Shown here one piece after another: positions 1 to 64,000 of a stretch of DNA of 64,000 bases; positions within the stretch are counted from its first letter, which is position 1, and each line of letters opens with the position of its first letter. The stretch spans positions 1 to 64,000 of the forward strand of contig JAAXIF010000098.1 of assembly GCA_012270485.1 (NCBI GenBank), read 5' to 3'. A program made the translations under genes and the position numbers. The notes under the pieces are model-generated. The model made no database searches. It saw nothing but the letters and a program-made list of their open reading frames with translations, and was not told the origin of the DNA. The DNA is from Sphingobacteriales bacterium. Its GTDB lineage: Bacteria > Bacteroidota > Bacteroidia > Chitinophagales > Chitinophagaceae.

Positions 1-292
1 TAAAACCAATAAATATGTGGGAGCAGGAAAGATATTGAGCGTGTATTTGCCTTCCTGATCTTATATGAAACACCGAAGCTCGATGCGAACTTCCATCTAC
101 GATACATGGTAAAAATTAGTGATGGAACGCAGATTTTTATGATGGTTTATGATGGTAATCTATCGGCGCTCATCATAATAATCATAAAAAATCTGCAGCC
201 CATAAAAGTTGAGAGAAAACAATGATTGCGGAGACAGGTATGCACACGGAATAAATAAATTATTCCGCCGTTCAACGAAATTTTCAAGCGAT
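1..292. other. Left edge, no gene assigned; long imperfect hairpin
   Basis: I find no convincing gene in this stretch. It contains a long imperfect inverted repeat: an outer arm at 129-143 (GCAGATTTTTATGAT) pairs with 181-196, and an inner arm at 147-154 (TTATGATG) pairs with 171-178. The left arm is preceded by the word GGAACGC, also seen in the hairpin at 37189-37228, so the two may belong to one repeat family. A short frame covering about 70-220 stays open but has no recognisable domain; a truncated gene entering from the left cannot be excluded. Confidence 0.4.
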
Positions 293-766
293 TCAGTTCA
301 CCACCTTATCAGCACAGCAACTACTCGCAAAAGCTTCCGGCTTGGCTTTGAAGGCAAAGCCCATACCTAGGATATAACCCATGGCTTCGCGTAATGCATC
401 ATTGCTTTTGAATTGCGGATTGGTATTGATGTCGGCATGCACTTCCATGTCTACCTGGTGCTCAATAAAGAGATCACAGAGTTCATAGGCGATCTCTATA
501 CTTTTGGCTACTTCAACCAACATCCGCTCTTTGATGTGGTATTTCTGCTTGGTCTTCTCATTGTGAATGTACATGAACCCACCATTGTGTTCGCGCAGAA
601 AAACGATGACCGTTGCAAATTCGGTATCATCGCCCTTAACCTGGCTGTCGGTTCCGATACATACTTTGAGCTTAGTGCCATTCGCAGACTCCCTTTTAAT
701 AGCTTCTGCTACAGCTTCTTTGATGGGAAGGTGAATAGGTTCACCATTGAATTTTCTCCAACGCAT
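293..766 (-). CDS. DUF458 (YkuK-like) RNase H-fold protein
   Basis: This 157-residue protein resembles the DUF458/YkuK family, which adopts an RNase H-like fold; the biochemical role is not established. The N-terminal part contains the strand-rich segment CIGTDSQVKGDDTEFATVIV, where the Asp in GTDSQ corresponds to the first acidic position of RNase H-like folds. Further acidic positions lie in the middle (MEVHADINTN). The start at MRWRKFNG is the only reasonable ATG. The gene is divergent from the ABC transporter, separated by about 500 bp of repeat-rich DNA. Family assignment is fairly secure; nuclease activity is inference. Confidence 0.75.
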   Translation of the reverse strand: MRWRKFNGEPIHLPIKEAVAEAIKRESANGTKLKVCIGTDSQVKGDDTEFATVIVFLREHNGGFMYIHNEKTKQKYHIKERMLVEVAKSIEIAYELCDLFIEHQVDMEVHADINTNPQFKSNDALREAMGYILGMGFAFKAKPEAFASSCCADKVVN

Positions 767-844
767 AAGTGGAAGGTTTTTGTAAGTTACCGATTAATCT
801 GCTTTCCTTGAACGAGTTAAGAATTTCTTATTGTTCACAAGTGT

Positions 845-1201
845 GGATTAGTCCATAGCTGATGGTCCATAGTCCATGGCAAGCACAATTCATCTGCCAT
901 AAGCTTCCTAACATTGCTGTCCGGTAAAATCAGCTATGAGCTGCGTGCCTTGAGCTATGCGCCTTTTAATATTGAATTTGCAGCTTCAAATAGCATCGTT
1001 GTAACGATCAAATACTTCTTTTATACAAGTATTTTCCAAAAACTATTTCGCAAACCCCTCTATTTATTCTAGAAATGCAGATAGTCTACAATAGCCGGCA
1101 ATCTTAGCACGGAGCTTGTGGCTCAAGGCTCACAGCCTATTTTCCCCGGACAATAATGGCTTCCTACTATGGACTATCGACCATGGACTATGGACTATGA
1201 C
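845..1201. repeat. Heptamer-repeat locus A: long inverted duplication
   Basis: The left part (849-884) reads as 7-bp units such as TAGTCCA, TAGCTGA and TGGTCCA. The right part (1167-1201) reads as CTATGGA, CTATCGA, CCATGGA. The two are reverse complements in character, and the inner parts (about 898-965 and 1107-1165) also match each other inverted, including TGTCCGG facing CCGGACA. The whole forms a long imperfect inverted repeat upstream of the ABC transporter gene. Confidence 0.75.
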
Positions 1202-1271
1202 GCCCCGCAACTTTGTCACATTTTCAATATTTGTACGGAAATTGAAGGTTAATTGCACTCAAATCTTATAC

Positions 1272-3050
1272 ATGAAAATTCTCCTGCATTATCTCAAACC
1301 TTATAAATGGCTCGTGGTGCTGGCTTTGGTGCTGGCTGGGATCAATCAAACTTTCTCACTTTTCGACCCTATGATCTTTGGTAAACTCATTGATCAGTTC
1401 GCCAATAGCCCTAAAATAAACCCGGATGGCAGTTTTCGTACAGAAAGTCAGTTCATCAATGGCATTATGTTCATGTTGCTGCTGTTGGTAGGAACTGCCA
1501 TGGTGAGCCGAATCGCCAAAGCTTTTCAGGATTATACCGTAAATGTCATCATCCAAAAATTTGGCGCGAAAATCTTTACCGATGGATTGAAACATTCTAT
1601 GCGCCTGCCCTATCAGGAATTTGAAGACCAGCGCAGTGGCGAAACTTTATCGATCCTTACCAAAGTTCGTTCTGATACCGAGAAATTCATCGGTTATGTC
1701 ATCAATGTATTATTCGGCATCATTGTGAGTGTGGTCTTTGTATCTATTTATGCTACCAGACTTCACTGGTCGATTGTTCCTATTTATTTGGGTGGCGCTT
1801 TGATGATTGCTTTTGTCACCAACTTGCTGAGTAAGAAAATCAAAGTGATCCAAAAAAATATCGTAAAGGAAACCACTTCATTAGCAGGTTCCACCACAGA
1901 GAGTTTAAGAAATATTGAATTGGTAAAAAGTCTGGGACTGACAGATCAAGAAGTAAAACGACTCAATACCAACACGTATAAAATTCTGGGGCTTGAATTG
2001 AAAAAAGTGAAAAGTATACGTTCACTTAGTTTTATTCAGGGCACCATGGTGAACTTTCTCAGACAGGTCATTACTTTTACCTTGATGTGGTTGATTTATC
2101 GTGATGTTTTAACAGTGGGTCAATTGATTTCATTACAGTTTTATAGCTTCTTCATTTTTGGTCCATTACAAGAGATCGGAAGTATCATCATGAGTTATCG
2201 TGAGGCAGAAGCTTCCTTACAAAATTTTCATAACCTGATGGGCAAAAAAGTAGAACCCAGACCCGATCATCCTCAACAAGTGGGCACCATTGAAGAATTG
2301 GCATTTGATCAGGTAGTGTTCAAACACCAGACTGCTCAATATCGTGCATTGGATGGTATTTCATTTGATGTAAAGAAAGGAGAAACCATTGCTTTTGTTG
2401 GACCATCCGGTTCCGGAAAAAGTACTTTGGTGAAATTGTTGGTAGGATTGTATCGTCCACAAGAGGGACATATTTATTATAACAAAGTGAATGGCGCCAA
2501 TATGAATTTTGATGAACTGAGAAATCAGATCGGATTTGTAACGCAGGATACACAATTATTCGCCGGTACCATCAGAGAAAATCTCAGCTTTGTATACCCA
2601 CAAGCTACTGAGGCAGAATTACTGGAAGCTTTATCCAAAGCCAGTTGCAACAATTTATTATCACGTGCGGAAAAAGGTTTGGACACCATGATTGGTGAAG
2701 GTGGATTGAAATTGAGTGGTGGAGAAAAACAGCGCTTATCTATTGCCAGAGCATTACTCAGACATCCGCGTTTATTGATTTTTGATGAAGCAACTTCTGC
2801 ATTGGATAGTATCACCGAAGAAGAAATCACCAATACCATCCGTAATATCTCGAGAGAGAAAGAACAGATCACAGTTATGATTGCTCACCGCTTAAGTACC
2901 ATCATGCATGCAGATCGGATCTATGTTTTAGAAAAAGGACAAGTAGTGGAGACAGGCAATCATAGTTCGCTCATCAATGAAAAGGGATTGTACTATGCTA
3001 TGTGGAGACAGCAGATTGGCGAAAGAAAAAATTTATCTATACCCGTTTAA
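1272..3050 (+). CDS. ABC exporter, fused permease and ATPase
   Basis: This is a half-size ABC exporter of about 592 residues (MsbA/MdlB-like architecture). The first ~310 residues form the membrane domain with about six helices. The C-terminal ATPase domain shows Walker A GPSGSGKST, the signature LSGGEKQR, Walker B LLIFDEATSALD and the H-loop AHRLST. It should act as a homodimer in the inner membrane; the substrate cannot be read from sequence. I chose the ATG at 1272 (MKILLHYLKPYKW) because the frame upstream to 1116 runs through the heptamer repeat and gives a peptide unlike an exporter N-terminus. The gene is single and ends in a perfect 30-bp inverted repeat. Confidence 0.9.
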   Translation: MKILLHYLKPYKWLVVLALVLAGINQTFSLFDPMIFGKLIDQFANSPKINPDGSFRTESQFINGIMFMLLLLVGTAMVSRIAKAFQDYTVNVIIQKFGAKIFTDGLKHSMRLPYQEFEDQRSGETLSILTKVRSDTEKFIGYVINVLFGIIVSVVFVSIYATRLHWSIVPIYLGGALMIAFVTNLLSKKIKVIQKNIVKETTSLAGSTTESLRNIELVKSLGLTDQEVKRLNTNTYKILGLELKKVKSIRSLSFIQGTMVNFLRQVITFTLMWLIYRDVLTVGQLISLQFYSFFIFGPLQEIGSIIMSYREAEASLQNFHNLMGKKVEPRPDHPQQVGTIEELAFDQVVFKHQTAQYRALDGISFDVKKGETIAFVGPSGSGKSTLVKLLVGLYRPQEGHIYYNKVNGANMNFDELRNQIGFVTQDTQLFAGTIRENLSFVYPQATEAELLEALSKASCNNLLSRAEKGLDTMIGEGGLKLSGGEKQRLSIARALLRHPRLLIFDEATSALDSITEEEITNTIRNISREKEQITVMIAHRLSTIMHADRIYVLEKGQVVETGNHSSLINEKGLYYAMWRQQIGERKNLSIPV

Positions 3051-3054
3051 ACAG

Positions 3055-3136
3055 AGAAATAAGAAACATGAAATAAGAAATCAGGAAGTGAAATTTCTCT
3101 CCGTTTCTGATTTCTTATTTCATGTTTCTTATTTCT
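3055..3136. repeat. Heptamer-repeat locus B: perfect 30-bp inverted repeat
   Basis: Bases 3055-3084 are the exact reverse complement of 3107-3136, separated by a 22-bp loop. The arm is built of 7-bp units (AGAAATA, AGAAACA, TGAAATA, AGAAATC). It lies between two convergent genes, right after the ABC gene stop, and may act as a bidirectional terminator, though it lacks GC pairs. Confidence 0.85.
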
Positions 3137-3142
3137 TATTTC

Positions 3143-3586
3143 CTAGTCCCTTCCAAACTTCTTTCTAAAATACTCAATCACCGAAGGATCTTCCAGTCCT
3201 TCCATATCACTGAGTTCTAATTCAAGGGCTTTGGTGCTGAGTTGGATTTCAATAAGAGAAAGAAACAAGGAAGCAGCAAAGCAGATCAAACTGATGGCAA
3301 ATACAATATTGGCGGCGATCATGAATTGGGTATAGATGAGGTACATACAGATGATACAGCCTAAAAAAGTAACCACCCCCAATGCCTGCATATTTTTGAT
3401 CAGCTTCAATCGGTAACGTAGGTTTTTGATCTGACCATGAATGATATGTTTCTGTTCATGGCTCTGGTATTTATCATGCAAGCTTCGAATACGATTCGAT
3501 AAAGAAAGGAACCGATTGGTATATGCCAGCATGATGAGGCTAATGGCGGGGAACAGCAATGCGGGTGTGTTTAAGTTGATCTCCAT
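3143..3586 (-). CDS. DUF2721 family membrane protein
   Basis: This 147-residue protein matches the DUF2721 pattern: a hydrophobic N-terminal helix (residues ~8-24, INLNTPALLFPAISLIMLAY), a conserved basic segment (FLSLSNRIRSLHDKY), and two further membrane helices at about 66-86 and 90-112. The function of this family is unknown. It is convergent with the ABC exporter, with locus B between the stops. Its start lies about 300 bp from the next gene. Assignment rests on the N-terminal motif and helix layout. Confidence 0.8.
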   Translation of the reverse strand: MEINLNTPALLFPAISLIMLAYTNRFLSLSNRIRSLHDKYQSHEQKHIIHGQIKNLRYRLKLIKNMQALGVVTFLGCIICMYLIYTQFMIAANIVFAISLICFAASLFLSLIEIQLSTKALELELSDMEGLEDPSVIEYFRKKFGRD

Positions 3587-3615
3587 GCTTAAAATTAAGA
3601 AAGAACCGGTATTTA

Positions 3616-3810
3616 GGGGGTGTCAAAAATGAAGTGACCGCCGCGAGATTGGTTTGATGGCTTATGGTTCATGGCTTATAGTCGATAGTCCATGGTCCAT
3701 GGTCTATAGTAAAAGATTGGGGATGTCTCAAAATAAAGTAACCGCTGCGAGATTTGTTTGATGGCTAATGGTTCATGGCTGATGGTCGATGAACCATGGA
3801 CTATGGACTA
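3616..3810. repeat. Heptamer-repeat locus C: two ~103-bp tandem copies
   Basis: Two diverged copies, offset by about 103 bp, each begin with a conserved leader (GGGGTGTC/GGGATGTC, then AAAGTRACCGCNGCGAGATT). Each then runs into 7-bp units (ATGGCTT, ATGGTTC in copy one; GGCTAAT, GGTTCAT in copy two). The heptamer parts of each copy partly face each other as inverted arms. Confidence 0.75.
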
Positions 3811-3848
3811 AAAAAAAGAGGCTGTATCAAAAGTCTGATACAGCCTCA
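3811..3848 (-). terminator. Intrinsic terminator of the lipoprotein gene
   Basis: A 12-bp perfect stem (GAGGCTGTATCA facing TGATACAGCCTC, 3819-3848) with a 6-base loop is followed, on the minus strand, by a run of eight T. It lies just downstream of the stop at 3881. Confidence 0.85.
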
Positions 3849-3880
3849 ATGCTTAAACTAAAACAAAACCCTGAGAAAAA

Positions 3881-4435
3881 TTATTGAATGCGTGCTACAA
3901 AATTCACTTCAATATCTGTTTCACCAACGGTTACAGGATCATTGGATCCTTTAGAACCCGGCTTATGTTTCAGGGTAACTTTTACGGTACCCGGACCGCT
4001 TACAGCACCACAATTCCATCTGCTGGTAACACCCAAAGGACGACCATTCGGGTCTGTATTCAAACCATTTATAGTAATATTCACCCCATTTGGCTGAAAA
4101 TAGAACTGATGATCGTTGGCTTCTGCATTGATTTCTATAGTAATATCTTTAGCCGGCGATTTACTTTCATCCAATACCTGAACGGTACAGTTGTACTGCT
4201 TGTTAGGCGCTAATATGATTTGTTCATTTTGTGTGGGAGCATTACCGCCCGGACCATCGGCATCTTTGAAAGTAACTGTTGAAGTAGCTGTTCCACCCAC
4301 TTCAGTAAAAGTCAACCTTAATGTTGTGATCAATTCCTCTTCGTTCTCCGGTTTTTGGGGATCTTTTTTACATCCGGTTGCTACAAAAGTGACCATCAGT
4401 AACGCTACCATCAAATAAGAAAGTTGCTTTTTCAT
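3881..4435 (-). CDS. Small secreted lipoprotein next to a TonB receptor
   Basis: This is a predicted lipoprotein of about 184 residues. It has a signal peptide (MKKQLSYLMVALLMVTFVA) followed by a lipobox ending in ATGC and a charged KKDPQKPENEEEL linker. The rest is beta-rich with no motif I recognise. It lies 20 bp downstream of the TonB-dependent receptor and ends in a strong terminator, so the two probably form one operon and the lipoprotein may work with the receptor at the outer membrane. I preferred MKKQ as start over the ATG two codons earlier because it gives a standard signal peptide. The function is unknown. Confidence 0.7.
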   Translation of the reverse strand: MKKQLSYLMVALLMVTFVATGCKKDPQKPENEEELITTLRLTFTEVGGTATSTVTFKDADGPGGNAPTQNEQIILAPNKQYNCTVQVLDESKSPAKDITIEINAEANDHQFYFQPNGVNITINGLNTDPNGRPLGVTSRWNCGAVSGPGTVKVTLKHKPGSKGSNDPVTVGETDIEVNFVARIQ

Positions 4436-4455
4436 ACACACTTGATTTTTAGAAA

Positions 4456-6828
4456 TTATGATTTGGTTTTGGGTTCAATGGGAATCTTAATTTTCAATCC
4501 AATATTTCTACCCATTTCATCGGAGAAATAACGGAAGGCATTCATGTATTCTCTATACACAACATTCAAGGCATTACTCACGGTTATTGTAAACTGAATT
4601 TTTTGATGTTTGGTTTGTAAAATCGTTCCTACTTCTAATCCAAGTAAAGCATAAGCCGGTGGCGGCATCAGATAATCTGATTCCATGGCAGTACTTCCAT
4701 CCGGTTTCACTACCGGAATATTACCGGTAGCAGGAACACGTGTTTGTCTGCTCACGTATTGTACGGTTGGTTTGATATAGGTTTCTTCCCATTTTTTAAA
4801 ATCACCCAAACTATATTGAATGCCGGCTTCATAACGATCTGCCGGCATTTGTATCATCCATTCTTTGGTATTCCTGTTTTTAGCACGTACGATCGAGGAT
4901 TTTGCATCCACTTGAAAATGTGAACTGATCGTATAGGCAGCATTCAAATCAAAACCATGCATGGCCACCGGTGCTTGTCCGAAACGGAAAGTAGGAAACG
5001 CTCCCCTGATGGTAAGCTCCGGAGGAAATACAGGAAAGAGATAAATAAATCCGTCAATTCTTTTTACATAAGCACCTGCATCGATATGCCATCTACCTCG
5101 GTTATACACCGTATTGAACAAAACACTATTCGATCGTTCAGGTTGCAAATTTGCATCTCCTTTCTCTATTCTTGCAGAGCCATGGTGTAATCCATCACTA
5201 TATAATTCATTCACCTGTGGCGCCCTCCACGCTGTAGATGCATTGATGGTGAACTGAAGTCCATCAGCTGCTTCATAAGAAATACCGGTATTACCCGATA
5301 CATTATTAAATCTGCGATCAGGATATTGAATACCACCATTCGAATTGGTATTCACCATACTACGATGATCAAAACGAAGTCCTCCTTCAATCAACCATCT
5401 TTGATAATTCCATTTTTCTACAATAAAAGCACCGAAATTGAATGCTTCATAATTTGGAATGAACAAACGGTATTCATAGCTATTTCGCTGATAGCTTCCG
5501 GTAATACCGGCTGTTCCTCTGAAATGTCCGGTATTAAAATGATCCCAGATCAGATCAGTACCCAATGTGGTCATTTTCAAATCCAGTTGTGGTACATTGG
5601 CACTGCTTTGGAAGCGTCTAACATCATATTCTCTACGCCAATTGTGTTGTAGTGATAAGATCATGTTCAGCTTACCGATATCACCCGTATTGCGAAAAGC
5701 TTTTACTTTCATCAATTGATGCTGTACTTGTTGATAAGGTCTATTGATCTGATAAGTAAATCCAACATTACGGATATAATCAGGCGGTTCTTTACTACTG
5801 ATGGCTTGCATCAGATCTGTAACATTACCAATATGTGATCCGGAGAAGATCGCCAGTTTGGTATTGAAAATACTATAAAAAAATTCCAATCCGTTTGTAG
5901 CAGAACGCCAACCCATCGCTGCGGAACCATTGAACTCTTGATTACCTGAATTCGCTAGCCAATAATTCGGTGTTCTGGCATTACCACCACGTTTAACAGT
6001 TCCTTGTAAGCGCCAGGAGAAGGCATTATTTCTTTTTGAATTACCCTCTATAATACCAGATAAAGTGCCCTGACGATTATTCGAAAATGCTGCTATATTC
6101 AATTCTCCACTCACCCCTGGAACAGAACGTAGTAATTTAGGTTCTACCAATACAACACCTCCAATCGCATCGCCTCCATAGCGAATGGTGCTGGCTCCTT
6201 TTACAACTGATAATCGATTGGCCACATAAGGATCAATTTCAGGAGCATGTTCACTACCCCATTGTTGTCCTTCCTGCCGAATTCCATTATTCAGAATCAA
6301 AACACGATTGCTGTGTAAACCATGAATCACCGGCTTATAAATATTAGAACCTGTTTGCAAAACACTGACGCCGGTAATTTTCTGCAAAGACTCCCCTAAT
6401 GAAAGTCCGCGTAGCGCTTCCAATTCCTTCCCTTTGATATCCTGAGAAATGGCTGCGCCTTTGGTGCTGATGGTTCCTCTTACCGTTACATCAGCCAGTT
6501 CATTACTGGTATGCGGAAGAAAAAAATTGTGTTTGATATCATCTTTGAAATGAAGATGCTCAGTGATAGGTGTACAACTTACGTGGGAAATATTCACATC
6601 ATAATTACCGGCACAGATTCCCGCGATCTTGAAATTACCCTCTGCATCAGTAGCCTTACTGATCTTCAATGCAGGTATTTGTATCAGTGCCCCACTTAAA
6701 GGCAATCGGGTATCAGCATCGATGACTTTTCCGGAGAAAACAAGCGTACACTGCCCCAGCACCTGAACAATGCTTCCCCCCATCAGAATAAGGAGACATA
6801 ATAGCCGATATCTTAATTTTTGAAACAA
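4456..6828 (-). CDS. TonB-dependent outer-membrane receptor (metal-type plug)
   Basis: This 790-residue protein has a signal peptide ending near VLGQ, a carboxypeptidase-regulatory-like beta domain (about 28-105, FSGKVIDADTRLPLSGALI), a plug domain (about 110-225) and a 22-strand-type barrel ending in a phenylalanine-free but aromatic-rich strand. The plug carries GLHSNRVLILNNGIRQEGQQ followed by WGSEHAPEID, a pattern I associate with receptors of the ZnuD/metal-uptake type; a metal ligand is therefore likely but not proven. It is first in an operon with the lipoprotein at 3881-4435. A 9-bp inverted repeat directly upstream could be an operator. Confidence 0.8.
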   Translation of the reverse strand: MFQKLRYRLLCLLILMGGSIVQVLGQCTLVFSGKVIDADTRLPLSGALIQIPALKISKATDAEGNFKIAGICAGNYDVNISHVSCTPITEHLHFKDDIKHNFFLPHTSNELADVTVRGTISTKGAAISQDIKGKELEALRGLSLGESLQKITGVSVLQTGSNIYKPVIHGLHSNRVLILNNGIRQEGQQWGSEHAPEIDPYVANRLSVVKGASTIRYGGDAIGGVVLVEPKLLRSVPGVSGELNIAAFSNNRQGTLSGIIEGNSKRNNAFSWRLQGTVKRGGNARTPNYWLANSGNQEFNGSAAMGWRSATNGLEFFYSIFNTKLAIFSGSHIGNVTDLMQAISSKEPPDYIRNVGFTYQINRPYQQVQHQLMKVKAFRNTGDIGKLNMILSLQHNWRREYDVRRFQSSANVPQLDLKMTTLGTDLIWDHFNTGHFRGTAGITGSYQRNSYEYRLFIPNYEAFNFGAFIVEKWNYQRWLIEGGLRFDHRSMVNTNSNGGIQYPDRRFNNVSGNTGISYEAADGLQFTINASTAWRAPQVNELYSDGLHHGSARIEKGDANLQPERSNSVLFNTVYNRGRWHIDAGAYVKRIDGFIYLFPVFPPELTIRGAFPTFRFGQAPVAMHGFDLNAAYTISSHFQVDAKSSIVRAKNRNTKEWMIQMPADRYEAGIQYSLGDFKKWEETYIKPTVQYVSRQTRVPATGNIPVVKPDGSTAMESDYLMPPPAYALLGLEVGTILQTKHQKIQFTITVSNALNVVYREYMNAFRYFSDEMGRNIGLKIKIPIEPKTKS

Positions 6829-6831
6829 GGT

Positions 6832-6863
6832 TGTAAAAATAATAGGATTTTTTCATTTTTACA
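6832..6863 (-). promoter_or_regulatory. Inverted repeat upstream of the TonB receptor
   Basis: TGTAAAAAT at 6832-6840 and ATTTTTACA at 6855-6863 are perfect inverted copies with a 14-bp spacer. They sit directly before the receptor start codon. An operator role is possible but untested. Confidence 0.35.
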
Positions 6864-6887
6864 TCATTGTTGCAAAAAATTTACCGA

Positions 6888-8459
6888 TTATCTCACTTTT
6901 AACATCGCCCTCACCTGCTGAACTACCATATTCTGGAATCGGATATAATAAACCCCCGGTTGTAATCCGGAACCATCAAAAACAACATTGTAATTGCCTG
7001 CCTCATATTCTCTGTCGATGAGGTTCTTCAATACCCTTCCCATGGTATCCATGATTTGGATGAGGGTATGTCCACCCGCAGTTTTAAAACTGATATTGGT
7101 AGACTGTGTAAATGGATTGGGATAATTGGTAATGAAATTCTCCCCTGACAGGTTCACTGATTTATTACATGCCAATGAGTTGACGATGGGTAATACCTGA
7201 AAGTTTTTCAGCATGATCTGCTCCAAGTCATCGGCATCCACACAAAGCCATTTGTTTAAGATGGTAGCATATACACTTCTGAAATCGTATTGAAAAGGAA
7301 GGTTATCATTGAAAGAAGCGGTTACGGGAATATTGGGTGTATCTCCGATTACACCTGAATCAACATTTTTACCAAATACAAACATGGGAGCTGCAGATCC
7401 GTGATCGGTTCCGGTACTTCCATTGCTTTTGATACGTCTGCCAAATTCAGAAAATGTCATACCCAATACACGATCGTCTACCTTCTGTAATTTCAGGTCA
7501 TCCTGAAAAGCTTTGATCGAATCGCTTACATTTTTTAAAAGGTTCGCATGTGTACCTGTAGTATGATCTAATGAATTCACCTGAGCAGAATGTGTATCAA
7601 ACCCTCCATAGCTCACCATATAAATTCTTGTCTTTAATCCACCTGCAATCAATCTCGCTACAATCTTTAACTGAGCTGCCAATGAATTATTCGGGTATTC
7701 AGCCTGTTGTGTCACTTTCGCTGAAGCTGCTTTGATCACTTCAGCATATGCGGTGGTTTGTTGTGCTACTTTTCGGATATAAGTCAATTCCTTTCCTGCC
7801 GGTGTATTCGGCGCAGGATCCTGAACACCTGCAATGAGGTTATAAAAATTACTGGGATTGGAAATACTCATCCCCATACTTACAGCTGGTCCTTGCAAAG
7901 CTAAAGATGTGGTGGATCCAATTTGTATGGCCAAAGGATCCGGCATACTACTATTCGGATATCCATTCGGAAAGTTCGGATACTCATAATTCAAATAGCG
8001 ACCTGTCCAACCACTGTTCACTACTTCTTTGCTATCACTGGCACTCATCCAGATATCGGTAGCCCTGAAATGAGAAAAATTGGGTTGAGGATATCCTACT
8101 GAATGTATCACACTCATCTTTCCGTCATTGTACAAAGCCTGCATGCCCGTCATAGCAGGATGGAATCCGACTCTATCATTCCCCGATAATCCCAATACTT
8201 TTTGTTGAGGGATATACATATTGGATCTGGCGCGGATATAATTAGGGAAATATTCAATGGGTATCACGGTATTCAGCCCATCATTCCCTCCATTGAGTTG
8301 AACAATTACCAATACATGATCCGTATCTGTTGTTGCAGGAAATAAACCTTGCATCAATAATGATTCAGCACCATAAGCTTTTACGGTCATACCATTGATC
8401 AACGAAGGCAGCATCACCCCGGCGGGTACTGTATGGCGTAAGAAATCCCTTCTTCTCAT
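6888..8459 (-). CDS. DUF1501 protein with C-terminal T9SS sorting domain
   Basis: This 523-residue protein starts with a twin-arginine-like leader (MRRRDFLRHTVPAGVMLP). It then has a DUF1501 (alkaline-phosphatase-fold-like) body with conserved segments LVIVQLNGGNDGLNTVIP, VSYGGFDTHSAQ and MTFSEFGRRIKSNGSTGTDH. The last ~80 residues (FITNYPNPFTQSTNISF to the end, with GVYYIRF) are a type A T9SS sorting domain. This implies export across the outer membrane by the system to which gldKLMN in this window belongs. It is 11 bp downstream of the DUF1800 gene; the pair is a common Bacteroidota operon of unknown function. Confidence 0.85.
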   Translation of the reverse strand: MRRRDFLRHTVPAGVMLPSLINGMTVKAYGAESLLMQGLFPATTDTDHVLVIVQLNGGNDGLNTVIPIEYFPNYIRARSNMYIPQQKVLGLSGNDRVGFHPAMTGMQALYNDGKMSVIHSVGYPQPNFSHFRATDIWMSASDSKEVVNSGWTGRYLNYEYPNFPNGYPNSSMPDPLAIQIGSTTSLALQGPAVSMGMSISNPSNFYNLIAGVQDPAPNTPAGKELTYIRKVAQQTTAYAEVIKAASAKVTQQAEYPNNSLAAQLKIVARLIAGGLKTRIYMVSYGGFDTHSAQVNSLDHTTGTHANLLKNVSDSIKAFQDDLKLQKVDDRVLGMTFSEFGRRIKSNGSTGTDHGSAAPMFVFGKNVDSGVIGDTPNIPVTASFNDNLPFQYDFRSVYATILNKWLCVDADDLEQIMLKNFQVLPIVNSLACNKSVNLSGENFITNYPNPFTQSTNISFKTAGGHTLIQIMDTMGRVLKNLIDREYEAGNYNVVFDGSGLQPGVYYIRFQNMVVQQVRAMLKVR

Positions 8460-8470
8460 AGTATTGTATT

Positions 8471-10129
8471 TTATGCGAGTTGATACTCAGCGAGGTTCAT
8501 TAAATATTTGAGGAGATCACGGATATAATTGCGAACGGTAGTGGCATTGGCCATATCACCCGGATTATTGATATACTGATTCCAGGCATTGGTCCAATAA
8601 TAATCTTCTGATTGTCCACCCAATAAAATATCCTTTTTGATCTGTGCTTTGGAAGTATCTGAAATGTCCAGTCGATACATCAGTTTCGTGAATTCATTGA
8701 TCAACTGATTGGGGTCTCCGGGATTGGAGAATGTTTTGGCAAACTCAGCTCCATTAATGATCATACGTTTACCTCCGAAAGTAAATCCATTCATCACCAT
8801 GGTATCCGTAAACTGATTTCGTTTAGGAAGGGTATCGCTATTAATCCATATCTCATAGAATTGAGGCTCCTGATAATAAGCTTTCCATCCACTCACATCA
8901 GGTGGGTCTCCGATATTCTGCTGCAAGTTGTTACATTGATTTACCAAATAATTCCAATGACCATAGTTGATGGTATACTCAGGTGCAGGTTCAAATGGTA
9001 TCTCGAATTCGCGACATAATCCAACAGTCAAATCTACCGGACTCTTAATCTGACAGCCTCTGGAAAGGATATCATAAAAATGTTCACTCATCAATAAAGT
9101 ACGTAGTACCGGAGCTACTTCATAATTGGCATTTCGAAAAATGACCGCCAGGGGTTTGATGATATTGTTTTCAACTGTTTCATCAATATCATAATAAACA
9201 AACCAGCGATAAAATCTGCGACACATATACTCCGCCACTTCATTGGTAGCAAAGATCATATCGAGCATCGCATCCAGCTCTTCTTCCCCGGCAGTTGGTC
9301 CGTTTTTACCGATGATGACAGTATTGTTATAAAAGGAAGAGAATTTTTTGTCTTTTTTATCGTGTCGGTTATTATCAAAAAAGGAAGAGATGGTATTAAC
9401 ATTGTTTCTCCAACCGGTCAATACACGTGCCGAAGCTTGTACATCTTCTTCTGTGAACAATGAACCCGGACCTTTACCGCAACAGAATAGTTCTTGTAAC
9501 TCACGGCCATAATTTTCGTCGGGTGCAACGGCTTGGTTTAATTGTCCATTCAAATACACCAACATCGCCGGATCAATGGTAACAGCTTTCATTAAGGCTT
9601 TAAAATTCCCCAAAGCAAAACTTCGTAAAAGCGCATGATGTTTGTACAGAAACTGGGCATTGACCTCGGTACTCTCCGTTGCGAGATGGTTATGCCAAAA
9701 CAGGGTCATTTTCTCACGCAGGTTTTGATCTTGATTGATCATTAATCCCATCCACCATTTTTTGAAAGAGTTTCGTCTTAAACTATTAACGGTTCCGTCG
9801 TTGTTAGGGTCATTCACCCAGGTATCACCTTGTAAAATATTGGTATCGGGATTGGTAGCATTGGCAGGGGTTGCATACTCTTTTACCGGTGGTGCAGGTG
9901 GGTCTGGCGGAAGGGTCAACAACAAATCAACCGCCTGTGCACAAGTAAGTGTCTTAAAATAGGCAATATCACTTCTTTTGGCGCCAAACAATGCACGCTT
10001 CAACAAGTGAATGACTTCACTCTCGGTCCAGGGACCCGTATAAGGTGCTAGTCCGGTAGTGGGTGGCGGGGTATCATCTTTCGACTGCGATAATATGCCG
10101 CCGGAGGGTTTAGTTAAGGTTACTTCCAT
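8471..10129 (-). CDS. DUF1800 family protein
   Basis: This 552-residue protein belongs to DUF1800. Visible hallmarks are the N-terminal HLLKRALFGAKRSDI, the middle LFWHNHLATE, the segment YGRELQELFCCGKG and the C-terminal GWKAYYQEP region. Proteins of this family are almost always encoded next to a DUF1501 partner, as here, where it is the upstream gene of the pair. The molecular function is unknown. No classical signal peptide is visible at the chosen start, so either it is exported with the partner or the N-terminus has been misread; the start shown is the only ATG before the conserved region. Confidence 0.8.
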   Translation of the reverse strand: MEVTLTKPSGGILSQSKDDTPPPTTGLAPYTGPWTESEVIHLLKRALFGAKRSDIAYFKTLTCAQAVDLLLTLPPDPPAPPVKEYATPANATNPDTNILQGDTWVNDPNNDGTVNSLRRNSFKKWWMGLMINQDQNLREKMTLFWHNHLATESTEVNAQFLYKHHALLRSFALGNFKALMKAVTIDPAMLVYLNGQLNQAVAPDENYGRELQELFCCGKGPGSLFTEEDVQASARVLTGWRNNVNTISSFFDNNRHDKKDKKFSSFYNNTVIIGKNGPTAGEEELDAMLDMIFATNEVAEYMCRRFYRWFVYYDIDETVENNIIKPLAVIFRNANYEVAPVLRTLLMSEHFYDILSRGCQIKSPVDLTVGLCREFEIPFEPAPEYTINYGHWNYLVNQCNNLQQNIGDPPDVSGWKAYYQEPQFYEIWINSDTLPKRNQFTDTMVMNGFTFGGKRMIINGAEFAKTFSNPGDPNQLINEFTKLMYRLDISDTSKAQIKKDILLGGQSEDYYWTNAWNQYINNPGDMANATTVRNYIRDLLKYLMNLAEYQLA

Positions 10130-10294
10130 ACTCAGGCTTTATATAGGATCTTGAAAATCAAATCTTTCCGTTAAAATAACGCTTTTGTACGTTCCTTTTT
10201 GCTTTTCGGAAAGCTTTAATGATCAGTTAATAAATTAACAGATACAAATCCGTTACACAATGCAGCATCAGAAGGTAAAATATGTCTATATTTA

Positions 10295-10313
10295 GGGTAA
10301 ATCTATTTTACCC
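10295..10313 (+). promoter_or_regulatory. Inverted repeat directly before the ECF sigma gene
   Basis: GGGTAAA (10295-10301) and TTTACCC (10307-10313) form a 7-bp stem with a 5-base loop ending three bases before the ATG. A TATATTTA element (10287-10294) precedes it. It could be an operator or an RNA hairpin limiting initiation; this is inference. Confidence 0.35.
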
Positions 10314-10316
10314 CTC

Positions 10317-10898
10317 ATGACCGAGCAGGCTATCATTGCAGGCTGTTTACAAAACGACGCTGCTGCGCAGCGCGAGTTGTACAATCGGTACAGTCCTAAA
10401 ATGCTGAGTGTGTGCTATCGTTTTGCACCCAACAGAGAAGATGCAGAGGATATGTTACAAGAGGGGTTTATTAAAGTATTTACCCAAATACATACGTTTC
10501 AGAACAAGGGCGCATTTGAAGGATGGATCAGACGCATCATTGTGCATACTTGTATCAACTTTCTAAAGAAGCATAAAAAATTCAATGAAAGTTTGGATAT
10601 CAGTTTCGCTACATCGGTGCATATTAAAGAAGAAACCATTCCTTCCATTATGCAAGCCCGACAGATCATTGAATGCATCAGGTTATTACCGGTAGGTTAT
10701 CGTACCGTTTTAAACCTGTATGCGTTAGAAGGGTATAGTCATAAAGAAATCGGCATCATGCTGGATATCGAGGAAAGTACAAGTAGAAGTCAGTACACTC
10801 GAGCGAAAGCCATGCTGGAAAATATATTGATTCGTAAAAAGATCATTGAGGCACCCAAGCAGGATTATCAATGGCTCGCAGCCTTTAATAAATCCTAG
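10317..10898 (+). CDS. ECF-type RNA polymerase sigma factor
   Basis: This 193-residue sigma-70 family protein has region 2 at about residues 20-90 (LYNRYSPKMLSVCYRFAPNR, then EDMLQEGFIKVFTQI and FEGWIRRIIVHTCINFLKK) and region 4 at about 120-175 (IRLLPVGYRTVLNLYALEGY, then SHKEIGIML). Such factors direct RNA polymerase to a small regulon and are usually held by an anti-sigma factor. The gene immediately downstream (10909) encodes a single-pass membrane protein that may play that part. An inverted repeat covers its leader. Confidence 0.9.
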   Translation: MTEQAIIAGCLQNDAAAQRELYNRYSPKMLSVCYRFAPNREDAEDMLQEGFIKVFTQIHTFQNKGAFEGWIRRIIVHTCINFLKKHKKFNESLDISFATSVHIKEETIPSIMQARQIIECIRLLPVGYRTVLNLYALEGYSHKEIGIMLDIEESTSRSQYTRAKAMLENILIRKKIIEAPKQDYQWLAAFNKS

Positions 10899-10908
10899 TG
10901 TGTTGAAT

Positions 10909-12330
10909 ATGGAAAACCAGAAGTACCAAGACGAATTTGAGCAGTTTTTACACGATGAGGTAAAGCAGCACCGTATGTATCCATCCGATCGGGTATGGAC
11001 CAACATACGTACTGAGTTACATGGACATCGTTCATGGCCGGCACTTACTTTTATTTCTTTATTTATTATTACGGCGCTTACATTAAGTACGGTATTAAGT
11101 ACCCAAGAGAATTTTCATCCTCAGCCATTGTCAATCCCTAACATTGCCAAGGTGGAGCAAGAAACCATTGCCGCGCATAAAGCAGCCGGTGAAAAAAGCC
11201 GTCACTATTTCAATAAACTGGCTCCGGTTCATATTACCATGAATACCATTGCAGCAATGGATTATCCGGCTGCAGATCTGTTTGCGACCAATAATAGTCT
11301 ATCTCAAACCGATCTCACACTCGCGAAAGAAAATATTCAACAACCGACGATTTCAAATACTAAAAACAATAATAGTTTAGCACTTTTTCCTGTCAAAGCT
11401 TTACTGCAACCTCTAGAAGTGATTCAACATTCAGAAGTGGTTGCATCAGAAATCAACACCGCAAAACCGGTTGATGAAACAGTTTCGGCTCAAGATATTC
11501 ATTTGCTACAAGAGAAAGATCCTACAGCAGATGATTATCTGAAGGATTTTTCTTACAACAAAACTCAGCCATTAAAACGCTCTGCCGTTTCAAAATTTGG
11601 TTTTCAGTTTTATATTACGCCGTCTACCAGTTATAGACGTTTATCCGACGAAAAAGTGAAAGAGATCATTCAGCCTGCTGTTGCTTCTTTACCTATAAAT
11701 ACACCGTTGAACCAATTATCAAACGTAAATGAAGTTGTACGCCATCGTCCGGCAGTAGGTTTGGAAGTAGGTTTTGCAGTACTGTACAATATAAGCAGTC
11801 GCTTGAAACTCAAAACAGGTTTACAACTAAATATCAGACAGTATCAAATCGAAACATTCCAATCTCGCACTTATGATCCTACTACGATTTCATTGATCAG
11901 CTTTAATGGCGTAGAAAATATTACACGTTTTTCTCCTTATAATAATAATGTTGGCTATAAGCAAACAGAACTAGAGAACAAAGTATACCAATTGGCCATT
12001 CCAATAGGTATTCAGTGGGATGTGATCAAGGGTAAACATGTAGGTATTAATATGGAAGCTTCTGTGCAACCTACTTTTAACCTGAATAAAAGTGTTTATC
12101 TCCTTTCAACCGATTACAGACATTATGCAGAAGGCAATGATTTGGTCAGAAAATGGAATATCAATACCAGTATAGGACTGAATCTTAGCTATAAAGCGGG
12201 TAAAACCAGTTGGCAGATCGGACCACAGATTCGTTATCAGCACTTACCTACTTATTCCAATAAATACCCCATCAAGGAATACCTGATGGATTATGGCATG
12301 CGTATAGGCTTTACAAGGGCTATTCAATAA
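10909..12330 (+). CDS. Membrane-anchored beta-barrel-like protein, possible sigma partner
   Basis: The 473-residue product has a charged cytoplasmic N-terminus (MENQKYQDEFEQFLHDEVKQ), one membrane helix at about 44-64, a low-complexity periplasmic linker and a C-terminal ~240-residue beta-rich region resembling porin-like outer-membrane domains (KLKTGLQLNIRQYQ, QIGPQIRYQHLPTY). It begins 10 bp after the sigma factor stop, so the two are cotranscribed. The short N-terminal tail plus membrane helix fits an anti-sigma-like anchor, but no zinc HxxxCxxC motif is present, so that role is inference. I used the ATG at 10909; the frame runs upstream but would overlap the sigma gene. Confidence 0.65.
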   Translation: MENQKYQDEFEQFLHDEVKQHRMYPSDRVWTNIRTELHGHRSWPALTFISLFIITALTLSTVLSTQENFHPQPLSIPNIAKVEQETIAAHKAAGEKSRHYFNKLAPVHITMNTIAAMDYPAADLFATNNSLSQTDLTLAKENIQQPTISNTKNNNSLALFPVKALLQPLEVIQHSEVVASEINTAKPVDETVSAQDIHLLQEKDPTADDYLKDFSYNKTQPLKRSAVSKFGFQFYITPSTSYRRLSDEKVKEIIQPAVASLPINTPLNQLSNVNEVVRHRPAVGLEVGFAVLYNISSRLKLKTGLQLNIRQYQIETFQSRTYDPTTISLISFNGVENITRFSPYNNNVGYKQTELENKVYQLAIPIGIQWDVIKGKHVGINMEASVQPTFNLNKSVYLLSTDYRHYAEGNDLVRKWNINTSIGLNLSYKAGKTSWQIGPQIRYQHLPTYSNKYPIKEYLMDYGMRIGFTRAIQ

Positions 12331-12350
12331 CCAACTACTATCTGTTTATG

Positions 12351-12379
12351 GCCATCCACCTAAGGCGGATGGCTTTTTT
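12351..12379 (+). terminator. Intrinsic terminator after the sigma operon
   Basis: GCCATCC (12351-12357) pairs with GGATGGC (12367-12373), with a further internal CC/GG pairing, followed by six T. Confidence 0.85.
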
Positions 12380-12393
12380 ATGTGTGGTTTAAA

Positions 12394-12401
12394 TAATTTT
12401 G
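12394..12401 (+). promoter_or_regulatory. -7 promoter element of the lipoprotein gene
   Basis: TAATTTTG matches the Bacteroidota -7 consensus TAnnTTTG and lies just after the preceding terminator and four bases before the ATG at 12406, implying a very short or absent leader. No clear -33 element is visible. Confidence 0.4.
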
Positions 12402-12405
12402 TCGG

Positions 12406-12975
12406 ATGAAACAATTAGCAGTGATACTGATGAGCTATTGGCTCTTGGCTTGTGGTGAAAGTGTACAAACAAACCCTCAATTACAACCATCTCCGGATAG
12501 TACCCAATTTTACCCGACCGCTTCTTTTTTTGAAAATCAAATAACCATCCTTCCAACCATGAAAAAGAAGATGCTCGTTTTTCATACCAAGGATGGGAAA
12601 AAAGATTCTACCCAATTGTCTATAGCTACTTTTCAAGAACTGGTAAAAGAGTTCATAGCAAAAGATATAACCGATGCTACTACAAAGAAGCATTACCGCG
12701 AAACCATTTTTCAAGATGCTGCTACCAACAGTTACACTTTGAGTTATACTGCTGTTGACACTACGGTAACAGTAAAAGGAATGGAAGTACTATTGGATGA
12801 ACAAACCAATCAGGTAAAACGTGTTTTCATTAGAAGTGTATACCGAAAGGGAAATGGCTCTATTATGGAACAACATAATTGGAATACAGCCAAAGGGTTT
12901 CAGATCATTCGTTCAATTACGAATGTACAAGGATATACTACGAACGAACTTACTGAAGTTCGATGGGAAGAGTGA
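12406..12975 (+). CDS. Hypothetical lipoprotein
   Basis: This 189-residue protein has a short signal peptide and a lipobox (MKQLAVILMSYWLLACGES, Cys16), then a Q/P/T-rich linker. The rest of the protein is beta-rich with no motif I recognise; the C-terminal half alternates hydrophobic and charged strands. It stands between a terminator and uvrC, with 48 bp to the uvrC start. It is probably anchored in the outer membrane facing the periplasm. The function is unknown. Confidence 0.6.
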   Translation: MKQLAVILMSYWLLACGESVQTNPQLQPSPDSTQFYPTASFFENQITILPTMKKKMLVFHTKDGKKDSTQLSIATFQELVKEFIAKDITDATTKKHYRETIFQDAATNSYTLSYTAVDTTVTVKGMEVLLDEQTNQVKRVFIRSVYRKGNGSIMEQHNWNTAKGFQIIRSITNVQGYTTNELTEVRWEE

Positions 12976-13023
12976 AATAAGCAATCAGGTCCACAGGACT
13001 CCTTCGGAGAATAAGAAATTTTT

Positions 13024-14841
13024 ATGACGCAGCAGGAATTTCAACAGATAGCACATACCATACCGCTTCAGCCAGGTATCTATAAATATTTTGATGCGGA
13101 TGATACTTTATTATATGTAGGAAAAGCCAAAGAACTGCGCAAAAGGGTGAGTTCTTATTTTTCAAAAACGTTTACTACTTATAAAACCCATGAACTGGTT
13201 CAACGTATTCAACGTATTGAGTTCACGATCGTAGACTCTGAACAGGATGCTTTTTTACTGGAGAACGCATTAATCAAAGAATACCAACCACGTTTCAATA
13301 TCAATCTCAAAGACGATAAAACCTATCCCTATATCGTCATCAAAAAAGAACCTTTCCCGCGTATTTTTCTCACCAGAAAAAAAATCAATGACGGATCTGA
13401 ATATTTAGGTCCTTTTACGTCTAGCGGCAAGGTCAGAGAACTGATCAGCTTTATCAGGCAATACATTCCTTTACGCACTTGCAAGTTAAACTTGGGTGAT
13501 GCACAAATTCGCAGAGGTAAATACAAGGTTTGTCTGGAATATCACCTCGGCAATTGTAAAGGTCCGTGTGAGGGATTGCAGGATGCAGCATCCTATGATG
13601 AGGGATTACAACAGGTGAGAAATATCTTAAAGGGCAATCTTGGATCTGTGATCCAGCATTTTAAAAAACAGATGCAAGAACATGCTACGAATCTTGAGTT
13701 TGAAAAAGCTGAGTCCGTTCGCAAAAAAATAGAGCACTTAGAAAACTATCAGTCCAAATCTGTCATTGTCAGTAAGCATCTCAGCAGTCTGGATGTATTT
13801 GCCATTTTAAAAGATGGCGATACTGCTTATGTAAGTTATCTTATGGTCCAAAATGGAACCATCGTTCAAACACATACCGTACCATTGGAAACCAAACTGG
13901 AAGAAACAGAAGAAGAAGTACTGAGTTTTGCCATCAGTAGAATGAGGACCGATTTTAATAGTTTATCCAAAGAAGTGATTGTTCCATTTGAAATAGAATA
14001 TCCTGATCCAACCTTAGTATTTACTATTCCAAAAGGTGGAGATAAAAAGAAGTTATTAGAACTGGCACTAAAGAATGTAAATTATTTTCAAGAAGAGTTA
14101 CGAAGAAAGAAAGTATTACATCTGGAAGGGCGTACAGACATGGAAAAGAAAAAAGTATTGTACGAATTACAGGACTACTTGCATTTACAAGAAACACCCG
14201 TGCATATTGAATGTTTTGATAACTCAAACTTCCAAGGCAGTTACCCTGTATCAGCGATGGTATGTTTCAGAGATGGAATGCCCAGTAAAAAAGATTATAG
14301 ACACTACCATGTAAAAACGGTAAAAGGTATCAATGATTTCGCTACTATGAAAGAAGTGGTATACAGAAGATACCAACGATTATTGACAGAAGAAATGCCA
14401 TTACCGCAATTGGTCATTATTGATGGGGGTAAAGGACAATTAGGTGCTGCTATGGAAAGCATTCATGCATTGAATTTGCATGGCAGATTAACTATTGTTG
14501 GATTGGCAAAAAATGAAGAGGAGATTTTCTTTCCGGGAGATTCTGCTTCTATCAAATTGCCTTGGGACAGCAATTCGCTAAAACTCGTTCGCAGAATACG
14601 CGATGAAGTTCACCGATTTGGTATTACTTTTCATCGAAACCAACGATCAAAAGGCACATTCAAAAATGAACTGGAACAGATTGATGGAATCGGTAAACAA
14701 ACGGTCATCGTTTTGCTGAAAGAATTTAAATCAGTAAAAAATATTAGAAATGCAGATAAAAAAGACCTTGTTCATTTAATCGGCAGTAAAAGAACGGATG
14801 CTTTATTGGCATTTTTTGAAGAGAAAGAAGAGAAGGAATAA
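13024..14841 (+). CDS. uvrC: Excinuclease ABC subunit C
   Basis: UvrC makes both incisions around bulky DNA lesions during nucleotide excision repair after UvrAB loading. The 605-residue protein has the GIY-YIG nuclease domain at the N-terminus (PGIYKYFDADDTLLYVGKA), the Cys-rich stretch (CLEYHLGNCKGPCEG), the UVR domain (about 200-240, FEKAESVRKKIEHLE), the RNase H-like endonuclease domain (HIECFDNSNFQGSYPVSAMV, LVIIDGGKGQL) and C-terminal helix-hairpin-helix motifs (LEQIDGIGKQTV). Length and domain order are typical. It ends in an intrinsic terminator. Confidence 0.97.
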   Translation: MTQQEFQQIAHTIPLQPGIYKYFDADDTLLYVGKAKELRKRVSSYFSKTFTTYKTHELVQRIQRIEFTIVDSEQDAFLLENALIKEYQPRFNINLKDDKTYPYIVIKKEPFPRIFLTRKKINDGSEYLGPFTSSGKVRELISFIRQYIPLRTCKLNLGDAQIRRGKYKVCLEYHLGNCKGPCEGLQDAASYDEGLQQVRNILKGNLGSVIQHFKKQMQEHATNLEFEKAESVRKKIEHLENYQSKSVIVSKHLSSLDVFAILKDGDTAYVSYLMVQNGTIVQTHTVPLETKLEETEEEVLSFAISRMRTDFNSLSKEVIVPFEIEYPDPTLVFTIPKGGDKKKLLELALKNVNYFQEELRRKKVLHLEGRTDMEKKKVLYELQDYLHLQETPVHIECFDNSNFQGSYPVSAMVCFRDGMPSKKDYRHYHVKTVKGINDFATMKEVVYRRYQRLLTEEMPLPQLVIIDGGKGQLGAAMESIHALNLHGRLTIVGLAKNEEEIFFPGDSASIKLPWDSNSLKLVRRIRDEVHRFGITFHRNQRSKGTFKNELEQIDGIGKQTVIVLLKEFKSVKNIRNADKKDLVHLIGSKRTDALLAFFEEKEEKE

Positions 14842-14850
14842 AATAAAAAA

Positions 14851-14881
14851 GGGGTCAGGATAGAAATCCAACCCCGTTTTT
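14851..14881 (+). terminator. Terminator after uvrC
   Basis: GGGGT pairs with ACCCC and GGAT with ATCC around an AGAA loop (14851-14875), followed by GTTTTT. Confidence 0.8.
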
Positions 14882-14978
14882 AAAATCCAATATCCTATGA
14901 AAAACCGTGGTAAAGTTAAGGAATCCGTTTAATTAATCAATATTCAAATTTGAAAAATTGTATTATAATGTATTTTTA

Positions 14979-15008
14979 ATAAAAAAGGGAGCCTATAGGC
15001 CCCCTTTT
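14979..15008 (-). terminator. Terminator of the gldKLMN operon
   Basis: GGGAGCC faces GGCCCCC around TATA, with A-runs on one side and T-runs on the other, so it can act on both strands. On the minus strand it follows the gldN stop and runs into six T. Confidence 0.8.
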
Positions 15009-15034
15009 CTGCATAACATATTGATTATGAGCTC

Positions 15035-16081
15035 TTAATACTGCCATAGGTCTTGTTCATAGTTGAACAAACGTTCTTTGATATTCTCCCCTTCTAATAA
15101 CCTAAACAGCGGATCACGAATTAGGGCACTGAGGAAGCGATCACTGGGGTTATTGCTACTGGTTTTCACAATATAGCTTCCGAAAAAGCGACTTTCAAAG
15201 AGCTCTTCCCATGTCATTCGACCTGCATAATTCTTTGTATTGTATACATTGTATTTAGTAAGGGTCTTACGCAGATCGGGGTAATAGATCCAGAAAAGTG
15301 TTCTGGGGGTTGACTTACCATTGATCACCAGTTTGGCAACAGGAGCTATCCCGATGATGCGTACAAACATACGGCTGGCTTCTTTGTCGAAGATCCATTG
15401 TTCTTTTAAACGAAAAGTATAAATAGAGTCAGGATTGGGCGCAAACTTCGTATCATAAATAACTGCGGTATCTACAACATTCGGATTATCGGCATTCTGT
15501 ACTAACTGTGTATCCAAACGTCCTTTCAGCATTTTAGTGATATCATCATAAGACATTGGCTTGGTAAAACGATCATCTCCCCCTTCTGCAGAGAAAGGAA
15601 CCACACTGTCGTTTTTGATAGCACTTAGCAAAATAGAGAAGAAACGTTGATCACCCAGATCATCTTTACCCGGATACATGAAAGGCTGGTTTACTTTTTC
15701 ACGCGCATCAATCTCTCTCCAAATAAATTCACTGAATAACCAATCATCTTCACGAAGATGTTCATATTCCAATGGACGTTTTTCTCTTGTCTGACTGCGG
15801 TCTGCCGCAGTTTCGTTACGAAGGCTACGAGGAACTACTTCTCCAAAACCACCCACAATAGTAGTATCCACCGTTTTGCTAGGCTTAATGCTTGCCGGAT
15901 CTACAGCAGGCCTATTGGCATTGGTAGTTGTTGTTGCCGGTTTAGTAGTATCACGCTTAGCAGCAGCAGAATCCGCCGCATTTCTGGGGCGATTATTATT
16001 ATTCCGCAAATTGAATTGTGCCATAGCAGTGGTACCTGCTAACAATGAAACCGTCACGCACAATAAGAATGTTTTTTTCAT
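15035..16081 (-). CDS. gldN: Gliding motility / T9SS protein GldN
   Basis: GldN (PorN in Porphyromonas) is a periplasmic component of the type IX secretion system that associates with the GldK ring. The product of about 348 residues has a signal peptide (MKKTFLLCVTVSLLAGTTAMAQ), an Asn/Pro/Thr-rich linker and the conserved domain (HLREDDWLFSEFIWREIDAR; KEQWIFDKEASRMFVRIIGIAP; FWIYYPDLRKTL). It is the last gene of gldKLMN, 10 bp after gldM. I chose the MKK start over one two codons upstream. The DRF-type C-terminus and order leave little doubt. Confidence 0.95.
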   Translation of the reverse strand: MKKTFLLCVTVSLLAGTTAMAQFNLRNNNNRPRNAADSAAAKRDTTKPATTTTNANRPAVDPASIKPSKTVDTTIVGGFGEVVPRSLRNETAADRSQTREKRPLEYEHLREDDWLFSEFIWREIDAREKVNQPFMYPGKDDLGDQRFFSILLSAIKNDSVVPFSAEGGDDRFTKPMSYDDITKMLKGRLDTQLVQNADNPNVVDTAVIYDTKFAPNPDSIYTFRLKEQWIFDKEASRMFVRIIGIAPVAKLVINGKSTPRTLFWIYYPDLRKTLTKYNVYNTKNYAGRMTWEELFESRFFGSYIVKTSSNNPSDRFLSALIRDPLFRLLEGENIKERLFNYEQDLWQY

Positions 16082-16091
16082 AACCAATGCT

Positions 16092-17645
16092 TTATTGCAA
16101 TATGAATGTAATGTTCTGATCTATTTTTCTGGTTCCGCCACCCGGTTGTTTCAGTTTGATTTCACCAATAGTAACGGTAGTACCGGGCTGGCAACGTCTG
16201 ATCAGATTTTGGGCGTCGCCACTGAATGATGGACCATTCACTTCTGCAAATTCAGGTTCATCGAAACCTTTACCGGTACAAATCAACATATAGCTCAATA
16301 CTTCAAACTTCACTCCTTCAAAAACGAAATCACGTAAATCAGCGATTACCCCTCTTTGAACACGGAATACATTGGCGTTCATCGTTCCACCTGCACTACC
16401 ACCTACAATGGCAATTGGATCTGGAACACGTTTTACAGGAATAGCGATACGTTGTGTTGTTTTACCATCGGTGGCCACCACATTTACTGTACCCAGTTGG
16501 TTACAAGTAACAATGTATTGTCCGGCACCTGCCTTGGTAAGTGTAGCACCAGCACCCTCAATATTCACTTTTACTTTTTCATCGCCGCCGCCGCCGGTTA
16601 CGCTCAATGGATTTTCAAGACCTTGATAAAACACGCGCGTTTTATCGGTAGATACCACCAATCCGGAGGGAACACCCACTGTATAACGAACTTCTTTTTC
16701 TACAACTGCGGAGGTACCATCGGGTTTTAAATAAGATATTCTTACTTTTTTTACAGCGGCGCCTGAGTTATTTACACGGGTTTTGTATTCAGCTGCTCCT
16801 TCTGCATTCAAAGCAACGGCTACCCCATCTACTGTAATATTGGGTTTAGCTGCTTTACTGAATGCGCCGATACCAGCAGTGATCACAAGTTCTTCTCCCG
16901 GCATCAGGTATTGAGAATTGGTTCCTGCGAATGCCTGAAATTCATCATAAATCAACTCCACTTGTCCAATCTGACGATGACAATAATCTACCGCTAATGC
17001 CTCACTATTTTTAATATCGTTTTCAAACTTGCTTAATATAGTAATTGCCGCTACGGAAGGTGTCATATGAAAATATCCATAAGCCCAATCACCTTTTCCT
17101 GCTTCACTCGTAGATGGAAGTGGAGTAAGGTCTAATGGTAATGAGGCTTCAATCTCTTTTTTCATATCCGGATCAATCGCCAACAATTGATCTTTAAATG
17201 CTTTTAACCTGCTCAACAACTCCTTACCTCTTCCTTTCCCATTGGGGGGTTCAGAAATGAACATACGGGTTGCTGCATCCAGATTATCTTCTTTATAGGA
17301 CTCCTTTCCATCTTCGCCAACAGTTAATCCAGACTCTTCTTTCAATTCCTTTTTTAAAGCCTCCATGTAAGCATACAGATCATCAGCTAATTTTTGTGCC
17401 TGTTGGGCCTTTGGTAACCATATCTGTGCTTTTTCTCTTGTTTTTGGATCTTCAATCTTTGCTTGAAATGATCTGAATATCTCTGCATTCTTCTTATCTA
17501 CAATTCCATTCGCAGTCATAAGGCTCCTGTCTACCGTTTTAAAGGCATTCAGAATCTCAGATGAAACATTCAGCGCCAACAGTGCCGTAAGCACGAGGTA
17601 CATCATATTGATCATCTTCTGCCTCGGTTCCTTTGGTAATGACAT
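16092..17645 (-). CDS. gldM: Gliding motility / T9SS motor protein GldM
   Basis: GldM forms, with GldL, the inner-membrane proton-driven motor that powers gliding and type IX secretion. The 517-residue protein starts with MSLPKEPRQKMINMMYLVLT and a single membrane helix (LTALLALNVSSEILNAF), followed by a long periplasmic region of helical then Ig-like beta domains (D1-D4), including the conserved YGYFHMTPSVAAITILSKFE. It is 52 bp downstream of gldL and 10 bp upstream of gldN. Length is typical. Confidence 0.96.
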   Translation of the reverse strand: MSLPKEPRQKMINMMYLVLTALLALNVSSEILNAFKTVDRSLMTANGIVDKKNAEIFRSFQAKIEDPKTREKAQIWLPKAQQAQKLADDLYAYMEALKKELKEESGLTVGEDGKESYKEDNLDAATRMFISEPPNGKGRGKELLSRLKAFKDQLLAIDPDMKKEIEASLPLDLTPLPSTSEAGKGDWAYGYFHMTPSVAAITILSKFENDIKNSEALAVDYCHRQIGQVELIYDEFQAFAGTNSQYLMPGEELVITAGIGAFSKAAKPNITVDGVAVALNAEGAAEYKTRVNNSGAAVKKVRISYLKPDGTSAVVEKEVRYTVGVPSGLVVSTDKTRVFYQGLENPLSVTGGGGDEKVKVNIEGAGATLTKAGAGQYIVTCNQLGTVNVVATDGKTTQRIAIPVKRVPDPIAIVGGSAGGTMNANVFRVQRGVIADLRDFVFEGVKFEVLSYMLICTGKGFDEPEFAEVNGPSFSGDAQNLIRRCQPGTTVTIGEIKLKQPGGGTRKIDQNITFILQ

Positions 17646-17697
17646 TTATCTAAAGTTTTCTATTCGGTTTATAATAGGTTTTGCAAGCAAGGAAATA

Positions 17698-18444
17698 TTA
17701 AGCGCGCCCTTGCATAGCTGTCAACATATTGCCATACACCTGATTCAACTTACCCAGGTTATTGGCCAGCACTGCAATTTGTTCTTTTGCTTTCATCGCA
17801 TCATCTGCACTGCTCGACATTGCCGCTGAAGCTTGTGCCAGTTTACCATAGAACTGATTCAATGCTTTTAAGTGATTATTACTTTCCTGCAACTCCAATT
17901 CATAAATAGTATTCAATGAAGACAGATTCTTGGTCAATACCTGTACCTGCTCATGGAATTGTTTGGTTCCTTCAGATGCACTGTTGAAACCAGCCAATGA
18001 TTGTGTTGCCTGATTCACTGCACCTGATATAGAAGAAAAAGCAGTAGTTGCTTCTTTAGCTTTAGCTGAAAAATCGCCGGTTGATTTCACCACATCGCTA
18101 ATCTCTCCCATATTATCTACCGTAGTTCCCAATTTCTGGAAGCTGGCACTCAATTTTGATAAGTTAGCCGGTGTAATATCTGCTTGTTGCAACATATCAT
18201 CCAGACTTTTTAAAGCAGGGTTACCTGCAGCTACCGGTGCAATCGGTGCTCCCATATCTGGAGGAGGCAAAATAGCATAAACTACGAAGATGAGCGCTTC
18301 TGTTGTTAGTCCAATCTTCAATGCCCAATCTGCCCATGACAAGTGAAGGATTTTTGCCATGGCACCGAAAATTACTACGGAGGCACCCAGACATACAATA
18401 ACATTTACAATTCGGTTGGTTGCGGGAGAAACACCTGAAGCCAT
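17698..18444 (-). CDS. gldL: Gliding motility / T9SS motor protein GldL
   Basis: GldL is the multimeric stator-like subunit of the T9SS motor surrounding GldM. The 248-residue protein shows two N-terminal membrane helices (about 13-33, VNVIVCLGASVVIFGAM; and 41-60, LKIGLTTEALIFVVYAILPP) with the conserved Glu in TTEALIF, which lies in the second helix and is implicated in proton coupling. The rest is a cytoplasmic helical, Ser/Ala-rich region. It lies between gldK and gldM in one operon. Confidence 0.95.
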   Translation of the reverse strand: MASGVSPATNRIVNVIVCLGASVVIFGAMAKILHLSWADWALKIGLTTEALIFVVYAILPPPDMGAPIAPVAAGNPALKSLDDMLQQADITPANLSKLSASFQKLGTTVDNMGEISDVVKSTGDFSAKAKEATTAFSSISGAVNQATQSLAGFNSASEGTKQFHEQVQVLTKNLSSLNTIYELELQESNNHLKALNQFYGKLAQASAAMSSSADDAMKAKEQIAVLANNLGKLNQVYGNMLTAMQGRA

Positions 18445-18508
18445 AATCTTAAGTTTAGTTTTAATAGTTTATTGAATCTCGGATCGTATTCAACGTTCCG
18501 GACGGATT

Positions 18509-19792
18509 TTATTTTTTGGATTTAGGAGCCAAATCAATCACACAACGAAAACCGATGTATGATTTAGCAGTATCCTGGTATTCATAATTACGGGTACTTA
18601 CCTGGAGGTAATAAGCAATATCTTTCCAGCTACCCCCACGTACCACTTTACGCTTCATACGAGGTAGATCTGAATCGGTTGCTTCAATACGTACATCCGG
18701 ACTTAAATCTGACATAAAGTTGTATGACCCTTCATAGAAATAAGAACCGGTCCATTCAGCTACGTTACCGGACATATTGTACAAACCATAATCATTTGCC
18801 CAGTAAGCATCCGCTTTTACCGTATAGAAACCGCCATCTTCAGGATAGTTACCTCTACCGGGCTTAAAGTTGGCTAACAAACAACCTTTTTTATTTCTCA
18901 GATAGTAGTTACCCCAAGGGAACATAGAATTGGTTCTACCTCCACGAGCCGCATATTCCCACTCTGCTTCACTTGGTAAACGATAGTCACCATCTACTGC
19001 AAACTTTTTCTTCTCAAGGAATGAGTTCTGATAATGTGTACGCCAATGACAGAAAGCAACAGCTTGTTTCCATGTTACACCTACCACAGGGTAATTACCA
19101 TAAGATGGGTGAGCGAAATAACGCTTGGTCATGGGTTCATTATAGGAATACGAGAAGTCTCTGATCCAAACAAGGGTATCAGGGTATACTTTCTCATCAT
19201 ACTTTACAATAAAATCTTTCCTAGGTCTATCCGCATTCTCGCGCTTAGCTGCTTCGGGTAAGTTAAAATATTCTACTTTGTATTTAAGTTTACCGGGATC
19301 AATTTCGTTTCTTCCGAATAGACGATTATCTGGAGCTAAGTTTAACTCATTTAATTTTTCGATAGTCGCTTTATCATATTTGATCTGGGCTACTTTTCTC
19401 CAGTCTACTGCTGAAGTATCATCTTCTTTATTGATACCACCACCATACAAAATCTTAAAAGATAAAGAATCACGTACCCAGTTTACGAACTGACGATATT
19501 GGTTATTGGTAATTTCTGTTGCATCCATCCAGAAACCGGGAATTGACATTGATCTATTCCTGTTGGTATAATTAAAACTGATATCCTCATCACTGGGTCC
19601 CATATGAAAGGTTCCAGGTGGAATGTATACCATGTTTCTCGGTGTTGTCATACTGGGTCTGGCCGTTGGCGCTACTCCATGCAACTGACCGTCATCAGGT
19701 AATCCTTTTGACTTCTTGCCCTTATTCAGGAAGCACGAGCTTAGGCTTAGCGTGAATACGGCCAAGGTAATAGTAGTTAAATAACCTTTCAT
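18509..19792 (-). CDS. gldK: Gliding motility / T9SS lipoprotein GldK
   Basis: GldK (PorK) is an outer-membrane lipoprotein forming the periplasmic ring of the T9SS with GldN. The 427-residue protein has a lipobox (TLSLSSCFLNKG) and a sulfatase-modifying-factor (FGE-like) fold with MVYIPPGTFHMGPSDED, RLPSEAEWEYAARGG, NVAEWTGSYF and VVRGGSWKD, here serving a structural role. It is first in gldKLMN; a clear -7 element lies 27 bp upstream. Confidence 0.95.
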   Translation of the reverse strand: MKGYLTTITLAVFTLSLSSCFLNKGKKSKGLPDDGQLHGVAPTARPSMTTPRNMVYIPPGTFHMGPSDEDISFNYTNRNRSMSIPGFWMDATEITNNQYRQFVNWVRDSLSFKILYGGGINKEDDTSAVDWRKVAQIKYDKATIEKLNELNLAPDNRLFGRNEIDPGKLKYKVEYFNLPEAAKRENADRPRKDFIVKYDEKVYPDTLVWIRDFSYSYNEPMTKRYFAHPSYGNYPVVGVTWKQAVAFCHWRTHYQNSFLEKKKFAVDGDYRLPSEAEWEYAARGGRTNSMFPWGNYYLRNKKGCLLANFKPGRGNYPEDGGFYTVKADAYWANDYGLYNMSGNVAEWTGSYFYEGSYNFMSDLSPDVRIEATDSDLPRMKRKVVRGGSWKDIAYYLQVSTRNYEYQDTAKSYIGFRCVIDLAPKSKK

Positions 19793-19818
19793 CTGTTCAA
19801 CTTAATTTATGACAGTGA

Positions 19819-19826
19819 CAAATATA
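19819..19826 (-). promoter_or_regulatory. -7 promoter element of gldKLMN
   Basis: Read on the minus strand this is TATATTTG, a perfect TAnnTTTG match, placing the transcript start about 20 bases before the gldK ATG. A -33 element is not obvious. Confidence 0.5.
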
Positions 19827-19979
19827 AGTTCAGAAGCGCAGTTAAATACAGCTTCCGTTTTAAAACCAATAATTTCACAAGGCGGGTAAAGATGATTCCA
19901 GTAATTTCAGAATTTTATTTTCACTAACTGAATGGGGCTTTTAGAGCCACTGTCAGTAAGCAAATTACCGCAATTCTTG

Positions 19980-22037
19980 TTACACAATTGCTAAAAAGTC
20001 AACTATTTTATCAGTAGTGTAATCACTACAAGTAAAATTCTGGCATACATACAACAAAACACCGCCGTTTTCGGGCATTTTTCCTGCTAATAACGGGAAA
20101 ACCTCGGTTTTAGTTTCCGCACATTGGAGTATTTTATATGGGCTATATTTCTCGAGCGCTTGGGGCAGGTACTGACGAGCTCCTTGACCCATCAAAGCCA
20201 CTTCTTTCCAGCCTGTTACTTCCCCCTGTATTACCAATGCCCAGATGCCGAAAGAAGTGGGGTATTTAACAATAGCTTGTGACAAACTTCCTGTCATTTG
20301 CTCCATTCTTTGTAACCAGTTCTTTTGGTCGAATACCCTTCCCAGGTATTGCAAATTGATGGCCATAATGGCATTGCCGCTGGGTGTGGCCCCGTCATAC
20401 ACTTCCTTTTTACGAACAATCACATCTGTTTGGCTTTCTTTGGTATAGAAATAATAACCCGTTTCTTCTTCTCCGAACTCCCGGTTCACCTGCTCCAATA
20501 ATGTTTTGGCTTTTAAAAGATAGCTACCCTCTCCAGTTATCTCCTGCAAAAAAATATACGCCTGTATCAAGTAAGCAAGATCATCCAGAAAAGCCGGGAT
20601 CATTGCTTTACCGGCTTTGTAAGTATGCTTCCAGGTTTGGGTTAGGGGGTCATAAAATTTGTCTTCCAAAAAAGACATATTCCGAATCGCTATCTCTTTA
20701 TAGGCTTCATCACCCAATGCCGCATAAGCTTGTGAAAAAGCGATATTCATTAATGCATTCCAACCTAATAACTGTTTGTCATCCAATGACGGACGAATTC
20801 TTTCCCCTCTTTTTTTCAGTAATGTTGCTTTGATCTGCTCCAATTTTGAAAGCCATTCTGCTTCTTCCATGCCGTATTGTTGTGCAAATGCAGATAACTC
20901 TTGACGTACATGCAGGATATTGGTATGCTCCCAATTGCCTTCCTCTGTAACCCCATAATATTCACAACATAAAGCAGCATCTGCTGCAGATAATTCTGCT
21001 TTGATCTCATTTTTCTGCCAGGTATAAAATTTACCTTCTACTCCTTCGCTATCTGCATCCAGTGCACTGTAAAAACCTTCTTCCGGATGCATCAGCTCTC
21101 GTTGTACAAAGCATAGTGTCTCTCGAATGACTCGGGCATATTTGGGAGAATGGGTTAACTGATACGCTTCACAGATGGTACTTACGATCAATGCATTATC
21201 GTACAACATTTTTTCAAAGTGTGGTGCCAGCCATTCGGTATCAGTACTGTAACGGGCAAAGCCACCACCTAACTGATCATAAATACCGCCATCGATCATT
21301 TTGTCAATGCTTAACAATGCCTGTGTCAATGACGCCTGATGATGATTGAAATAATGATGTCGCAATAGATAACGGATCGTAGCTGTTTGTGGAAATTTAG
21401 GTGCTGCACCAAAACCACCCCATACTGTATCAGCCTGCTTTAGCATATTGTTACAGATGTCTTCAAGCATTTCTTGATGAAATGATCCATCCGTTACTAT
21501 AGATCCTATCCCAAACTGATTGGATTTTAAAAGATGTGCAGTAAGTTTTTCTGACTGCTGATCGATCTCTTCTCTTTTTTCTGTAAAGGCTTTGTGTAAT
21601 CCACTCAATACTTCTTTCCATGAGGGTCTGTTGTGCGCACGAACCGGCGGAAAATAAGTGCCCCCATAAAAAGGTTTGGCATCAGGTGTCAGAAAAACAT
21701 TCAATGGCCATCCTCCACTACCCGTCATGGCCTGAACCGCGTCCATGTAAATATGATCGATATCGGGTCTTTCTTCTCTGTCGATTTTAATATTGATGAA
21801 ATGTTCGTTCATCAATGCTGCAGTTACTTCATCTTCAAAACTTTCCCTTTCCATCACATGACACCAATGGCAGGCTGCGTAGCCAATACTTACCAGAATA
21901 GGTTTTTGTTCACTGCGCGCCAATGCCAAAGCCTCTTCTCCCCAAGGGTACCAGTTTACCGGATTGTGCGCATGCTGTAAAAGATAGGGACTCGTTTCGT
22001 GAATCAATCGATTGGTATGGGTATGACTGCTTGGCAT
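19980..22037 (-). CDS. Thioredoxin-domain protein, YyaL/SSP411 family
   Basis: The 685-residue protein begins with a thioredoxin-like DUF255 domain containing [30 protein letters not shown] and [20 protein letters not shown]. An (alpha/alpha)6 barrel follows, with [11 protein letters not shown] and KLLGWNALM-like ([13 protein letters not shown]) segments similar to glycan epimerases. The family is widespread; its biochemical role is not settled, though the CxxC hints at redox activity. The gene stands alone between gldK and the HemD region and is transcribed in the same direction as both. Length is normal. Confidence 0.9.
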
Positions 22038-22136
22038 GGGTGGATATAAATATTGAATAATGAATGTAGTATAACCCTTAACGTGTTATACGATTAAAAA
22101 TAAGTCACTCTAATTGTTGGAGTTCTATATTGCTCC

Positions 22137-22262
22137 AGGGCCGAATGGCCCCGTCCTTGTTCCCGGGCTGCATTGGCCTCTGATGAAATCTGCTACGCAT
22201 GATTTCATCTGTCTTCGCTACGCTCGACACCGACCCCAATGAGGCCCGTCCACAAGGACTGA
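22137..22262. other. GC-rich branched-fold element
   Basis: This stretch is far richer in GC than its surroundings and can fold into a branched structure. GTCCTTGT (22153-22160) pairs with ACAAGGAC (22252-22259); CGGGC (22164-22168) with GCCCG (22244-22248); CATTGG (22171-22176) with CCAATG (22236-22241); GATGAAATC (22182-22190) with GATTTCATC (22201-22209). A GGCC/GGCC hairpin precedes it at 22139-22150. It lies alone in the ~390-bp gap between two codirectional genes. A repetitive element or structured RNA are both possible; I see no open frame or IS ends. Confidence 0.55.
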
Positions 22263-22374
22263 TTAAAAGTTATTACTGCAGCTAGCTCATGCTTTGTAAT
22301 TTTTGTATCTATTTATTTTCTAAGTAATTAAATATAAGACACCTCAATCCTGAATTTTAAAGACTGCATGCTAC

Positions 22375-22406
22375 AAAAAACCCCTTGACCATGCAAGGGG
22401 TTTGAA
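22375..22406 (-). terminator. Terminator of the hemD-DUF4271 operon
   Basis: CCCCTTG (22381-22387) pairs with CAAGGGG (22394-22400), extended by AA/TT; on the minus strand it runs into six T after the stem. Confidence 0.85.
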
Positions 22407-22424
22407 AAAATATTAGATGAAATA

Positions 22425-23222
22425 TTATTTTTTGGATACGGTTGATGCCAGAAATTGATCCAATGCTGATACCATACTAGGTTTTTGTGGCGATGGCACT
22501 TTGATTTCCAATTTCAATCCCGCATCTTCTACTGCTTTAGAGGTATTGTTTCCAAAAGCCCCGATGACGGTTCCGTTTTGTTTAAAACCGGGTAAGTTAT
22601 CAAACAAACTCTTAACACCACTAGGTGTAAAGAAGCAGATCACATCATATTCTTTTCCTTCAATCACTTCTTTGATATCATTACTAATCGTTCTGTACAT
22701 GAATGCCAACTGAAACTCACAGTTATTGGATTTCAGCCAGGTAACGATTTCATTGTCTTGCTGGTTCTCGCTGCACACGTAAAGGAACTTCTCATTTTCT
22801 TTATGCTTATTGATCACATCGAACATGCTTTTATTGGTACCATCAGCACCATAAAAAACTTTTCGCTTGCGATATAAAATGAATTTTTGCAGGTAGAGCG
22901 CCACAGCTTCTGTGATACAGAAGTACTTAGTGTCCTGACCGATGGTTACTTTCATTTCTTCACAAGTACGAAAAAAGTGATCGATGGCATTCCTGCTGGT
23001 GAATATCACGGCAGAATATTGCATGATATCGATCTTCTGTTTCCGGAATTCTTTAGCAGGTATTCCCTCCAGCTTAATAAAGGGATGGAATACCAACTCT
23101 ACTTTGTACTTGCGCTCCAGATCAAAATAGGGCGATTTATCGCTTTCCGGTCTAGGCTGTGAGATCAGGATTCTTCTTGCGGTTTTGGTCGCTCCTGATT
23201 GTTTGGATCCGTTCTTTACCAT
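22425..23222 (-). CDS. hemD: Uroporphyrinogen-III synthase family protein
   Basis: HemD cyclises hydroxymethylbilane to uroporphyrinogen III in tetrapyrrole synthesis. The 265-residue protein has the bilobed HemD pattern: an N-terminal RRILISQPRPESDKSPYF, the segment SAVIFTSRNAIDHFF, and in the second lobe DVICFFTPSGVKSLFDNLPGF followed by VIGAFGNNTSKAVEDAGL. The N-terminal basic extension (MVKNGSKQSGATKTAR) is unusual for the enzyme but common in Bacteroidota versions. It is 25 bp downstream of the DUF4271 gene and ends in a terminator. Confidence 0.85.
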   Translation of the reverse strand: MVKNGSKQSGATKTARRILISQPRPESDKSPYFDLERKYKVELVFHPFIKLEGIPAKEFRKQKIDIMQYSAVIFTSRNAIDHFFRTCEEMKVTIGQDTKYFCITEAVALYLQKFILYRKRKVFYGADGTNKSMFDVINKHKENEKFLYVCSENQQDNEIVTWLKSNNCEFQLAFMYRTISNDIKEVIEGKEYDVICFFTPSGVKSLFDNLPGFKQNGTVIGAFGNNTSKAVEDAGLKLEIKVPSPQKPSMVSALDQFLASTVSKK

Positions 23223-23247
23223 GCTTGCTTTCTGAGATTTTGCAAAA

Positions 23248-24240
23248 TTAAAACCTTCCGCCGATATAATCAGCCATCAGTTTATATAAAACCAATAGCG
23301 GCAATATCTCCACCGCGCAAAGGTATAGGAAAAAATGTAAAGCATTCACTTTCAATGTGTTCCTAATATTAGCAAAGGACATAACATAGCGATATAATAA
23401 TAATAAACCGGTTAACCCAATGGATACCGTAAAAGCCACTTCACGCAGTGTAGACGCCGAAAATGCCATCAGGAAGAGAAAAGGAACCAAACTGATCCCT
23501 AATACCTTGTTGACTAAAAAAACGGTGAAAGTATAATTCATCGCTGCTTCTCGGGAATTGAATACCCATCCGGCGAACTGCAAAAAGAGAAATTTTCCGA
23601 AATACACGATAGATAATAACCCTGCACCAAAGAAAATCACATGCCAAAAAGGATAATCGAGCCATTCTCTGTGTCGAATAATGAGTGCTCCATAAATACT
23701 AGTACTGACAATGAATAAAAGATTTACAAAGACAGACCCCAGGTTATCTTGTAATAGCTGATCACGTGTTTGTTTTTGTCTTAGGGAGGTTTGGAAAAAT
23801 AACACAAATAAGTTCTTGAAGTAACGTGGAAAAACAGACCGTATAAAAGCGAGTAATAATAATACTCCCATTAACAAATAAAACAGATCATCCAGTGTTC
23901 GCGTTTCCCTAAAATCGGAAATCATGAACATCGGTTTTGCAGACAAGGGCAAATAAGGATGAGCCAGGTATTTAGCATAGGTACTGGTATCATTCTTTTG
24001 CACAGCCATTATCGCAACAGATGATTGCAGGCTATCAACAGTTGTTGAATCCATTAAAAGAGCAGCAGAATCTGTTTGCGAGAATAAAGAATCTTTTTGT
24101 ACCTGAGTAGTTTGTATTTGTCTACCGGAATCTAAACGAACCCTTTGTTGAAGTGAGTTACTACGCACCGGTGTATCACTCTGCGCAACCACTAATACCT
24201 GTAACAATAAGGTGAGCATCAGTAAAGAAAGTTGCTTCAT
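23248..24240 (-). CDS. DUF4271 membrane protein
   Basis: The protein of about 330 residues has a signal peptide (MKQLSLLMLTLLLQVLVVAQ), a Ser/Thr-rich region of ~100 residues, then about six membrane helices with LMGVLLLLAFIRSVFPRYF and a C-terminal FFLYLCAVEILPLLVLYKL, the DUF4271 pattern. This family is encoded immediately upstream of hemD in many Bacteroidota, as here, which suggests a link to tetrapyrrole metabolism or simply operon conservation; the function is unknown. An ATG three codons upstream (24249) is also possible. Heptamer locus D lies in the divergent promoter region with hemW. Confidence 0.8.
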   Translation of the reverse strand: MKQLSLLMLTLLLQVLVVAQSDTPVRSNSLQQRVRLDSGRQIQTTQVQKDSLFSQTDSAALLMDSTTVDSLQSSVAIMAVQKNDTSTYAKYLAHPYLPLSAKPMFMISDFRETRTLDDLFYLLMGVLLLLAFIRSVFPRYFKNLFVLFFQTSLRQKQTRDQLLQDNLGSVFVNLLFIVSTSIYGALIIRHREWLDYPFWHVIFFGAGLLSIVYFGKFLFLQFAGWVFNSREAAMNYTFTVFLVNKVLGISLVPFLFLMAFSASTLREVAFTVSIGLTGLLLLYRYVMSFANIRNTLKVNALHFFLYLCAVEILPLLVLYKLMADYIGGRF

Positions 24241-24278
24241 CAGGTTCATCGATGCAAAAATAAGGGAAGTTGTGGATT

Positions 24279-24413
24279 AGGTGATGGGTACTAGGTACAA
24301 GGTGCTAGGTGCTAGGTGCTAGGTGCTGGTAAAAAACTTAGGGATAAGTCATTAGTACATTAAACGTAATTCCCGATTAACTAGTACCCAGTACCTTGTA
24401 CCTAGCACCTATC
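24279..24413. repeat. Heptamer-repeat locus D between divergent genes
   Basis: The left arm (24279-24328) contains 7-bp units GTACTAG, GTACAAG and four of the GTGCTAG type. The right arm (24380-24413) is its inverted counterpart (CTAGTAC, CCAGTAC, CTTGTAC, CTAGCAC). It lies between divergently transcribed DUF4271 and hemW genes, so it cannot be a shared terminator. The right arm ends directly on the putative hemW -7 element. Confidence 0.85.
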
Positions 24414-24417
24414 TTTG
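24410..24417 (+). promoter_or_regulatory. -7 promoter element of hemW
   Basis: TATCTTTG matches TAnnTTTG and sits five bases before the hemW ATG, partly overlapping the last unit of heptamer locus D, whose DNA would thus form the upstream promoter. Confidence 0.4.
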
Positions 24418-24421
24418 CCCC

Positions 24422-25549
24422 ATGCCCGGCATCTACATTCATGTTCCTTTTTGCAAGAAAGCTTGTCACTATTGTAATTTTCATTTTTCGACACAGTTAC
24501 AACTGAAGTCTGATTTGGTAGCGGCTATTTGTAAGGAGGCGGTACTGAGAAAAACATTTTTACAAGAAACTGTTGATACCATTTACTTTGGTGGGGGTAC
24601 TCCTTCTTTATTATCAGGCTCTGAATTAGAGATACTGCTCAATACCCTGAACGAACACTATACGATTGCTCCTAATGCCGAAATAACACTGGAAGCTAAT
24701 CCGGATGATATTGATCCAAAGACATTGAATCAATGGCATCAAGCAGGTATCAACAGATTGAGTATCGGTATTCAATCTTTTTTTGAAGAAGACTTACAAT
24801 GGATGAATCGCGCGCACAATGCTCAACAGGCAAACCATTGTATTGAACTGGCACAAACTGCAGGATTTTATAATTTGACCATCGATTTGATTTATGGCAC
24901 TCCCGGTCTCACCAACGAACGCTGGAAACAAAATATTGAAACAGCATTAACATTAGGCATTCCTCATCTATCCTGTTACGCATTAACTGTAGAACCCAAC
25001 ACGGCGCTGGATGTTATGGTACGAAAAGGCACGAAAGAAGAAGTGGATGCTGATCATCAGGCTATTCATTTTAATATTCTCACAGAAACTTTACAGAACG
25101 CAGGTTTTGAGCATTATGAGATATCCAATTTTGCCAAACCGGGATTTAGAAGTAAACATAACAGTAGTTATTGGCAAGGTAACCCGTATCTGGGCTTAGG
25201 ACCTTCTGCACATTCTTTTGATGGTCATGTAACCAGACAATGGAATATTTCCAATAACCCGTTATATATCAGCAGTCTGCAGCAAGGAATCATTCCTTTT
25301 GAATCTGAAATGCTAACCATGGTTCAAAGAATCAATGAGTACCTGATGACCAGCTTAAGAACCATAGAAGGTATTTCATTGAATTTCTTAGAGAAAAATT
25401 GGGGGGAGGAAAGAAAGCAGGAAGTTTTGAAAGCGGCACAAATTCATGTGGTACAGCAAAATATTCAATTACAAGAACAGCATATTATTTTAACAGCTCA
25501 AGGGAAATTTTTGGCAGATGGCATTGCTGCAGATCTTTTTGTGGAATAA
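24422..25549 (+). CDS. hemW: Radical SAM heme chaperone HemW
   Basis: HemW-type proteins bind heme and a 4Fe-4S cluster and are thought to deliver heme to membrane enzymes; they resemble, but are not, the coproporphyrinogen dehydrogenase HemN. The 375-residue protein begins MPGIYIHVPFCKKACHYCNF with the radical SAM cysteines C11, C15 and C18. It contains GGGTPSLL, EANPDD, RLSIGIQSF and the C-terminal HemN domain (NSSYWQGNPYLGLGPSAHSF). The Cys following the CxxxCxxC as found in true HemN is replaced by Phe, which supports HemW. It is divergent from hemD-DUF4271. Confidence 0.93.
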   Translation: MPGIYIHVPFCKKACHYCNFHFSTQLQLKSDLVAAICKEAVLRKTFLQETVDTIYFGGGTPSLLSGSELEILLNTLNEHYTIAPNAEITLEANPDDIDPKTLNQWHQAGINRLSIGIQSFFEEDLQWMNRAHNAQQANHCIELAQTAGFYNLTIDLIYGTPGLTNERWKQNIETALTLGIPHLSCYALTVEPNTALDVMVRKGTKEEVDADHQAIHFNILTETLQNAGFEHYEISNFAKPGFRSKHNSSYWQGNPYLGLGPSAHSFDGHVTRQWNISNNPLYISSLQQGIIPFESEMLTMVQRINEYLMTSLRTIEGISLNFLEKNWGEERKQEVLKAAQIHVVQQNIQLQEQHIILTAQGKFLADGIAADLFVE

Positions 25550-25560
25550 TCTTCAAATCT

Positions 25561-25589
25561 CACGGCACTGAAGTACCGTGCAATTTAAA
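25561..25589. repeat. ACTGAAGT palindromic element, copy 1
   Basis: CACGGCACTGAAGTACCGTG forms a 5-bp plus 3-bp stem around GA, followed by CAATTTAAA. It shares the centre and the 3' tail with the element at 26914-26942, while the outer stem bases differ in a compensated way. Confidence 0.6.
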
Positions 25590-25647
25590 TAAGCATAACT
25601 ATTATGACTGAGCTAAAAAAAATGTTCAGCTGGGAAAATCAGCTTGA

Positions 25648-25689
25648 AGCCTGTAGCTTGTGGCTTGCAGCTCATGACTTGCAGCTATT
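25648..25689. repeat. Heptamer-repeat locus E
   Basis: Six 7-bp units run in register (AGCCTGT, AGCTTGT, GGCTTGC, AGCTCAT, GACTTGC, AGCTATT). The facing arm is short (AGCTG...CAGCT at about 25628-25644). The array ends in the stop codon of the small ORF at 25688-25789. Confidence 0.65.
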
Positions 25690-25789
25690 ATTCATGACGC
25701 AACAGTTTCCTTAAAAGATGGATACCGATGACTGCACCAAGCAATATCAGTAGTACCATTGGGCTTAATAAGGTAAATGAAACTGGCAT
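25688..25789 (-). CDS. 33-residue single-helix membrane peptide
   Basis: A complete short frame (ATG to TAA) lies 21 bp downstream of gpsA on the same strand. Its product is 33 residues: a short polar start (MPVSFTLLSP), one hydrophobic helix (MVLLILLGAVIGIHLL) and a basic tail (RKLLRHE). This pattern fits a small inner-membrane peptide rather than chance. No family recognised. The stop overlaps heptamer locus E. Expression is unproven. Confidence 0.45.
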   Translation of the reverse strand: MPVSFTLLSPMVLLILLGAVIGIHLLRKLLRHE

Positions 25790-25810
25790 GGAATAAAGTT
25801 ACCACTTTTA

Positions 25811-26818
25811 TCAGACCAAAAAACCTTCTATTTTCTTAAATCCATCAGCGGCAGAATGATGCTCCCATAATATCTCATAAATGGCTGATGCTATGGGCAT
25901 GATGGCTTTGACACTCTGGTTTGTACGGTAAATGCATTTGGCAGCATTGTAACCTTCTGCCACCATATTCAATTCTAACTGAGCTGCTTTTACAGAATAT
26001 CCTTTACCGATCATATTTCCGAAAGTACGGTTACGACTATACAGAGAATAACAGGTTACCAGTAGGTCACCTAAATAAACAGATGCTGCATAATTATGTC
26101 CCTTCTCCGTTTCAACCCCTTCTTTTTCGTTCAACTTGCGTAAGAATGCAACCATTTCATTAGCACTATTAGCGATATAGACACTAAGAAAATTATCGCC
26201 ATATTCCAATCCATGTGCAATACCTGCACCCAATGCATAAATATTTTTAAGTACAGCCGCATATTGAACACCTACCACATCATTATTGACAACGGTATTG
26301 ATATATTCTGTTCCAAAATCAGTAGCGATCTGTTGTGTAGTTGTACTATCTTTTCCCGAGAAAGTGAGATAAGATAATTTTTCTGATGCCACTTCTTCAG
26401 CGTGACAAGGTCCTAATAAAGCAAAATAATTTTCTACCGGAAACTGAAAATGAGTAAACAGGTATTCGTGTAATAACCTGTTATCAGTAGGTAAGATACC
26501 TTTAATGGCAGAAATGATTTTTTTTCCTTGCAGATCTTCCGGTTGTAATTGTTCAAACACTTGTTCTGCAAAAGCAGAAGGCACTGCAATGACCAACGCA
26601 TCTACGGCTTGCACTACATCCTTCAGATGATTACTGAGTACCAATTGAGAGGGATTGAAATACGCGGCACTGAGATAATGTGGATTGTGTTTTCGCTTCT
26701 CGATGTACTGAATGGTTTCTGCATTCCTTACCCACCAGTAAATATTGTTTCCATTATCTGTAAGGATTTTAGCCAACGCTGTTGCCCAACTCCCACTACC
26801 AATGATTCCATATCGCAT
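25811..26818 (-). CDS. gpsA: NAD(P)H-dependent glycerol-3-phosphate dehydrogenase
   Basis: GpsA reduces dihydroxyacetone phosphate to sn-glycerol 3-phosphate for phospholipid synthesis. The 335-residue protein has the N-terminal Rossmann motif IGSGSWATALAKIL, the segment AVPSAFAEQVFEQL, the substrate region LGPCHAEEVA, and the C-terminal catalytic domain with AVLKNIYALGAGIAHGLEYGDN (catalytic Lys in LKN) and GDLLVTCYSLYSRNRTFG. Length is typical. It probably shares a transcript with the downstream 33-residue peptide. Confidence 0.95.
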   Translation of the reverse strand: MRYGIIGSGSWATALAKILTDNGNNIYWWVRNAETIQYIEKRKHNPHYLSAAYFNPSQLVLSNHLKDVVQAVDALVIAVPSAFAEQVFEQLQPEDLQGKKIISAIKGILPTDNRLLHEYLFTHFQFPVENYFALLGPCHAEEVASEKLSYLTFSGKDSTTTQQIATDFGTEYINTVVNNDVVGVQYAAVLKNIYALGAGIAHGLEYGDNFLSVYIANSANEMVAFLRKLNEKEGVETEKGHNYAASVYLGDLLVTCYSLYSRNRTFGNMIGKGYSVKAAQLELNMVAEGYNAAKCIYRTNQSVKAIMPIASAIYEILWEHHSAADGFKKIEGFLV

Positions 26819-26913
26819 GCATCAAAGAATTGTTTCGGTACGAAGATAGGAATTGTGGTTGGATGCGGATAGGTAATGGCAAATGGTTCATTGCAAACAA
26901 ATGACGCTATTCC

Positions 26914-26942
26914 CTCCGGACTGAAGTCCGGAGCTATTTAAA
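26914..26942. repeat. ACTGAAGT palindromic element, copy 2
   Basis: CTCCGGACTGAAGTCCGGAG is a perfect 9-bp stem around GA, followed by CTATTTAAA. It lies upstream of gpsA, while the related copy lies downstream at 25561-25589. Confidence 0.65.
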
Positions 26943-26984
26943 GCCATTTCTATTCTTAATTGCTTGTAACCTACTACTTGTACC

Positions 26985-27019
26985 TTTCTTATTTCTTGTT
27001 TCTTATTTCTTGTTTCTCA
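26985..27019. repeat. Heptamer-repeat locus F (single arm)
   Basis: Five 7-bp units in register: TTTCTTA, TTTCTTG, TTTCTTA, TTTCTTG, TTTCTCA. They directly precede (plus strand) the 3' end of the efflux adaptor gene. No facing arm was found. Confidence 0.75.
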
Positions 27020-27023
27020 CTCT

Positions 27024-28373
27024 CTACTCTTTTTTCTTTTCTTCAAAAAGCTTATCCTTTGGTACAATTTTTACCAGATTGCCATCTTTTAAGATCTTGC
27101 TCACGGTATTATACGGCCCCGTTACTACTTGATCTCCATCATTGAGTCCGTCTATAATTTCAATATAGTTCAAGTCTTGGATAGCGGTTTTCACCTTTAC
27201 CTTTTTTACTTTATTATCTTTCTGAACAATGAAGACCACTTCTTCTACTGCCTCATCATCAATCCCCGTTTTATCCTCTGAAGATAGTTGTTTGGAAGCA
27301 CCATCTTTTTCATCACTGTTTTTCTCACGCGTGGTTACTGCATTGAGTGGAACTGCCAATACATTTTCTTTGGTGTTGGTTTGAATATCTGCGCTGGCGC
27401 TCATACCCGGACGAAAAGGGAAAGCCCTGCCCGGAATCATCATATCCTTATAACTATCCGGAATCAATCTGATATGTACTTTGTAATTCGTGACTTCAGT
27501 ACTGGTTGCTGTGGTTGTTGCTTGTGTATTCGGATTGGCAATTTTATATACCAGCCCTTTGAATTTACGATTGGTATATGCATCTACTTCCACCAATGCT
27601 GTATCTCCTAGTTTTACTTTGGGTATATCATTTTCACCAACATCAACACGTATTTCAATGCTTCGCATATCTGCTACACGCATCATTTCTGTTCCTGCCA
27701 TTTGCGCGGTTCCTACTACTCTTTCTCCCTTCTTTACTGCCAACAAACTAATCACACCATCCATCGGTGCTACCAGTGTGGTTCTGGATAGATCTTTATG
27801 AGCTCTTGCCAACTGTGCTTCAGCTCCCATGATAGATGCTTCTGTTCCTTTTAATCCTTCAATTGCCGCTTTATAATTGGCTTCTGCGGTGCGGTATGCT
27901 TGTTCAGCCTGATCGTATTCTTGACGTGAAGTTACTTTCTCGGTATACAATTTTCGCTGACGTTCAAAAGCTGCTTTGGCATTATCTAATATTGCCTTTA
28001 ATCCCGGAATATTGGCATTGGAATTGGATAATTGTGCTTTTGCTTGCTCAACGCCGGCAGCAAACTGATCGCGCTGAGTAGAATAAATATCTGCATAGAT
28101 ACGAGCCAACACCTGTCCTTTGCGAACACTGTCGCCTTCATTTACATTCAATTCAATGATCTCTCCACTTACATCCGGACTCACTTTCACCTCAATCTCA
28201 GGGTATACTTTACCACTGGCATTTACTGTTTCGATGATGGTTCTGAGTGCTGCTTTTTCTGCAGACACATTCAATCCTTCATCTTTCCCAATAACACCTG
28301 TTTTTTTCAGTCCAATAAATGCACCCACAACAACTACTAACCCTACAATCGTCCACAATAGTTTCTTGTTCAT
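27024..28373 (-). CDS. Periplasmic adaptor of a tripartite efflux pump (HlyD/RND type)
   Basis: This 449-residue membrane fusion protein has an N-terminal anchor helix (LLWTIVGLVVVVGAFIGLK), a barrel-sandwich/lipoyl half-motif (VKVSPDVSGEIIELNVNEGD), a helical hairpin (about 100-190), a second lipoyl half (TTLVAPMDGVISLLAVKKGE) and beta-barrel domains. It couples an inner-membrane pump to TolC. It lies 38 bp downstream of a TolC-family gene, but no pump gene is in this operon within the window, so the transporter is encoded elsewhere or lost. An acidic, Ser-rich insertion near residues 345-375 (EKNSDEKDGASK) interrupts the C-terminal region. Confidence 0.88.
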   Translation of the reverse strand: MNKKLLWTIVGLVVVVGAFIGLKKTGVIGKDEGLNVSAEKAALRTIIETVNASGKVYPEIEVKVSPDVSGEIIELNVNEGDSVRKGQVLARIYADIYSTQRDQFAAGVEQAKAQLSNSNANIPGLKAILDNAKAAFERQRKLYTEKVTSRQEYDQAEQAYRTAEANYKAAIEGLKGTEASIMGAEAQLARAHKDLSRTTLVAPMDGVISLLAVKKGERVVGTAQMAGTEMMRVADMRSIEIRVDVGENDIPKVKLGDTALVEVDAYTNRKFKGLVYKIANPNTQATTTATSTEVTNYKVHIRLIPDSYKDMMIPGRAFPFRPGMSASADIQTNTKENVLAVPLNAVTTREKNSDEKDGASKQLSSEDKTGIDDEAVEEVVFIVQKDNKVKKVKVKTAIQDLNYIEIIDGLNDGDQVVTGPYNTVSKILKDGNLVKIVPKDKLFEEKKKE

Positions 28374-28411
28374 AATAATTTTCTTTTAAATCCGCGATAC
28401 TGATGCTTGGG

Positions 28412-29875
28412 TTACAGTTTTAGACCTTGACCTTTATAAAACTCCAATACTTTCATTCTAAATACATATTCATATTGATTACTCAACTGCTGCACTTTGG
28501 CACGCAATAGATTATTTTGATTGGTGATTAATTCCAATGAACCCAATAATCCTACCTCATAACGCTTTAAAGCAAAATCGTATGCCTTTTGTGCATTTTC
28601 TACCGCTTTCTTACCTGCATTGAATTTTTGTAATGACGCAGTGGCGTTATTATATGCTGTATAAATATCTTGTTTCAGTTTAAGATCAGCTTGGGTTTTC
28701 TGTAACTCTACATTTCTCAGATCCAACTTAGAACGTTGATAAGCATTTCTGCTCTGACCACTGTTAAAAATGGGAACAGATAAGTTGATACCCACGTTTT
28801 GTCCAAAGTTGTTACTGATTTGATTCGCCCATCCATTCCATAAACCTCCAAAACTTCTACTTTGCTGATTAAAACGATAGAGTGGCTCTTGAACATAATA
28901 ATCAACATTGCTCACTGTTACTTTAGGTTCAGCACCGGTGATGGGACGGTATCCTAAGAATGTAAACCCCGTTGTACTTTTAAAAGAATTGGAAAAGTTG
29001 CTGGCCAGATTCCCACCGAAACTCAGTGTAGGATACATTTGTCCCTTTGCCGCTAGTACTGATTTCTGTGCTGCTTTGATTCTGAAATCATTGGCTTTTT
29101 GTAATGGCTGAGTGGTCATGGCCAATTGATATACCAACTCCGGTTGTAAATCGCCAAAGCTTTCAAGCGGAATACTTTCTACCGGAGGAGTATCGATTTC
29201 AAAAGCAATAGCCGGATCAAGGTTGAGTAATCCTTTCAGATTTAAAATATTCAGTTCATAATTGGTAACAGCTGTCACATAATTACTGCTATCATTCGCT
29301 AACTGTGCTTCTATTTCAGCCTGATTTAATTCCGGTAAAACACCTGCTTCCACTCTTTTCTTAGTAATATCCAACTGAGATTGTGATTGTGCGATCTGTA
29401 CTTGAGTAATCTTTACTTGTTCTCTCGATGCCAATACTTGCAAATAGAAATTCGCCACATTAAGTGATACATCATTCGCAGCCCTCTCCACTTCAGCTAA
29501 GGCAGCTTTAGCATTAAAATCAGCTGCTTGTAAAGTATAACGCAGACTTCCATTATTATACAATTGAATACTGGCGTTCATGCCGAAATTCTGATACAGG
29601 AATTGACTGGTAGAGAACTGGTTGGTAGTTGGATCGATAGATCTACCAAAACGAACACCGGTTCCCGAGTTCATATTCAAGGAGGGGTACTGACTTAGTT
29701 TTGCCTGACGCGCTTGTAACGCACTGATACGCGCTTGAATATCTGCCTGTTTCACAGAAATATTATTCTGTGTAGCATAATCCACACATTTACGCAGATC
29801 CCATTTTTCATTGGTTGTCTGTGCCTGGACTTGTAAAAAAATAACACACCCAAGAAGGGTCAAAAGCTTCTTCAT
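28412..29875 (-). CDS. TolC family outer-membrane efflux protein
   Basis: The 487-residue product has a signal peptide (MKKLLTLLGCVIFLQVQAQ), then WDLRKCVDYATQNNISVKQA and the two-fold repeated helical hairpins of TolC channels, with VGVNLSVPIFNSG-like (NVGINLSVPIFNSGQSRNAY) at the second repeat and FALKRYEVGLLGSLELI near the end. I chose MKK (29875) because the upstream extension lacks any signal-peptide character. It is upstream of the adaptor gene and should form the outer-membrane exit duct. Confidence 0.9.
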   Translation of the reverse strand: MKKLLTLLGCVIFLQVQAQTTNEKWDLRKCVDYATQNNISVKQADIQARISALQARQAKLSQYPSLNMNSGTGVRFGRSIDPTTNQFSTSQFLYQNFGMNASIQLYNNGSLRYTLQAADFNAKAALAEVERAANDVSLNVANFYLQVLASREQVKITQVQIAQSQSQLDITKKRVEAGVLPELNQAEIEAQLANDSSNYVTAVTNYELNILNLKGLLNLDPAIAFEIDTPPVESIPLESFGDLQPELVYQLAMTTQPLQKANDFRIKAAQKSVLAAKGQMYPTLSFGGNLASNFSNSFKSTTGFTFLGYRPITGAEPKVTVSNVDYYVQEPLYRFNQQSRSFGGLWNGWANQISNNFGQNVGINLSVPIFNSGQSRNAYQRSKLDLRNVELQKTQADLKLKQDIYTAYNNATASLQKFNAGKKAVENAQKAYDFALKRYEVGLLGSLELITNQNNLLRAKVQQLSNQYEYVFRMKVLEFYKGQGLKL

Positions 29876-29959
29876 ATATAACAAAAATAACGGTTTCCCT
29901 AGCAGATCGATAAATTTCTGATGGGCGGAGCTGAAAGACATTTATCCGTTAATAAAATG

Positions 29960-31132
29960 TTATGAAAGGACCTTTATTACATCAAACGCCTGTTGTAGAT
30001 CGGCAATGATGTACTCCGGCTCCTCCAATCCCACATACAAACGGCAACTCCTATGTATGTCTAGCTCCGCATTAAAATCTGCCCGCTGCAGTCCCGCACA
30101 TTTTGGAATGATCAGGGATTCATGTCCTCCCCAACTCACTGCCATGAGTATGTGTTTCAGACTGTTACAGAATTTCTCGATGGTTTCACAGGACTGGGTT
30201 TTGATAGTGAATGTCAATAATCCACATCCTCCACTCATCTGGCGTTGTGCCAGCTCGTATTGAGGGAAAGAAGGATGCAATGGAAAGATAACCTCTTCAA
30301 CACGCGGATGAGATAAAAGGAACTCTATTACTATTTGGGTGGTGCGAGTAATCCGCTCCAATCTTGCAGGTAATGTGCGTAGCCCTCTAATCAATAGCCA
30401 TGCATTAAAAGGTTGGATACCGGACCCTATATTATTGTATTCACTATTGAAGATACGTTCAATTTGTTGTTTGCTGCCACTTAAAACACCCGCAATTACA
30501 TCACTATGCCCACTAATATATTTTGTAGCAGATTGTAATACCAGATCTATCCCCATTTCATAAGGTTTTTGATACAGGGGCGTACAAAAACTATTATCAC
30601 AAATGGTTATCATATTTTTTGACCTGGCCAGTTGGGCTACCGCAGACAAATCCTGCAAGTCAAACATCCAGCTATTGGGTGATTCCAAATAGATAACAGT
30701 GGTATTGGACTGAATGGCATTTTCGAAATTGGTGATGGAACGTCCGTCGATATAGGTAACCGTTACACCAAAACGAGGAAGAATTTCATCGAACATTTTC
30801 CTAGCCCAGGTATATGGATCTTTCACACTAACGATATGATCACCTGCTTTCACATTTGCCAATACCGATGCAAAAATGGCAGCAGCGCCACTGTTGAAAA
30901 CCAAACAATCTTCTGCACCATCCAATGCCGCTAGTTTTTTTCTTAAAATCTCTACCGTTGGATTTAATCCACGACTATATAACCATCCACCATATTCATT
31001 TTCAAATGCTTTTCGAAGGTCATCTACCGTTTTGAAAGCAAAATTGCTGGTTTGTACTATTGGGGGTGATACTGCACGAAAATATTCATCCCGATCTTCT
31101 CCCAATTCATTCAATATGTATGAAATATCCAT
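29960..31132 (-). CDS. PLP-dependent Cys/Met metabolism enzyme (cystathionine gamma-synthase/lyase family)
   Basis: The 390-residue fold-type I PLP enzyme contains AVSPPIVQTSNFAFKTVDDL at the N-terminus, YSRGLNPTVEILRKKLAALD, FNSGAAAIFASVLA and the Schiff-base lysine in SATKYISGHSDVIAGVLSG. These motifs define the trans-sulfuration family (CGS, CGL, CBL, MGL); the exact reaction cannot be settled by eye. I chose the ATG at 31132 (MDISYILNELGEDRDEYF), which gives a 4-bp spacing from the preceding permease gene. Coupling to an amino-acid permease suggests amino-acid uptake and breakdown. Confidence 0.88.
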   Translation of the reverse strand: MDISYILNELGEDRDEYFRAVSPPIVQTSNFAFKTVDDLRKAFENEYGGWLYSRGLNPTVEILRKKLAALDGAEDCLVFNSGAAAIFASVLANVKAGDHIVSVKDPYTWARKMFDEILPRFGVTVTYIDGRSITNFENAIQSNTTVIYLESPNSWMFDLQDLSAVAQLARSKNMITICDNSFCTPLYQKPYEMGIDLVLQSATKYISGHSDVIAGVLSGSKQQIERIFNSEYNNIGSGIQPFNAWLLIRGLRTLPARLERITRTTQIVIEFLLSHPRVEEVIFPLHPSFPQYELAQRQMSGGCGLLTFTIKTQSCETIEKFCNSLKHILMAVSWGGHESLIIPKCAGLQRADFNAELDIHRSCRLYVGLEEPEYIIADLQQAFDVIKVLS

Positions 31133-31136
31133 GAGC

Positions 31137-32489
31137 TTATACTTGTTGTTCAGGCGTGTTGGTTCTGAATTTTGAAGTGAGGAAATAAATGAGCATGAAG
31201 CCGGCAAGTACCACCAGTCCTACCAATGCCGTATCCGGTGTTTGCATGGCGATACTGATACCTACAAATAAATAAGCACTCATAAAAATCAATGGCATTA
31301 AAGGATATAACTTCATCTTAAAAATGCCTGTGCCATCCAAATGTTTGGTTCTCTTACGAAGAATAAAAATGGTAGCACTGGAGGCAACCATACCAAAACA
31401 ATCTAAGAAAATAGTGAAGTTGAGTATCTTATCAAAAGTTTGTGCAAAGAATAAAATTACAATACACATCGCTGCGAATACAGTCAAGGAAATCGTAAAA
31501 ACCTGATTATTGGGATTCTGTTTTGAAAAGAATGCCGGCAAAGTTCTTTCCTGACTCATTGCGTACATCACCCTCGGATTACTCATCAACAATGCATTGA
31601 CATAAGCCAATACTCCAAAGAATAAAAAGAAAGAAAAAATATCCGCCCCTCGGGTACCAAATGTTTTTTCCATGACCACATAGGCAATTTCTCTTTCTCC
31701 TTTCATTTGATCAAACCCCACAATGGTATAATAACTAAGATTCACCAAGAGATACAAACCGATAATAATAGCAATACCAATAAAGATGCCTCTCGGAATA
31801 TTTTTTGCAGGTTGATTCACTTCATTTCCAAAATTGATGGTCTGTTGGTAACCTCCATAGGTAAAAGAAACAGCAATCAAACTAATACCCAAACTCTGTA
31901 TCCAACTCATCGATGAACCAGTAGCTTCCGGAAGTACTGTAGTTGCAGCGACAGTAGCTGTGTGATCCTGCGGAAAGAAAAGCGCAAGAATCAATACCAC
32001 AATCATTCCAATTTTGATCAGCATCAAAATATTTTGCGCTCGTGAACTCATACGTAGTCCCATTAGATTGATACCATAGAAAACAATAATAGCTACACAA
32101 CTGATCAATGCTTTGTCAATATCTGTCCAATTATACCCCGGAAATAATTTTGTAATATATCCACTACCAATCAATGCTACCGCACTCAAACTTGCCGCAT
32201 TACTGATGAGAATGATACAATTAATAGCAAAGGCAATACTGGGATGATATGCATAAGAAAACACTTTATAATATCCGCCCGTCACCGGATATCGACTCCC
32301 GATCTCAGCATAAGTCAGTGCTCCGCAAAGAGCTACAAATCCGCCTAGTATCCAAGCCGTAAAATACACTGAGGGTTCGATAGCATCTTTGGCACTGGTA
32401 GCCGCCGTTCTAAAAATTCCCATCCCAATCACCAGACCCACAACGATCATGGTAAAGCTGAACAAATTAAGTTTTTGATTTCCCTGCAT
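31137..32489 (-). CDS. APC-family amino-acid permease
   Basis: The 450-residue protein has about 12 membrane helices and the APC signatures: the unwound first helix VGLVIGMGIFRTAATS and the second segment LGGFVALCGALTYAEIGSRY. The sixth-helix region reads VSFTYGGYQQTINFGNEV. It imports or exchanges amino acids across the inner membrane; the substrate is unknown. It is cotranscribed with the PLP enzyme downstream (4-bp gap). Its promoter region faces that of the btuB riboswitch and is filled by heptamer locus G. Confidence 0.9.
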   Translation of the reverse strand: MQGNQKLNLFSFTMIVVGLVIGMGIFRTAATSAKDAIEPSVYFTAWILGGFVALCGALTYAEIGSRYPVTGGYYKVFSYAYHPSIAFAINCIILISNAASLSAVALIGSGYITKLFPGYNWTDIDKALISCVAIIVFYGINLMGLRMSSRAQNILMLIKIGMIVVLILALFFPQDHTATVAATTVLPEATGSSMSWIQSLGISLIAVSFTYGGYQQTINFGNEVNQPAKNIPRGIFIGIAIIIGLYLLVNLSYYTIVGFDQMKGEREIAYVVMEKTFGTRGADIFSFFLFFGVLAYVNALLMSNPRVMYAMSQERTLPAFFSKQNPNNQVFTISLTVFAAMCIVILFFAQTFDKILNFTIFLDCFGMVASSATIFILRKRTKHLDGTGIFKMKLYPLMPLIFMSAYLFVGISIAMQTPDTALVGLVVLAGFMLIYFLTSKFRTNTPEQQV

Positions 32490-32524
32490 AATGAATTGAT
32501 ATGGTGTTAAATGTAAGGAAAAGA

Positions 32525-32712
32525 TGGGTTATAGTCTATGGTCGATAGTCCATAGTCCATGGCAGATGGGTCATGTAGAGTAGCTGATAGTTCATAGCAA
32601 ATAGTAGAAAATATTTTGGAACGGGTAATAATCTTTGCAATCTCTTTACCATGAGCTATCATCTATTGTAATGAACTATTAGCCATATGCTATGGACTAT
32701 CGACTATCGACC
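32525..32712. repeat. Heptamer-repeat locus G between divergent genes
   Basis: The left array (about 32529-32602) contains units such as TAGTCTA, TGGTCGA, TAGTCCA and TAGTTCA. The right array (32651-32712) contains inverted-type units (CTATGGA, CTATCGA). They face each other across ~50 bp and fill most of the region between the permease start and the riboswitch promoter. Confidence 0.8.
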
Positions 32713-32769
32713 CCCTCAACTTTTCCCCCTCCCGTGTAAAACTTAATTTTCAGAAAACAAAGGAGCCCC

Positions 32770-32777
32770 TACTTTTG
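32770..32777 (+). promoter_or_regulatory. -7 promoter element of the btuB transcript
   Basis: TACTTTTG matches TAnnTTTG; transcription would start near 32784, exactly at the 5' edge of the riboswitch. Confidence 0.5.
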
Positions 32778-32782
32778 CTACC

Positions 32783-33023
32783 GTATTTGGTTCTCGCTAT
32801 ATGCGGGATTAAAAGGGAAGTCCGGTGTGAATCCGGCGCTATCCCCGTAGCTGTAAGTTCTTGGGTGGTTTGCTTATAGCTAATAGATCATAGCTAATAG
32901 ACTATTTGCTATGATCCATTAGCCATTACCCTCTCACCGCTGTCGTTTCTACTAACCACTGTTCCTAATTAATGGGATGGGAAGGTTCAATGACAGAGAA
33001 CAAGCCAGAAGACCTGCCAGACA
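32783..33023 (+). promoter_or_regulatory. Cobalamin (B12) riboswitch with extra hairpin
   Basis: The RNA shows the cobalamin aptamer core: GGGAAGTCCGGTGTGAATCC at 32815-32834, then GCGCTATCCCCGTAGCTGTA to 32855, and at the 3' side GGGAAGG (32979-32985 area), then AACAAGCCAGAAGACCTGCC (33000-33019). It should bind a B12 form and reduce btuB expression. The peripheral arm between the two halves carries a heptamer-repeat hairpin (32872-32930) not part of the usual aptamer. The total is about 240 nt. Assignment by the core boxes is strong. Confidence 0.92.
32872..32930. repeat. Heptamer-repeat locus H inside the riboswitch
   Basis: Units AGCTAAT, AGATCAT, AGCTAAT, AGACTAT run in 7-bp register. 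GCTAATAGATCATAGC (32879-32894) pairs with GCTATGATCCATTAGC (32908-32923) with one mismatch, giving a 16-bp hairpin in a peripheral arm of the aptamer. Confidence 0.85.
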
Positions 33024-33120
33024 CAAACGTTCATTCACGGCTTTCGGGTGAAAAGCATGGAATGTAAATGCTGTCTGCAGCGGCTATTTATGTTTCTCCG
33101 TTTTTTAAAATTTCCTGAAA

Positions 33121-33156
33121 GCTCATTGTTCAACCTTATAACAAACAACAATGAGC
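33121..33156 (+). promoter_or_regulatory. Start-codon-sequestering hairpin of btuB
   Basis: GCTCATTGTT (33121-33130) is the perfect reverse complement of AACAATGAGC (33147-33156), which contains the btuB ATG (33151-33153). This 10-bp stem with a 16-base loop could block initiation and act as expression platform of the riboswitch. Confidence 0.6.
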
Positions 33157-35067
33157 AAAACAATTACGCTCCTTGCATGCCTGCTGTCTGGCACCCAGGT
33201 ATTTGCACAAAAAGACACGGTTATCCTTGATGAAGTAGTGGTAACTGCCAACAAAATTGAACAGAAACAAAGTAGTACCGGTAAAGTGATCTCTGTGATC
33301 ACCAAAGCCCAAATTGAAAAAAGCGGTGGTAAGAGCATTTCCCAATTACTCAATGAACAAGCCGGGATCACCATTAATGGTGCTTTCAATAATATCGGTA
33401 GCGTTCAAACCGTGTATATGCGCGGGGCTTCTCCTGGTCGTACATTGATCATGATGGATGGAATTCCATTGAATGACCCCTCTACCATCACTACAGATTT
33501 TGACCTGAATTTGTTTTCCATTAATGATGTTGAAAGAATTGAAGTGTGCAGAGGTGCTCAATCTACACTATATGGCAGCGATGCCATTGCGGGGGTAGTG
33601 AATATCATTACCGTAAAAAAAGATGCCCAAAAAGCATTCAATGTAAAAGCAACTTTGAGTCAGGGTAATCTTGGTACATCCCGCAATAATATTCAGTTGT
33701 ATGGTAAGAAAAATAAATTCACTTACACTGCCCGTTATGCACGTTTATTTACCAATGGATTTTCATCTGCCTATGACAGTACAGGTATTCGTAATTACGA
33801 TAAAGACAAATACGATGGTTCTGTTGCCAACGCCCAATTGATGTACCAGGCCAACGATCATCTCATGTTCAAAACATTTCTGATGCACAGTCAATACAAA
33901 GCAGGTATTGATGCAGGGGTATTCAATGATGACCGTGACTATAATATCAATAACACATCACTGATCACCGGTACCGGATTTCAATACAAGAAAGGCGCTT
34001 TCGCATTGACCGGAAACTATCAATACAGCGAACTCGGACGCAATTACAGAAACGATAGTGCGCATAAAACCAGTACTATTTTTGAAGACAACAGTTATAA
34101 CGCTATTTCTCAGTTTGCTGAATTGTACAGTTTAGTGAAACTGGGTGCAGGTTTCACATTGCTCACAGGTATTGATTATCGCTATGGGTCGTACAACCAA
34201 GACTATTTCGCGATCAGCTCATTTGGTCCATTCAGAAGCAGGTTTCGTGATACCTCTATGTCACAAACCGCCTTGTATGGTTCATTGATCTATAGTAGCG
34301 CCGATAAGAAACTGAATATCGAATTTGGCGGACGTTATAACGATCATTCTCGTTATGGCAACAATGCTACTTATACTTTCAATCCTTCTTATAGTATCAA
34401 TGATGCCGTTCGTGTATTTGGTAGTATTTCAAGTGGATTCAAAACACCTTCATTATACCAGTTGAGTTTGAATGCCAACTTGAAAGCAGAAAAATCTGTG
34501 AACTATGAAGCAGGCATCAGCTATCAAAGCAAACAACTGAGTACTCGACTTATCTATTTTAATAGAAAGATCAATAACGGTATTGACTACAACTATATCA
34601 CGTTCAACTATTTCAATTATGTAAAACAGATTGTGAATGGTTTGGAATGGGAAATAAATGCGAAACTGGGCAAAAAAGCAGGTATTACTGCCAACTATAC
34701 ATTATTGCTGAGTGAAGAACTAACCCAAAACCGTTTGTCCACCAAAGACACAGTTACTTACGATTATCTCTTACGCAGACCCAAGCACCATTTCAATATC
34801 AGTGCCAATGTGGACTTGTGCAAGGGATTGAATGTAGCGGTTACCGGCAAATATGTAAGTCAACGTTTTGATATTGGCGGATTCAGAAGAGCAGATGTTT
34901 CATTACCATCTTATTTTATTCTTGGTGCTTCAGCTGATTACGTACTGAATAACAGCGTTCGCTTCTTTACTGATGCACAGAATATTACCGGCAAAAAATT
35001 CTTTGATGCACGCGGATTTAATGCCATCCCATTTTTGTTTAATGCCGGGGTGACGTTTAATTGGTAA
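33151..35067 (+). CDS. btuB: Cobalamin TonB-dependent receptor BtuB
   Basis: BtuB-type receptors import vitamin B12 across the outer membrane using TonB. The 638-residue protein has a signal peptide (MSKTITLLACLLSGTQVFAQ), a TonB-box-like start (DTVILDEVVVTANK), a plug (about 40-150, with VYMRGASPGRTLIMMDGIPL and DVERIEVCRGAQSTLYGSDA) and a barrel ending in FLFNAGVTFNW. Ligand assignment rests mainly on the cobalamin riboswitch directly upstream. The same window encodes a B12-dependent photoreceptor (47352-48233), giving a use for the vitamin. Confidence 0.92.
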   Translation: MSKTITLLACLLSGTQVFAQKDTVILDEVVVTANKIEQKQSSTGKVISVITKAQIEKSGGKSISQLLNEQAGITINGAFNNIGSVQTVYMRGASPGRTLIMMDGIPLNDPSTITTDFDLNLFSINDVERIEVCRGAQSTLYGSDAIAGVVNIITVKKDAQKAFNVKATLSQGNLGTSRNNIQLYGKKNKFTYTARYARLFTNGFSSAYDSTGIRNYDKDKYDGSVANAQLMYQANDHLMFKTFLMHSQYKAGIDAGVFNDDRDYNINNTSLITGTGFQYKKGAFALTGNYQYSELGRNYRNDSAHKTSTIFEDNSYNAISQFAELYSLVKLGAGFTLLTGIDYRYGSYNQDYFAISSFGPFRSRFRDTSMSQTALYGSLIYSSADKKLNIEFGGRYNDHSRYGNNATYTFNPSYSINDAVRVFGSISSGFKTPSLYQLSLNANLKAEKSVNYEAGISYQSKQLSTRLIYFNRKINNGIDYNYITFNYFNYVKQIVNGLEWEINAKLGKKAGITANYTLLLSEELTQNRLSTKDTVTYDYLLRRPKHHFNISANVDLCKGLNVAVTGKYVSQRFDIGGFRRADVSLPSYFILGASADYVLNNSVRFFTDAQNITGKKFFDARGFNAIPFLFNAGVTFNW

Positions 35068-35068
35068 T

Positions 35069-35194
35069 AAGTCAAAAATCAAAATGCAAAAGTCAAAAAA
35101 GGCATAGTAACTAAGTAGCTAATTTGCACTACTATTTACCATGGACTATTAACCATTAGCTATTGTCACTTTTGACTTTTGCATTTTTAATTTT
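35069..35194. repeat. Heptamer-repeat locus I (nested arms)
   Basis: The outer left arm (35069-35100) has units AAGTCAA, AAATCAA, AATGCAA, AAGTCAA. The outer right arm (35165-35194) has the inverted units TTTTGAC, TTTTGCA, TTTTTAA. An inner pair with different words (TAGTAAC/TAGCTAA and ATTAGCT) is nested inside. It starts at the btuB stop. Confidence 0.85.
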
Positions 35195-35200
35195 TCTTCC

Positions 35201-35419
35201 ATGACACATAAACATGAGATAAAACATTGTCCGCGTTGCACTAAAACATTTGAGTGCAAAGTGGGCAATATTCCTGCCTGTCAGTGCAGTGGTCCTAAAC
35301 TCAGTTATGAGGAACGTGTTTATATTGAGAGTAAATACACAGATTGTCTCTGTAAAAACTGTCTGGAAGCCTTGCAGTTTGAGTATAAGTTGGTGAGGAA
35401 TCATGTGTTTAGATTTTGA
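35201..35419 (+). CDS. Cysteine-rich CWC family protein
   Basis: The 72-residue protein matches the small Cys-rich CWC family: CPRCTKTFECKVGNIPACQC near the start and the tail CLCKNCLEAL, giving eight cysteines likely to bind zinc. The usual tryptophan before the second CxC is replaced by Ala (NIPACQC). The function is unknown. It follows btuB at ~130 bp, with heptamer locus I in between and locus J after, so it may be transcribed separately. Confidence 0.8.
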   Translation: MTHKHEIKHCPRCTKTFECKVGNIPACQCSGPKLSYEERVYIESKYTDCLCKNCLEALQFEYKLVRNHVFRF

Positions 35420-35426
35420 TGGTGAT

Positions 35427-35517
35427 TAATGAGTAGTGAATATTCAGTAGTGAGTTAGGAGCAATCCATAGTTCTTCAAAAAATTACTCACTGCTCACTA
35501 CTGACTACTCACTATTC
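35427..35517. repeat. Heptamer-repeat locus J
   Basis: The left arm (35431-35455) reads GAGTAGTGAATATTCAGTAG and onward; the right arm (35486-35517) has units ACTCACT, GCTCACT, ACTGACT, ACTCACT. The arms are inverted copies and occupy the whole gap between two codirectional genes. Confidence 0.85.
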
Positions 35518-35544
35518 CCTACCTTAGTCTAAACTTCCACCACC

Positions 35545-36123
35545 ATGACCTTCCAACTCGACCATCTGCTGACCATTACTTTTACTTTGTTTGCAGTGAT
35601 TGATATTGTGGGATCGATTCCATTGTTGATCTCTTTGAAGGAAAAGATGGGTGGAATACGTTCTACACAAGCCACTTTAATATCTGGCGCATTAATGATT
35701 CTTTTTCTGTTTGCAGGAGAAGCTTTTTTAAAGATTTTAGGATTAGACATTCGTTCTTTTGCAGTAGGTGGTTCTGTTGTGATTTTTTTATTGGGATTGG
35801 AAATGGTGTTAGGACATGAGATTTTTAAAGGAGATAAAGATGCCAAATCAGGATCGGTAGTGCCCATTGCTTTCCCCATTATTGCAGGTAGCGGTACACT
35901 TACAACCGTCATGTCTTTAAAAGCCAACTATGAGGAATTGTATATTCTCAGTGGTATTCTGATCAATTTGGTGGTGGTTTATATTGTGTTAAAGTCTTTG
36001 AAAGTTATAGAACGCGCACTCGGACAAGCCGGTTTATTGGCAGTTCGTAAATTTTTTGGTGTAATTCTGCTGGCCATTGCGGTGAAAATCTTTAGTAGCA
36101 ATATTGCTGCTTTCGGAAAGTAA
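35545..36123 (+). CDS. MarC family integral membrane protein
   Basis: The 192-residue protein belongs to the MarC/UPF0056 family, with six predicted helices and the conserved N-terminal FTLFAVIDIVGSIPLLISL and the middle GSVVIFLLGLEMVLG and VPIAFPIIAGSGTLTTVMSL segments. Despite the name, a role in antibiotic resistance was not supported in E. coli; the function is unknown. Its TAA stop is in frame with the next gene (DUF2752), which has no clear start codon. Confidence 0.88.
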   Translation: MTFQLDHLLTITFTLFAVIDIVGSIPLLISLKEKMGGIRSTQATLISGALMILFLFAGEAFLKILGLDIRSFAVGGSVVIFLLGLEMVLGHEIFKGDKDAKSGSVVPIAFPIIAGSGTLTTVMSLKANYEELYILSGILINLVVVYIVLKSLKVIERALGQAGLLAVRKFFGVILLAIAVKIFSSNIAAFGK

Positions 36124-36186
36124 TCCGAACTTCAAACTATCCGATACATCCGCAAACATATCGAACTCATTTTCTGGATCAGTGCA

Positions 36187-36450
36187 TTGATCTTATTATT
36201 CTTTTTACCTGATACGGAAGGTCAGCAATCATTATGCCCCTCACAGCTATTAGGACTGGGTAAATGTCCGGGGTGCGGTATTGGACATGCCATTCATGAT
36301 GCCTTGCATTTTCGTTTTCAGGCTTCCTTTTATCATCATCTATTCGGAATTGTGGGAGTAATCATTATATTTATAAGGATAAAGCAACTTATACAACCTT
36401 TACGCAAACAACATGAAACCCAACCTCTACAATCTGATCCCCGCTCTTGA
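36187..36450 (+). CDS. DUF2752 membrane protein with unclear start
   Basis: The protein matches DUF2752 through CPSQLLGLGKCPGCGIGHAI and a following membrane helix (LFGIVGVIIIFIRI). The TTG at 36187 is the only usual start codon, but the first membrane helix (IELIFWISALILLFFLP) would begin upstream of it; that upstream frame is open and continuous with the marC reading frame across its TAA at 36121. A non-standard start (ATC or ATT) or readthrough is possible. It overlaps the next gene by 38 bp and is probably cotranscribed with it. DUF2752 and TM2 genes often neighbour each other. Confidence 0.75.
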   Translation: MILLFFLPDTEGQQSLCPSQLLGLGKCPGCGIGHAIHDALHFRFQASFYHHLFGIVGVIIIFIRIKQLIQPLRKQHETQPLQSDPRS

Positions 36451-36769
36451 AGGCGAAGAGCTGGTGTATTTACAAAACCTTACTTCAGATTTATCACCTG
36501 AAAGATTGCAAAACTTCATCGCCGTTTATAATGGTAAAAGAAGAAAAACCGATCAGATACTACTTGGCTGTATACTTGGCTTTGTACTGGTAGCAGGGGT
36601 ACAAAGATTCATGGTCAGACAAAATGGAATGGGTTTGTTATACCTTTTCACTGCCGGACTCTGTTTCATTGGAACGATTGTAGATACTATTAATCACAAA
36701 CAGCTTACGTTTGAATACAATAGCCAAATGGCAAGAGAAAGTTTGGCAATGGTGCATGCGATGTATTAG
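36413..36769 (+). CDS. TM2 domain protein
   Basis: The 118-residue protein has an acidic/polar N-terminus (about 1-45) and a C-terminal TM2-like domain: two membrane helices joined by a short turn (LLGCILGFVLVAGVQRFMVR, then GMGLLYLFTAGLCFIGTIVD). The pattern GxxRF followed by G-GLLYL-T and the acidic end of the second helix fit TM2. The function is unknown. It overlaps the DUF2752 gene in another frame. A short heptamer-like run (ATTAGCT, ATGAGCC) begins at its stop. Confidence 0.75.
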   Translation: MKPNLYNLIPALEGEELVYLQNLTSDLSPERLQNFIAVYNGKRRKTDQILLGCILGFVLVAGVQRFMVRQNGMGLLYLFTAGLCFIGTIVDTINHKQLTFEYNSQMARESLAMVHAMY

Positions 36770-36793
36770 CTATGAGCCATCAATAATTTTTGC

Positions 36794-37168
36794 ATGAAAA
36801 AGATGATAATTTGTTGGGTATTACTTGTATTCGTTGCTATTAACGGTAAATCCCAAACCAATTCCAAAGAACTCCGCCATGTAGTGCTATTCGGCTGGAC
36901 ATCAAAAGCAGATTCCGCTGCTATTGATAAAGTGGTTCGTGCATTTAAAGAATTATCCAATCAAATAAAAACCATTAAAAAATTCGAATGGGGAGAGAAT
37001 AATAGTCCAGAGAAATTGAATAACGGTCTTACCCATTGTTTCCTGCTCACTTTTTCCAGTGAAAAAGATAGGGATGATTATTTGGTACATCCTGCCCATA
37101 CAGCTTTCACCAAACTGCTACCGGGGTTACTTGAAAAAGTAACAGTACTGGATTATTGGGTAAAGTGA
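36794..37168 (+). CDS. Secreted Dabb (stress-responsive A/B barrel) protein
   Basis: The 124-residue protein has a signal peptide (MKKMIICWVLLVFVAINGKSQ) and a Dabb domain with LRHVVLFGWTSKAD at the start, FEWGENNSPE in the middle and FSSEKDRDDYLVHPAHTAF near the end. Dabb proteins are small dimeric ferredoxin-like folds; bacterial roles are mostly unknown. It is probably periplasmic. It follows the TM2 gene by 24 bp. Confidence 0.85.
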   Translation: MKKMIICWVLLVFVAINGKSQTNSKELRHVVLFGWTSKADSAAIDKVVRAFKELSNQIKTIKKFEWGENNSPEKLNNGLTHCFLLTFSSEKDRDDYLVHPAHTAFTKLLPGLLEKVTVLDYWVK

Positions 37169-37188
37169 TTTTTGATTGAATCGCATAT

Positions 37189-37228
37189 GGAACGCGGATA
37201 GTCATGATTTTCATGATAATCCGCGTTC
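37189..37228. repeat. GAACGCGGAT hairpin
   Basis: GAACGCGGAT (37190-37199) pairs with ATCCGCGTTC (37219-37228), with TCATGA on both sides of a short loop. It lies downstream of the Dabb gene and may act as a transcription end. The start GGAACGC is shared with the hairpin near position 125. Confidence 0.65.
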
Positions 37229-37318
37229 TATTTTAACCCTACTAAAGAATTAACATATCCTCGCAATAGCGGTTTTTAAAAACTGCTTACTTTTAAATGT
37301 AACATTAAAGTATCTGCC

Positions 37319-38137
37319 ATGGAACTTAAGTTTCATCAAAAAATTTCATCTCATTCTTTAGCCATCATACTTGTTTCGATCGGGTTCCTTTTTACACTTA
37401 TAAAAGACTTTAGCCAAACAGTTTTCACTGATTCAGCTTACTATTTTTCGGAATCTTTTTTATTCAGCAGTTTTTGGTGGTGGTTTATTCCATTTTGTAT
37501 ACTTCAAAATAAAATACTGAAAAAAGAGTCTTTATCTTTCAAGCATCAGATTTTGCTCTATTTTTTCTTTGTTGGGACTCACCTATTTACATGTGCTGTA
37601 TGGATTGATTTGATCTCTAGTATTTTTTATGAACAAAGATTCCTCTTTTGGAAAGGCATGGGATTTAGTTTTGCAGAAAATGGGTATTCACTTTTATTGT
37701 TATATGGTCTCCCTTTCTTTTTCAAGTCCTCAAAATTCCAAGAAGCTATCATTCAGCCATCATCACCTCTTGATAAAGTTCACTCATATAGTCCTAACCT
37801 TCTTGTACATGAGGGTCATCAAACAATACTGGTAACCAAACAAGAGATACTGCATATTCAGTCAAGTCCACCTTACGTGTTGATACATACCCCATCCAGA
37901 AAATACTTGCATAAAACTACGCTCGGAAAGATACAGGAGGAATTACAGTCTGATCAGTTTATACGTATCCATAAATCTACGATTGTAAATATCCAACAGA
38001 TCGCTTCTTTTCGCTCGCGGCAGAATGGCGATTATGATATTGTGTTAAAGGACCAAACATTATTACGTCTAAGTAGAAATTATGCGTCTGATTTTAAACG
38101 GGTGATGGGTTCGATCACTCAGGATACGACAATATAA
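37319..38137 (+). CDS. Membrane-bound LytTR transcription regulator
   Basis: The 272-residue protein has four predicted membrane helices in the first ~140 residues (for example LAIILVSIGFLFTLI and ILLYFFFVGTHLFTCAVWI). A C-terminal LytTR DNA-binding domain follows (about 165-265), with TKQEILHIQSSPPYVLIHT, FIRIHKSTIVNIQQIASFRS and LRLSRNYASDFKRVM. This architecture suggests a membrane sensor that binds DNA directly. Targets are unknown; the downstream dioxygenase-fusion gene on the same strand is one candidate. It has its own ~150-bp upstream region. Confidence 0.85.
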   Translation: MELKFHQKISSHSLAIILVSIGFLFTLIKDFSQTVFTDSAYYFSESFLFSSFWWWFIPFCILQNKILKKESLSFKHQILLYFFFVGTHLFTCAVWIDLISSIFYEQRFLFWKGMGFSFAENGYSLLLLYGLPFFFKSSKFQEAIIQPSSPLDKVHSYSPNLLVHEGHQTILVTKQEILHIQSSPPYVLIHTPSRKYLHKTTLGKIQEELQSDQFIRIHKSTIVNIQQIASFRSRQNGDYDIVLKDQTLLRLSRNYASDFKRVMGSITQDTTI

Positions 38138-38201
38138 ACTCATCTTATAACATCACATTTGTTGGGCGAGTACATTGACAGGAATTTTGTAGCAAAAATT
38201 C

Positions 38202-39401
38202 ATGATGTCCAACTATCTTTCTTCTCTCACAATCATCTGCTTATTAGCATTCACATCCTGTGAAGCACAACCTACCCATCAAAAAAAAGACACGGTTCCG
38301 GTAGGCGGTAGTTGCGAAACCTGCGAACTGATGTTTGAAGGAATACCTGATAAGGTTGAATCTTCAGATACCAGTGCAGGGTGGTATGAGAATGCCCAAC
38401 AATTAATGATCACAGGACGGGTATTTCAGTCGGATGGGAAAACGCCTGCCCCCAATATCCTCATCTATTATTGGCATACGGATGCCAAAGGTTTGTATAG
38501 CAATAAAATCGGAAGCCATGGGAAAGCAGCACAACACGGTTATTTACGCGGCTGGGTAAAGTCTGACAGTAATGGGAATTACATGATTCATACATTGAGA
38601 CCTGTACCTTATCCGAAAGAAGATATCCCGGCTCATATTCATCTTTTGATCAAAGAATCAACAATTGCTAACCCTTATTATGTTGATGATCTTGTTTTTG
38701 ATGAAGACCCTTTATTGATCAAACATTTGAAGAAATATCCTGCAGAAGAAAGAGGTGGCAATGGTATACTTCGTGTACTGCTGAATGGAAAAGTACAGAT
38801 AGCAGAACATGATATTATACTAGGACTTAATATTCCCAATCATCCTGCCACAAAAGACTTACCCAAGGAATCAGGACTATCTATTGGACAAGATCAACCT
38901 TCCTTTATACCTTATCATGCTTATGGACCCGATAAGGGCAGCAGGGCTTGTCCGGTTTGTAAATACGGACGTTATCACGGCATCATTTTTTATACCGGCA
39001 ATAGACCCGATTGGCCCTCTATTAAACAGTGGCTACAATTTCTGGAAGTTAGTGCGGAGCAGTATAAGGATTCACTGAAAGCCTATTTTGTATATGGCGA
39101 TGAAAGAAATTATAATGCTGCAGACAGACAGCAATTGCTAGAGTCTCTTGGGAAAGAATTGAAATTACAAAGAACAGCGCTTACTTATGTCCCATCCATG
39201 AATGATCAAGAAACAGAAATGTATTTAAACAAAATAGATCCTAATGTAGAGAATACGATCATCATTTATAAACACAGAAGAATCGTAGGAAAATTTGTAA
39301 ACCTGTCACCAACCGAAGATCATTTCAACACAATTAAAACGGTGATCGAAACATCAAAAGGGAAGTATTTTAGATTGAAGGGATTACCTCATGAACAATA
39401 A
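38202..39401 (+). CDS. Lipoprotein: intradiol dioxygenase fused to a thioredoxin-like domain
   Basis: The 399-residue protein has a signal peptide and lipobox (IICLLAFTSCEAQ, Cys20). The first domain (about 60-215) is a protocatechuate 3,4-dioxygenase-like beta fold with the expected Fe ligands: Tyr99 (AKGLYSN), Tyr137 (RPVPYPKED), His145 and His147 (PAHIH). The C-terminal part (about 235-395) starts with SRACPVCKYGRYHGIIFY, with a CxxC (C250, C253), and looks like a redoxin fold. Extracytoplasmic intradiol-dioxygenase-like lipoproteins occur in Bacteroidota; the natural substrate is unknown. The fusion is unusual. Confidence 0.75.
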   Translation: MMSNYLSSLTIICLLAFTSCEAQPTHQKKDTVPVGGSCETCELMFEGIPDKVESSDTSAGWYENAQQLMITGRVFQSDGKTPAPNILIYYWHTDAKGLYSNKIGSHGKAAQHGYLRGWVKSDSNGNYMIHTLRPVPYPKEDIPAHIHLLIKESTIANPYYVDDLVFDEDPLLIKHLKKYPAEERGGNGILRVLLNGKVQIAEHDIILGLNIPNHPATKDLPKESGLSIGQDQPSFIPYHAYGPDKGSRACPVCKYGRYHGIIFYTGNRPDWPSIKQWLQFLEVSAEQYKDSLKAYFVYGDERNYNAADRQQLLESLGKELKLQRTALTYVPSMNDQETEMYLNKIDPNVENTIIIYKHRRIVGKFVNLSPTEDHFNTIKTVIETSKGKYFRLKGLPHEQ

Positions 39402-39431
39402 TTAATAGTCATAAAAGAAAGAGAATGTAAA

Positions 39432-39471
39432 CTTTTTGAAACTTGTTTCTTCCTTCTTGTTTCTTACCCTT
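39432..39471. repeat. Heptamer-like array next to the tRNA repeats
   Basis: Units AACTTGT, TTCTTCC, TTCTTGT, TTCTTAC run in 7-bp register directly before the first tRNA-derived repeat. No facing arm was identified, so membership of the family is uncertain. Confidence 0.45.
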
Positions 39472-39472
39472 G

Positions 39473-39660
39473 TGGCCTCGCCATCCGCCGCGGCGGAGAA
39501 CCTGGGTCTGGAGCTTCGGAAACTCTCAAATACAATTAAATTATTAATCCTTGTTACTTACCGTTGTGGCCTCGCCATCCGCCGCGGCGGAGAACCTGGG
39601 TCTGGAGCTTCGGAAACTCTCAAATACAATTAAATTATTAATCCTTGTTACTTACCGTTG
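39473..39660 (-). repeat. Two identical 94-bp tRNA-Arg 3'-half repeats
   Basis: 39473-39566 and 39567-39660 are identical 94-bp units, and the functional tRNA gene starts exactly one period further. Each unit carries the 3' part of tRNA-Arg(CCG), from the anticodon loop (TTCCGAA) to the acceptor end. The T-loop is altered by the 14-bp palindrome TCCGCCGCGGCGGA and the 5' half is absent. They lie directly downstream of the intact tRNA gene and cannot fold as tRNAs. Confidence 0.9.
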
Positions 39661-39732
39661 TGGCCTCGCCAGGAATCGAACCTGGATCTGGAGCTTCGGA
39701 AACTCTTATACTATCCATTGTACTACGAGGCC
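39661..39732 (-). tRNA. tRNA-Arg (anticodon CCG)
   Basis: The acceptor stem GGCCTCG pairs with CGAGGCC, followed by discriminator A. The T arm CCAGG, loop TTCGATT, CCTGG is canonical. The anticodon loop TTCCGAA gives CCG, reading Arg codon CGG. The D arm GTAC/GTAT is standard. One A-C mismatch closes the anticodon stem. CCA is not encoded. Confidence 0.93.
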
Positions 39733-39804
39733 ATTATAATAAATTACTTCAAATAACTAAAAGAACTTTGACTAACCTGCAGCTTAAGCTTTGCCCCAAC
39801 ACTA

Positions 39805-39853
39805 CTGTTCGGATTATACTATCTCCGCCCTGGCGGATACTACAAGGCCATTT
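39805..39853 (-). repeat. tRNA-Arg 5'-half remnant with palindrome
   Basis: Read on the minus strand, GGCCTTGTAGTA is followed by the palindrome-like TCCGCCAGGGCGGA, then GATAGTATAA and TCCGAA. This is the 5' half of the same tRNA-Arg with its D-loop replaced by a GC palindrome of the TCCGCC-NN-GGCGGA type seen in the 3'-half repeats. Confidence 0.75.
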
Positions 39854-39892
39854 TACATTGTGATATCGCAAAAATAACAGAAACTATATTAA

Positions 39893-41041
39893 CTACCTGA
39901 ACAACTGTTGCATCGCTGCTTTTAGGAATATACCAGTGGGTACACTATTCATGATATGCAGGTCATCCCATACACTGGTTTCATTATCTAAAAAACGAAG
40001 TACACGCTGAGGCGGATTCTTTTGAAAGATCGCTGCAAATATCTGATCGCCGTTGAGTTTTTTATGGTGTAATACACTCAATAATACACTATCGTACAAG
40101 CGAAATTTTTTCGCATTAATACTATTATCAGCTTTAGGAACACGATTGTTTTTTAAAGCATCCACCACACTTGCTGTTCTTTTTTGTATGAACTGAAATG
40201 CATATCCACTGCTTCCTTTGGCTTGTCCGCCTGCAATTCCAATATAAATGACTTTACCTTCAACTGAAGGGAAAACATGATTGGTCATAGGGATGATTCC
40301 AAATTCTTCTTGTTCAATGGTAAATGTATTGATCCCCAGATAGTCAGAAAGATATTGTATCAGCTCCTCCGAATACTTCTCCTGTGGTAATAATGTCTCT
40401 GTAAATAAAGTATACTCTACCAGTGCTTTATTAGTTGATACCGGTAATACATACATAAATGTTGTTCCTTCTTTCTGCGACACCCTGAAATCCATAAAAG
40501 TAGCTTTGGAAGGGTCAAAGACCGGCGTAGGTGTTTCAATGACCCAACCTTTAAAATGCTGCAGCAACATATATTGTCTGGCTGTGATTTTTGGTTCCCG
40601 GAAAAGAATGCTATTGAAAATATAGTCAGCGGTTATCTTTCCTGAAGGCAATGTCAATACGGCTTTATTATTTTCATTCCCAACTCCCAGCACTTCCTCA
40701 TAATGAAAATGAACATTACTTTTATTGGCTGCCTTTTGTAACACATACTGATAAAAATCAATGCCCCTTATCATTTTATACCGATACGGATCGATAGCTA
40801 ATGTGGCTGAATAATCATTTGAAAAGAAATCTAACTGTTTCCATTGATGATATACGATTGATTCGAAAAGCCCTTTTTCTTTTTCCCAAAAACACCAGGT
40901 TCTGTCGTTTTGCTGTTTTGGCGCTTTATCTACAACCAATATTTGTTTGTCATCAAAAAAAGGGTCTTGCATCATGCGCATAAGCAGGCTCATACCTGCA
41001 AGACCTAAACCGGAGATGATATAGTGATAGTGAGTTGTCAG
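39893..41041 (-). CDS. crtY: Lycopene cyclase CrtY without standard start codon
   Basis: CrtY cyclises lycopene ends to beta-ionone rings. The first ATG (40993) begins inside the FAD-binding motif: the frame upstream encodes HYHYIISGLGLAGMSLLM, whose GLGLAG is the dinucleotide-binding loop. So translation must start earlier. No ATG, GTG or TTG occurs before the in-frame stop at 41090-41092; CTG at 41041 is the first near-cognate candidate (start shown), with ATT at 41056 and 41071 as others. This upstream stretch is heptamer locus K. The body has NDRTWCFWEKEKG, GWVIETPTPVFDPSKATFMDFR and YIGIAGGQAKGSSGYAFQF, normal for the family. Confidence 0.8.
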   Translation of the reverse strand: MTTHYHYIISGLGLAGMSLLMRMMQDPFFDDKQILVVDKAPKQQNDRTWCFWEKEKGLFESIVYHQWKQLDFFSNDYSATLAIDPYRYKMIRGIDFYQYVLQKAANKSNVHFHYEEVLGVGNENNKAVLTLPSGKITADYIFNSILFREPKITARQYMLLQHFKGWVIETPTPVFDPSKATFMDFRVSQKEGTTFMYVLPVSTNKALVEYTLFTETLLPQEKYSEELIQYLSDYLGINTFTIEQEEFGIIPMTNHVFPSVEGKVIYIGIAGGQAKGSSGYAFQFIQKRTASVVDALKNNRVPKADNSINAKKFRLYDSVLLSVLHHKKLNGDQIFAAIFQKNPPQRVLRFLDNETSVWDDLHIMNSVPTGIFLKAAMQQLFR

Positions 41042-41070
41042 TAGTGAATGGTCAATTGTGAATGGTGAAA
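41022..41070. repeat. Heptamer-repeat locus K in the crtZ-crtY gap
   Basis: Units ATAGTGA, TAGTGAG, TTGTCAG, TAGTGAA, TGGTCAA, TTGTGAA, TGGTGAA run in 7-bp register from the crtZ stop into the crtY coding frame. Confidence 0.7.
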
Positions 41071-41538
41071 TTATTGCTTTTGCATCATTTCATCTTTTCG
41101 AACTTTATCCCAGTATTTTTTAGCAACGATGAGCATACCGAAACTTTCACCTTCATGTTTGTCTAGATGTTTGTGATGCATTTTATGTGCCCAACGTATG
41201 GCTTTAATGTATTTATTGTTACTTCTTGTAAACAATTTAATACGTTGGTGGATGATGATTTCGTGTACCAAAAAATAAGCAAACCCATACATGGCAATAC
41301 CCGCACCAATACTCACCACCCAATACACTTGATTCATACTTCCTAACATGATACATAACCAACTGGGTATTGCAAAAATGATAAAGAAAGCATCGTTCTT
41401 CTCAAAAAATCCGGGACCTTTCTGGTGGTGATCTTCATGCAAATACCATAAAAATCCATGCATTACATACCGATGGGTAAGCCAGGTAATGCCTTCCATG
41501 ATGCAAAAAGTTACCAGTGTAATCAATACGTATAACAT
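41071..41538 (-). CDS. crtZ: Beta-carotene hydroxylase CrtZ
   Basis: CrtZ adds 3-hydroxyl groups to beta-ionone rings. The 155-residue membrane protein has the four His clusters of the fatty-acid-hydroxylase superfamily: HRYVMHG, HEDHH, HEIIIHQR and HKMHHKH, which bind two irons. About four membrane helices are present. It starts 1 bp after the cruF stop and is followed by crtY, with the heptamer array between. Confidence 0.94.
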   Translation of the reverse strand: MLYVLITLVTFCIMEGITWLTHRYVMHGFLWYLHEDHHQKGPGFFEKNDAFFIIFAIPSWLCIMLGSMNQVYWVVSIGAGIAMYGFAYFLVHEIIIHQRIKLFTRSNNKYIKAIRWAHKMHHKHLDKHEGESFGMLIVAKKYWDKVRKDEMMQKQ

Positions 41539-41539
41539 A

Positions 41540-42223
41540 TTACAAATGCCATCTGAGTGTTAAGAAAAACAGAAGCTGTATAATAAACAAATGTACCGCA
41601 AAATGGTTGGTCTTATCGAACCGCAAATACCGGAAAAGTAACAGTAGCGCTGCACTGATGAGAAACCAACAGAGATAATTAAAAAAGGGTATCAGCCCTC
41701 CTTCCCATTGCCAGAATCCTAATTTCACGGCTACCGGCTCCATTACCCAGTCAAAAAAAACGGTTAACAAAGCTCCATCAAGAACTAGTGAAATAGTGAC
41801 CATACGCTTGGATAAGCGTCCGCCAGACTCTTCATATTTCAAACTCATCCAGTCAATGGCTTTCTGCATGATCACACCAGAACAATAAACAATCACAAAC
41901 CAATTTACACCTATCAACCAAGGCACTCCGTTGAAATGTGGACCGAGTACTTGTCCGTAATGATAACAGCCGAATAACTTACCCGTATTTACCCCTATCA
42001 TTTCAGAACCCATGCCTGTAAGAAATGCAGCCAATAAAAAAAGTAAAAAAGCCTTGTTGGGTTTGGGTTGATTCCAGACCAACAGTGCCGCCATCAAAAT
42101 CAGGTTCAAGGGAGTGTTGGCAATGAACCAATCTTTATGATCGGTATACAACATACCGATCAGTCCACTCACATGAAACAGAATGGCCAAAAAAGCTGAT
42201 ATGGTTAGTTTATACTTGCTCAA
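41540..42223 (-). CDS. cruF: CruF-like carotenoid 1,2-hydratase (DUF422)
   Basis: The 227-residue protein is a DUF422/CruF-type membrane protein with about six or seven helices and the conserved FLTGMGSEMIGVNTGKLFGC and PWLIGVNWFVIVYCSG segments. In other Bacteroidota and cyanobacteria this family hydrates the acyclic end of gamma-carotene-type compounds. The start codon is TTG (42221-42223), overlapping the crtD stop by 4 bp, a sign of translational coupling. Confidence 0.82.
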   Translation of the reverse strand: MSKYKLTISAFLAILFHVSGLIGMLYTDHKDWFIANTPLNLILMAALLVWNQPKPNKAFLLFLLAAFLTGMGSEMIGVNTGKLFGCYHYGQVLGPHFNGVPWLIGVNWFVIVYCSGVIMQKAIDWMSLKYEESGGRLSKRMVTISLVLDGALLTVFFDWVMEPVAVKLGFWQWEGGLIPFFNYLCWFLISAALLLLFRYLRFDKTNHFAVHLFIIQLLFFLTLRWHL

Positions 42224-43719
42224 TGTCTTTTCCTTTTTCGTGCATCTTCTTGTACAATCGTACTCATGATCTTAGCACTCTTCAAACACAAAGGTATACC
42301 ACCACCCGGATGAACGCTTCCACCCACAAAATACAGTCCTTCGATTTGTCTTGAAAAATTCGGATGACGCAAGAAAGCCGCCATTCTGGAATTCGAACTT
42401 GTTCCATACAATGAACCCTGATAAGAACCCGTTTTTGTTTCAATCAAGACAGGATCTAGTACATCTTCTGTTTCAATCAATGATTCAATATCGGTTTGTA
42501 ACATCCGATTCAATTTATCAATCACTGCTTTTCGATATACGGTCTTCAATTGTGTCCAGTCTTGTCCAACATTAGCCGGAACATTCACCATGACGAACCA
42601 ATTCTCTTTTCCCTCCGGTGCTTGTATGCCTGGTTCACACTTAGCAGTTATATTGATATACACTGTGGGATCTTGATATGCTTTCTTCAATCGGAATAAA
42701 TGATCAAATTCTTCTCGATAATGATTACTGAAGAAAATATTGTGTAATCCCAATTGAGAAAACGATTTATGAATACCCCAATAAAAGATCAGTGCACTAC
42801 TGCTTCTTTCCTGCTTTAAAATTTTCTTCGCTTTTTCCGGATCATTCAATAATCGTAAATACGTGAAGTATACATCCACATTACTCACAACAATATCAGA
42901 CAATATATTTTCACCTGCCACTACTACGCCAATCGCTTTGCTATTGTGCCGAATAATTCTTTCAATCGGTTGCTTGAAATGAAAGATCACTCCTTTTTTG
43001 GTAGCCAATCGGTATAATGCTTTTGTGATGCTGATCATCCCTCCTTCCGGATAAAACGTTCCTTCATTATGTTCCAAATGTGGGATCAAACTCAACATTC
43101 CGGGTGCTTTATATGGGTTACTACCATTATAAGTAGCATACCGATTGAATAGCTGTACTACTTTTTCACTCTGAAAATTTTGTTGATTCACCTGGTGCAT
43201 ACTTTTCATCAAGTGTGATATTCGAACGGTTTTAATGGCTTTTCCAATATTCGCCTTGACCAAAGTCTTTCTTTTATGAAGCGAATGATTCAGAAAAACA
43301 TTCGCAACCCCATCATATAGTTTAGCAGAACTATTCAGATAGTGTTTTACATGATGTGCAGGCTCTCCTGTTTTTTGTTGCAATTCAGCAGCGAAATCAT
43401 CTGTATCGGCTGCTGCACGAATCATGGTGCCATCTTCATAGAAGTAATGACATGAATGATCCATTTTCCTATAATGAAAATAATCTCCGATGGGTTCTCC
43501 TGCTAGTTCAAACAACTCTTCAATATTGTCAGGTTGCGTAAATAAACTTGGCCCCGTATCAAAATGATATCCCTTTGTTTCAAAGTATCCCAACTTACCC
43601 CCGGGTTGATCAGATTGTTCATATACATGTACTGTATATCCCTGAACTGCCAATCTGATAGCTGCAGCCATTCCTGCAACACCTGCGCCAATTACAATTG
43701 CATGAGGAGATGTATCCAT
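42220..43719 (-). CDS. crtD: CrtD-type carotenoid 3,4-desaturase
   Basis: The 499-residue FAD enzyme starts MDTSPHAIVIGAGVAGMAAA and contains YEQSDQPGGKLG, FDTGPSLFTQPDNIEELFEL and the C-terminal FVGGSVHPGGGIPLCLKSAK typical of the CrtI/CrtD family. Two such desaturases are in this operon; because the other (45166) is next to crtB, this one beside cruF is assigned CrtD, which desaturates the 3,4 bond after hydration. I chose ATG 43719 rather than 43749, which would overlap idi by 28 bp. Confidence 0.8.
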   Translation of the reverse strand: MDTSPHAIVIGAGVAGMAAAIRLAVQGYTVHVYEQSDQPGGKLGYFETKGYHFDTGPSLFTQPDNIEELFELAGEPIGDYFHYRKMDHSCHYFYEDGTMIRAAADTDDFAAELQQKTGEPAHHVKHYLNSSAKLYDGVANVFLNHSLHKRKTLVKANIGKAIKTVRISHLMKSMHQVNQQNFQSEKVVQLFNRYATYNGSNPYKAPGMLSLIPHLEHNEGTFYPEGGMISITKALYRLATKKGVIFHFKQPIERIIRHNSKAIGVVVAGENILSDIVVSNVDVYFTYLRLLNDPEKAKKILKQERSSSALIFYWGIHKSFSQLGLHNIFFSNHYREEFDHLFRLKKAYQDPTVYINITAKCEPGIQAPEGKENWFVMVNVPANVGQDWTQLKTVYRKAVIDKLNRMLQTDIESLIETEDVLDPVLIETKTGSYQGSLYGTSSNSRMAAFLRHPNFSRQIEGLYFVGGSVHPGGGIPLCLKSAKIMSTIVQEDARKRKRH

Positions 43720-43721
43720 TA

Positions 43722-44246
43722 TCAATTGTTTTGTTGTTTCAGATACCAATCACGCACTTTAGGAAATGCAATATGAAACCAAACAGTAAAGTCATCAGGA
43801 TTTTTTTGTAACATTTCCTCAATGGATGCTAATGAATAATACGCATAGTTTTCAACTTCATCAGCATTGGGTTCAATAGCTCCCATATAGGTACCGACAA
43901 ATACATGATCAAATTCATGTTCGGTTAAACCATTACTAAAAGGGGCTTTGTAAGTAAAGTCAAATGCTTTGGAGAGTGCTGTTTCAAAACCCATTTCTTC
44001 TTTTAGTCGACGTAAAGCGGCATCAGCAACTGCTTCACCCGGACGAGGATGGCTGCAACAAGTGTTGGTCCAGAGTCCACCACTATGGTATTTACTGATG
44101 GCTCTTTGTTGTAAAAGCAGTTCATGATGGTTATTGAAAATGAAAACACTGAAAGCTCGATGTAGCAAAGCTTTTTTATGTGCTTCCATTTTTTCCATAA
44201 CGCCCAGTTCGATATCCTGCTCGTTAACCAGTATCACCTGTTCCAT
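43722..44246 (-). CDS. idi: Isopentenyl-diphosphate delta-isomerase (type 1)
   Basis: Idi interconverts IPP and DMAPP, balancing precursors for carotenoid synthesis. The 174-residue Nudix-fold protein has the active Cys in LWTNTCCSHPRPGE, the metal-binding HxSGG-like region (SKYHSGG), the Nudix helix (ALRRLKEEMGFET) and the catalytic Glu context EHEFDHVFVG. It lies within the carotenoid operon between crtB and crtD. Confidence 0.95.
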   Translation of the reverse strand: MEQVILVNEQDIELGVMEKMEAHKKALLHRAFSVFIFNNHHELLLQQRAISKYHSGGLWTNTCCSHPRPGEAVADAALRRLKEEMGFETALSKAFDFTYKAPFSNGLTEHEFDHVFVGTYMGAIEPNADEVENYAYYSLASIEEMLQKNPDDFTVWFHIAFPKVRDWYLKQQNN

Positions 44247-44278
44247 ACATTAAAAATAAGTCTTCCTGCTTTGTGTGG

Positions 44279-45115
44279 CTATAGTAAATTCAACTGACTA
44301 CGGATACCCGCTTTGGCCAGAATAAAAACCTTGCCGTAATCGGGTATTCTAATCCGCTCTTCCATGATATTTTGTGGGCGAACTTTTTTGATTTTTTTGA
44401 AGAGAGAGAGATAATATTTATAAGCTACATAAACCCCAAATCGCGCTTTCAAAGGCAGCAATAGAATACCCTCATAAGCATGATCAAAATCTTTTTGAAT
44501 ATCGGCTTCAATAGCAGCTTTATCTTCTGAAGTAAAATTTCTAAAATCGCAACCCGGAAAATATACCCTTTCCAATCCTTCGTAATCAGCTTTTAGGTCA
44601 CGCAGGAAGTTAACTTTTTGGAATGCGGCGCCAAGGCTTCTGGCATAAGGCTTCAATTGCTCATACATTTTTTTATCCCCTTCACAGAATACAAACAAAC
44701 ACATCAACCCTACTACTTCTGCACTGCCATAAATATATTGTTCATAACCGGCACGATCGTATTTGCGCTGATCAAGATCCAGTTCCATGCTATACAAAAA
44801 TGCATCGATCAATTCCCTGTCTATTCCAAACTGATTAACGGTGATCTGAAAACTGTGGAGTATCGGATTCATACTGATGCCTTTTTCAATGGCATCATAC
44901 GTAGCAATTTTAAATTCTTGTAATAGTATCGGTTTATCAAAATCATGAAAAGTATCTACGATCTCATCCGCGAAGCGAACAAAACCATAAATATTAAAAA
45001 TGGGTGTACGCAGGTCTTTATTCAACAACCTAATGGCCGAAGAAAAACTGGTACTGTATTTTTCCGTCGTGATCCTGCTGCACTCCTGACTTACTTCATG
45101 AAACAGATTGATCAT
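44279..45115 (-). CDS. crtB: Phytoene synthase CrtB
   Basis: CrtB condenses two geranylgeranyl diphosphates into phytoene. The 278-residue protein has the first Asp-rich motif in YGFVRFADEIVDTFHDFDKP and the second in FQKVNFLRDLKADYEGLERV, both binding Mg-diphosphate. The Y-R start segment (KYSTSFSSAIRLL) is typical. Heptamer locus L lies in the 50-bp gap between crtI and crtB. No crtE is in the window. Confidence 0.94.
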   Translation of the reverse strand: MINLFHEVSQECSRITTEKYSTSFSSAIRLLNKDLRTPIFNIYGFVRFADEIVDTFHDFDKPILLQEFKIATYDAIEKGISMNPILHSFQITVNQFGIDRELIDAFLYSMELDLDQRKYDRAGYEQYIYGSAEVVGLMCLFVFCEGDKKMYEQLKPYARSLGAAFQKVNFLRDLKADYEGLERVYFPGCDFRNFTSEDKAAIEADIQKDFDHAYEGILLLPLKARFGVYVAYKYYLSLFKKIKKVRPQNIMEERIRIPDYGKVFILAKAGIRSQLNLL

Positions 45116-45128
45116 GGGTTGTGTTTTT

Positions 45129-45157
45129 GCTTATGGCCAATAGCTCATGGCCTATTG
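45129..45157. repeat. Heptamer-repeat locus L inside the carotenoid operon
   Basis: Units GCTTATG, GCCAATA, GCTCATG, GCCTATT run in 7-bp register in the crtI-crtB gap; they pair partly with each other (ATGGCC/GGCCAT-like). Confidence 0.65.
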
Positions 45158-45165
45158 AAATATTT

Positions 45166-46638
45166 TTATCCAAATGCTTTTATGACTTCTCCCGCCACTA
45201 CTTCCCCACTGATCAAACTCGGCGGAACACCTGGTCCAGGAACCGTTAATTGTCCGGTATAGAACAGATTCTTCACTTTTTTACTCCTACATCTGGGTTT
45301 TAAAACAGCGGTTTGACGTAAAGTGTTCGCTAAACCATAGGCATTTCCACGAAAAGCATGGTACTCAGATACGAAATCGCTGTGTGCAAAGGATTTTTTG
45401 TAAATAATAGCCTCTCGTACCGACTGTCCGAGCTGTTTTTCCAATCGGTCAATCACCCTATTGAAATACATATCGCGTCTTTCTTCGCTGTCATCACTCA
45501 GTCCTGTAGCTACGGGTATCAACAGGAATAAATTTTCACATCCTTCCGGAGCTACAGTGGGGTCTGTAACCGATGTGGCACTCATATAAAACAAAGGATC
45601 CGAAGGCCATTCACGGGTGGTATAGATTTCTTTACCGTGCACTTCAAAAGAAGTATCAAAGAATAAGGTATGATGATGAATATTATTGAGTCGCTTATTC
45701 AAACCCACATAATACAATAAACAGCTCGGAGCCATTACACGTTTATCCCAATATTGATTGGAGTATGTCCGGAATGCTTCCGGTAGTAACCCGGTTTCAA
45801 TATGATGATAATCTGCCCCACCAATCACCACATCGGCATTGTAATCACCTTTTTGGGTCACTAGTTCTTTCACAGCATGCTTATCAATAGAAATGGTAGT
45901 TACTTCTTCCCCAAAACGAAATTCTACACCCAATTCTACTGCCAGATCATACATAGCTTTTACAATCTGAAACATCCCGCCATCCGGATACCAAGTACCG
46001 CCTTTGATATCGGCATAATTCATCAAACTATATAGCGCAGGTGTATCTTCCGGCAAAGCACCTAAAAACAAAACCGGAAATTCCATCAACTCTTTCAGCT
46101 TCGGATTTGAAAAATGTTTGGCTACATGCGACTTGATAGAGTTGAATACATCTAAACGAAATATACCGGTGATCAATTCCCAATCTAAAAATTCAGCGAG
46201 CGATTGTCCTGGTTTGTATACCAATTTTTGAATCCCTACTTCATATTTATAAGCGGCTTCTTTCAAAAATTTATCCAGCTGAACAGCGCTACCCGGCTCA
46301 ATTTCATCGAATAAACGTCGCAATGCTTCATAATCGGCGGGTATATCAACCGGACCATCAGCCCAGTAAACACGATAGGATGGATCCAATCTTTTTAAAT
46401 GATAATAATCGGATACTTTCTTACCAAACTGATTGAAATAACGTTCAAATACATCCGGCATCCAGTACCAACTTGGGCCCATATCAAATGTAAATCCGGC
46501 TTCTGAGAATTGGCGGGCGCGGCCACCCGGCATGGTGTGCTTTTCTAAAACGGTAACCTTCCATCCTGCTTTGGCCATGAAAGAGGCAGCAGAAAGTCCG
46601 GCAAAGCCGCTTCCTATAATAATGACAGACTTGCTCAC
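45166..46638 (-). CDS. crtI: Phytoene desaturase CrtI
   Basis: CrtI converts phytoene to lycopene through successive desaturations. The 490-residue protein has the FAD motif IIGSGFAGLSAASFMAKAGW, the segment LEKHTMPGGRARQFSEAGF, FDMGPSWYWMPDVFERYF and the C-terminal FYTGQLTVPGPGVPPSLISG. It lies 25 bp downstream of the ECF sigma gene and directly upstream of crtB, so it is the first pathway gene of the operon. Confidence 0.93.
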   Translation of the reverse strand: MSKSVIIIGSGFAGLSAASFMAKAGWKVTVLEKHTMPGGRARQFSEAGFTFDMGPSWYWMPDVFERYFNQFGKKVSDYYHLKRLDPSYRVYWADGPVDIPADYEALRRLFDEIEPGSAVQLDKFLKEAAYKYEVGIQKLVYKPGQSLAEFLDWELITGIFRLDVFNSIKSHVAKHFSNPKLKELMEFPVLFLGALPEDTPALYSLMNYADIKGGTWYPDGGMFQIVKAMYDLAVELGVEFRFGEEVTTISIDKHAVKELVTQKGDYNADVVIGGADYHHIETGLLPEAFRTYSNQYWDKRVMAPSCLLYYVGLNKRLNNIHHHTLFFDTSFEVHGKEIYTTREWPSDPLFYMSATSVTDPTVAPEGCENLFLLIPVATGLSDDSEERRDMYFNRVIDRLEKQLGQSVREAIIYKKSFAHSDFVSEYHAFRGNAYGLANTLRQTAVLKPRCRSKKVKNLFYTGQLTVPGPGVPPSLISGEVVAGEVIKAFG

Positions 46639-46663
46639 TCGACTAGTAAATTAGACAAAAAAG

Positions 46664-47164
46664 TTAATACCGCTGTAATTGGTTTTTGAGCAGTTTACGT
46701 GCAAAATGGATCCTGCTTTTGATGGTTCCCAATGGCTCTCCCAACATATCTGCTATTTCATGGTATTTGAATCCATCGAAATACAACAAAAAAGGATTGC
46801 GAAATATTTCTGGAAGATGATGAATTGCCTCCTGTACTTCTTTGAGATTAATTTTCGCCACTGCATCATTCGTTACAGCACCCTGGTTGAGATTTAACAA
46901 AAACTCATTGGGTGTGCTATCAAAAATGGTGGATTGTTTAGCCTTGCGACGGTAGTTATTGATGAAGATATTACGCATGATGGTGTACAACCATGCTTTA
47001 ATGTTGGTTCCTACATTGTATTTGTCCTTGTTGGCAAGGGCTCTGTACATCGTTTCTTGTACCAAATCCTTGGCAGCCTCTGCATCACGGGTGAGTGTAA
47101 TGGCAAAAGGCTTTAAGAACTCGGTATTGTTCAACAGCATCTGATTAAATTCCAATGTAGACAT
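46664..47164 (-). CDS. ECF sigma factor heading the carotenoid operon
   Basis: The 166-residue sigma-70 family protein shows region 2 (DAEAAKDLVQETMYRALANK, then NIKAWLYTIMRNIFINNYRR) and region 4 (HLPEIFRNPFLLYFDGFKYH, EIADMLGEPLGTIKSRIHFA). It lies between the CarH-type regulator and crtI, on the same strand. Inference: CarH represses this promoter in the dark and the sigma factor then drives carotenoid genes. No anti-sigma gene is adjacent. Four TGTTTAA boxes lie upstream. Confidence 0.92.
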   Translation of the reverse strand: MSTLEFNQMLLNNTEFLKPFAITLTRDAEAAKDLVQETMYRALANKDKYNVGTNIKAWLYTIMRNIFINNYRRKAKQSTIFDSTPNEFLLNLNQGAVTNDAVAKINLKEVQEAIHHLPEIFRNPFLLYFDGFKYHEIADMLGEPLGTIKSRIHFARKLLKNQLQRY

Positions 47165-47172
47165 AAACAGTG

Positions 47173-47292
47173 TGTTTAATTATTTAGGACATAAAATTAA
47201 ACATAAATATCCTACCCTTCCAAAATTTTGTTTAAATATTTCTTAAAAAAGATAAAACAAACCAAATCAACGGATTACAAATGTTTAAACAT
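47173..47292 (-). promoter_or_regulatory. TGTTTAA-box operator/promoter region before the sigma gene
   Basis: TGTTTAAT (47173-47180) and ATTAAACA (47196-47203) are perfect inverted copies with a 15-bp spacer. Two more TGTTTAAA boxes lie at 47229-47236 and 47282-47289 (the latter inside the palindrome ATGTTTAAACAT). A TATGTTTA -7-like element with TTTTGG upstream overlaps the second box on the minus strand. The same box recurs before carH (48262-48269). CarH binding is inference. Confidence 0.5.
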
Positions 47293-47299
47293 CAAAAAA

Positions 47300-47326
47300 A
47301 GGGCCGATTGCAGTTCCAATCGACCC
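47300..47326 (-). terminator. Terminator of carH
   Basis: GGGCCGATTG (47301-47310) pairs with CAATCGACCC (47317-47326) around a 6-base loop, with one G-A mismatch; on the minus strand it is followed by seven T. It separates carH from the sigma-crt operon. Confidence 0.85.
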
Positions 47327-47351
47327 AAATGCTATTAAAATACGATGAGAA

Positions 47352-48233
47352 TTAGGAAAAAGTTGCTACATATTCCATCACTTCAGACAAAGATCTCTTA
47401 AAGCTAATATTTGACGGAACGCGTTTTTTGTAAGTCTGCGTCAACAAACCGGAAACAATGATTGGAATATCCGGCATGCGGTTATGTGCATTGATCAAGA
47501 ACTTCTCGAAGTTGAAATTATGTGCTACGGAAGTTAAGTGTGAATATAGAAAATCAGGTTTTTTGAGGTTCACAACATATTCCACGTCTTTCAATGGAAC
47601 ATTGGAGCCTAAGTAATACACTTTTACACCCCTGCTCTTCAACAGAAAGTACATAAAAAGAAGCCCTAATTCATGGTGTTCTCCTTCCGGCAGAAACAAT
47701 AAAGTAGTTTTATTGAGAGAAACATGACTGCTTACACCTTCAATACCAATAATCAGCTTTTGTCTGATAATATTGGTCACCAAATGTTCTTGCGCCGGAT
47801 TAACATGATTGGTAAGCCAAAGAATTCCGATTCTTTCGAGAAAGGGGAAGATGATCTGAGTAATAGTTCTTTCAACTCCTTTTGCCATGATATAGTTATC
47901 CAGAACGGTTTCGAAATCCTCCATTCTCAGATCCACCATACAATGAATCAAATCATTGACAATACGCTCTTGTTGTGCTTGTGCCTGCGTCAATGAAAGA
48001 ATTTTTTCTTTCATTTCTACTGGCGTCATGCGATCAATATGGGAGATCTTGTACCCATACTTGTTCAACAAGGCAATGTTCAATACTGTTTTTAATTCGC
48101 TATTGCTGTAATAACGAATATTGGTTTGCGTACGCTGTGGATTTAGAAATCCATAACGTTGCTCCCAGATCCTGATCGTGTGGGCTTTGATACCGGTCAG
48201 GTTCTCCAAATCTTTGATGGTAAAAGCGTCCAT
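47352..48233 (-). CDS. carH: CarH/LitR-type B12-dependent photoreceptor repressor (MerR family)
   Basis: The 293-residue protein has an N-terminal MerR helix-turn-helix (FTIKDLENLTGIKAHTIRIW, EQRYGF) and a C-terminal B12-binding region. It keeps the light-sensor hallmarks: the Wx9EH motif (Trp139, Glu149-His150) in the helical bundle and ExHxxG (Glu185, His187, Gly190) for the cobalamin lower ligand. Such proteins bind DNA as tetramers with adenosylcobalamin in the dark and fall apart in light. Position beside the carotenoid operon supports light-induced carotenogenesis. Its own promoter region has a TGTTTAAA box, suggesting autoregulation. Confidence 0.9.
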   Translation of the reverse strand: MDAFTIKDLENLTGIKAHTIRIWEQRYGFLNPQRTQTNIRYYSNSELKTVLNIALLNKYGYKISHIDRMTPVEMKEKILSLTQAQAQQERIVNDLIHCMVDLRMEDFETVLDNYIMAKGVERTITQIIFPFLERIGILWLTNHVNPAQEHLVTNIIRQKLIIGIEGVSSHVSLNKTTLLFLPEGEHHELGLLFMYFLLKSRGVKVYYLGSNVPLKDVEYVVNLKKPDFLYSHLTSVAHNFNFEKFLINAHNRMPDIPIIVSGLLTQTYKKRVPSNISFKRSLSEVMEYVATFS

Positions 48234-48261
48234 ACCATAATAAACAGGCAGGAGGCTGTTT

Positions 48262-48269
48262 TGTTTAAA
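48262..48269 (-). promoter_or_regulatory. TGTTTAAA box upstream of carH
   Basis: This 8-bp box, in the context TTTTGTTTAAAA, matches those upstream of the sigma factor gene and lies about 30 bp before the carH start. Confidence 0.4.
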
Positions 48270-48355
48270 AAGAAAAGATTAAAACTTAATCAAAAAAATG
48301 TTGAATTTATTGATAATCAAATCGTTTAGAGACTCCACAAAGCATCTGTTAAAAG

Positions 48356-49213
48356 TTATTTTAGGTTCATGAGGTAGGCACCATAGCCACTTTTTGCATA
48401 TAGCTCTGCCAGTTTCCGAAGCTGCTCCTTATCAATATAGCCCATTCGCCAAGCTACTTCTTCAATACAACCAATCTTTTGACTTTGTCGCTTTTCAATA
48501 ACCCTGACGAACTCACTGGCATCGCTCAATGAATCAAAAGTACCTGTGTCTAACCAAGCTGTTCCTCTGTTCATAATACCCACTTTTAATTTCCCTTGTT
48601 GTAGGTATTCATTGTTTACAGTTGTAATCTCATATTCACCACGTGCAGATGGTTGAATTGATTTTGCGATACGCACTACCGAATTATCGTAGAAATAAAG
48701 TCCGGGTACAGCATAGTTCGATTTAGGCTTCACAGGCTTCTCTTCAATAGAGATCACTTTTTTATGTTCATCAAATTCAACCACACCGTAACGTTCCGGG
48801 TCATTCACCTCATAGGCGAACACTGCAGCACCTTCTACATCATTGAAAGATTGAACAAGTTGACTAAAACCTGCACCATAAAAAATATTATCGCCAAGGA
48901 TCAATGCAACTTTATCATTCCCAATAAACGACTCCCCGATTACAAATGCTTGTGCCAGTCCATTGGGAGTGGGTTGTACAGCATATTGAAAATTGCATCC
49001 CAATTCTTTTCCATTACCCAATAGTCTTTTAAATTGATCACTATCCTCAGGCGTGGTGATGATCAATATTTCTTTGATACCCGCTAACATTAAAATAGAC
49101 AGCGGATAATAGATCATGGGTTTATCATAGATCGGCATTAACTGCTTACTGATTCCCTTTGTGATCGGATACAGCCTTGTTCCTGAACCACCGGCTAGAA
49201 TAATACCTTTCAT
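48356..49213 (-). CDS. rfbA: Glucose-1-phosphate thymidylyltransferase
   Basis: RfbA makes dTDP-glucose from dTTP and glucose 1-phosphate. The 285-residue protein starts [20 protein letters not shown] with the nucleotide-binding loop, followed by [26 protein letters not shown] and [14 protein letters not shown]. It is the last gene of rfbB-rfbC-rfbA, 3 bp after rfbC. rfbD is not in the window. Confidence 0.97.
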
Positions 49214-49216
49214 ACT

Positions 49217-49774
49217 TTAAAATTTTAAAGAGTTTGACACATCCTGAAAAGCAGGTAGAACCTGATCCTTTTCAGATAATATCAAATTCGTATCAGGCAG
49301 TTGCCAATTGATTGCCAAATCCTTATCGTTGAAAATAATGCCTCTTTCTGATGCTTTGTTATAATAGTTATCACACTTATAAAAAAAGACTGCTGTTTCA
49401 CTCAATACAACAAACCCATGTGCAAAACCTCTTGGTACAAAAAGTTGCTGGTGATTGTCTTCTGTTAACTCAATCGTGAAGGTTTGTCCATAACTAGGAG
49501 AATTTTTCCTAATATCTACTACAACATCCAACACTTTTCCTTGTAAAACCCTTACCAGCTTGGCCTGTGCATGTTCCCCTTCCTGAAAATGGAGTCCGCG
49601 TAAAACCCCCTTTTGAGACTTAGACTGATTGTCTTGAACAAAATCAATATCCAAACCTGTTTCTGAAAAAAATGTTTTTCGATTAAAGCTCTCAAAGAAA
49701 TATCCTCGCTGATCACCATGTACGGTATCATGAATGATATAACAATCTGCTAAAGGTGTTTTTTCGATTTTCAT
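49217..49774 (-). CDS. rfbC: dTDP-4-dehydrorhamnose 3,5-epimerase
   Basis: RfbC epimerises C3 and C5 of dTDP-4-dehydro-6-deoxyglucose. The 185-residue cupin-fold protein has GDQRGYFFESFNRKTF, LRGLHFQEGEHAQAKLVRVL with the catalytic His in LHFQ, and LFVPRGFAHGFVVLSE. It lies between rfbB (2-bp gap) and rfbA (3-bp gap) in one operon. Confidence 0.97.
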   Translation of the reverse strand: MKIEKTPLADCYIIHDTVHGDQRGYFFESFNRKTFFSETGLDIDFVQDNQSKSQKGVLRGLHFQEGEHAQAKLVRVLQGKVLDVVVDIRKNSPSYGQTFTIELTEDNHQQLFVPRGFAHGFVVLSETAVFFYKCDNYYNKASERGIIFNDKDLAINWQLPDTNLILSEKDQVLPAFQDVSNSLKF

Positions 49775-49776
49775 AT

Positions 49777-50832
49777 TTATCGATTACCATACATTGATTC
49801 ATAATAATGTTGATAGGCGCCGGAAGTAACATGTTGTAACCATTCTGTATTGCTCAAATACCAATCAATTGTTTCAGATAAACCTTCTTCAAATGTTACA
49901 CTGGGCTCCCAACCAAATTGTTCTTTGATCTTACTTGCATCAATGGCATATCTTCTATCGTGTCCGGGTCTGTCTTTTACATAAGTGATCAATTGTTCAC
50001 TTTCACTTTTTGTTCTTCCTAATTTTTCATCCATCAATCTACACAGCAATTTAACCAGATCAATATTTTTCCATTCATTAAAGCCACCAATATTATAGGT
50101 TTCGCCTGCTTTACCTTGATGGAATATGGTATCAATAGCTCTGGCATGATCTTTTACATAGAGCCAGTCACGAGTGTATAAACCATCGCCATAAACCGGC
50201 AATGGTTTCTTTTCAAGAATATTATGAATAAACAAAGGAATCAATTTCTCAGGAAAATGATTAGGTCCATAATTGTTAGAACAGTTCGAAACAATCGAAG
50301 GCAAATGATAGGTTTCGTGATAAGCCCGAACAAAATGATCAGAGGACGCCTTACTGGCTGAATAAGGTGAACGGGGATCGTAAGCTGTGGTTTCTGTAAA
50401 AAAGCCGGTTTCTCCTAAACTACCAAATACCTCATCAGTAGAAATATGATAAAACAAATGATCACTCATATTTTCCGCCCAGAACTTTTTAGCTGTATTC
50501 AATAAGTTAACAGTGCCAATGATATTCGTGTATACAAAATCCAATGGCGACAATATGGAACGATCTACATGGGATTCAGCCGCCAGATGAATTACATCAG
50601 TAATTTGATACGCTTGAAAAACCTGTTCCAGTGATTCTGCATCCAAAATATTGGCTTTTATAAAGCGATAATTAGCTTGCTGCTCTACATCTTTCAGATT
50701 CTCCAGATTACCGGCATAGGTCAGTGCATCCAGATTAATGATGGTATAGTCGGGATATTTATTAACAAATAATCGGATCACATGAGAACCAATAAATCCG
50801 GCACCTCCGGTAATCAATATCTTTTTGCTCAT
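49777..50832 (-). CDS. rfbB: dTDP-glucose 4,6-dehydratase
   Basis: RfbB converts dTDP-glucose to the 4-keto-6-deoxy sugar. The 351-residue SDR protein has the Rossmann motif ITGGAGFIGSHVIRLF, STDEVFGSLG and the catalytic YxxxK in SPYSASKASSDHFVRAYHET. I chose ATG 50832 (MSKKILIT), since the upstream extension is not family-like. It heads the rfbBCA operon and is divergent from the DUF5009-type acyltransferase. Confidence 0.97.
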   Translation of the reverse strand: MSKKILITGGAGFIGSHVIRLFVNKYPDYTIINLDALTYAGNLENLKDVEQQANYRFIKANILDAESLEQVFQAYQITDVIHLAAESHVDRSILSPLDFVYTNIIGTVNLLNTAKKFWAENMSDHLFYHISTDEVFGSLGETGFFTETTAYDPRSPYSASKASSDHFVRAYHETYHLPSIVSNCSNNYGPNHFPEKLIPLFIHNILEKKPLPVYGDGLYTRDWLYVKDHARAIDTIFHQGKAGETYNIGGFNEWKNIDLVKLLCRLMDEKLGRTKSESEQLITYVKDRPGHDRRYAIDASKIKEQFGWEPSVTFEEGLSETIDWYLSNTEWLQHVTSGAYQHYYESMYGNR

Positions 50833-50987
50833 ATATGTTGTACTGAATGGCTGCAAAATAAGCAAATGCGTGGATATGACTCAGATACCCACTATTCAGC
50901 TTAACAGAAATTTCGCTTACTACTGATTGGACTCTATTTGCTGAATAAATAGGTCTATTTATTATCTTTCACTTCCAAACAATTGCT

Positions 50988-52121
50988 ATGAACCAACGAT
51001 ACTACTCTCTCGATGTTTTTCGTGGAGCTACTGTTGCCTTAATGATATTGGTAAATAATCCCGGAAGCTGGTCGCATATCTATGGCCCATTGGAACATGC
51101 CCCCTGGCATGGTTGTACTCCTACAGATCTGGTTTTCCCCTTTTTTCTGTTTGCTGTAGGTAATGCCATGGCATTTGTGATGCCTAGATTTGAGCAAGCC
51201 GGACCTGCTACATTTTGGAAAAAAATAATCAAAAGAACTGCATTGATATTTTTGATCGGTTTACTCCTGCATTGGAGTCCGTTTGTAAAATGGGAAGATG
51301 ATCATCTGGTAGCCAAAAGTCTGAATAACCTTAGAATATTTGGTGTACTCCAAAGGATTGCACTTTGTTATTTCTTCGCTTCGATCATTGTTTTTTATGG
51401 TAAAACAAAGGGGTCATTTGTATTCAGTGGTATTTTACTCTTACTGTATTGGTTCATTACTGTTTGGTTGGGCACGCCGGGTGATCCATTTAGTTTAGAA
51501 GGATACTTTGGTACAGGCATTGATAAAGCTGTTTTAGGTGAAGCACATATGTACAAAGGTGAGGGTGTTCCTTTTGATCCGGAAGGTATTACCAGCACAA
51601 TGCCATCTATTGTACAAGTGGTGTTTGGGTTTATGGTGGGACAATACATTCAGCAAAAGGGAAAGACTTATGAAATGCTCACCAATTTGATGATTGCGGC
51701 AGTGGTATTGATTGTGGCAGGATTATGCTGGGATCTTGTTTTCCCCATCAATAAAAAAATATGGACCAGTAGTTATGTACTGTACACTACAGGACTTGCC
51801 ATGCTTACGATCAGTGTTTTGATTTATCTCATCGAATTCAAAGAGATCAAAGGAGCCTGGAGTAAATTCTTTGATGTATTTGGAAAAAATCCTTTGTTCA
51901 TTTTTGTATTGAGCGGATTCTTACCCAGATTACTTGGATTGATTCGTTTTGCAGATGGAGAAGAAACCACCACCCCTCTATCTTGGTTCTGGAATCATAT
52001 CTGTAAACCCATATCAGAAGATTTAAGAAATGGATCATTGTTATATGCTATAGTAATGATCGTATTCTACTGGCTGATTGTTTATTGGATGGATAAGAAG
52101 AAGTGGTATGTGAAGGTTTAA
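50988..52121 (+). CDS. HGSNAT/NagX-like membrane acyltransferase (DUF5009 type)
   Basis: The 377-residue membrane protein starts MNQRYYSLDVFRGATVALMI with the conserved LDVFRG, followed by NNPGSWSHIYGPLEHAPWHG, CTPTDLVFPFFLFAVGNAM and about ten helices. This pattern fits bacterial relatives of heparan-alpha-glucosaminide N-acetyltransferase, often annotated DUF5009 or NagX. It may transfer acetyl groups to glucosamine-type sugars at the membrane; this is family-based. It ends in heptamer locus M. Confidence 0.85.
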   Translation: MNQRYYSLDVFRGATVALMILVNNPGSWSHIYGPLEHAPWHGCTPTDLVFPFFLFAVGNAMAFVMPRFEQAGPATFWKKIIKRTALIFLIGLLLHWSPFVKWEDDHLVAKSLNNLRIFGVLQRIALCYFFASIIVFYGKTKGSFVFSGILLLLYWFITVWLGTPGDPFSLEGYFGTGIDKAVLGEAHMYKGEGVPFDPEGITSTMPSIVQVVFGFMVGQYIQQKGKTYEMLTNLMIAAVVLIVAGLCWDLVFPINKKIWTSSYVLYTTGLAMLTISVLIYLIEFKEIKGAWSKFFDVFGKNPLFIFVLSGFLPRLLGLIRFADGEETTTPLSWFWNHICKPISEDLRNGSLLYAIVMIVFYWLIVYWMDKKKWYVKV

Positions 52122-52199
52122 CTTATGTTTCATAGCTTATAGTTCATAGCAGATAGCAAGAAGATTGGCTATACGCCATGAACTATAAGCTATTAGCTC
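52121..52199. repeat. Heptamer-repeat locus M between convergent genes
   Basis: The left arm (52121-52157) has units TTTCATA, GCTTATA, GTTCATA, GCAGATA. The right arm (52167-52199) has GAACTAT, AAGCTAT, TAGCTCA. They face each other between two convergent genes and contain the stop codons of both. Confidence 0.85.
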
Positions 52200-52648
52200 A
52201 ATCGAACAGCTGGGTTGCCGGTATATACACCTGGTTCGGTGATGTCTTTTGTAACTACTGCTCCGGCACCTATGACAACATGATCACAAATAGTAACGGG
52301 GAGAATAGTGGCATTGCTACCAATACTTACATGATTCCCTATAAATGTTTTCTGCCATTTTGATGGGTCTCCTCCGGCAGGTTTACCTTGTTGAAACTTA
52401 TCATTTACAAACATCACACCATGACCTATAAAACAATCTTGACCAATGGTTACCAATGAACAAATAAAACTGTGTGATTGTACTTTTGTTCTGTCGCCAA
52501 TCACTGCCTCTTTTTGAATTTCTACAAAAGGACCAATAAAACATTGATCTCCAATCTTGCAGCCATATAGATTACAAGGTTCTACAATGGTAACATCCTT
52601 ACCAAATGTAACATCGCGAATAGTTGATGGTATAGATCGAAAAGACAT
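52193..52648 (-). CDS. Left-handed beta-helix N-acyltransferase (WbpD-like)
   Basis: The 151-residue protein consists of hexapeptide repeats (IGDQCFIGPFVEI, IGQDCFIGHGVMF, IGNHVSIGSNATI, VVIGAGAVVTKDI), as in UDP-sugar N-acetyltransferases of the WbpD/WlbB type. It likely acetylates an amino group of a nucleotide sugar. It lies 6 bp downstream of a WbpB-like oxidoreductase, matching the order used for UDP-diacetamido-uronic acid synthesis, though WbpA and WbpE are absent here. The stop codon lies in heptamer locus M. Confidence 0.8.
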   Translation of the reverse strand: MSFRSIPSTIRDVTFGKDVTIVEPCNLYGCKIGDQCFIGPFVEIQKEAVIGDRTKVQSHSFICSLVTIGQDCFIGHGVMFVNDKFQQGKPAGGDPSKWQKTFIGNHVSIGSNATILPVTICDHVVIGAGAVVTKDITEPGVYTGNPAVRLS

Positions 52649-52654
52649 AAATAC

Positions 52655-53626
52655 TTAATTGTTAGATGCCGCATACATACGCTCAATCAAAGCAATTGTA
52701 CGTACACTTTCTTTTGGATCAACATAATAGGGTTCTCCATATTGTAAGGTACGAAGCATTGAATGATATACCTGCGCCAATGACTTTTGTGGATCTGTTG
52801 ATGCTGAGATAATGGGACTTTCTATTTCTTGGTATACTATTTCATTCAAATAAGTACCCCCAATTTTCACAGTTCCCTTTTCCGCAATTATGGTAACAGA
52901 ACCCTCCATATTTTTTTGATAGGCATTGGTTGAAAACTGAATCGTACCAATGATATCTTTTTCAAATCGTAGCAATACAGCCCCTTCATCTTCCAGTAAT
53001 TCTGTTTGAGGATGATTTGCGTTGTGCATCATGACAGACAGTTCTTTCACTTCACCAAAATACCAAAGTAACAAATCTATAAAATGACTAAACTGCGTAA
53101 ATAACACTCCTCCGTCGAGCATTTTATTTCCATGCCATGGGTGTTCGTAGTAAGTAACATCTCTATGCCAAAAACAACTTACTTGAACACTGAATATTTT
53201 ACCAAGCTTACCCGTTTGAATAGCCTGATAAACAGCTTGTACCGGATCATTGAACCTATTTTGCAGTACTGTAAATAAATATTGCTTTGATTGGATGGCT
53301 GTTTCAACTACCGCTAAAGCATCTTGTTCAGTTAAAGCAAGGGGCTTTTCTACCAACACGTGATAGCCTGACTGTAAACATAGTTTAGCTTGAGAGGCAT
53401 GTAATCCATTAGGCGTACAGATGACAATAATATCAATGGCTAACCTTGCTGACAATAATGTTTCAAGGGAGGAGAAAAAAACCGTATCAGACCTATTGAT
53501 CCATGACGTTTCCCGATCAGGATCCGAATCGCAAATGGCTACTAAAGTTCCTATAGTATCAATCTGGAGCAGATGTTTTTTGGCAATCTGTCCACACCCT
53601 ACTATAGCGAACTTTATTTTTTCCAT
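52655..53626 (-). CDS. Gfo/Idh/MocA-family oxidoreductase (WbpB-like)
   Basis: The 323-residue protein has the Rossmann start MEKIKFAIVGCGQIAKKHLL and the catalytic-type lysine in GYHVLVEKPLALTEQDA. A C-terminal substrate domain follows (MLDGGVLFTQFSHFIDLLLW). It probably oxidises a UDP-sugar, working with the downstream acyltransferase. I chose ATG 53626 because it leaves a 1-bp gap to the nucleotidyltransferase and the longer frame would overlap it. Confidence 0.82.
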   Translation of the reverse strand: MEKIKFAIVGCGQIAKKHLLQIDTIGTLVAICDSDPDRETSWINRSDTVFFSSLETLLSARLAIDIIVICTPNGLHASQAKLCLQSGYHVLVEKPLALTEQDALAVVETAIQSKQYLFTVLQNRFNDPVQAVYQAIQTGKLGKIFSVQVSCFWHRDVTYYEHPWHGNKMLDGGVLFTQFSHFIDLLLWYFGEVKELSVMMHNANHPQTELLEDEGAVLLRFEKDIIGTIQFSTNAYQKNMEGSVTIIAEKGTVKIGGTYLNEIVYQEIESPIISASTDPQKSLAQVYHSMLRTLQYGEPYYVDPKESVRTIALIERMYAASNN

Positions 53627-53627
53627 G

Positions 53628-54353
53628 TTATGAGAAAATTTGTTCTGCTTTACTAATACTTTCCGGCTTACCCACATCTACCAATACGGCACCTGTATGA
53701 TCATACCCAAGAATAGTATGTTTCTCGCAGAGATCAAGATAAACATCTACCATTGAGAATTTTCCGTTACGCTCCATTAGTTTTAATAGTAACGGATCTA
53801 TGATATGAATTCCGCTAAAAGCCATTTCTTTTAAATTTGGAATTGTTGTTGAGATACTAGCAGGTTTCTCTTCACCTGTTTGCACGTTACGCCAACCTCT
53901 TAAACATAGTGTTGTATCAAACAAAAAATAACGAGAAGTTTTTCTTTCACTAATTGCAAGTGTAGCAAGTGGCTTAGAAGATTGATGTGCATCTATCATT
54001 GCGCCCATATCCATAGATGTGAGTATATCTACATTCATTAAAACAAAAGGAGATACTCCTTCAAAATACCATCCGGCTTTTTTTAAGCCGCCACCTGTTT
54101 CTAAAACCTCATCAGTTTCATCAGAAATGGTAATCTTGCTTCCCCATCCGTTATTCTTTTGAACAGCATCCCTGATCTGATCCGCAAAATGATGCACATT
54201 CACCAATACTTCAGAGATACGAAATTGTTGCAGGTATTCAATATTTCGTTGCAATAAACTTTTACCATTCACCACCGCCAATGCTTTGGGGTGATGATCT
54301 GTCCAGGGTTTTAAACGTGTACCCAGTCCGGCTGCCAGTATCATTGCTTTCAT
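53628..54353 (-). CDS. murU: MurU-like sugar-1-phosphate nucleotidyltransferase
   Basis: The 241-residue protein has the nucleotidyltransferase start MKAMILAAGLGTRLKPWTDH with HPKALAVVNGKSLLQRNIEY, FVLMNVDILT and FSGIHIIDP. In Pseudomonas, MurU makes UDP-MurNAc from MurNAc-1-phosphate produced by AmgK during wall recycling. The gene directly upstream (7-bp gap) encodes an AmgK-like kinase domain, which supports this role; without that context it could be another NDP-sugar enzyme. Confidence 0.8.
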   Translation of the reverse strand: MKAMILAAGLGTRLKPWTDHHPKALAVVNGKSLLQRNIEYLQQFRISEVLVNVHHFADQIRDAVQKNNGWGSKITISDETDEVLETGGGLKKAGWYFEGVSPFVLMNVDILTSMDMGAMIDAHQSSKPLATLAISERKTSRYFLFDTTLCLRGWRNVQTGEEKPASISTTIPNLKEMAFSGIHIIDPLLLKLMERNGKFSMVDVYLDLCEKHTILGYDHTGAVLVDVGKPESISKAEQIFS

Positions 54354-54360
54354 AAGCTGC

Positions 54361-55800
54361 TTATTTAACCCAGTTCTCCCGATTGGTATGTTGTAACTGT
54401 ACTTTCACTTTGTATTTATTCCTGAGGTGCCTGGCCGTTTGTTCAGCAGCATACACACTTCTATGTTGCCCACCGGTACAGCCGAAATTAATCATAAGGT
54501 GTTTGAAATCTCTTTTTAAATAATCTTCTACTGTAATATCAATCAGATCCCATACACTATTCAGGAATTCATTCATCTTAGTACGTTGTTCTAAAAAGTC
54601 CTGAACCGGTTTATCCAATCCACTTAACTTTTTATACTCATCAAATCTTCCAGGGTTGAGGATACCACGCATATCAAATACAAAGCCACCTCCATTATCA
54701 CTTTCATCAGTAGGAATTCCTTTTTTATAACTGAAACTGCTGATCTGTATCACCAAGGGCGTTTGTTCATTGGCTTGTGGAGGTTCGAAACGTACAACCA
54801 TTTCATCAGCTACCACTAATTTCAATACCCGATCAAATTCAGGCGTGATGATGCCGATACGCTTGTGTTCAATAAAAAATTTCAGATTGCGCAACGCCAA
54901 AGGAATGCTGGCTAAAAAGTGTGCTTTTCTTTCAAATAATCCGCGAAAACCATAAGCACCCATGACTTGTAATAAGCGGATCAATACATAGCCATTGTAC
55001 TGACTTACAAATGTGATACGATCAACCGGCTCTTTTAATAGTTGATCAATCTGATCCATATAATAATCCAACAAACTATTCTTCCACTCCTCGCTTAGTT
55101 CTGCTTTCGCCTGCCAGAGTAAAGAAGCCACATCATATTGTAAAGCACCTTTCATTCCACCCTGAAAATCGATAAAACTCACTTCACCATCTTTTACAAT
55201 GATATTTCTGCTCTGAAAATCTCGGAACATAAAATACTTGTATTGTGTATGGGTGAGGTAAGTGCTCAATGCTTCAAAATCATCCAACATAGCTTGTTTA
55301 TCGTAGGGAAGCTGAAGTGTATCAAGGAAGTAATATTTGAAATACAATAGATCACTCAAAATGGCTTGCTTACCAAACTCTTTGGCAGTAATACACCAGT
55401 TATAATCCAGCCCTTGATCTCCCTTGATTTGAATTTGTGCCAGTGCAGATAAACTTTTCTGAAATAACTGATAGGGGATTTCCGTATGCCCATGTTTTTC
55501 CAGTTGATTCAATAAGGATTCTGTACCCAGATCTTCTTGTATATAAATAGTATTGTCTTCATTGACACCTAATATTTCAGGAACAGGCAAACCCGCTTTT
55601 TTGAAATGTCTACTAAACTGGATAAAGGTGTTGGTTTCCTTTTGATTACTATTATAGGTGGCAATATAACTTTCATCAGCTGTATAAATTCTAAAATACA
55701 CCCTATCACTACCACTCTGAGGTAGTTTCTCGATACGCTCAGCTATTTGATTTTTTAAAGAAGAAAAAAGATTGTGGATACCTTGTATCACCGCTTCCAT
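54361..55800 (-). CDS. AmgK-like sugar kinase fused to a RapZ C-terminal domain
   Basis: The 479-residue protein has two parts. Residues 1-330 are an aminoglycoside-phosphotransferase-fold kinase with KLPQSGSDRVYFRIY, the catalytic FRDFQSRNIIV and the metal-binding VSFIDFQGG, like AmgK, the MurNAc/GlcNAc anomeric kinase. Residues ~345-479 are a RapZ C-terminal domain with FVFDMRGILNPGR and FGCTGGQHRSVYAAEQTARH; in E. coli this domain senses glucosamine 6-phosphate. I chose ATG 55800; the longer frame begins in a heptamer repeat. It is paired with murU. Confidence 0.85.
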   Translation of the reverse strand: MEAVIQGIHNLFSSLKNQIAERIEKLPQSGSDRVYFRIYTADESYIATYNSNQKETNTFIQFSRHFKKAGLPVPEILGVNEDNTIYIQEDLGTESLLNQLEKHGHTEIPYQLFQKSLSALAQIQIKGDQGLDYNWCITAKEFGKQAILSDLLYFKYYFLDTLQLPYDKQAMLDDFEALSTYLTHTQYKYFMFRDFQSRNIIVKDGEVSFIDFQGGMKGALQYDVASLLWQAKAELSEEWKNSLLDYYMDQIDQLLKEPVDRITFVSQYNGYVLIRLLQVMGAYGFRGLFERKAHFLASIPLALRNLKFFIEHKRIGIITPEFDRVLKLVVADEMVVRFEPPQANEQTPLVIQISSFSYKKGIPTDESDNGGGFVFDMRGILNPGRFDEYKKLSGLDKPVQDFLEQRTKMNEFLNSVWDLIDITVEDYLKRDFKHLMINFGCTGGQHRSVYAAEQTARHLRNKYKVKVQLQHTNRENWVK

Positions 55801-55823
55801 GTTGACATTGATTTGTGGCGAAA

Positions 55824-55860
55824 ATAGTGAATAGTCCATGGTCTATGGTTGATAACCATT
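55824..55860. repeat. Heptamer-repeat locus N
   Basis: Units ATAGTGA, ATAGTCC, ATGGTCT, ATGGTTG, ATAACCA run in 7-bp register between the permease stop and the kinase-fusion start; ATGGTT pairs with AACCAT. Confidence 0.7.
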
Positions 55861-55866
55861 GGATTA

Positions 55867-57276
55867 TTATTTTTTTCTCGAAAGATAATAGACAGGGAGT
55901 CCAACTAAGGTGATGAGTATCCCTAAAACAGAATGAATAACCTGTGTTTGTCCATGCTGATAATGACTGATATCATTCACCAAAGTAACGACCAGAAAAA
56001 AAGCAGTGAATATGACAAAGACCGCCGGTACAAAAGGATAGCCCCATACTTTATACACCCTTTTTTCTTCTTTCATTTTCTTTCTTAACAGAAAAACACC
56101 TAAAGCGCTCATGCCATAAAAAAACCAACTCACAAAAATGAGAATATCTGTAAGCATGTCAAATGAACCACTGATGATCAAACAAATAGTCCATGCCGCA
56201 TTGAGCCAAAGTGCATTACCTGGTGTCTTGTACCGAGGTTGTACTTTACCGGCCCAAGCAAATAACTTGTTGTTATCAGCCATGGCAAATGTTACCCTTG
56301 ATGTGGCGAGGATATTGGCATTCGTAGTTCCCAAAACAAAAAGCATTACCATAAGTGTAATCAGTACACCGCCTATACTTCCCCAAGCAATATTGGCTGC
56401 ATCTGAAGCAATGAATGAAGAAGCTGCTATTTGTTGAACAGGCATCAGGTATACAAAAGCTAAGTTCACCAATACATAAACGATGATACAAAAGCTTAAT
56501 CCCAAGAATAAACTTTGCGGAATATTTTTTTGCGGCTCTTTGATTTCACCGGCTACAAAAGATATATTGTTCCATCCATCATAAGCCCAGAAAGCTCCTG
56601 CCAACGCAGCCATATAAGCACTCAACATCATCCAATCGGTGGGCACATGTGTTGTGCCTTGTAAAATATTGGATACATCTCCTTTGCCTGAGAAAAAAAT
56701 ACCACCGATCAACAATAGAATGGCTGCAGCTTTCAAAGCAGTAAGAATACGTTGTACCCTTCCGCCATATTGAACACTGCGATAACTGATGGCAGTAAAT
56801 ATGACGATCACTAGAATGGTCAAAAATTTAACACCCAGGTTTTGCAGAGGAAAAAAAGTTCCGATATAAGGAATGACCAAGCTAAAAGATTGTTCAGTTG
56901 CAGTATTGAGTCGAGGCAATTCAATGAGGTATCCAGTATACTGTGAGAACACATAGGCAATCGAAGCATTACCAGCTGTGTTAAAAACAGCAAATGCAGC
57001 CCAGCCATAAATAAACGCAAATCCGTTACCATACATTTTTTGAAAGAAGACATATTGTCCACCCGTTTCGGGGAACATGGCTGCTACTTCCGCATTGGAC
57101 AATGCTCCGAATAATGTAATGATACCTGCTACTACCCAAACACTCAACAATAAAATAGGTGATTGCAACTGAGCGACCATCAAAGAGGGCTTCATAAAAA
57201 TACCCGACCCAATGACGCCACCCACCACGATGGCAATAGCAGTATTTCTATTCAGTTGACGGAGCAGGGTGGGCAT
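55867..57276 (-). CDS. APC-family amino-acid permease
   Basis: The 469-residue protein has 12 predicted helices and APC motifs: VVGGVIGSGIFMKPSLMVAQ in helix 1, GIITLFGALSNAEVAAMFPE in helix 2 and FWAYDGWNNISFVAGEIKEP in helix 6. The resemblance is to amino-acid antiporters of the LAT-like branch. The substrate cannot be read. It reads in the same direction as the kinase fusion downstream of it, with locus N between; heptamer locus O lies just upstream. Confidence 0.9.
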   Translation of the reverse strand: MPTLLRQLNRNTAIAIVVGGVIGSGIFMKPSLMVAQLQSPILLLSVWVVAGIITLFGALSNAEVAAMFPETGGQYVFFQKMYGNGFAFIYGWAAFAVFNTAGNASIAYVFSQYTGYLIELPRLNTATEQSFSLVIPYIGTFFPLQNLGVKFLTILVIVIFTAISYRSVQYGGRVQRILTALKAAAILLLIGGIFFSGKGDVSNILQGTTHVPTDWMMLSAYMAALAGAFWAYDGWNNISFVAGEIKEPQKNIPQSLFLGLSFCIIVYVLVNLAFVYLMPVQQIAASSFIASDAANIAWGSIGGVLITLMVMLFVLGTTNANILATSRVTFAMADNNKLFAWAGKVQPRYKTPGNALWLNAAWTICLIISGSFDMLTDILIFVSWFFYGMSALGVFLLRKKMKEEKRVYKVWGYPFVPAVFVIFTAFFLVVTLVNDISHYQHGQTQVIHSVLGILITLVGLPVYYLSRKK

Positions 57277-57302
57277 GGTTAAAGATAAGAGAGATTTTTG
57301 GA

Positions 57303-57418
57303 GAGTTGATAGTTGTTAGTTGACAGTTGACAAGGGTTCATGACTAATGGGGATGTCGTATAGTTCAACTATGAACTAATAGTCTTCTATAATCTGTCAA
57401 CTATCAACTGTCAACTCA
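57303..57418. repeat. Heptamer-repeat locus O
   Basis: The left arm (57304-57331) has units AGTTGAT, AGTTGTT, AGTTGAC, AGTTGAC. The right arm (57395-57415) has the inverted units CTGTCAA, CTATCAA, CTGTCAA. A second inner pair (TAGTTCA facing TGAACTA at about 57361-57378) is nested inside. It fills the gap upstream of the permease. Confidence 0.88.
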
Positions 57419-57420
57419 CA

Positions 57421-58482
57421 TCAAAACAACCGCCCCTGCTCCCCAGGCCGCCTAAATCTTGTCGCATCGAGCTCCCATCGCTCCGCGTTGAGTTGATAGA
57501 GTTTATTGTACTTGATAAATTGTTGTCTTACCATATCTGCAATCGGACCTTCGCCACGCATTCTCACACCATAGCGACTATCATTCACTTGTCCACCATG
57601 ACCATTTTGAATTAGGTGCCAGACTTTATCGGCCCTATCGGGAAAATTTTTATAGAGCCAATCATGAAAAATCAGTTTGATGGCTCCATTCAGGCGAATA
57701 AAAGTATAAGCACTGAATACAGCACCATGTTCACTGGCTGCTTTCATGATACGTTGCATTTCATGATCATTCAAACCGGGTATCATCGGACCTAACATTA
57801 CTCCCATTCTTACACCTGCAGAACTTAATTCTTTGATCACTCGTAATCTTTGCTTAGCCGTTGTTGTTCTGGGTTCCATGGCCCGGCGCAAGTCTTCATC
57901 AAAAGAAGTGATACTCACCAATATGCTTACTAGATTTTTCTTCGCCATTTCCTGTAGCAGATCTTTATCGCGTAGAATACCTGCATTCTTGGTAATCATT
58001 CCCACCGGTTGATTGAATTCATTACATACTTCTAATAATTGTCGCGTTAACCTGAATTTTTTCTCTGCCGGCTGGTAGCAATCTGTATTACCACTCAAAC
58101 TAATGGGTACAGGCTCCCAGTTTTTGTGCATCAAAAATTTACGCAGTAATTGTGGTGCATTTTTTTTGACGATGATCTTTCGCTCAAAATCCAATCCGGC
58201 ACTATAACCCCAATATTCATGTGCATTTCGCGCATAACAATAAATACAACCATGCTCACAACCCTGATATGGATTCATACTGTACCACATACCTACATCC
58301 GGACTCTCCACTTTATTCACAATACTTTTTGCTTGGTCTTCCAGATACACAGTTTCTTCATTGGGTTCTGTCCAATCGTCAATCGCTTCTATATGTTCCC
58401 TAACCCTTTCGTTTTTTAAAAACCGATTACGCGGATTGAATTGTGCGCCACGCCCTTTTAGATAGGATGATTCCTCTTCCAT
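57421..58482 (-). CDS. PA0069-family radical SAM protein (SplB-related)
   Basis: The 353-residue protein has the radical SAM cluster motif in YQGCEHGCIYCYARNAHEYW (CxxxCxxC), followed by LSGNTDCYQPAEKKFRLTR and LGPMIPGLNDHEM. This matches the PA0069 group of SplB-related radical SAM proteins. Spore photoproduct lyase repairs a UV-made thymine dimer; whether this group repairs DNA is unknown. The location beside DNA-damage tolerance genes is suggestive only. Confidence 0.85.
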   Translation of the reverse strand: MEEESSYLKGRGAQFNPRNRFLKNERVREHIEAIDDWTEPNEETVYLEDQAKSIVNKVESPDVGMWYSMNPYQGCEHGCIYCYARNAHEYWGYSAGLDFERKIIVKKNAPQLLRKFLMHKNWEPVPISLSGNTDCYQPAEKKFRLTRQLLEVCNEFNQPVGMITKNAGILRDKDLLQEMAKKNLVSILVSITSFDEDLRRAMEPRTTTAKQRLRVIKELSSAGVRMGVMLGPMIPGLNDHEMQRIMKAASEHGAVFSAYTFIRLNGAIKLIFHDWLYKNFPDRADKVWHLIQNGHGGQVNDSRYGVRMRGEGPIADMVRQQFIKYNKLYQLNAERWELDATRFRRPGEQGRLF

Positions 58483-58535
58483 AACTTTTCTTTCTTCGCT
58501 TATGATGCGATTGTTAATATCAAATTAATCAGCAC

Positions 58536-59141
58536 TTACCAATCAAAAAGTGAACTTTGTTCAATGGTTTGTTTGTGCCCAAGCAGCTTGAATCGTTGTA
58601 TGACTTCATACTTTTTTGCATCCATCTGTTTTCTCATCAGTAATACATGATTCGCCATGAATTTGCCTGTAAACTGAGTATTACTGTATTCCAACCATCC
58701 TTTCTCATATTGCCAAGGCAATAGTTTTCTGGCAATGGTCATATGCGGATCCATGATAAAATGCGGCTTGTGCTCTTTATCGGTTTTGATCATCGGTTGC
58801 AAGGGTCGCAATGACTTCACCAATTCAATGATGGTATTTTTTGTTTTTACCTGAATAAAAATGGTATGTGTTGGGAAACTGCCAAAGTCACTCAGCTCTA
58901 CCATAAAAGGATCTGCAGCTGCAATGATGCGCTCTAACCTGGGTATCCACCTCGTTTCTGCCATCGTGTATTGCAAACAACTCAGTAAAGTGATATGAGG
59001 TTTGGAATAAACAGCAGTGGGACAGTCATAGCTTTCCGAAAAGTGTTTTTTCAATTGCAGTATCTGTTGCTGCAAAGCCTCATGGGGTTCCAGTACCAAT
59101 AGGTATTCAGAAAAATGATGACCATTCAAAGAAGTAAACAT
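58536..59141 (-). CDS. 2H phosphoesterase-like (LigT/2'-5' RNA ligase) protein
   Basis: The protein of about 201 residues carries two HxT motifs, KPHITLLSC and DPHMTIARK, spaced as in 2H phosphoesterases, so catalysis on cyclic phosphodiester or 2'-5' links is likely; the substrate is unknown. I chose ATG 59141 (MFTSLNGHHFSEYLL); the longer frame begins at a TTG inside heptamer locus P. It lies downstream of a related gene lacking the motifs. Confidence 0.78.
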   Translation of the reverse strand: MFTSLNGHHFSEYLLVLEPHEALQQQILQLKKHFSESYDCPTAVYSKPHITLLSCLQYTMAETRWIPRLERIIAAADPFMVELSDFGSFPTHTIFIQVKTKNTIIELVKSLRPLQPMIKTDKEHKPHFIMDPHMTIARKLLPWQYEKGWLEYSNTQFTGKFMANHVLLMRKQMDAKKYEVIQRFKLLGHKQTIEQSSLFDW

Positions 59142-59151
59142 AGCGGGTATA

Positions 59152-59186
59152 AGTTTCAAGCATCAAGAAACAAGGATCAAGAGATA
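59152..59186. repeat. Heptamer-repeat locus P
   Basis: Units AGTTTCA, AGCATCA, AGAAACA, AGGATCA, AGAGATA run in 7-bp register between two same-strand 2H-like genes. TTTC faces GAAA within the array; no separate arm. Confidence 0.7.
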
Positions 59187-59194
59187 TATCTTTA

Positions 59195-59788
59195 TTAAGC
59201 AGGTTGTAGATGAAATACGTTGATCTGTCTGCCTTTTTCCTGTTCGTGATTGTATCTGACGAGTAAGAGTTCTTTTACTTCGAAAGAAAGATCTGTCTTA
59301 CGAGTAGCATATTCAGCTTCCAATTCTCCAAATACATGATCAGCTACTTTTCCCGTTAATGGCAAATAAGGATGCGTGTATCGTTTTACCGGCGGACAAT
59401 CATAACTTCTTACATACTGATCTATCACTTGCAGAGCCGTCGCTAGTTCCTGAAAAGGTTCTTGCTCTTGTACACGCAGGTAAATTTGTTTGGACGATAA
59501 AGCACCAAACCCAGCCATACTCACCCGAAAGCTTTGTTGTAAGCTGATGATGCGATGCATCCATCGGATAAGGGTGGGCTCCATTTCTTCTCTGGCCATA
59601 AACTGTGCTACCATAATACCTGTGGGTTGAGGTAGCAAAGCGGTTTGATACCTTCTTACCAGATATTGTTGTTCGGCATGAATGCCTGCCCCTGTGACTG
59701 TATCGGGATATGCCATCAACTGATAACTATTCAATAAAGTGCCTGGAGCGGCTGTCCATCTTTCGCTGATTACAGTATGTATTTCCAT
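59195..59788 (-). CDS. Degenerate 2H phosphoesterase-like protein
   Basis: The protein of about 197 residues aligns in layout with its neighbour (58536-59141): matched spacing of strands, the SYDCP segment and the FMVELSDFG/FRVSMAGFG stretch. Both HxT motifs are lost: PTGIMVAQF and THPYLPLTG occupy their places, with only a His left in the second. It may be a non-catalytic partner. The start chosen is ATG 59788; a TTG two codons upstream is possible. It is divergent from the umuD-like gene across a 70-bp gap. Confidence 0.6.
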   Translation of the reverse strand: MEIHTVISERWTAAPGTLLNSYQLMAYPDTVTGAGIHAEQQYLVRRYQTALLPQPTGIMVAQFMAREEMEPTLIRWMHRIISLQQSFRVSMAGFGALSSKQIYLRVQEQEPFQELATALQVIDQYVRSYDCPPVKRYTHPYLPLTGKVADHVFGELEAEYATRKTDLSFEVKELLLVRYNHEQEKGRQINVFHLQPA

Positions 59789-59812
59789 AAACAAAATTTT
59801 ACCGTGTCAATT

Positions 59813-59847
59813 ATTTTAGCATAAATTTACTAAAATATTTAGCTAAA
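59813..59847. promoter_or_regulatory. TTTAG/CTAAA operator between 2H and umuD-like genes
   Basis: ATTTTAG (59813-59819) and CTAAAAT (59830-59836) are perfect inverted copies with a 10-bp spacer; the palindrome TTTAGCTAAA follows at 59838-59847. The cluster lies in the shared divergent promoter region, so one repressor could control both sides. The repressor is unknown. Confidence 0.5.
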
Positions 59848-59861
59848 CAAAATTTATTTAT

Positions 59862-60293
59862 ATGGATGGGGAACAGTGGTACGGAGCTGCCTACAAAGGC
59901 TCCAAACAATACAGTCAGTGGGAAGTTCCCACTGCCAACGCCACCGGTTTTGGTGCCGCTGCAGATGATTATATGGAAAGAGGCATTGACCTCAATGAAC
60001 AACTCATCCGCAACAAACCGGCTACCTTTTTTTTCCGCATGAATAGCGAAGCCATGACAGGCACCGGTATTTATCCCGGTGATATCTTGATCGTAGACAG
60101 AAGTATCCGCAATGCCAATGGCCGTGTAATCGTAGCCATTCTCAATGGTGAATTGCTGGTTCGAAGATTTCAAGATGCCTTCAACAAAAAAAGATTACTC
60201 GCCGAAAACAAAAAGTTCGGAGATATTGAATTGGATCCGTATGGAAGTTTCGCGGTGTGGGGAGTGGTACTTTATAATATTCATACTATATAA
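59862..60293 (+). CDS. umuD: UmuD-like protein lacking catalytic Ser and Lys
   Basis: The 143-residue protein aligns without gaps to E. coli UmuD over the core (AAADDYMERGIDLNEQLIRN, then GDILIVDRSI). Canonical UmuD cleaves itself at Cys24-Gly25 using Ser60 and Lys97 to become UmuD', the active partner of UmuC. Here the corresponding residues are Thr28-Gly29, Ala64 (in RMNSEAMTG) and Arg101 (in GELLVRRFQ). Self-cleavage therefore appears impossible. It may act as a constant UmuC partner. Its stop codon abuts the left terminal repeat of the DUF559 cassette. Confidence 0.88.
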   Translation: MDGEQWYGAAYKGSKQYSQWEVPTANATGFGAAADDYMERGIDLNEQLIRNKPATFFFRMNSEAMTGTGIYPGDILIVDRSIRNANGRVIVAILNGELLVRRFQDAFNKKRLLAENKKFGDIELDPYGSFAVWGVVLYNIHTI

Positions 60294-60724
60294 CCCCCTT
60301 TCCCCCTGCCCCCTGAAGGGGGGTATAAGTGAGCTAGTATGAAAAAGACGATGTATTATGATGCTGGGCCTATTGCATTTCAGCGGGCGAAGGAGCTACG
60401 TAAGCAACTTACGGATGCTGAAGTCATTTTATGGAATCGGTTGAAGCAAAATTTACTGGGTTGTAAATTCAGAAGACAACATCCCCTCGCAGGCTATATT
60501 GCTGACTTCTATTGTCACCAACATCGATTGGTAATTGAAGTAGATGGTTCTATTCATAATAGACCAGACAGAAAGGAATATGATCAAGAACGCGATGCAG
60601 AACTCCGAAGTTTACAACTTACTATATTAAGATTTACGAATCATGAGGTCTTACATAACACAGACCAAGTCATCAAAACCATTTTAAAATACATAAAATC
60701 CCCCCTTTAGGGGGCTAGGGGGCT
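60294..60724. mobile_element. DUF559 endonuclease cassette with terminal inverted repeats
   Basis: The left end (60294-60324, G/C runs ending in CCCCCTGAAGGGGGG) and right end (60700-60724, CCCCCCTTTAGGGGGCTAGG) are inverted copies of each other. Each also forms its own hairpin. Between them lies only the DUF559 gene. The 431-bp unit starts directly after the umuD stop and ends directly before the umuC ATG, so it seems inserted at the gene junction. No transposase is present. Confidence 0.7.
60339..60710 (+). CDS. DUF559 Vsr-like endonuclease domain protein
   Basis: The 123-residue protein is a DUF559 (PD-(D/E)XK, Vsr-like) nuclease with ELRKQLTDAEVILWNRLKQN, LLGCKFRRQHPLAGYIADFY and the active-site-like LVIEVDGSIH. 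Family members are common as short stand-alone genes; their role is unknown. The stop codon TAG lies within the right terminal repeat. It sits between umuD and umuC, on the same strand. Confidence 0.85.
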   Translation: MKKTMYYDAGPIAFQRAKELRKQLTDAEVILWNRLKQNLLGCKFRRQHPLAGYIADFYCHQHRLVIEVDGSIHNRPDRKEYDQERDAELRSLQLTILRFTNHEVLHNTDQVIKTILKYIKSPL

Positions 60725-62005
60725 ATGAAGGCGATTGTTGATTGTAATAGTTTTTATTGTTCCTGTGAACGATTATTCAGACCTGAACTGAAGCATCGTC
60801 CGGTAGTGGTATTGAGTAATAACGATGGTTGTATCATTTCACGCAGCGATGAAGCCAAACAATTGGGAGTGGAAATGGCCGGACCGTATTTCAAAGCCAA
60901 ACCATTGATTGAGCAATATGGTGTCGCCACTTTCTCCTCCAATTATAATCTGTATGGTGATCTGAGCTGGCGTGTAATGGAAACATTGCGCATGATGCTA
61001 CCACCCGGTTGTGTAGAAGTATATTCAGTGGATGAAGCTTTTCTGAACCTTGATCATATTCCAGCAGAACAATTATCTGCCTTTGCATTACAACTAAGAG
61101 AAACCGTAGAAATGTGGACAGGCATTGCGGTATCCATCGGCGTAGCCCCTACCAAAGTATTGAGTAAGGTAGCCAACAGGCTTGCTAAGAAAAATAAAGT
61201 AATCACCAATTGCGTACTCGTTTTAGATACCCCACGCAAAATTGAACAGGCATTGAAAAAAACTCCGATAGAAGATGTATGGGGTGTGGGGCATCAGTAT
61301 GCAGTAAAACTACAGCGCATGAATATTCTGAATGCGTATGATCTCAGCATCAGAGATATTCATTGGGCAGGCAAACAACTGGGTGGCGTTACAGGTGTTC
61401 GTTTGGTCAGAGAACTGAAAGGCTCGATCAGCAGAGAAATGGAAGATGAAAGAATCAGAAAAAAAATGATCGCCACTACCCGTATGTTTGGTTCACCGGT
61501 ATCCGAACTCAAAGACATCAAAGAAGCAGTAGCTACTTATACTTCAAGAGCAGCTGAAAAATTACGCCGACAATATTCCGCTGCCAATACCATCAGCGTA
61601 TTTGTGGTTCCCAAGCAACCTTCTGTTGAACCTTATTTCAAACACGGACCCACACTCAGTAAGTATACTACTTTACCAGTCGCCACTTCTTTTACACAAG
61701 AGCTTATCAAACCCGCGATGGCATTGGTAGAGGAACTCTATGAAGAAGGAACACTTTACAAAAAAGCCGGTGTGATCCTCAGCGGTATCGTACCCGATGA
61801 TTCCGTACAAGGTAATTTGTTCAAAACACCCTCGCAAAACCACAACCGTCTACTCATGGATATGATGGACAATGTCAATTTCGCCATGCGAGACGACATC
61901 ATCAAGTTCGCCTCCTCCGGCACTACTCGCAACTGGAAAATGCGACAAGAATTACGCAGTCCACGTTATACAACGAGATGGGAGGAGTTGTGCGAGGTGG
62001 GGTGA
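60725..62005 (+). CDS. umuC: Y-family DNA polymerase UmuC
   Basis: UmuC performs translesion synthesis past DNA damage. The 426-residue protein has the metal-binding MKAIVDCNSFYCSCERLFRP and SVDEAFLNLD motifs of Y-family catalytic cores, the thumb (EDVWGVGHQYAVKLQRM), the little finger (about 240-350) and a C-terminal DUF4113 tail (SPRYTTRWEEL). It begins directly at the right end of the DUF559 cassette and should be cotranscribed with the umuD-like gene. It ends at heptamer locus Q. Confidence 0.95.
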   Translation: MKAIVDCNSFYCSCERLFRPELKHRPVVVLSNNDGCIISRSDEAKQLGVEMAGPYFKAKPLIEQYGVATFSSNYNLYGDLSWRVMETLRMMLPPGCVEVYSVDEAFLNLDHIPAEQLSAFALQLRETVEMWTGIAVSIGVAPTKVLSKVANRLAKKNKVITNCVLVLDTPRKIEQALKKTPIEDVWGVGHQYAVKLQRMNILNAYDLSIRDIHWAGKQLGGVTGVRLVRELKGSISREMEDERIRKKMIATTRMFGSPVSELKDIKEAVATYTSRAAEKLRRQYSAANTISVFVVPKQPSVEPYFKHGPTLSKYTTLPVATSFTQELIKPAMALVEELYEEGTLYKKAGVILSGIVPDDSVQGNLFKTPSQNHNRLLMDMMDNVNFAMRDDIIKFASSGTTRNWKMRQELRSPRYTTRWEELCEVG

Positions 62006-62007
62006 GG

Positions 62008-62087
62008 AGTCCATGGTCGATGGTCCATGGTCCATAGTTAAGCAGGTATTTTTCTTGCTATGGACTATCGACCATGGACTATGGACT
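62008..62087. repeat. Heptamer-repeat locus Q between convergent genes
   Basis: The left arm (62008-62046) has units GTCCATG, GTCGATG, GTCCATG, GTCCATA. The right arm (62055-62087) has CTATGGA, CTATCGA, CCATGGA, CTATGGA. The arms are near-perfect inverted copies. The DUF72 stop codon TAG (62086-62088) lies in the right arm. Confidence 0.88.
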
Positions 62088-62994
62088 AAAACAAAGACTG
62101 TTGCTGTTGCACAAACACTGGCTTTTTCAGTTCAAGTCCGCAGGCGGCATTGAGTTTGTCTACCATGTACACCGTAAGCTCGGGAGAAAATGCTTCATCG
62201 TGCATATGCATGAAAAAATAGATCTCTTCCATTCCCTGATTGATCCAGTATTTCATTCTTTCAATCCATGCATCCACACGTGTATAATCTGTCGGATGCA
62301 AACTATTACCTACATAACGAATAAAGGTTTTAGAAACCGTCAAATGCATGTGTGCACAATCTCTTCTACCGCTGGTATCAGTAATGACTGCGCCGATACT
62401 CATTTCTTTCAACCTAGTAAACAATTCTTCACTGATATCCGGTTTGGTAAACCAATCGGGATGACGTACTTCCATGAAGAATTGCATATCGGTGGGGAGA
62501 GACTTGAGAAAATCAAACAACTCTTCTTTTCGTTTCGGAGAAAAGCTATCGCTTACCTGAACGAATACTGGTCCGAGGTGCTCCTTAAATGCGATGATGC
62601 CACGTAAAAATTCAGTGGTGATAAAATCCTTGCCCTTCAGGTTACCACGATGGGTAACACCTTGATACATTTTTGGACAAAATTTAAAATCCTTTCCTAC
62701 CGCCTTATCCACCCATTTTTCAATACCTGCAGCACCATATACCTTATAATGAGTAGCATTCAGCTCAATGCTATTATAGTGCTTTACATAATGCTCTAGA
62801 AAATCTTTCTCTTTGGTTTTAGGCGGATAGATTTTACCAATCCACTCCGTACGCCCCCATTTGGCACAACCCAAGTATACTTTGGGATGCTTTTGTGGCT
62901 TACCTTTCAATACCTGTTGATTGAATGCAGGCTCTGTGGGAAGGGTAAAATCAATCGTATTTAATTCCGATTCATGTACGCGGCCAAATTCCAT
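62086..62994 (-). CDS. DUF72 family protein
   Basis: The 302-residue protein matches DUF72 (TIM-barrel-like): KVYLGCAKWGRTEWIGKIYP at the N-terminus, FLEHYVKHYNSIELNATHYK, then FFMEVRHPDWFTKPDI. The ending EIYFFMHMHDE is a variant of the family's usual VYVYFNNH motif. The function is unknown. It is convergent with umuC, and its stop lies in heptamer locus Q. Confidence 0.88.
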   Translation of the reverse strand: MEFGRVHESELNTIDFTLPTEPAFNQQVLKGKPQKHPKVYLGCAKWGRTEWIGKIYPPKTKEKDFLEHYVKHYNSIELNATHYKVYGAAGIEKWVDKAVGKDFKFCPKMYQGVTHRGNLKGKDFITTEFLRGIIAFKEHLGPVFVQVSDSFSPKRKEELFDFLKSLPTDMQFFMEVRHPDWFTKPDISEELFTRLKEMSIGAVITDTSGRRDCAHMHLTVSKTFIRYVGNSLHPTDYTRVDAWIERMKYWINQGMEEIYFFMHMHDEAFSPELTVYMVDKLNAACGLELKKPVFVQQQQSLF

Positions 62995-63060
62995 ACCAGT
63001 AAGTTTGTATACAAAGCTAACAGGTTTATATTTCCTTTATTCAGCATTTACCCTTCGAAC

Positions 63061-64000
63061 ATGAAAAAATACTTATTGCTTATCTGGCTATTGCCCATCA
63101 TCGTAACAGCACAGCAAAGACCCAATATTATTTATATCATGAGTGATGATCATGATGCCAATGCGATTAGTGCTTATGGCTCTCAACTATTAGCTACACC
63201 GAATATTGACAGACTTGCAAAAGAAGGAATGCTGTTCAAGCAAGCATTTGTGGGAAATTCAATCTGCGGTCCGGCAAGAGCAACTCTGTTAACCGGACAG
63301 CACTCGCATAAAAATGGAATGAAAGATAATCGTACTCGTTTTGACGGTTCACAAATCACCATGCCTAAGTTGTTTCAACAATACGGTTATCAAACTGCTA
63401 TCGTAGGTAAATGGCATTTACATACTTATCCAACCGGATTTGATTACTGGAAAATTTTACCCGGGCAGGGGCTGTATTACCAACCCAGATTGATATCAAT
63501 GACAGGCGATACGAATACCTACGCCGGTTACGCTACAGAAGTAATCACCAAAGAAGCCATTGATTGGCTGGATAAAAAAAGAGATGATACAAAACCATTT
63601 TTACTATTGCTACATCACAAAGCACCCCATCGCTATTTTTTCCCTTCTCCTAAAAATATTGAAGCATTCAGAGATAAAATTTTTCCCGAACCTGCTACCC
63701 TATACGCAGACACTACAGGAAAAGGCACTGCATGGAAATTGCAGACCATGAGCATATTACATGACATGAAACTATCTAGCGACCTCAAAGTAGACCCTGT
63801 TTACTTAATAGATATTCCATGGCTGAAACCTGATTCAGCTGAGATCGCTTACTATAACAGCATTTTTAATAGAATACCTGTTACTGAAAGAGAACGAATA
63901 AAAAAGATCTATTCCATACGCGGAGAAATATTACAACAACAAAAACCCAAAGGCAATGACTTATTGAAACTCAAGTACCAGTGGTACATGCAAGACTATT
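63061..64000 (+). CDS. Sulfatase, 5' part only (cut by window edge)
   Basis: The frame starts at ATG 63061 and stays open to the window end (313 residues visible). It has a signal peptide (MKKYLLLIWLLPIIVTAQQ), the metal-binding IIYIMSDDHDANAIS (Asp29, Asp30) and the sulfatase signature SICGPARATLLTG, where Cys69 in CxPxR would be converted to formylglycine. The segment VGKWHLHTYPTGFDYWKIL is also typical. It is an exported hydrolase of sulfated glycans or similar; the substrate is unknown. A TATATTTC -7-like element lies about 35 bp upstream. Confidence 0.9.
   Translation, partial: MKKYLLLIWLLPIIVTAQQRPNIIYIMSDDHDANAISAYGSQLLATPNIDRLAKEGMLFKQAFVGNSICGPARATLLTGQHSHKNGMKDNRTRFDGSQITMPKLFQQYGYQTAIVGKWHLHTYPTGFDYWKILPGQGLYYQPRLISMTGDTNTYAGYATEVITKEAIDWLDKKRDDTKPFLLLLHHKAPHRYFFPSPKNIEAFRDKIFPEPATLYADTTGKGTAWKLQTMSILHDMKLSSDLKVDPVYLIDIPWLKPDSAEIAYYNSIFNRIPVTERERIKKIYSIRGEILQQQKPKGNDLLKLKYQWYMQDY

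Follow-up and report, generated by a model that had tools for sequence, protein, structure and literature searches.

What process fills gap after gap of a bacterial genome with tandem 7-bp repeats, mostly standing as two inverted arms, and keeps the arms paired while the repeated word differs from site to site? The genome belongs to the Sediminibacterium group and was sampled as the window (the whole 64-kb stretch of DNA analysed here) and another 399,825 bp, 463,825 bp in all or about 11% of it. This sample holds 72 arrays of period 7; each of the periods 4-6 and 8-13 gives between 0 and 6, and the 29 arrays of period 14 are a harmonic of 7. Autocorrelation over 44,124 intergenic bases gave z values of 14.9, 10.6 and 8.1 at lags 7, 14 and 21, and -0.2 at lags 6 and 8; lag 3 is also prominent (z = 9.0). 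Real intergenic DNA yielded 55 arrays versus a single one in 20 dinucleotide shuffles pooled, so that the period-7 excess that a sequence-only reading of the window had named as a check is present. Made of tandem 7-bp units beyond chance and lying mainly between genes, the arrays are STRR-like heptanucleotide repeats in the broad sense, and 38 of the 50 array loci surveyed are hairpins (score of at least 30, exceeding the top of 8 shuffles).

The same reading had listed 17 loci in the window as heptamer arrays, mostly with two inverted arms, and both parts of that description hold. At 16 of the 17 the period-7 score was higher than in any of 200 letter shuffles, the exception being 45129-45157, whose score was reached by 7 of the 200 shuffles; inverted arms beat every one of 15 shuffles at 12 loci (not at 25648, 26985, 41022, 45129 and 59152). 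RGTCCAT-family words occur in the hairpin at 845..1201, whose arms (about 851-910 and 1162-1199) are separated by a MITE-like insert (about 916-1156) that is missing from the hairpin of the sister genome; in the arrays at 3655..3813 (arms 3676-3707 and 3782-3813); together with related words in the hairpin at 32525..32712 (arms 32534-32615 and 32630-32711); in a weak array and hairpin at 55823..55868; and in the hairpin at 62008..62087 (arms 62008-62037 and 62058-62087). Other hairpins are built of AAATAAG/TTTCTTA (3049..3141, arms 3049-3087 and 3104-3141), GGTGCTA (24279..24413, arms 24283-24315 and 24381-24413), GTAGTGA-like words (35431..35517), CTTATAG-like words (52132..52193, the same in the sister genome) and GTTGACA (57296..57426, where the relative G085 keeps the outer left arm and differs in the inner part), and a nested one at 35069..35198 has an AAAGTCA-like outer and an ACTATTA-like inner word. 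Arrays of TTTCTTR (26985..27040) and GTGAATN (41030..41069) have no inverted arm, and in the GCTTGNA-like array at 25641..25672 and the short CAAGNAN-like array at 59151..59181 the inverted arms are not significant. The heptamer hairpin at 32876..32926, with GCTAATA-like words, lies on the plus strand within a cobalamin riboswitch. That riboswitch and a tRNA are the only Rfam matches at gathering score in the window, with none to a group I intron.

The words are less private to their loci than they first appeared. There are 35 dominant word classes across the 72 arrays (TAACTGA is not among them), and the RGTCCAT family dominates in 23, which contradicts the earlier claim that each locus has its own word. 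Arms of this family match between many loci over 24-44 bp, mostly at 85-97% identity, with mostly unrelated loops, and the best match of an arm is its own partner at only 4 of 15 loci, so that locus-specific arms are rejected for this family. A 17-bp probe for the family found no match in 59 other relatives. Because the family dominates 23 of the 72 arrays, recurs with mostly unrelated loops and is missing from those relatives by this probe, we conclude that there is also a spread of words from locus to locus. To explain RGTCCAT, either some copying between loci or a constraint common to its words is needed, and the view suggested from the window, of local change rather than dispersal of a fixed sequence, is not supported in its second half. 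Nor is the 7-bp register universal: in the sister genome, the site corresponding to the 24280 hairpin reads as period 8, with a different word and no period-7 words. Near-pure GGTGCTA arrays also lie at contig ends in both assemblies.

Further evidence comes from orthologous sites. At 35 array loci compared with the sister genome, hairpins are found in 24 in our genome and in 22 in the sister, with 21 in both. At 10 of these 21, at most 20% of the heptamer words are shared, in flanks that are 89-97% identical, and at 9 of the 10 the arms match better within each genome than across. Over all 21 loci the within-genome match is better at 16, equal at 3 and worse at 2 (Wilcoxon p = 6e-4), a contrast that, where words differ, follows in part from that very difference; two of the 21 loci speak against arm coupling. 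A strict word-switch score retained only 2 loci, with flanks inside the compared arms, and the word-sharing measure was used instead. Clean switches, in which both arms of the hairpin carry other words in the sister, number 9 of 21 (locus 311731 is not one), and those at 82183 and 310641 are complete and have no visible intermediate. At 35487, our genome and G085 share their words and the relative G084 differs in both arms, so the change most simply occurred in the line of G084, a polarity that is weak because our genome is about as close to G084 (90.8%) as to G085 (89.4%) in that block. The same site in a sister species is often a hairpin of different words in both arms, which is what the proposed comparison of orthologous gaps was to look for. 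The claim that arms within a locus match each other stands as a contrast within and across genomes, the partner arm being seldom the best match in the RGTCCAT family, and that of local expansion and diversification with the inverted partner in step is borne out by the switched words and some exact 7-bp differences, though not in its exclusion of dispersal.

Those 7-bp differences include a unit at 3063, in the left arm of the 3049..3141 hairpin, that is missing from both G084 and G085; the longest exact arm-arm match there is 30 nt in our genome, compared with 12 in G084 and 13 in G085. A unit at 3699 is likewise missing from both relatives, and the extra unit at 62020, in the left arm of its hairpin, is 7 bp relative to G084 and an 8-base gap relative to G085. 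Parallel losses in both relatives could also account for units found only in our genome. Further exact 7-bp differences to the sister lie at 109190, about 322733 and about 327687, and one locus (L024) shows expansion in one arm, with eight GTGAGGC units on the left and none on the right. In 121 kb, the 30 intergenic indels near arrays comprise four of 7 bp, four of 8 bp and the rest of other lengths, a mixture due partly to the poor alignment of switched loci; indels of 7 bp make up 1 of 33 elsewhere in gaps, versus 4 of 30 near arrays. A pattern of clean multiples of 7 is rejected, with only those 4 of 30 at 7 bp.

Whether replication copying errors are mainly what keeps and rewrites the arrays seems to us evenly balanced. 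Polymerase slippage would gain or lose whole 7-bp units in one arm; quasipalindrome correction, in which the nascent strand in the hairpin is templated by the other arm, would then make the partner follow; and units might occasionally be copied from an array at another locus, spreading a family's words but not its loop. In time, one word could thereby replace another throughout a hairpin and the site would remain a hairpin. The word switches, the within-genome match of arms and the 3063 unit, which takes the arm-arm match from 12-13 to 30 nt, point to slippage and hairpin-templated copying. Judged from genome comparison, the 3063 unit would fit the signature of quasipalindrome correction, arms made more alike; for the 3699 and 62020 units the fit is less clear. 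Copying between loci may be supposed from the word families, among which no donor-recipient pair was identified. The steps, if they occur in this order, would need no dedicated function, and placement seems to be filtered by selection against damage, arrays being rare in genes and fewer in divergent (promoter) than in convergent gaps.

Selection for the hairpins themselves is an unlikely contender. Each site might need a hairpin, for transcript 3'-end protection or for nucleoid or protein binding, and the words would drift while selection restored pairing, the sequence being free so long as the arms pair. The persistence of position agrees with this, as 21 of the 24 hairpins of our genome with an orthologous stretch have a sister hairpin despite changed words, and so does the distribution over gaps: 13 of 34 convergent gaps hold arrays, compared with 6 of 52 divergent ones (p = 0.007). 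Matched arms are also expected from selection for base pairing alone. However, it leaves unexplained the period of 7, the near-pure arrays and the family words common to many loci; several arrays have no partner arm; and in tandem gaps the arrays lean towards the stop-codon side, but counted by locus (23 of 36) this is not significant. Of the arrays, 66 are in gaps of at least 40 bp, and 17 have their middle within an ORF called by length, several of them near its end. A T-tract adjoins only 2 of 38 hairpins, whose ends are approximate, versus 126 of 996 control points, so that this test does not support ordinary terminators; intrinsic terminators, a function offered by the sequence-only reading, are disfavoured. 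Separate terminator-like stems stand directly beside some arrays (3819-3847, and at L201).

REP and BIME elements are dispersed short intergenic palindromes, and REPs too are rarer in divergent gaps. If the hairpins were mobile palindromes of this type, a Y1 transposase (RAYT) would insert modules of about 30 bp pairwise in inverted orientation, or the modules would be MITE ends, a reading that we consider rather improbable. In its favour, RGTCCAT-family arms of about 30 bp recur at many loci, several beginning with AGTCCATGG and ending with CCATGGACT, and the best whole-hairpin copy pair, in G084, shares 88% over 78 bp including the loop (other non-orthologous hairpin pairs of at least 60 bp are mostly 63-82% identical). 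Y1 transposases were sought in 18 genome entries (G070 and G086, whose matches are identical, are apparently one genome); genes above the family cut-off number two in our genome, one in G084 and one in G085, the last with one more below it, and one Y1 locus of our genome (L155) has five arrays in 3.4 kb. But of the 20 Y1 loci read, two pairs of which apparently come from the same genome under two entries, 18 lack arrays even when the threshold is lax, another (L163) has one weak array, the palindrome adjoining the Y1 gene of G084 is a different one (TCCGGACTAAAGTCCGGA), and genome G027 has a heptamer hairpin and no Y1 match. Apart from that one G084 pair, loops mostly differ between copies, so that there is no conserved interior as in a MITE, and the alignments of loci between genomes showed no empty site with a target duplication for the heptamer hairpins. 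The hairpins differ from REP/BIME in having a 7-bp unit structure, no common palindrome consensus across copies (at best one within single word families) and no clear RAYT link. A RAYT/REP origin is not supported by these tests, which show no consistent Y1-array link.

An active copying activity, possibly one whose 7-nt step comes from a specific polymerase or reverse transcriptase, that spreads modules and re-templates both arms genome-wide is quite improbable; if true, sites would keep a hairpin while its sequence was replaced in step. We hold it to be very improbable that the words are written by an enzyme specialised for this (a reverse transcriptase or polymerase that templates in steps of 7 nt). 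The sharp period and the patchy spread of arrays across Bacteroidota would suit it, but period 8 also occurs, and a single template is unlikely because there are many different words. Nor is there one fixed word for the phylum: three copies of ATTCACN occur in 8 of 198 genomes, ours included, compared with 7 of 198 for a reversed-word control that is itself a heptamer word, and so show no preference in genome number; among seven genomes chosen for having arrays, the figures are 6 and 1. Finally, chance or an assembly artefact is practically out of the question: although the genomes compared are all drafts, two or more of the three being labelled MAG, they carry arrays at the same sites, and the shuffles gave so few.

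Copying errors of the kind that we favour have precedents. E. coli is known to carry out quasipalindrome correction, template switching making one arm like the other in single small events (PMC7202029); here it would extend over whole arrays. Heptamers were reported as the most abundant long simple repeat class in most genomes examined (Mrazek et al. 2007, cited in PMC4679880), and the same work suggested that a contact of the polymerase with 7 nt sets the slippage (cited in PMC4679880 and PMC4692102). A close likeness is the P6b stem of the Nostoc trnL intron, where degenerate heptamers on either side pair into a hairpin, length varies by repeat copies, and two word classes show class shifts (PMC3488679, PMC4476775). 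That is one cyanobacterial RNA locus with two classes, whereas here such paired degenerate heptamer arms form 38 hairpins in a 464-kb sample (at 38 of 50 loci), with many words, in intergenic DNA of Bacteroidota. Xanthomonas and Nostoc have GGGNATC-type heptamers which, like cyanobacterial STRRs, are as here intergenic arrays that combine fixed with variable positions. Two species mostly have them between the same genes, with variation in length and sequence; the study concerned describes one G-rich word type with few inverted pairs, in contrast to the many words, mostly inverted arms and orthologous word changes found here (PMC4692102). TAACTGA repeats are patchy intergenic heptamers, with other heptamers nearby in some Bacteroidetes, but are described as one exact word in direct orientation, mostly upstream of start codons, with one inverted case in a Beggiatoaceae genome (PMC4679880). 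Among the titles listed from the literature searched, to which subscription papers mostly did not belong, none describes paired heptamers with diversified words from Bacteroidota. Heptamer repeats and the one-locus Nostoc hairpin are already known; the genome-wide, multi-word, word-switching hairpins in Bacteroidota look like a new form of such repeats.

These sites record an unusual copying process in DNA that is partly understood. Why the repeat unit should be 7 is a general question, for which this clade offers many natural hairpins with words that differ at the same site between sister genomes, and in which the contributions of slippage, of templating from arm to arm and of copying between loci could be separated. 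For the Bacteroidota more widely, dispersed hairpins in gaps may be products of mutation and not regulatory RNA, even where covariation makes their pairing look conserved.

Over 463,825 bases of this genome, a 4.04-Mb draft in 108 contigs, a simple segment score found 72 arrays of period 7, with 0-6 at each of periods 4-6 and 8-13 and 29 at period 14, a harmonic of 7; extrapolating from these 72 arrays in 464 kb, the whole genome would hold about 600. Autocorrelation over 223 intergenic pieces, 44,124 bases together, gave peaks at lags 7, 14 and 21 (z 14.9, 10.6 and 8.1), with 9.0 at lag 3 and -0.2 at lags 6 and 8. The same pieces held 55 period-7 arrays, against one in 20 dinucleotide shuffles combined, with none at period 6 and one at period 8, so the excess that a sequence-only reading of the window had anticipated is present. 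Among the 17 loci which that reading listed, the 7-bp register stands out from 200 letter shuffles at 16; the inverted arms exceed 15 shuffles at 12 and fail to do so at the other five. Across our sample of this genome, hairpins were found at 38 of 50 array loci.

Arrays occupy 13/34 convergent, 28/165 tandem and 6/52 divergent gaps, these gap types being approximate since ORFs were called by length alone, and are commoner in convergent than in divergent gaps (p = 0.007). For 23 of the 36 loci in tandem gaps the stop codon is the nearer gene end, which is not significant. T-tracts adjoin 2 of the 38 hairpins and, for comparison, 126 of the 996 points used as control. A separate terminator-like stem adjoins some arrays (3819-3847 and another stretch, L201). 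One heptamer hairpin (32876-32926) lies within a cobalamin riboswitch (32771-33035, upstream of an ORF at 33151-35067), where the Rfam alignment has a long insertion.

Other repeats also occur in the window. The loop of the 851-1199 hairpin holds a MITE-like element of about 240 bp (approximately 916-1156) with terminal TGTCCGGT/CCGGACA repeats, heptamer-like arms of its own built of GAGCTAT words, and a possible 8-bp target duplication; it is missing at the orthologous site of Sediminibacterium sp. Gen4 (G084), with relatives at G084 C13:165846 and, in a Chitinophagaceae MAG (G085), at C139:3599. At 3620-3847 a unit of about 100 bp is duplicated alongside a terminator-like GAGGCTGTATCA palindrome, and this sequence has many dispersed partial copies in both relatives. 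A dispersed imperfect palindrome at 120-208 (AACGCAGATTTTTATGATGG...) has about a dozen relatives in Gen4. The palindrome TCCGGACTGAAGTCCGGAGCTATTTAAA at 26908-26942, a near copy of which adjoins a Y1 (RAYT-type) gene of Gen4 (L163), may be the REP of that transposase; at the Y1 loci read, the transposase genes showed no consistent link to heptamer arrays.

The closest named records of a DinB-like protein are those of Gen4 (98%) and the MAG (97%), the third-best being 79%. DNA identity over four blocks was 90.8-96.1% between this genome and Gen4, 86.1-89.4% between this genome and the MAG, and 85.9-87.5% between those two, and we therefore treat Gen4 as sister and the MAG as outgroup, the first two values being close in the 33-36 kb block (90.8 vs 89.4). 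We set 38 array loci of the window's contig (1-122 kb and 304-344 kb) against the sister and obtained an orthologous stretch for 35; hairpins were present at 24 in this genome, 22 in the sister and 21 in both. At these 21, within-genome arm matches surpassed cross-genome ones at 16, equalled them at three and fell short at two (Wilcoxon p = 6e-4), a contrast partly implied where the words differ. Ten of the 21 had at most 20% of their heptamer words in common, within flanks 89-97% identical (24280, 35487, 82226, 97636, 116583, 308875, 310641, 311731, 319542 and 340768), which bears out the proposal that words change at orthologous gaps while arms remain paired. We count nine of these as clean word switches, setting aside 311731, whose within-genome arm match is not above that across genomes and where the sister stem that was scored resembles a terminator. 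At 97636 and 310641, GTCCAT arms in this genome face GTGAAA arms in the sister; at 82183 a GTGAAT hairpin faces a CCATGG hairpin just 3' of apparently the same stop codon; and at 24280 the sister's arms read as period 8. Since the words at 35487 agree in this genome and the outgroup, the two-arm change there is most simply placed in the sister's line.

The dominant words of the 72 arrays fall into 35 canonical classes of 1172 possible, and words are mixed in register within arrays. Each locus had been thought to have its own word, which is wrong for the commonest family, RGTCCAT, because its words and arm matches recur across loci: two RGTCCAT classes dominate 23 of the 72 arrays, and, counting all 38 hairpins, an arm's best match is its own partner in 22, against 4 of 15 for those of the RGTCCAT family. 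One RGTCCAT hairpin used as a whole-genome query gave numerous matches of 24-44 bp restricted to an arm, most of them at 85-97% identity, while both arms plus loop matched at only 68-81%, the orthologue excepted. Loops of the family loci read are mostly unrelated, apart from one hairpin pair in the sister with a common loop (88% over 78 bp). A 17-bp probe for the family matched 39 times in this genome, 21 in the sister and 18 in the outgroup, with no match in 59 other relatives or in six further genomes.

Smaller steps were also seen. A 7-bp unit at 3063 and a unit at 3699 are absent from both relatives, as is one at 62020 (7 bp against the sister, an 8-base gap against the outgroup); such units are also accounted for if both relatives lost them in parallel. 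The longest exact arm-to-arm match at 3063 is 30 nt here, 12 in the sister and 13 in the outgroup. Exact 7-bp differences from the sister recur at 109190, ~322733 and ~327687. Counting against such steps, indel lengths near arrays are, taken together, not clean (30 intergenic indels in 121 kb; four of 7 bp, four of 8 bp). At 62075 the sister carries about 606 bp in place of most of the 62008 hairpin's right arm. In another related pair (L023/L024, 91.6% identity around the site), the left arm of L024 has eight GTGAGGC units and the right arm none. Near-pure GGTGCTA arrays of 7-9 units end contigs in this genome (L179, L181, L183, L185) and the sister (L178), and a nine-unit array lies inside a contig at L176; the contigs of L178 and L179, 93% identical over 1.5 kb, break at the same array.

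Selection for pairing may add to the conservation of position; by itself, it cannot yield period 7 or recurrent words. Slippage by 7 with arm-to-arm templating would yield unit gains and matched arms, slippage perhaps coming first in one arm and the partner following later, as L024 and the GGTGCTA arrays suggest. Local change had been preferred to dispersal; recurrent words with mostly unrelated loops need, in addition, interlocus copying or shared constraint. We regard this joint account of slippage, templating and copying (or constraint) as about as likely as not.

In other Chitinophagaceae the signal is patchy and less strong: 48 period-7 arrays turned up in 21 of 78 loci (1,408,288 bases in all), against 23, 20 and 16 at periods 8, 6 and 9. 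Of these 78, Chitinophagaceae bacterium DXS (L066) had the highest count, its 21 kb containing 10 arrays of period 7 and 7 of period 8. At least one array occurred in 5 of 22 stretches of same-genus or same-order genomes. Across the phylum, words vary from genome to genome, three ATTCACN units matching 8 of 198 genomes, this one included, and the reversed word 7 of 198. Mrazek et al. reported in 2007 that, in most of the genomes they examined, heptamers outnumbered every other class of long simple repeat (cited in an extract of PMC4679880; see also PMC4692102), and quasipalindrome correction is an established E. coli process (extract of PMC7202029). Degenerate heptamers of two word classes, paired as a hairpin, are already known from the Nostoc trnL P6b stem (extracts of PMC3488679 and PMC4476775). 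Since none of the titles listed by the literature searches describes, for Bacteroidota, a genome-wide multi-word set of paired heptamers or a change of words at orthologous sites, it is these two features, rather than heptamer repeats or heptamer hairpins as such, that appear to be new.
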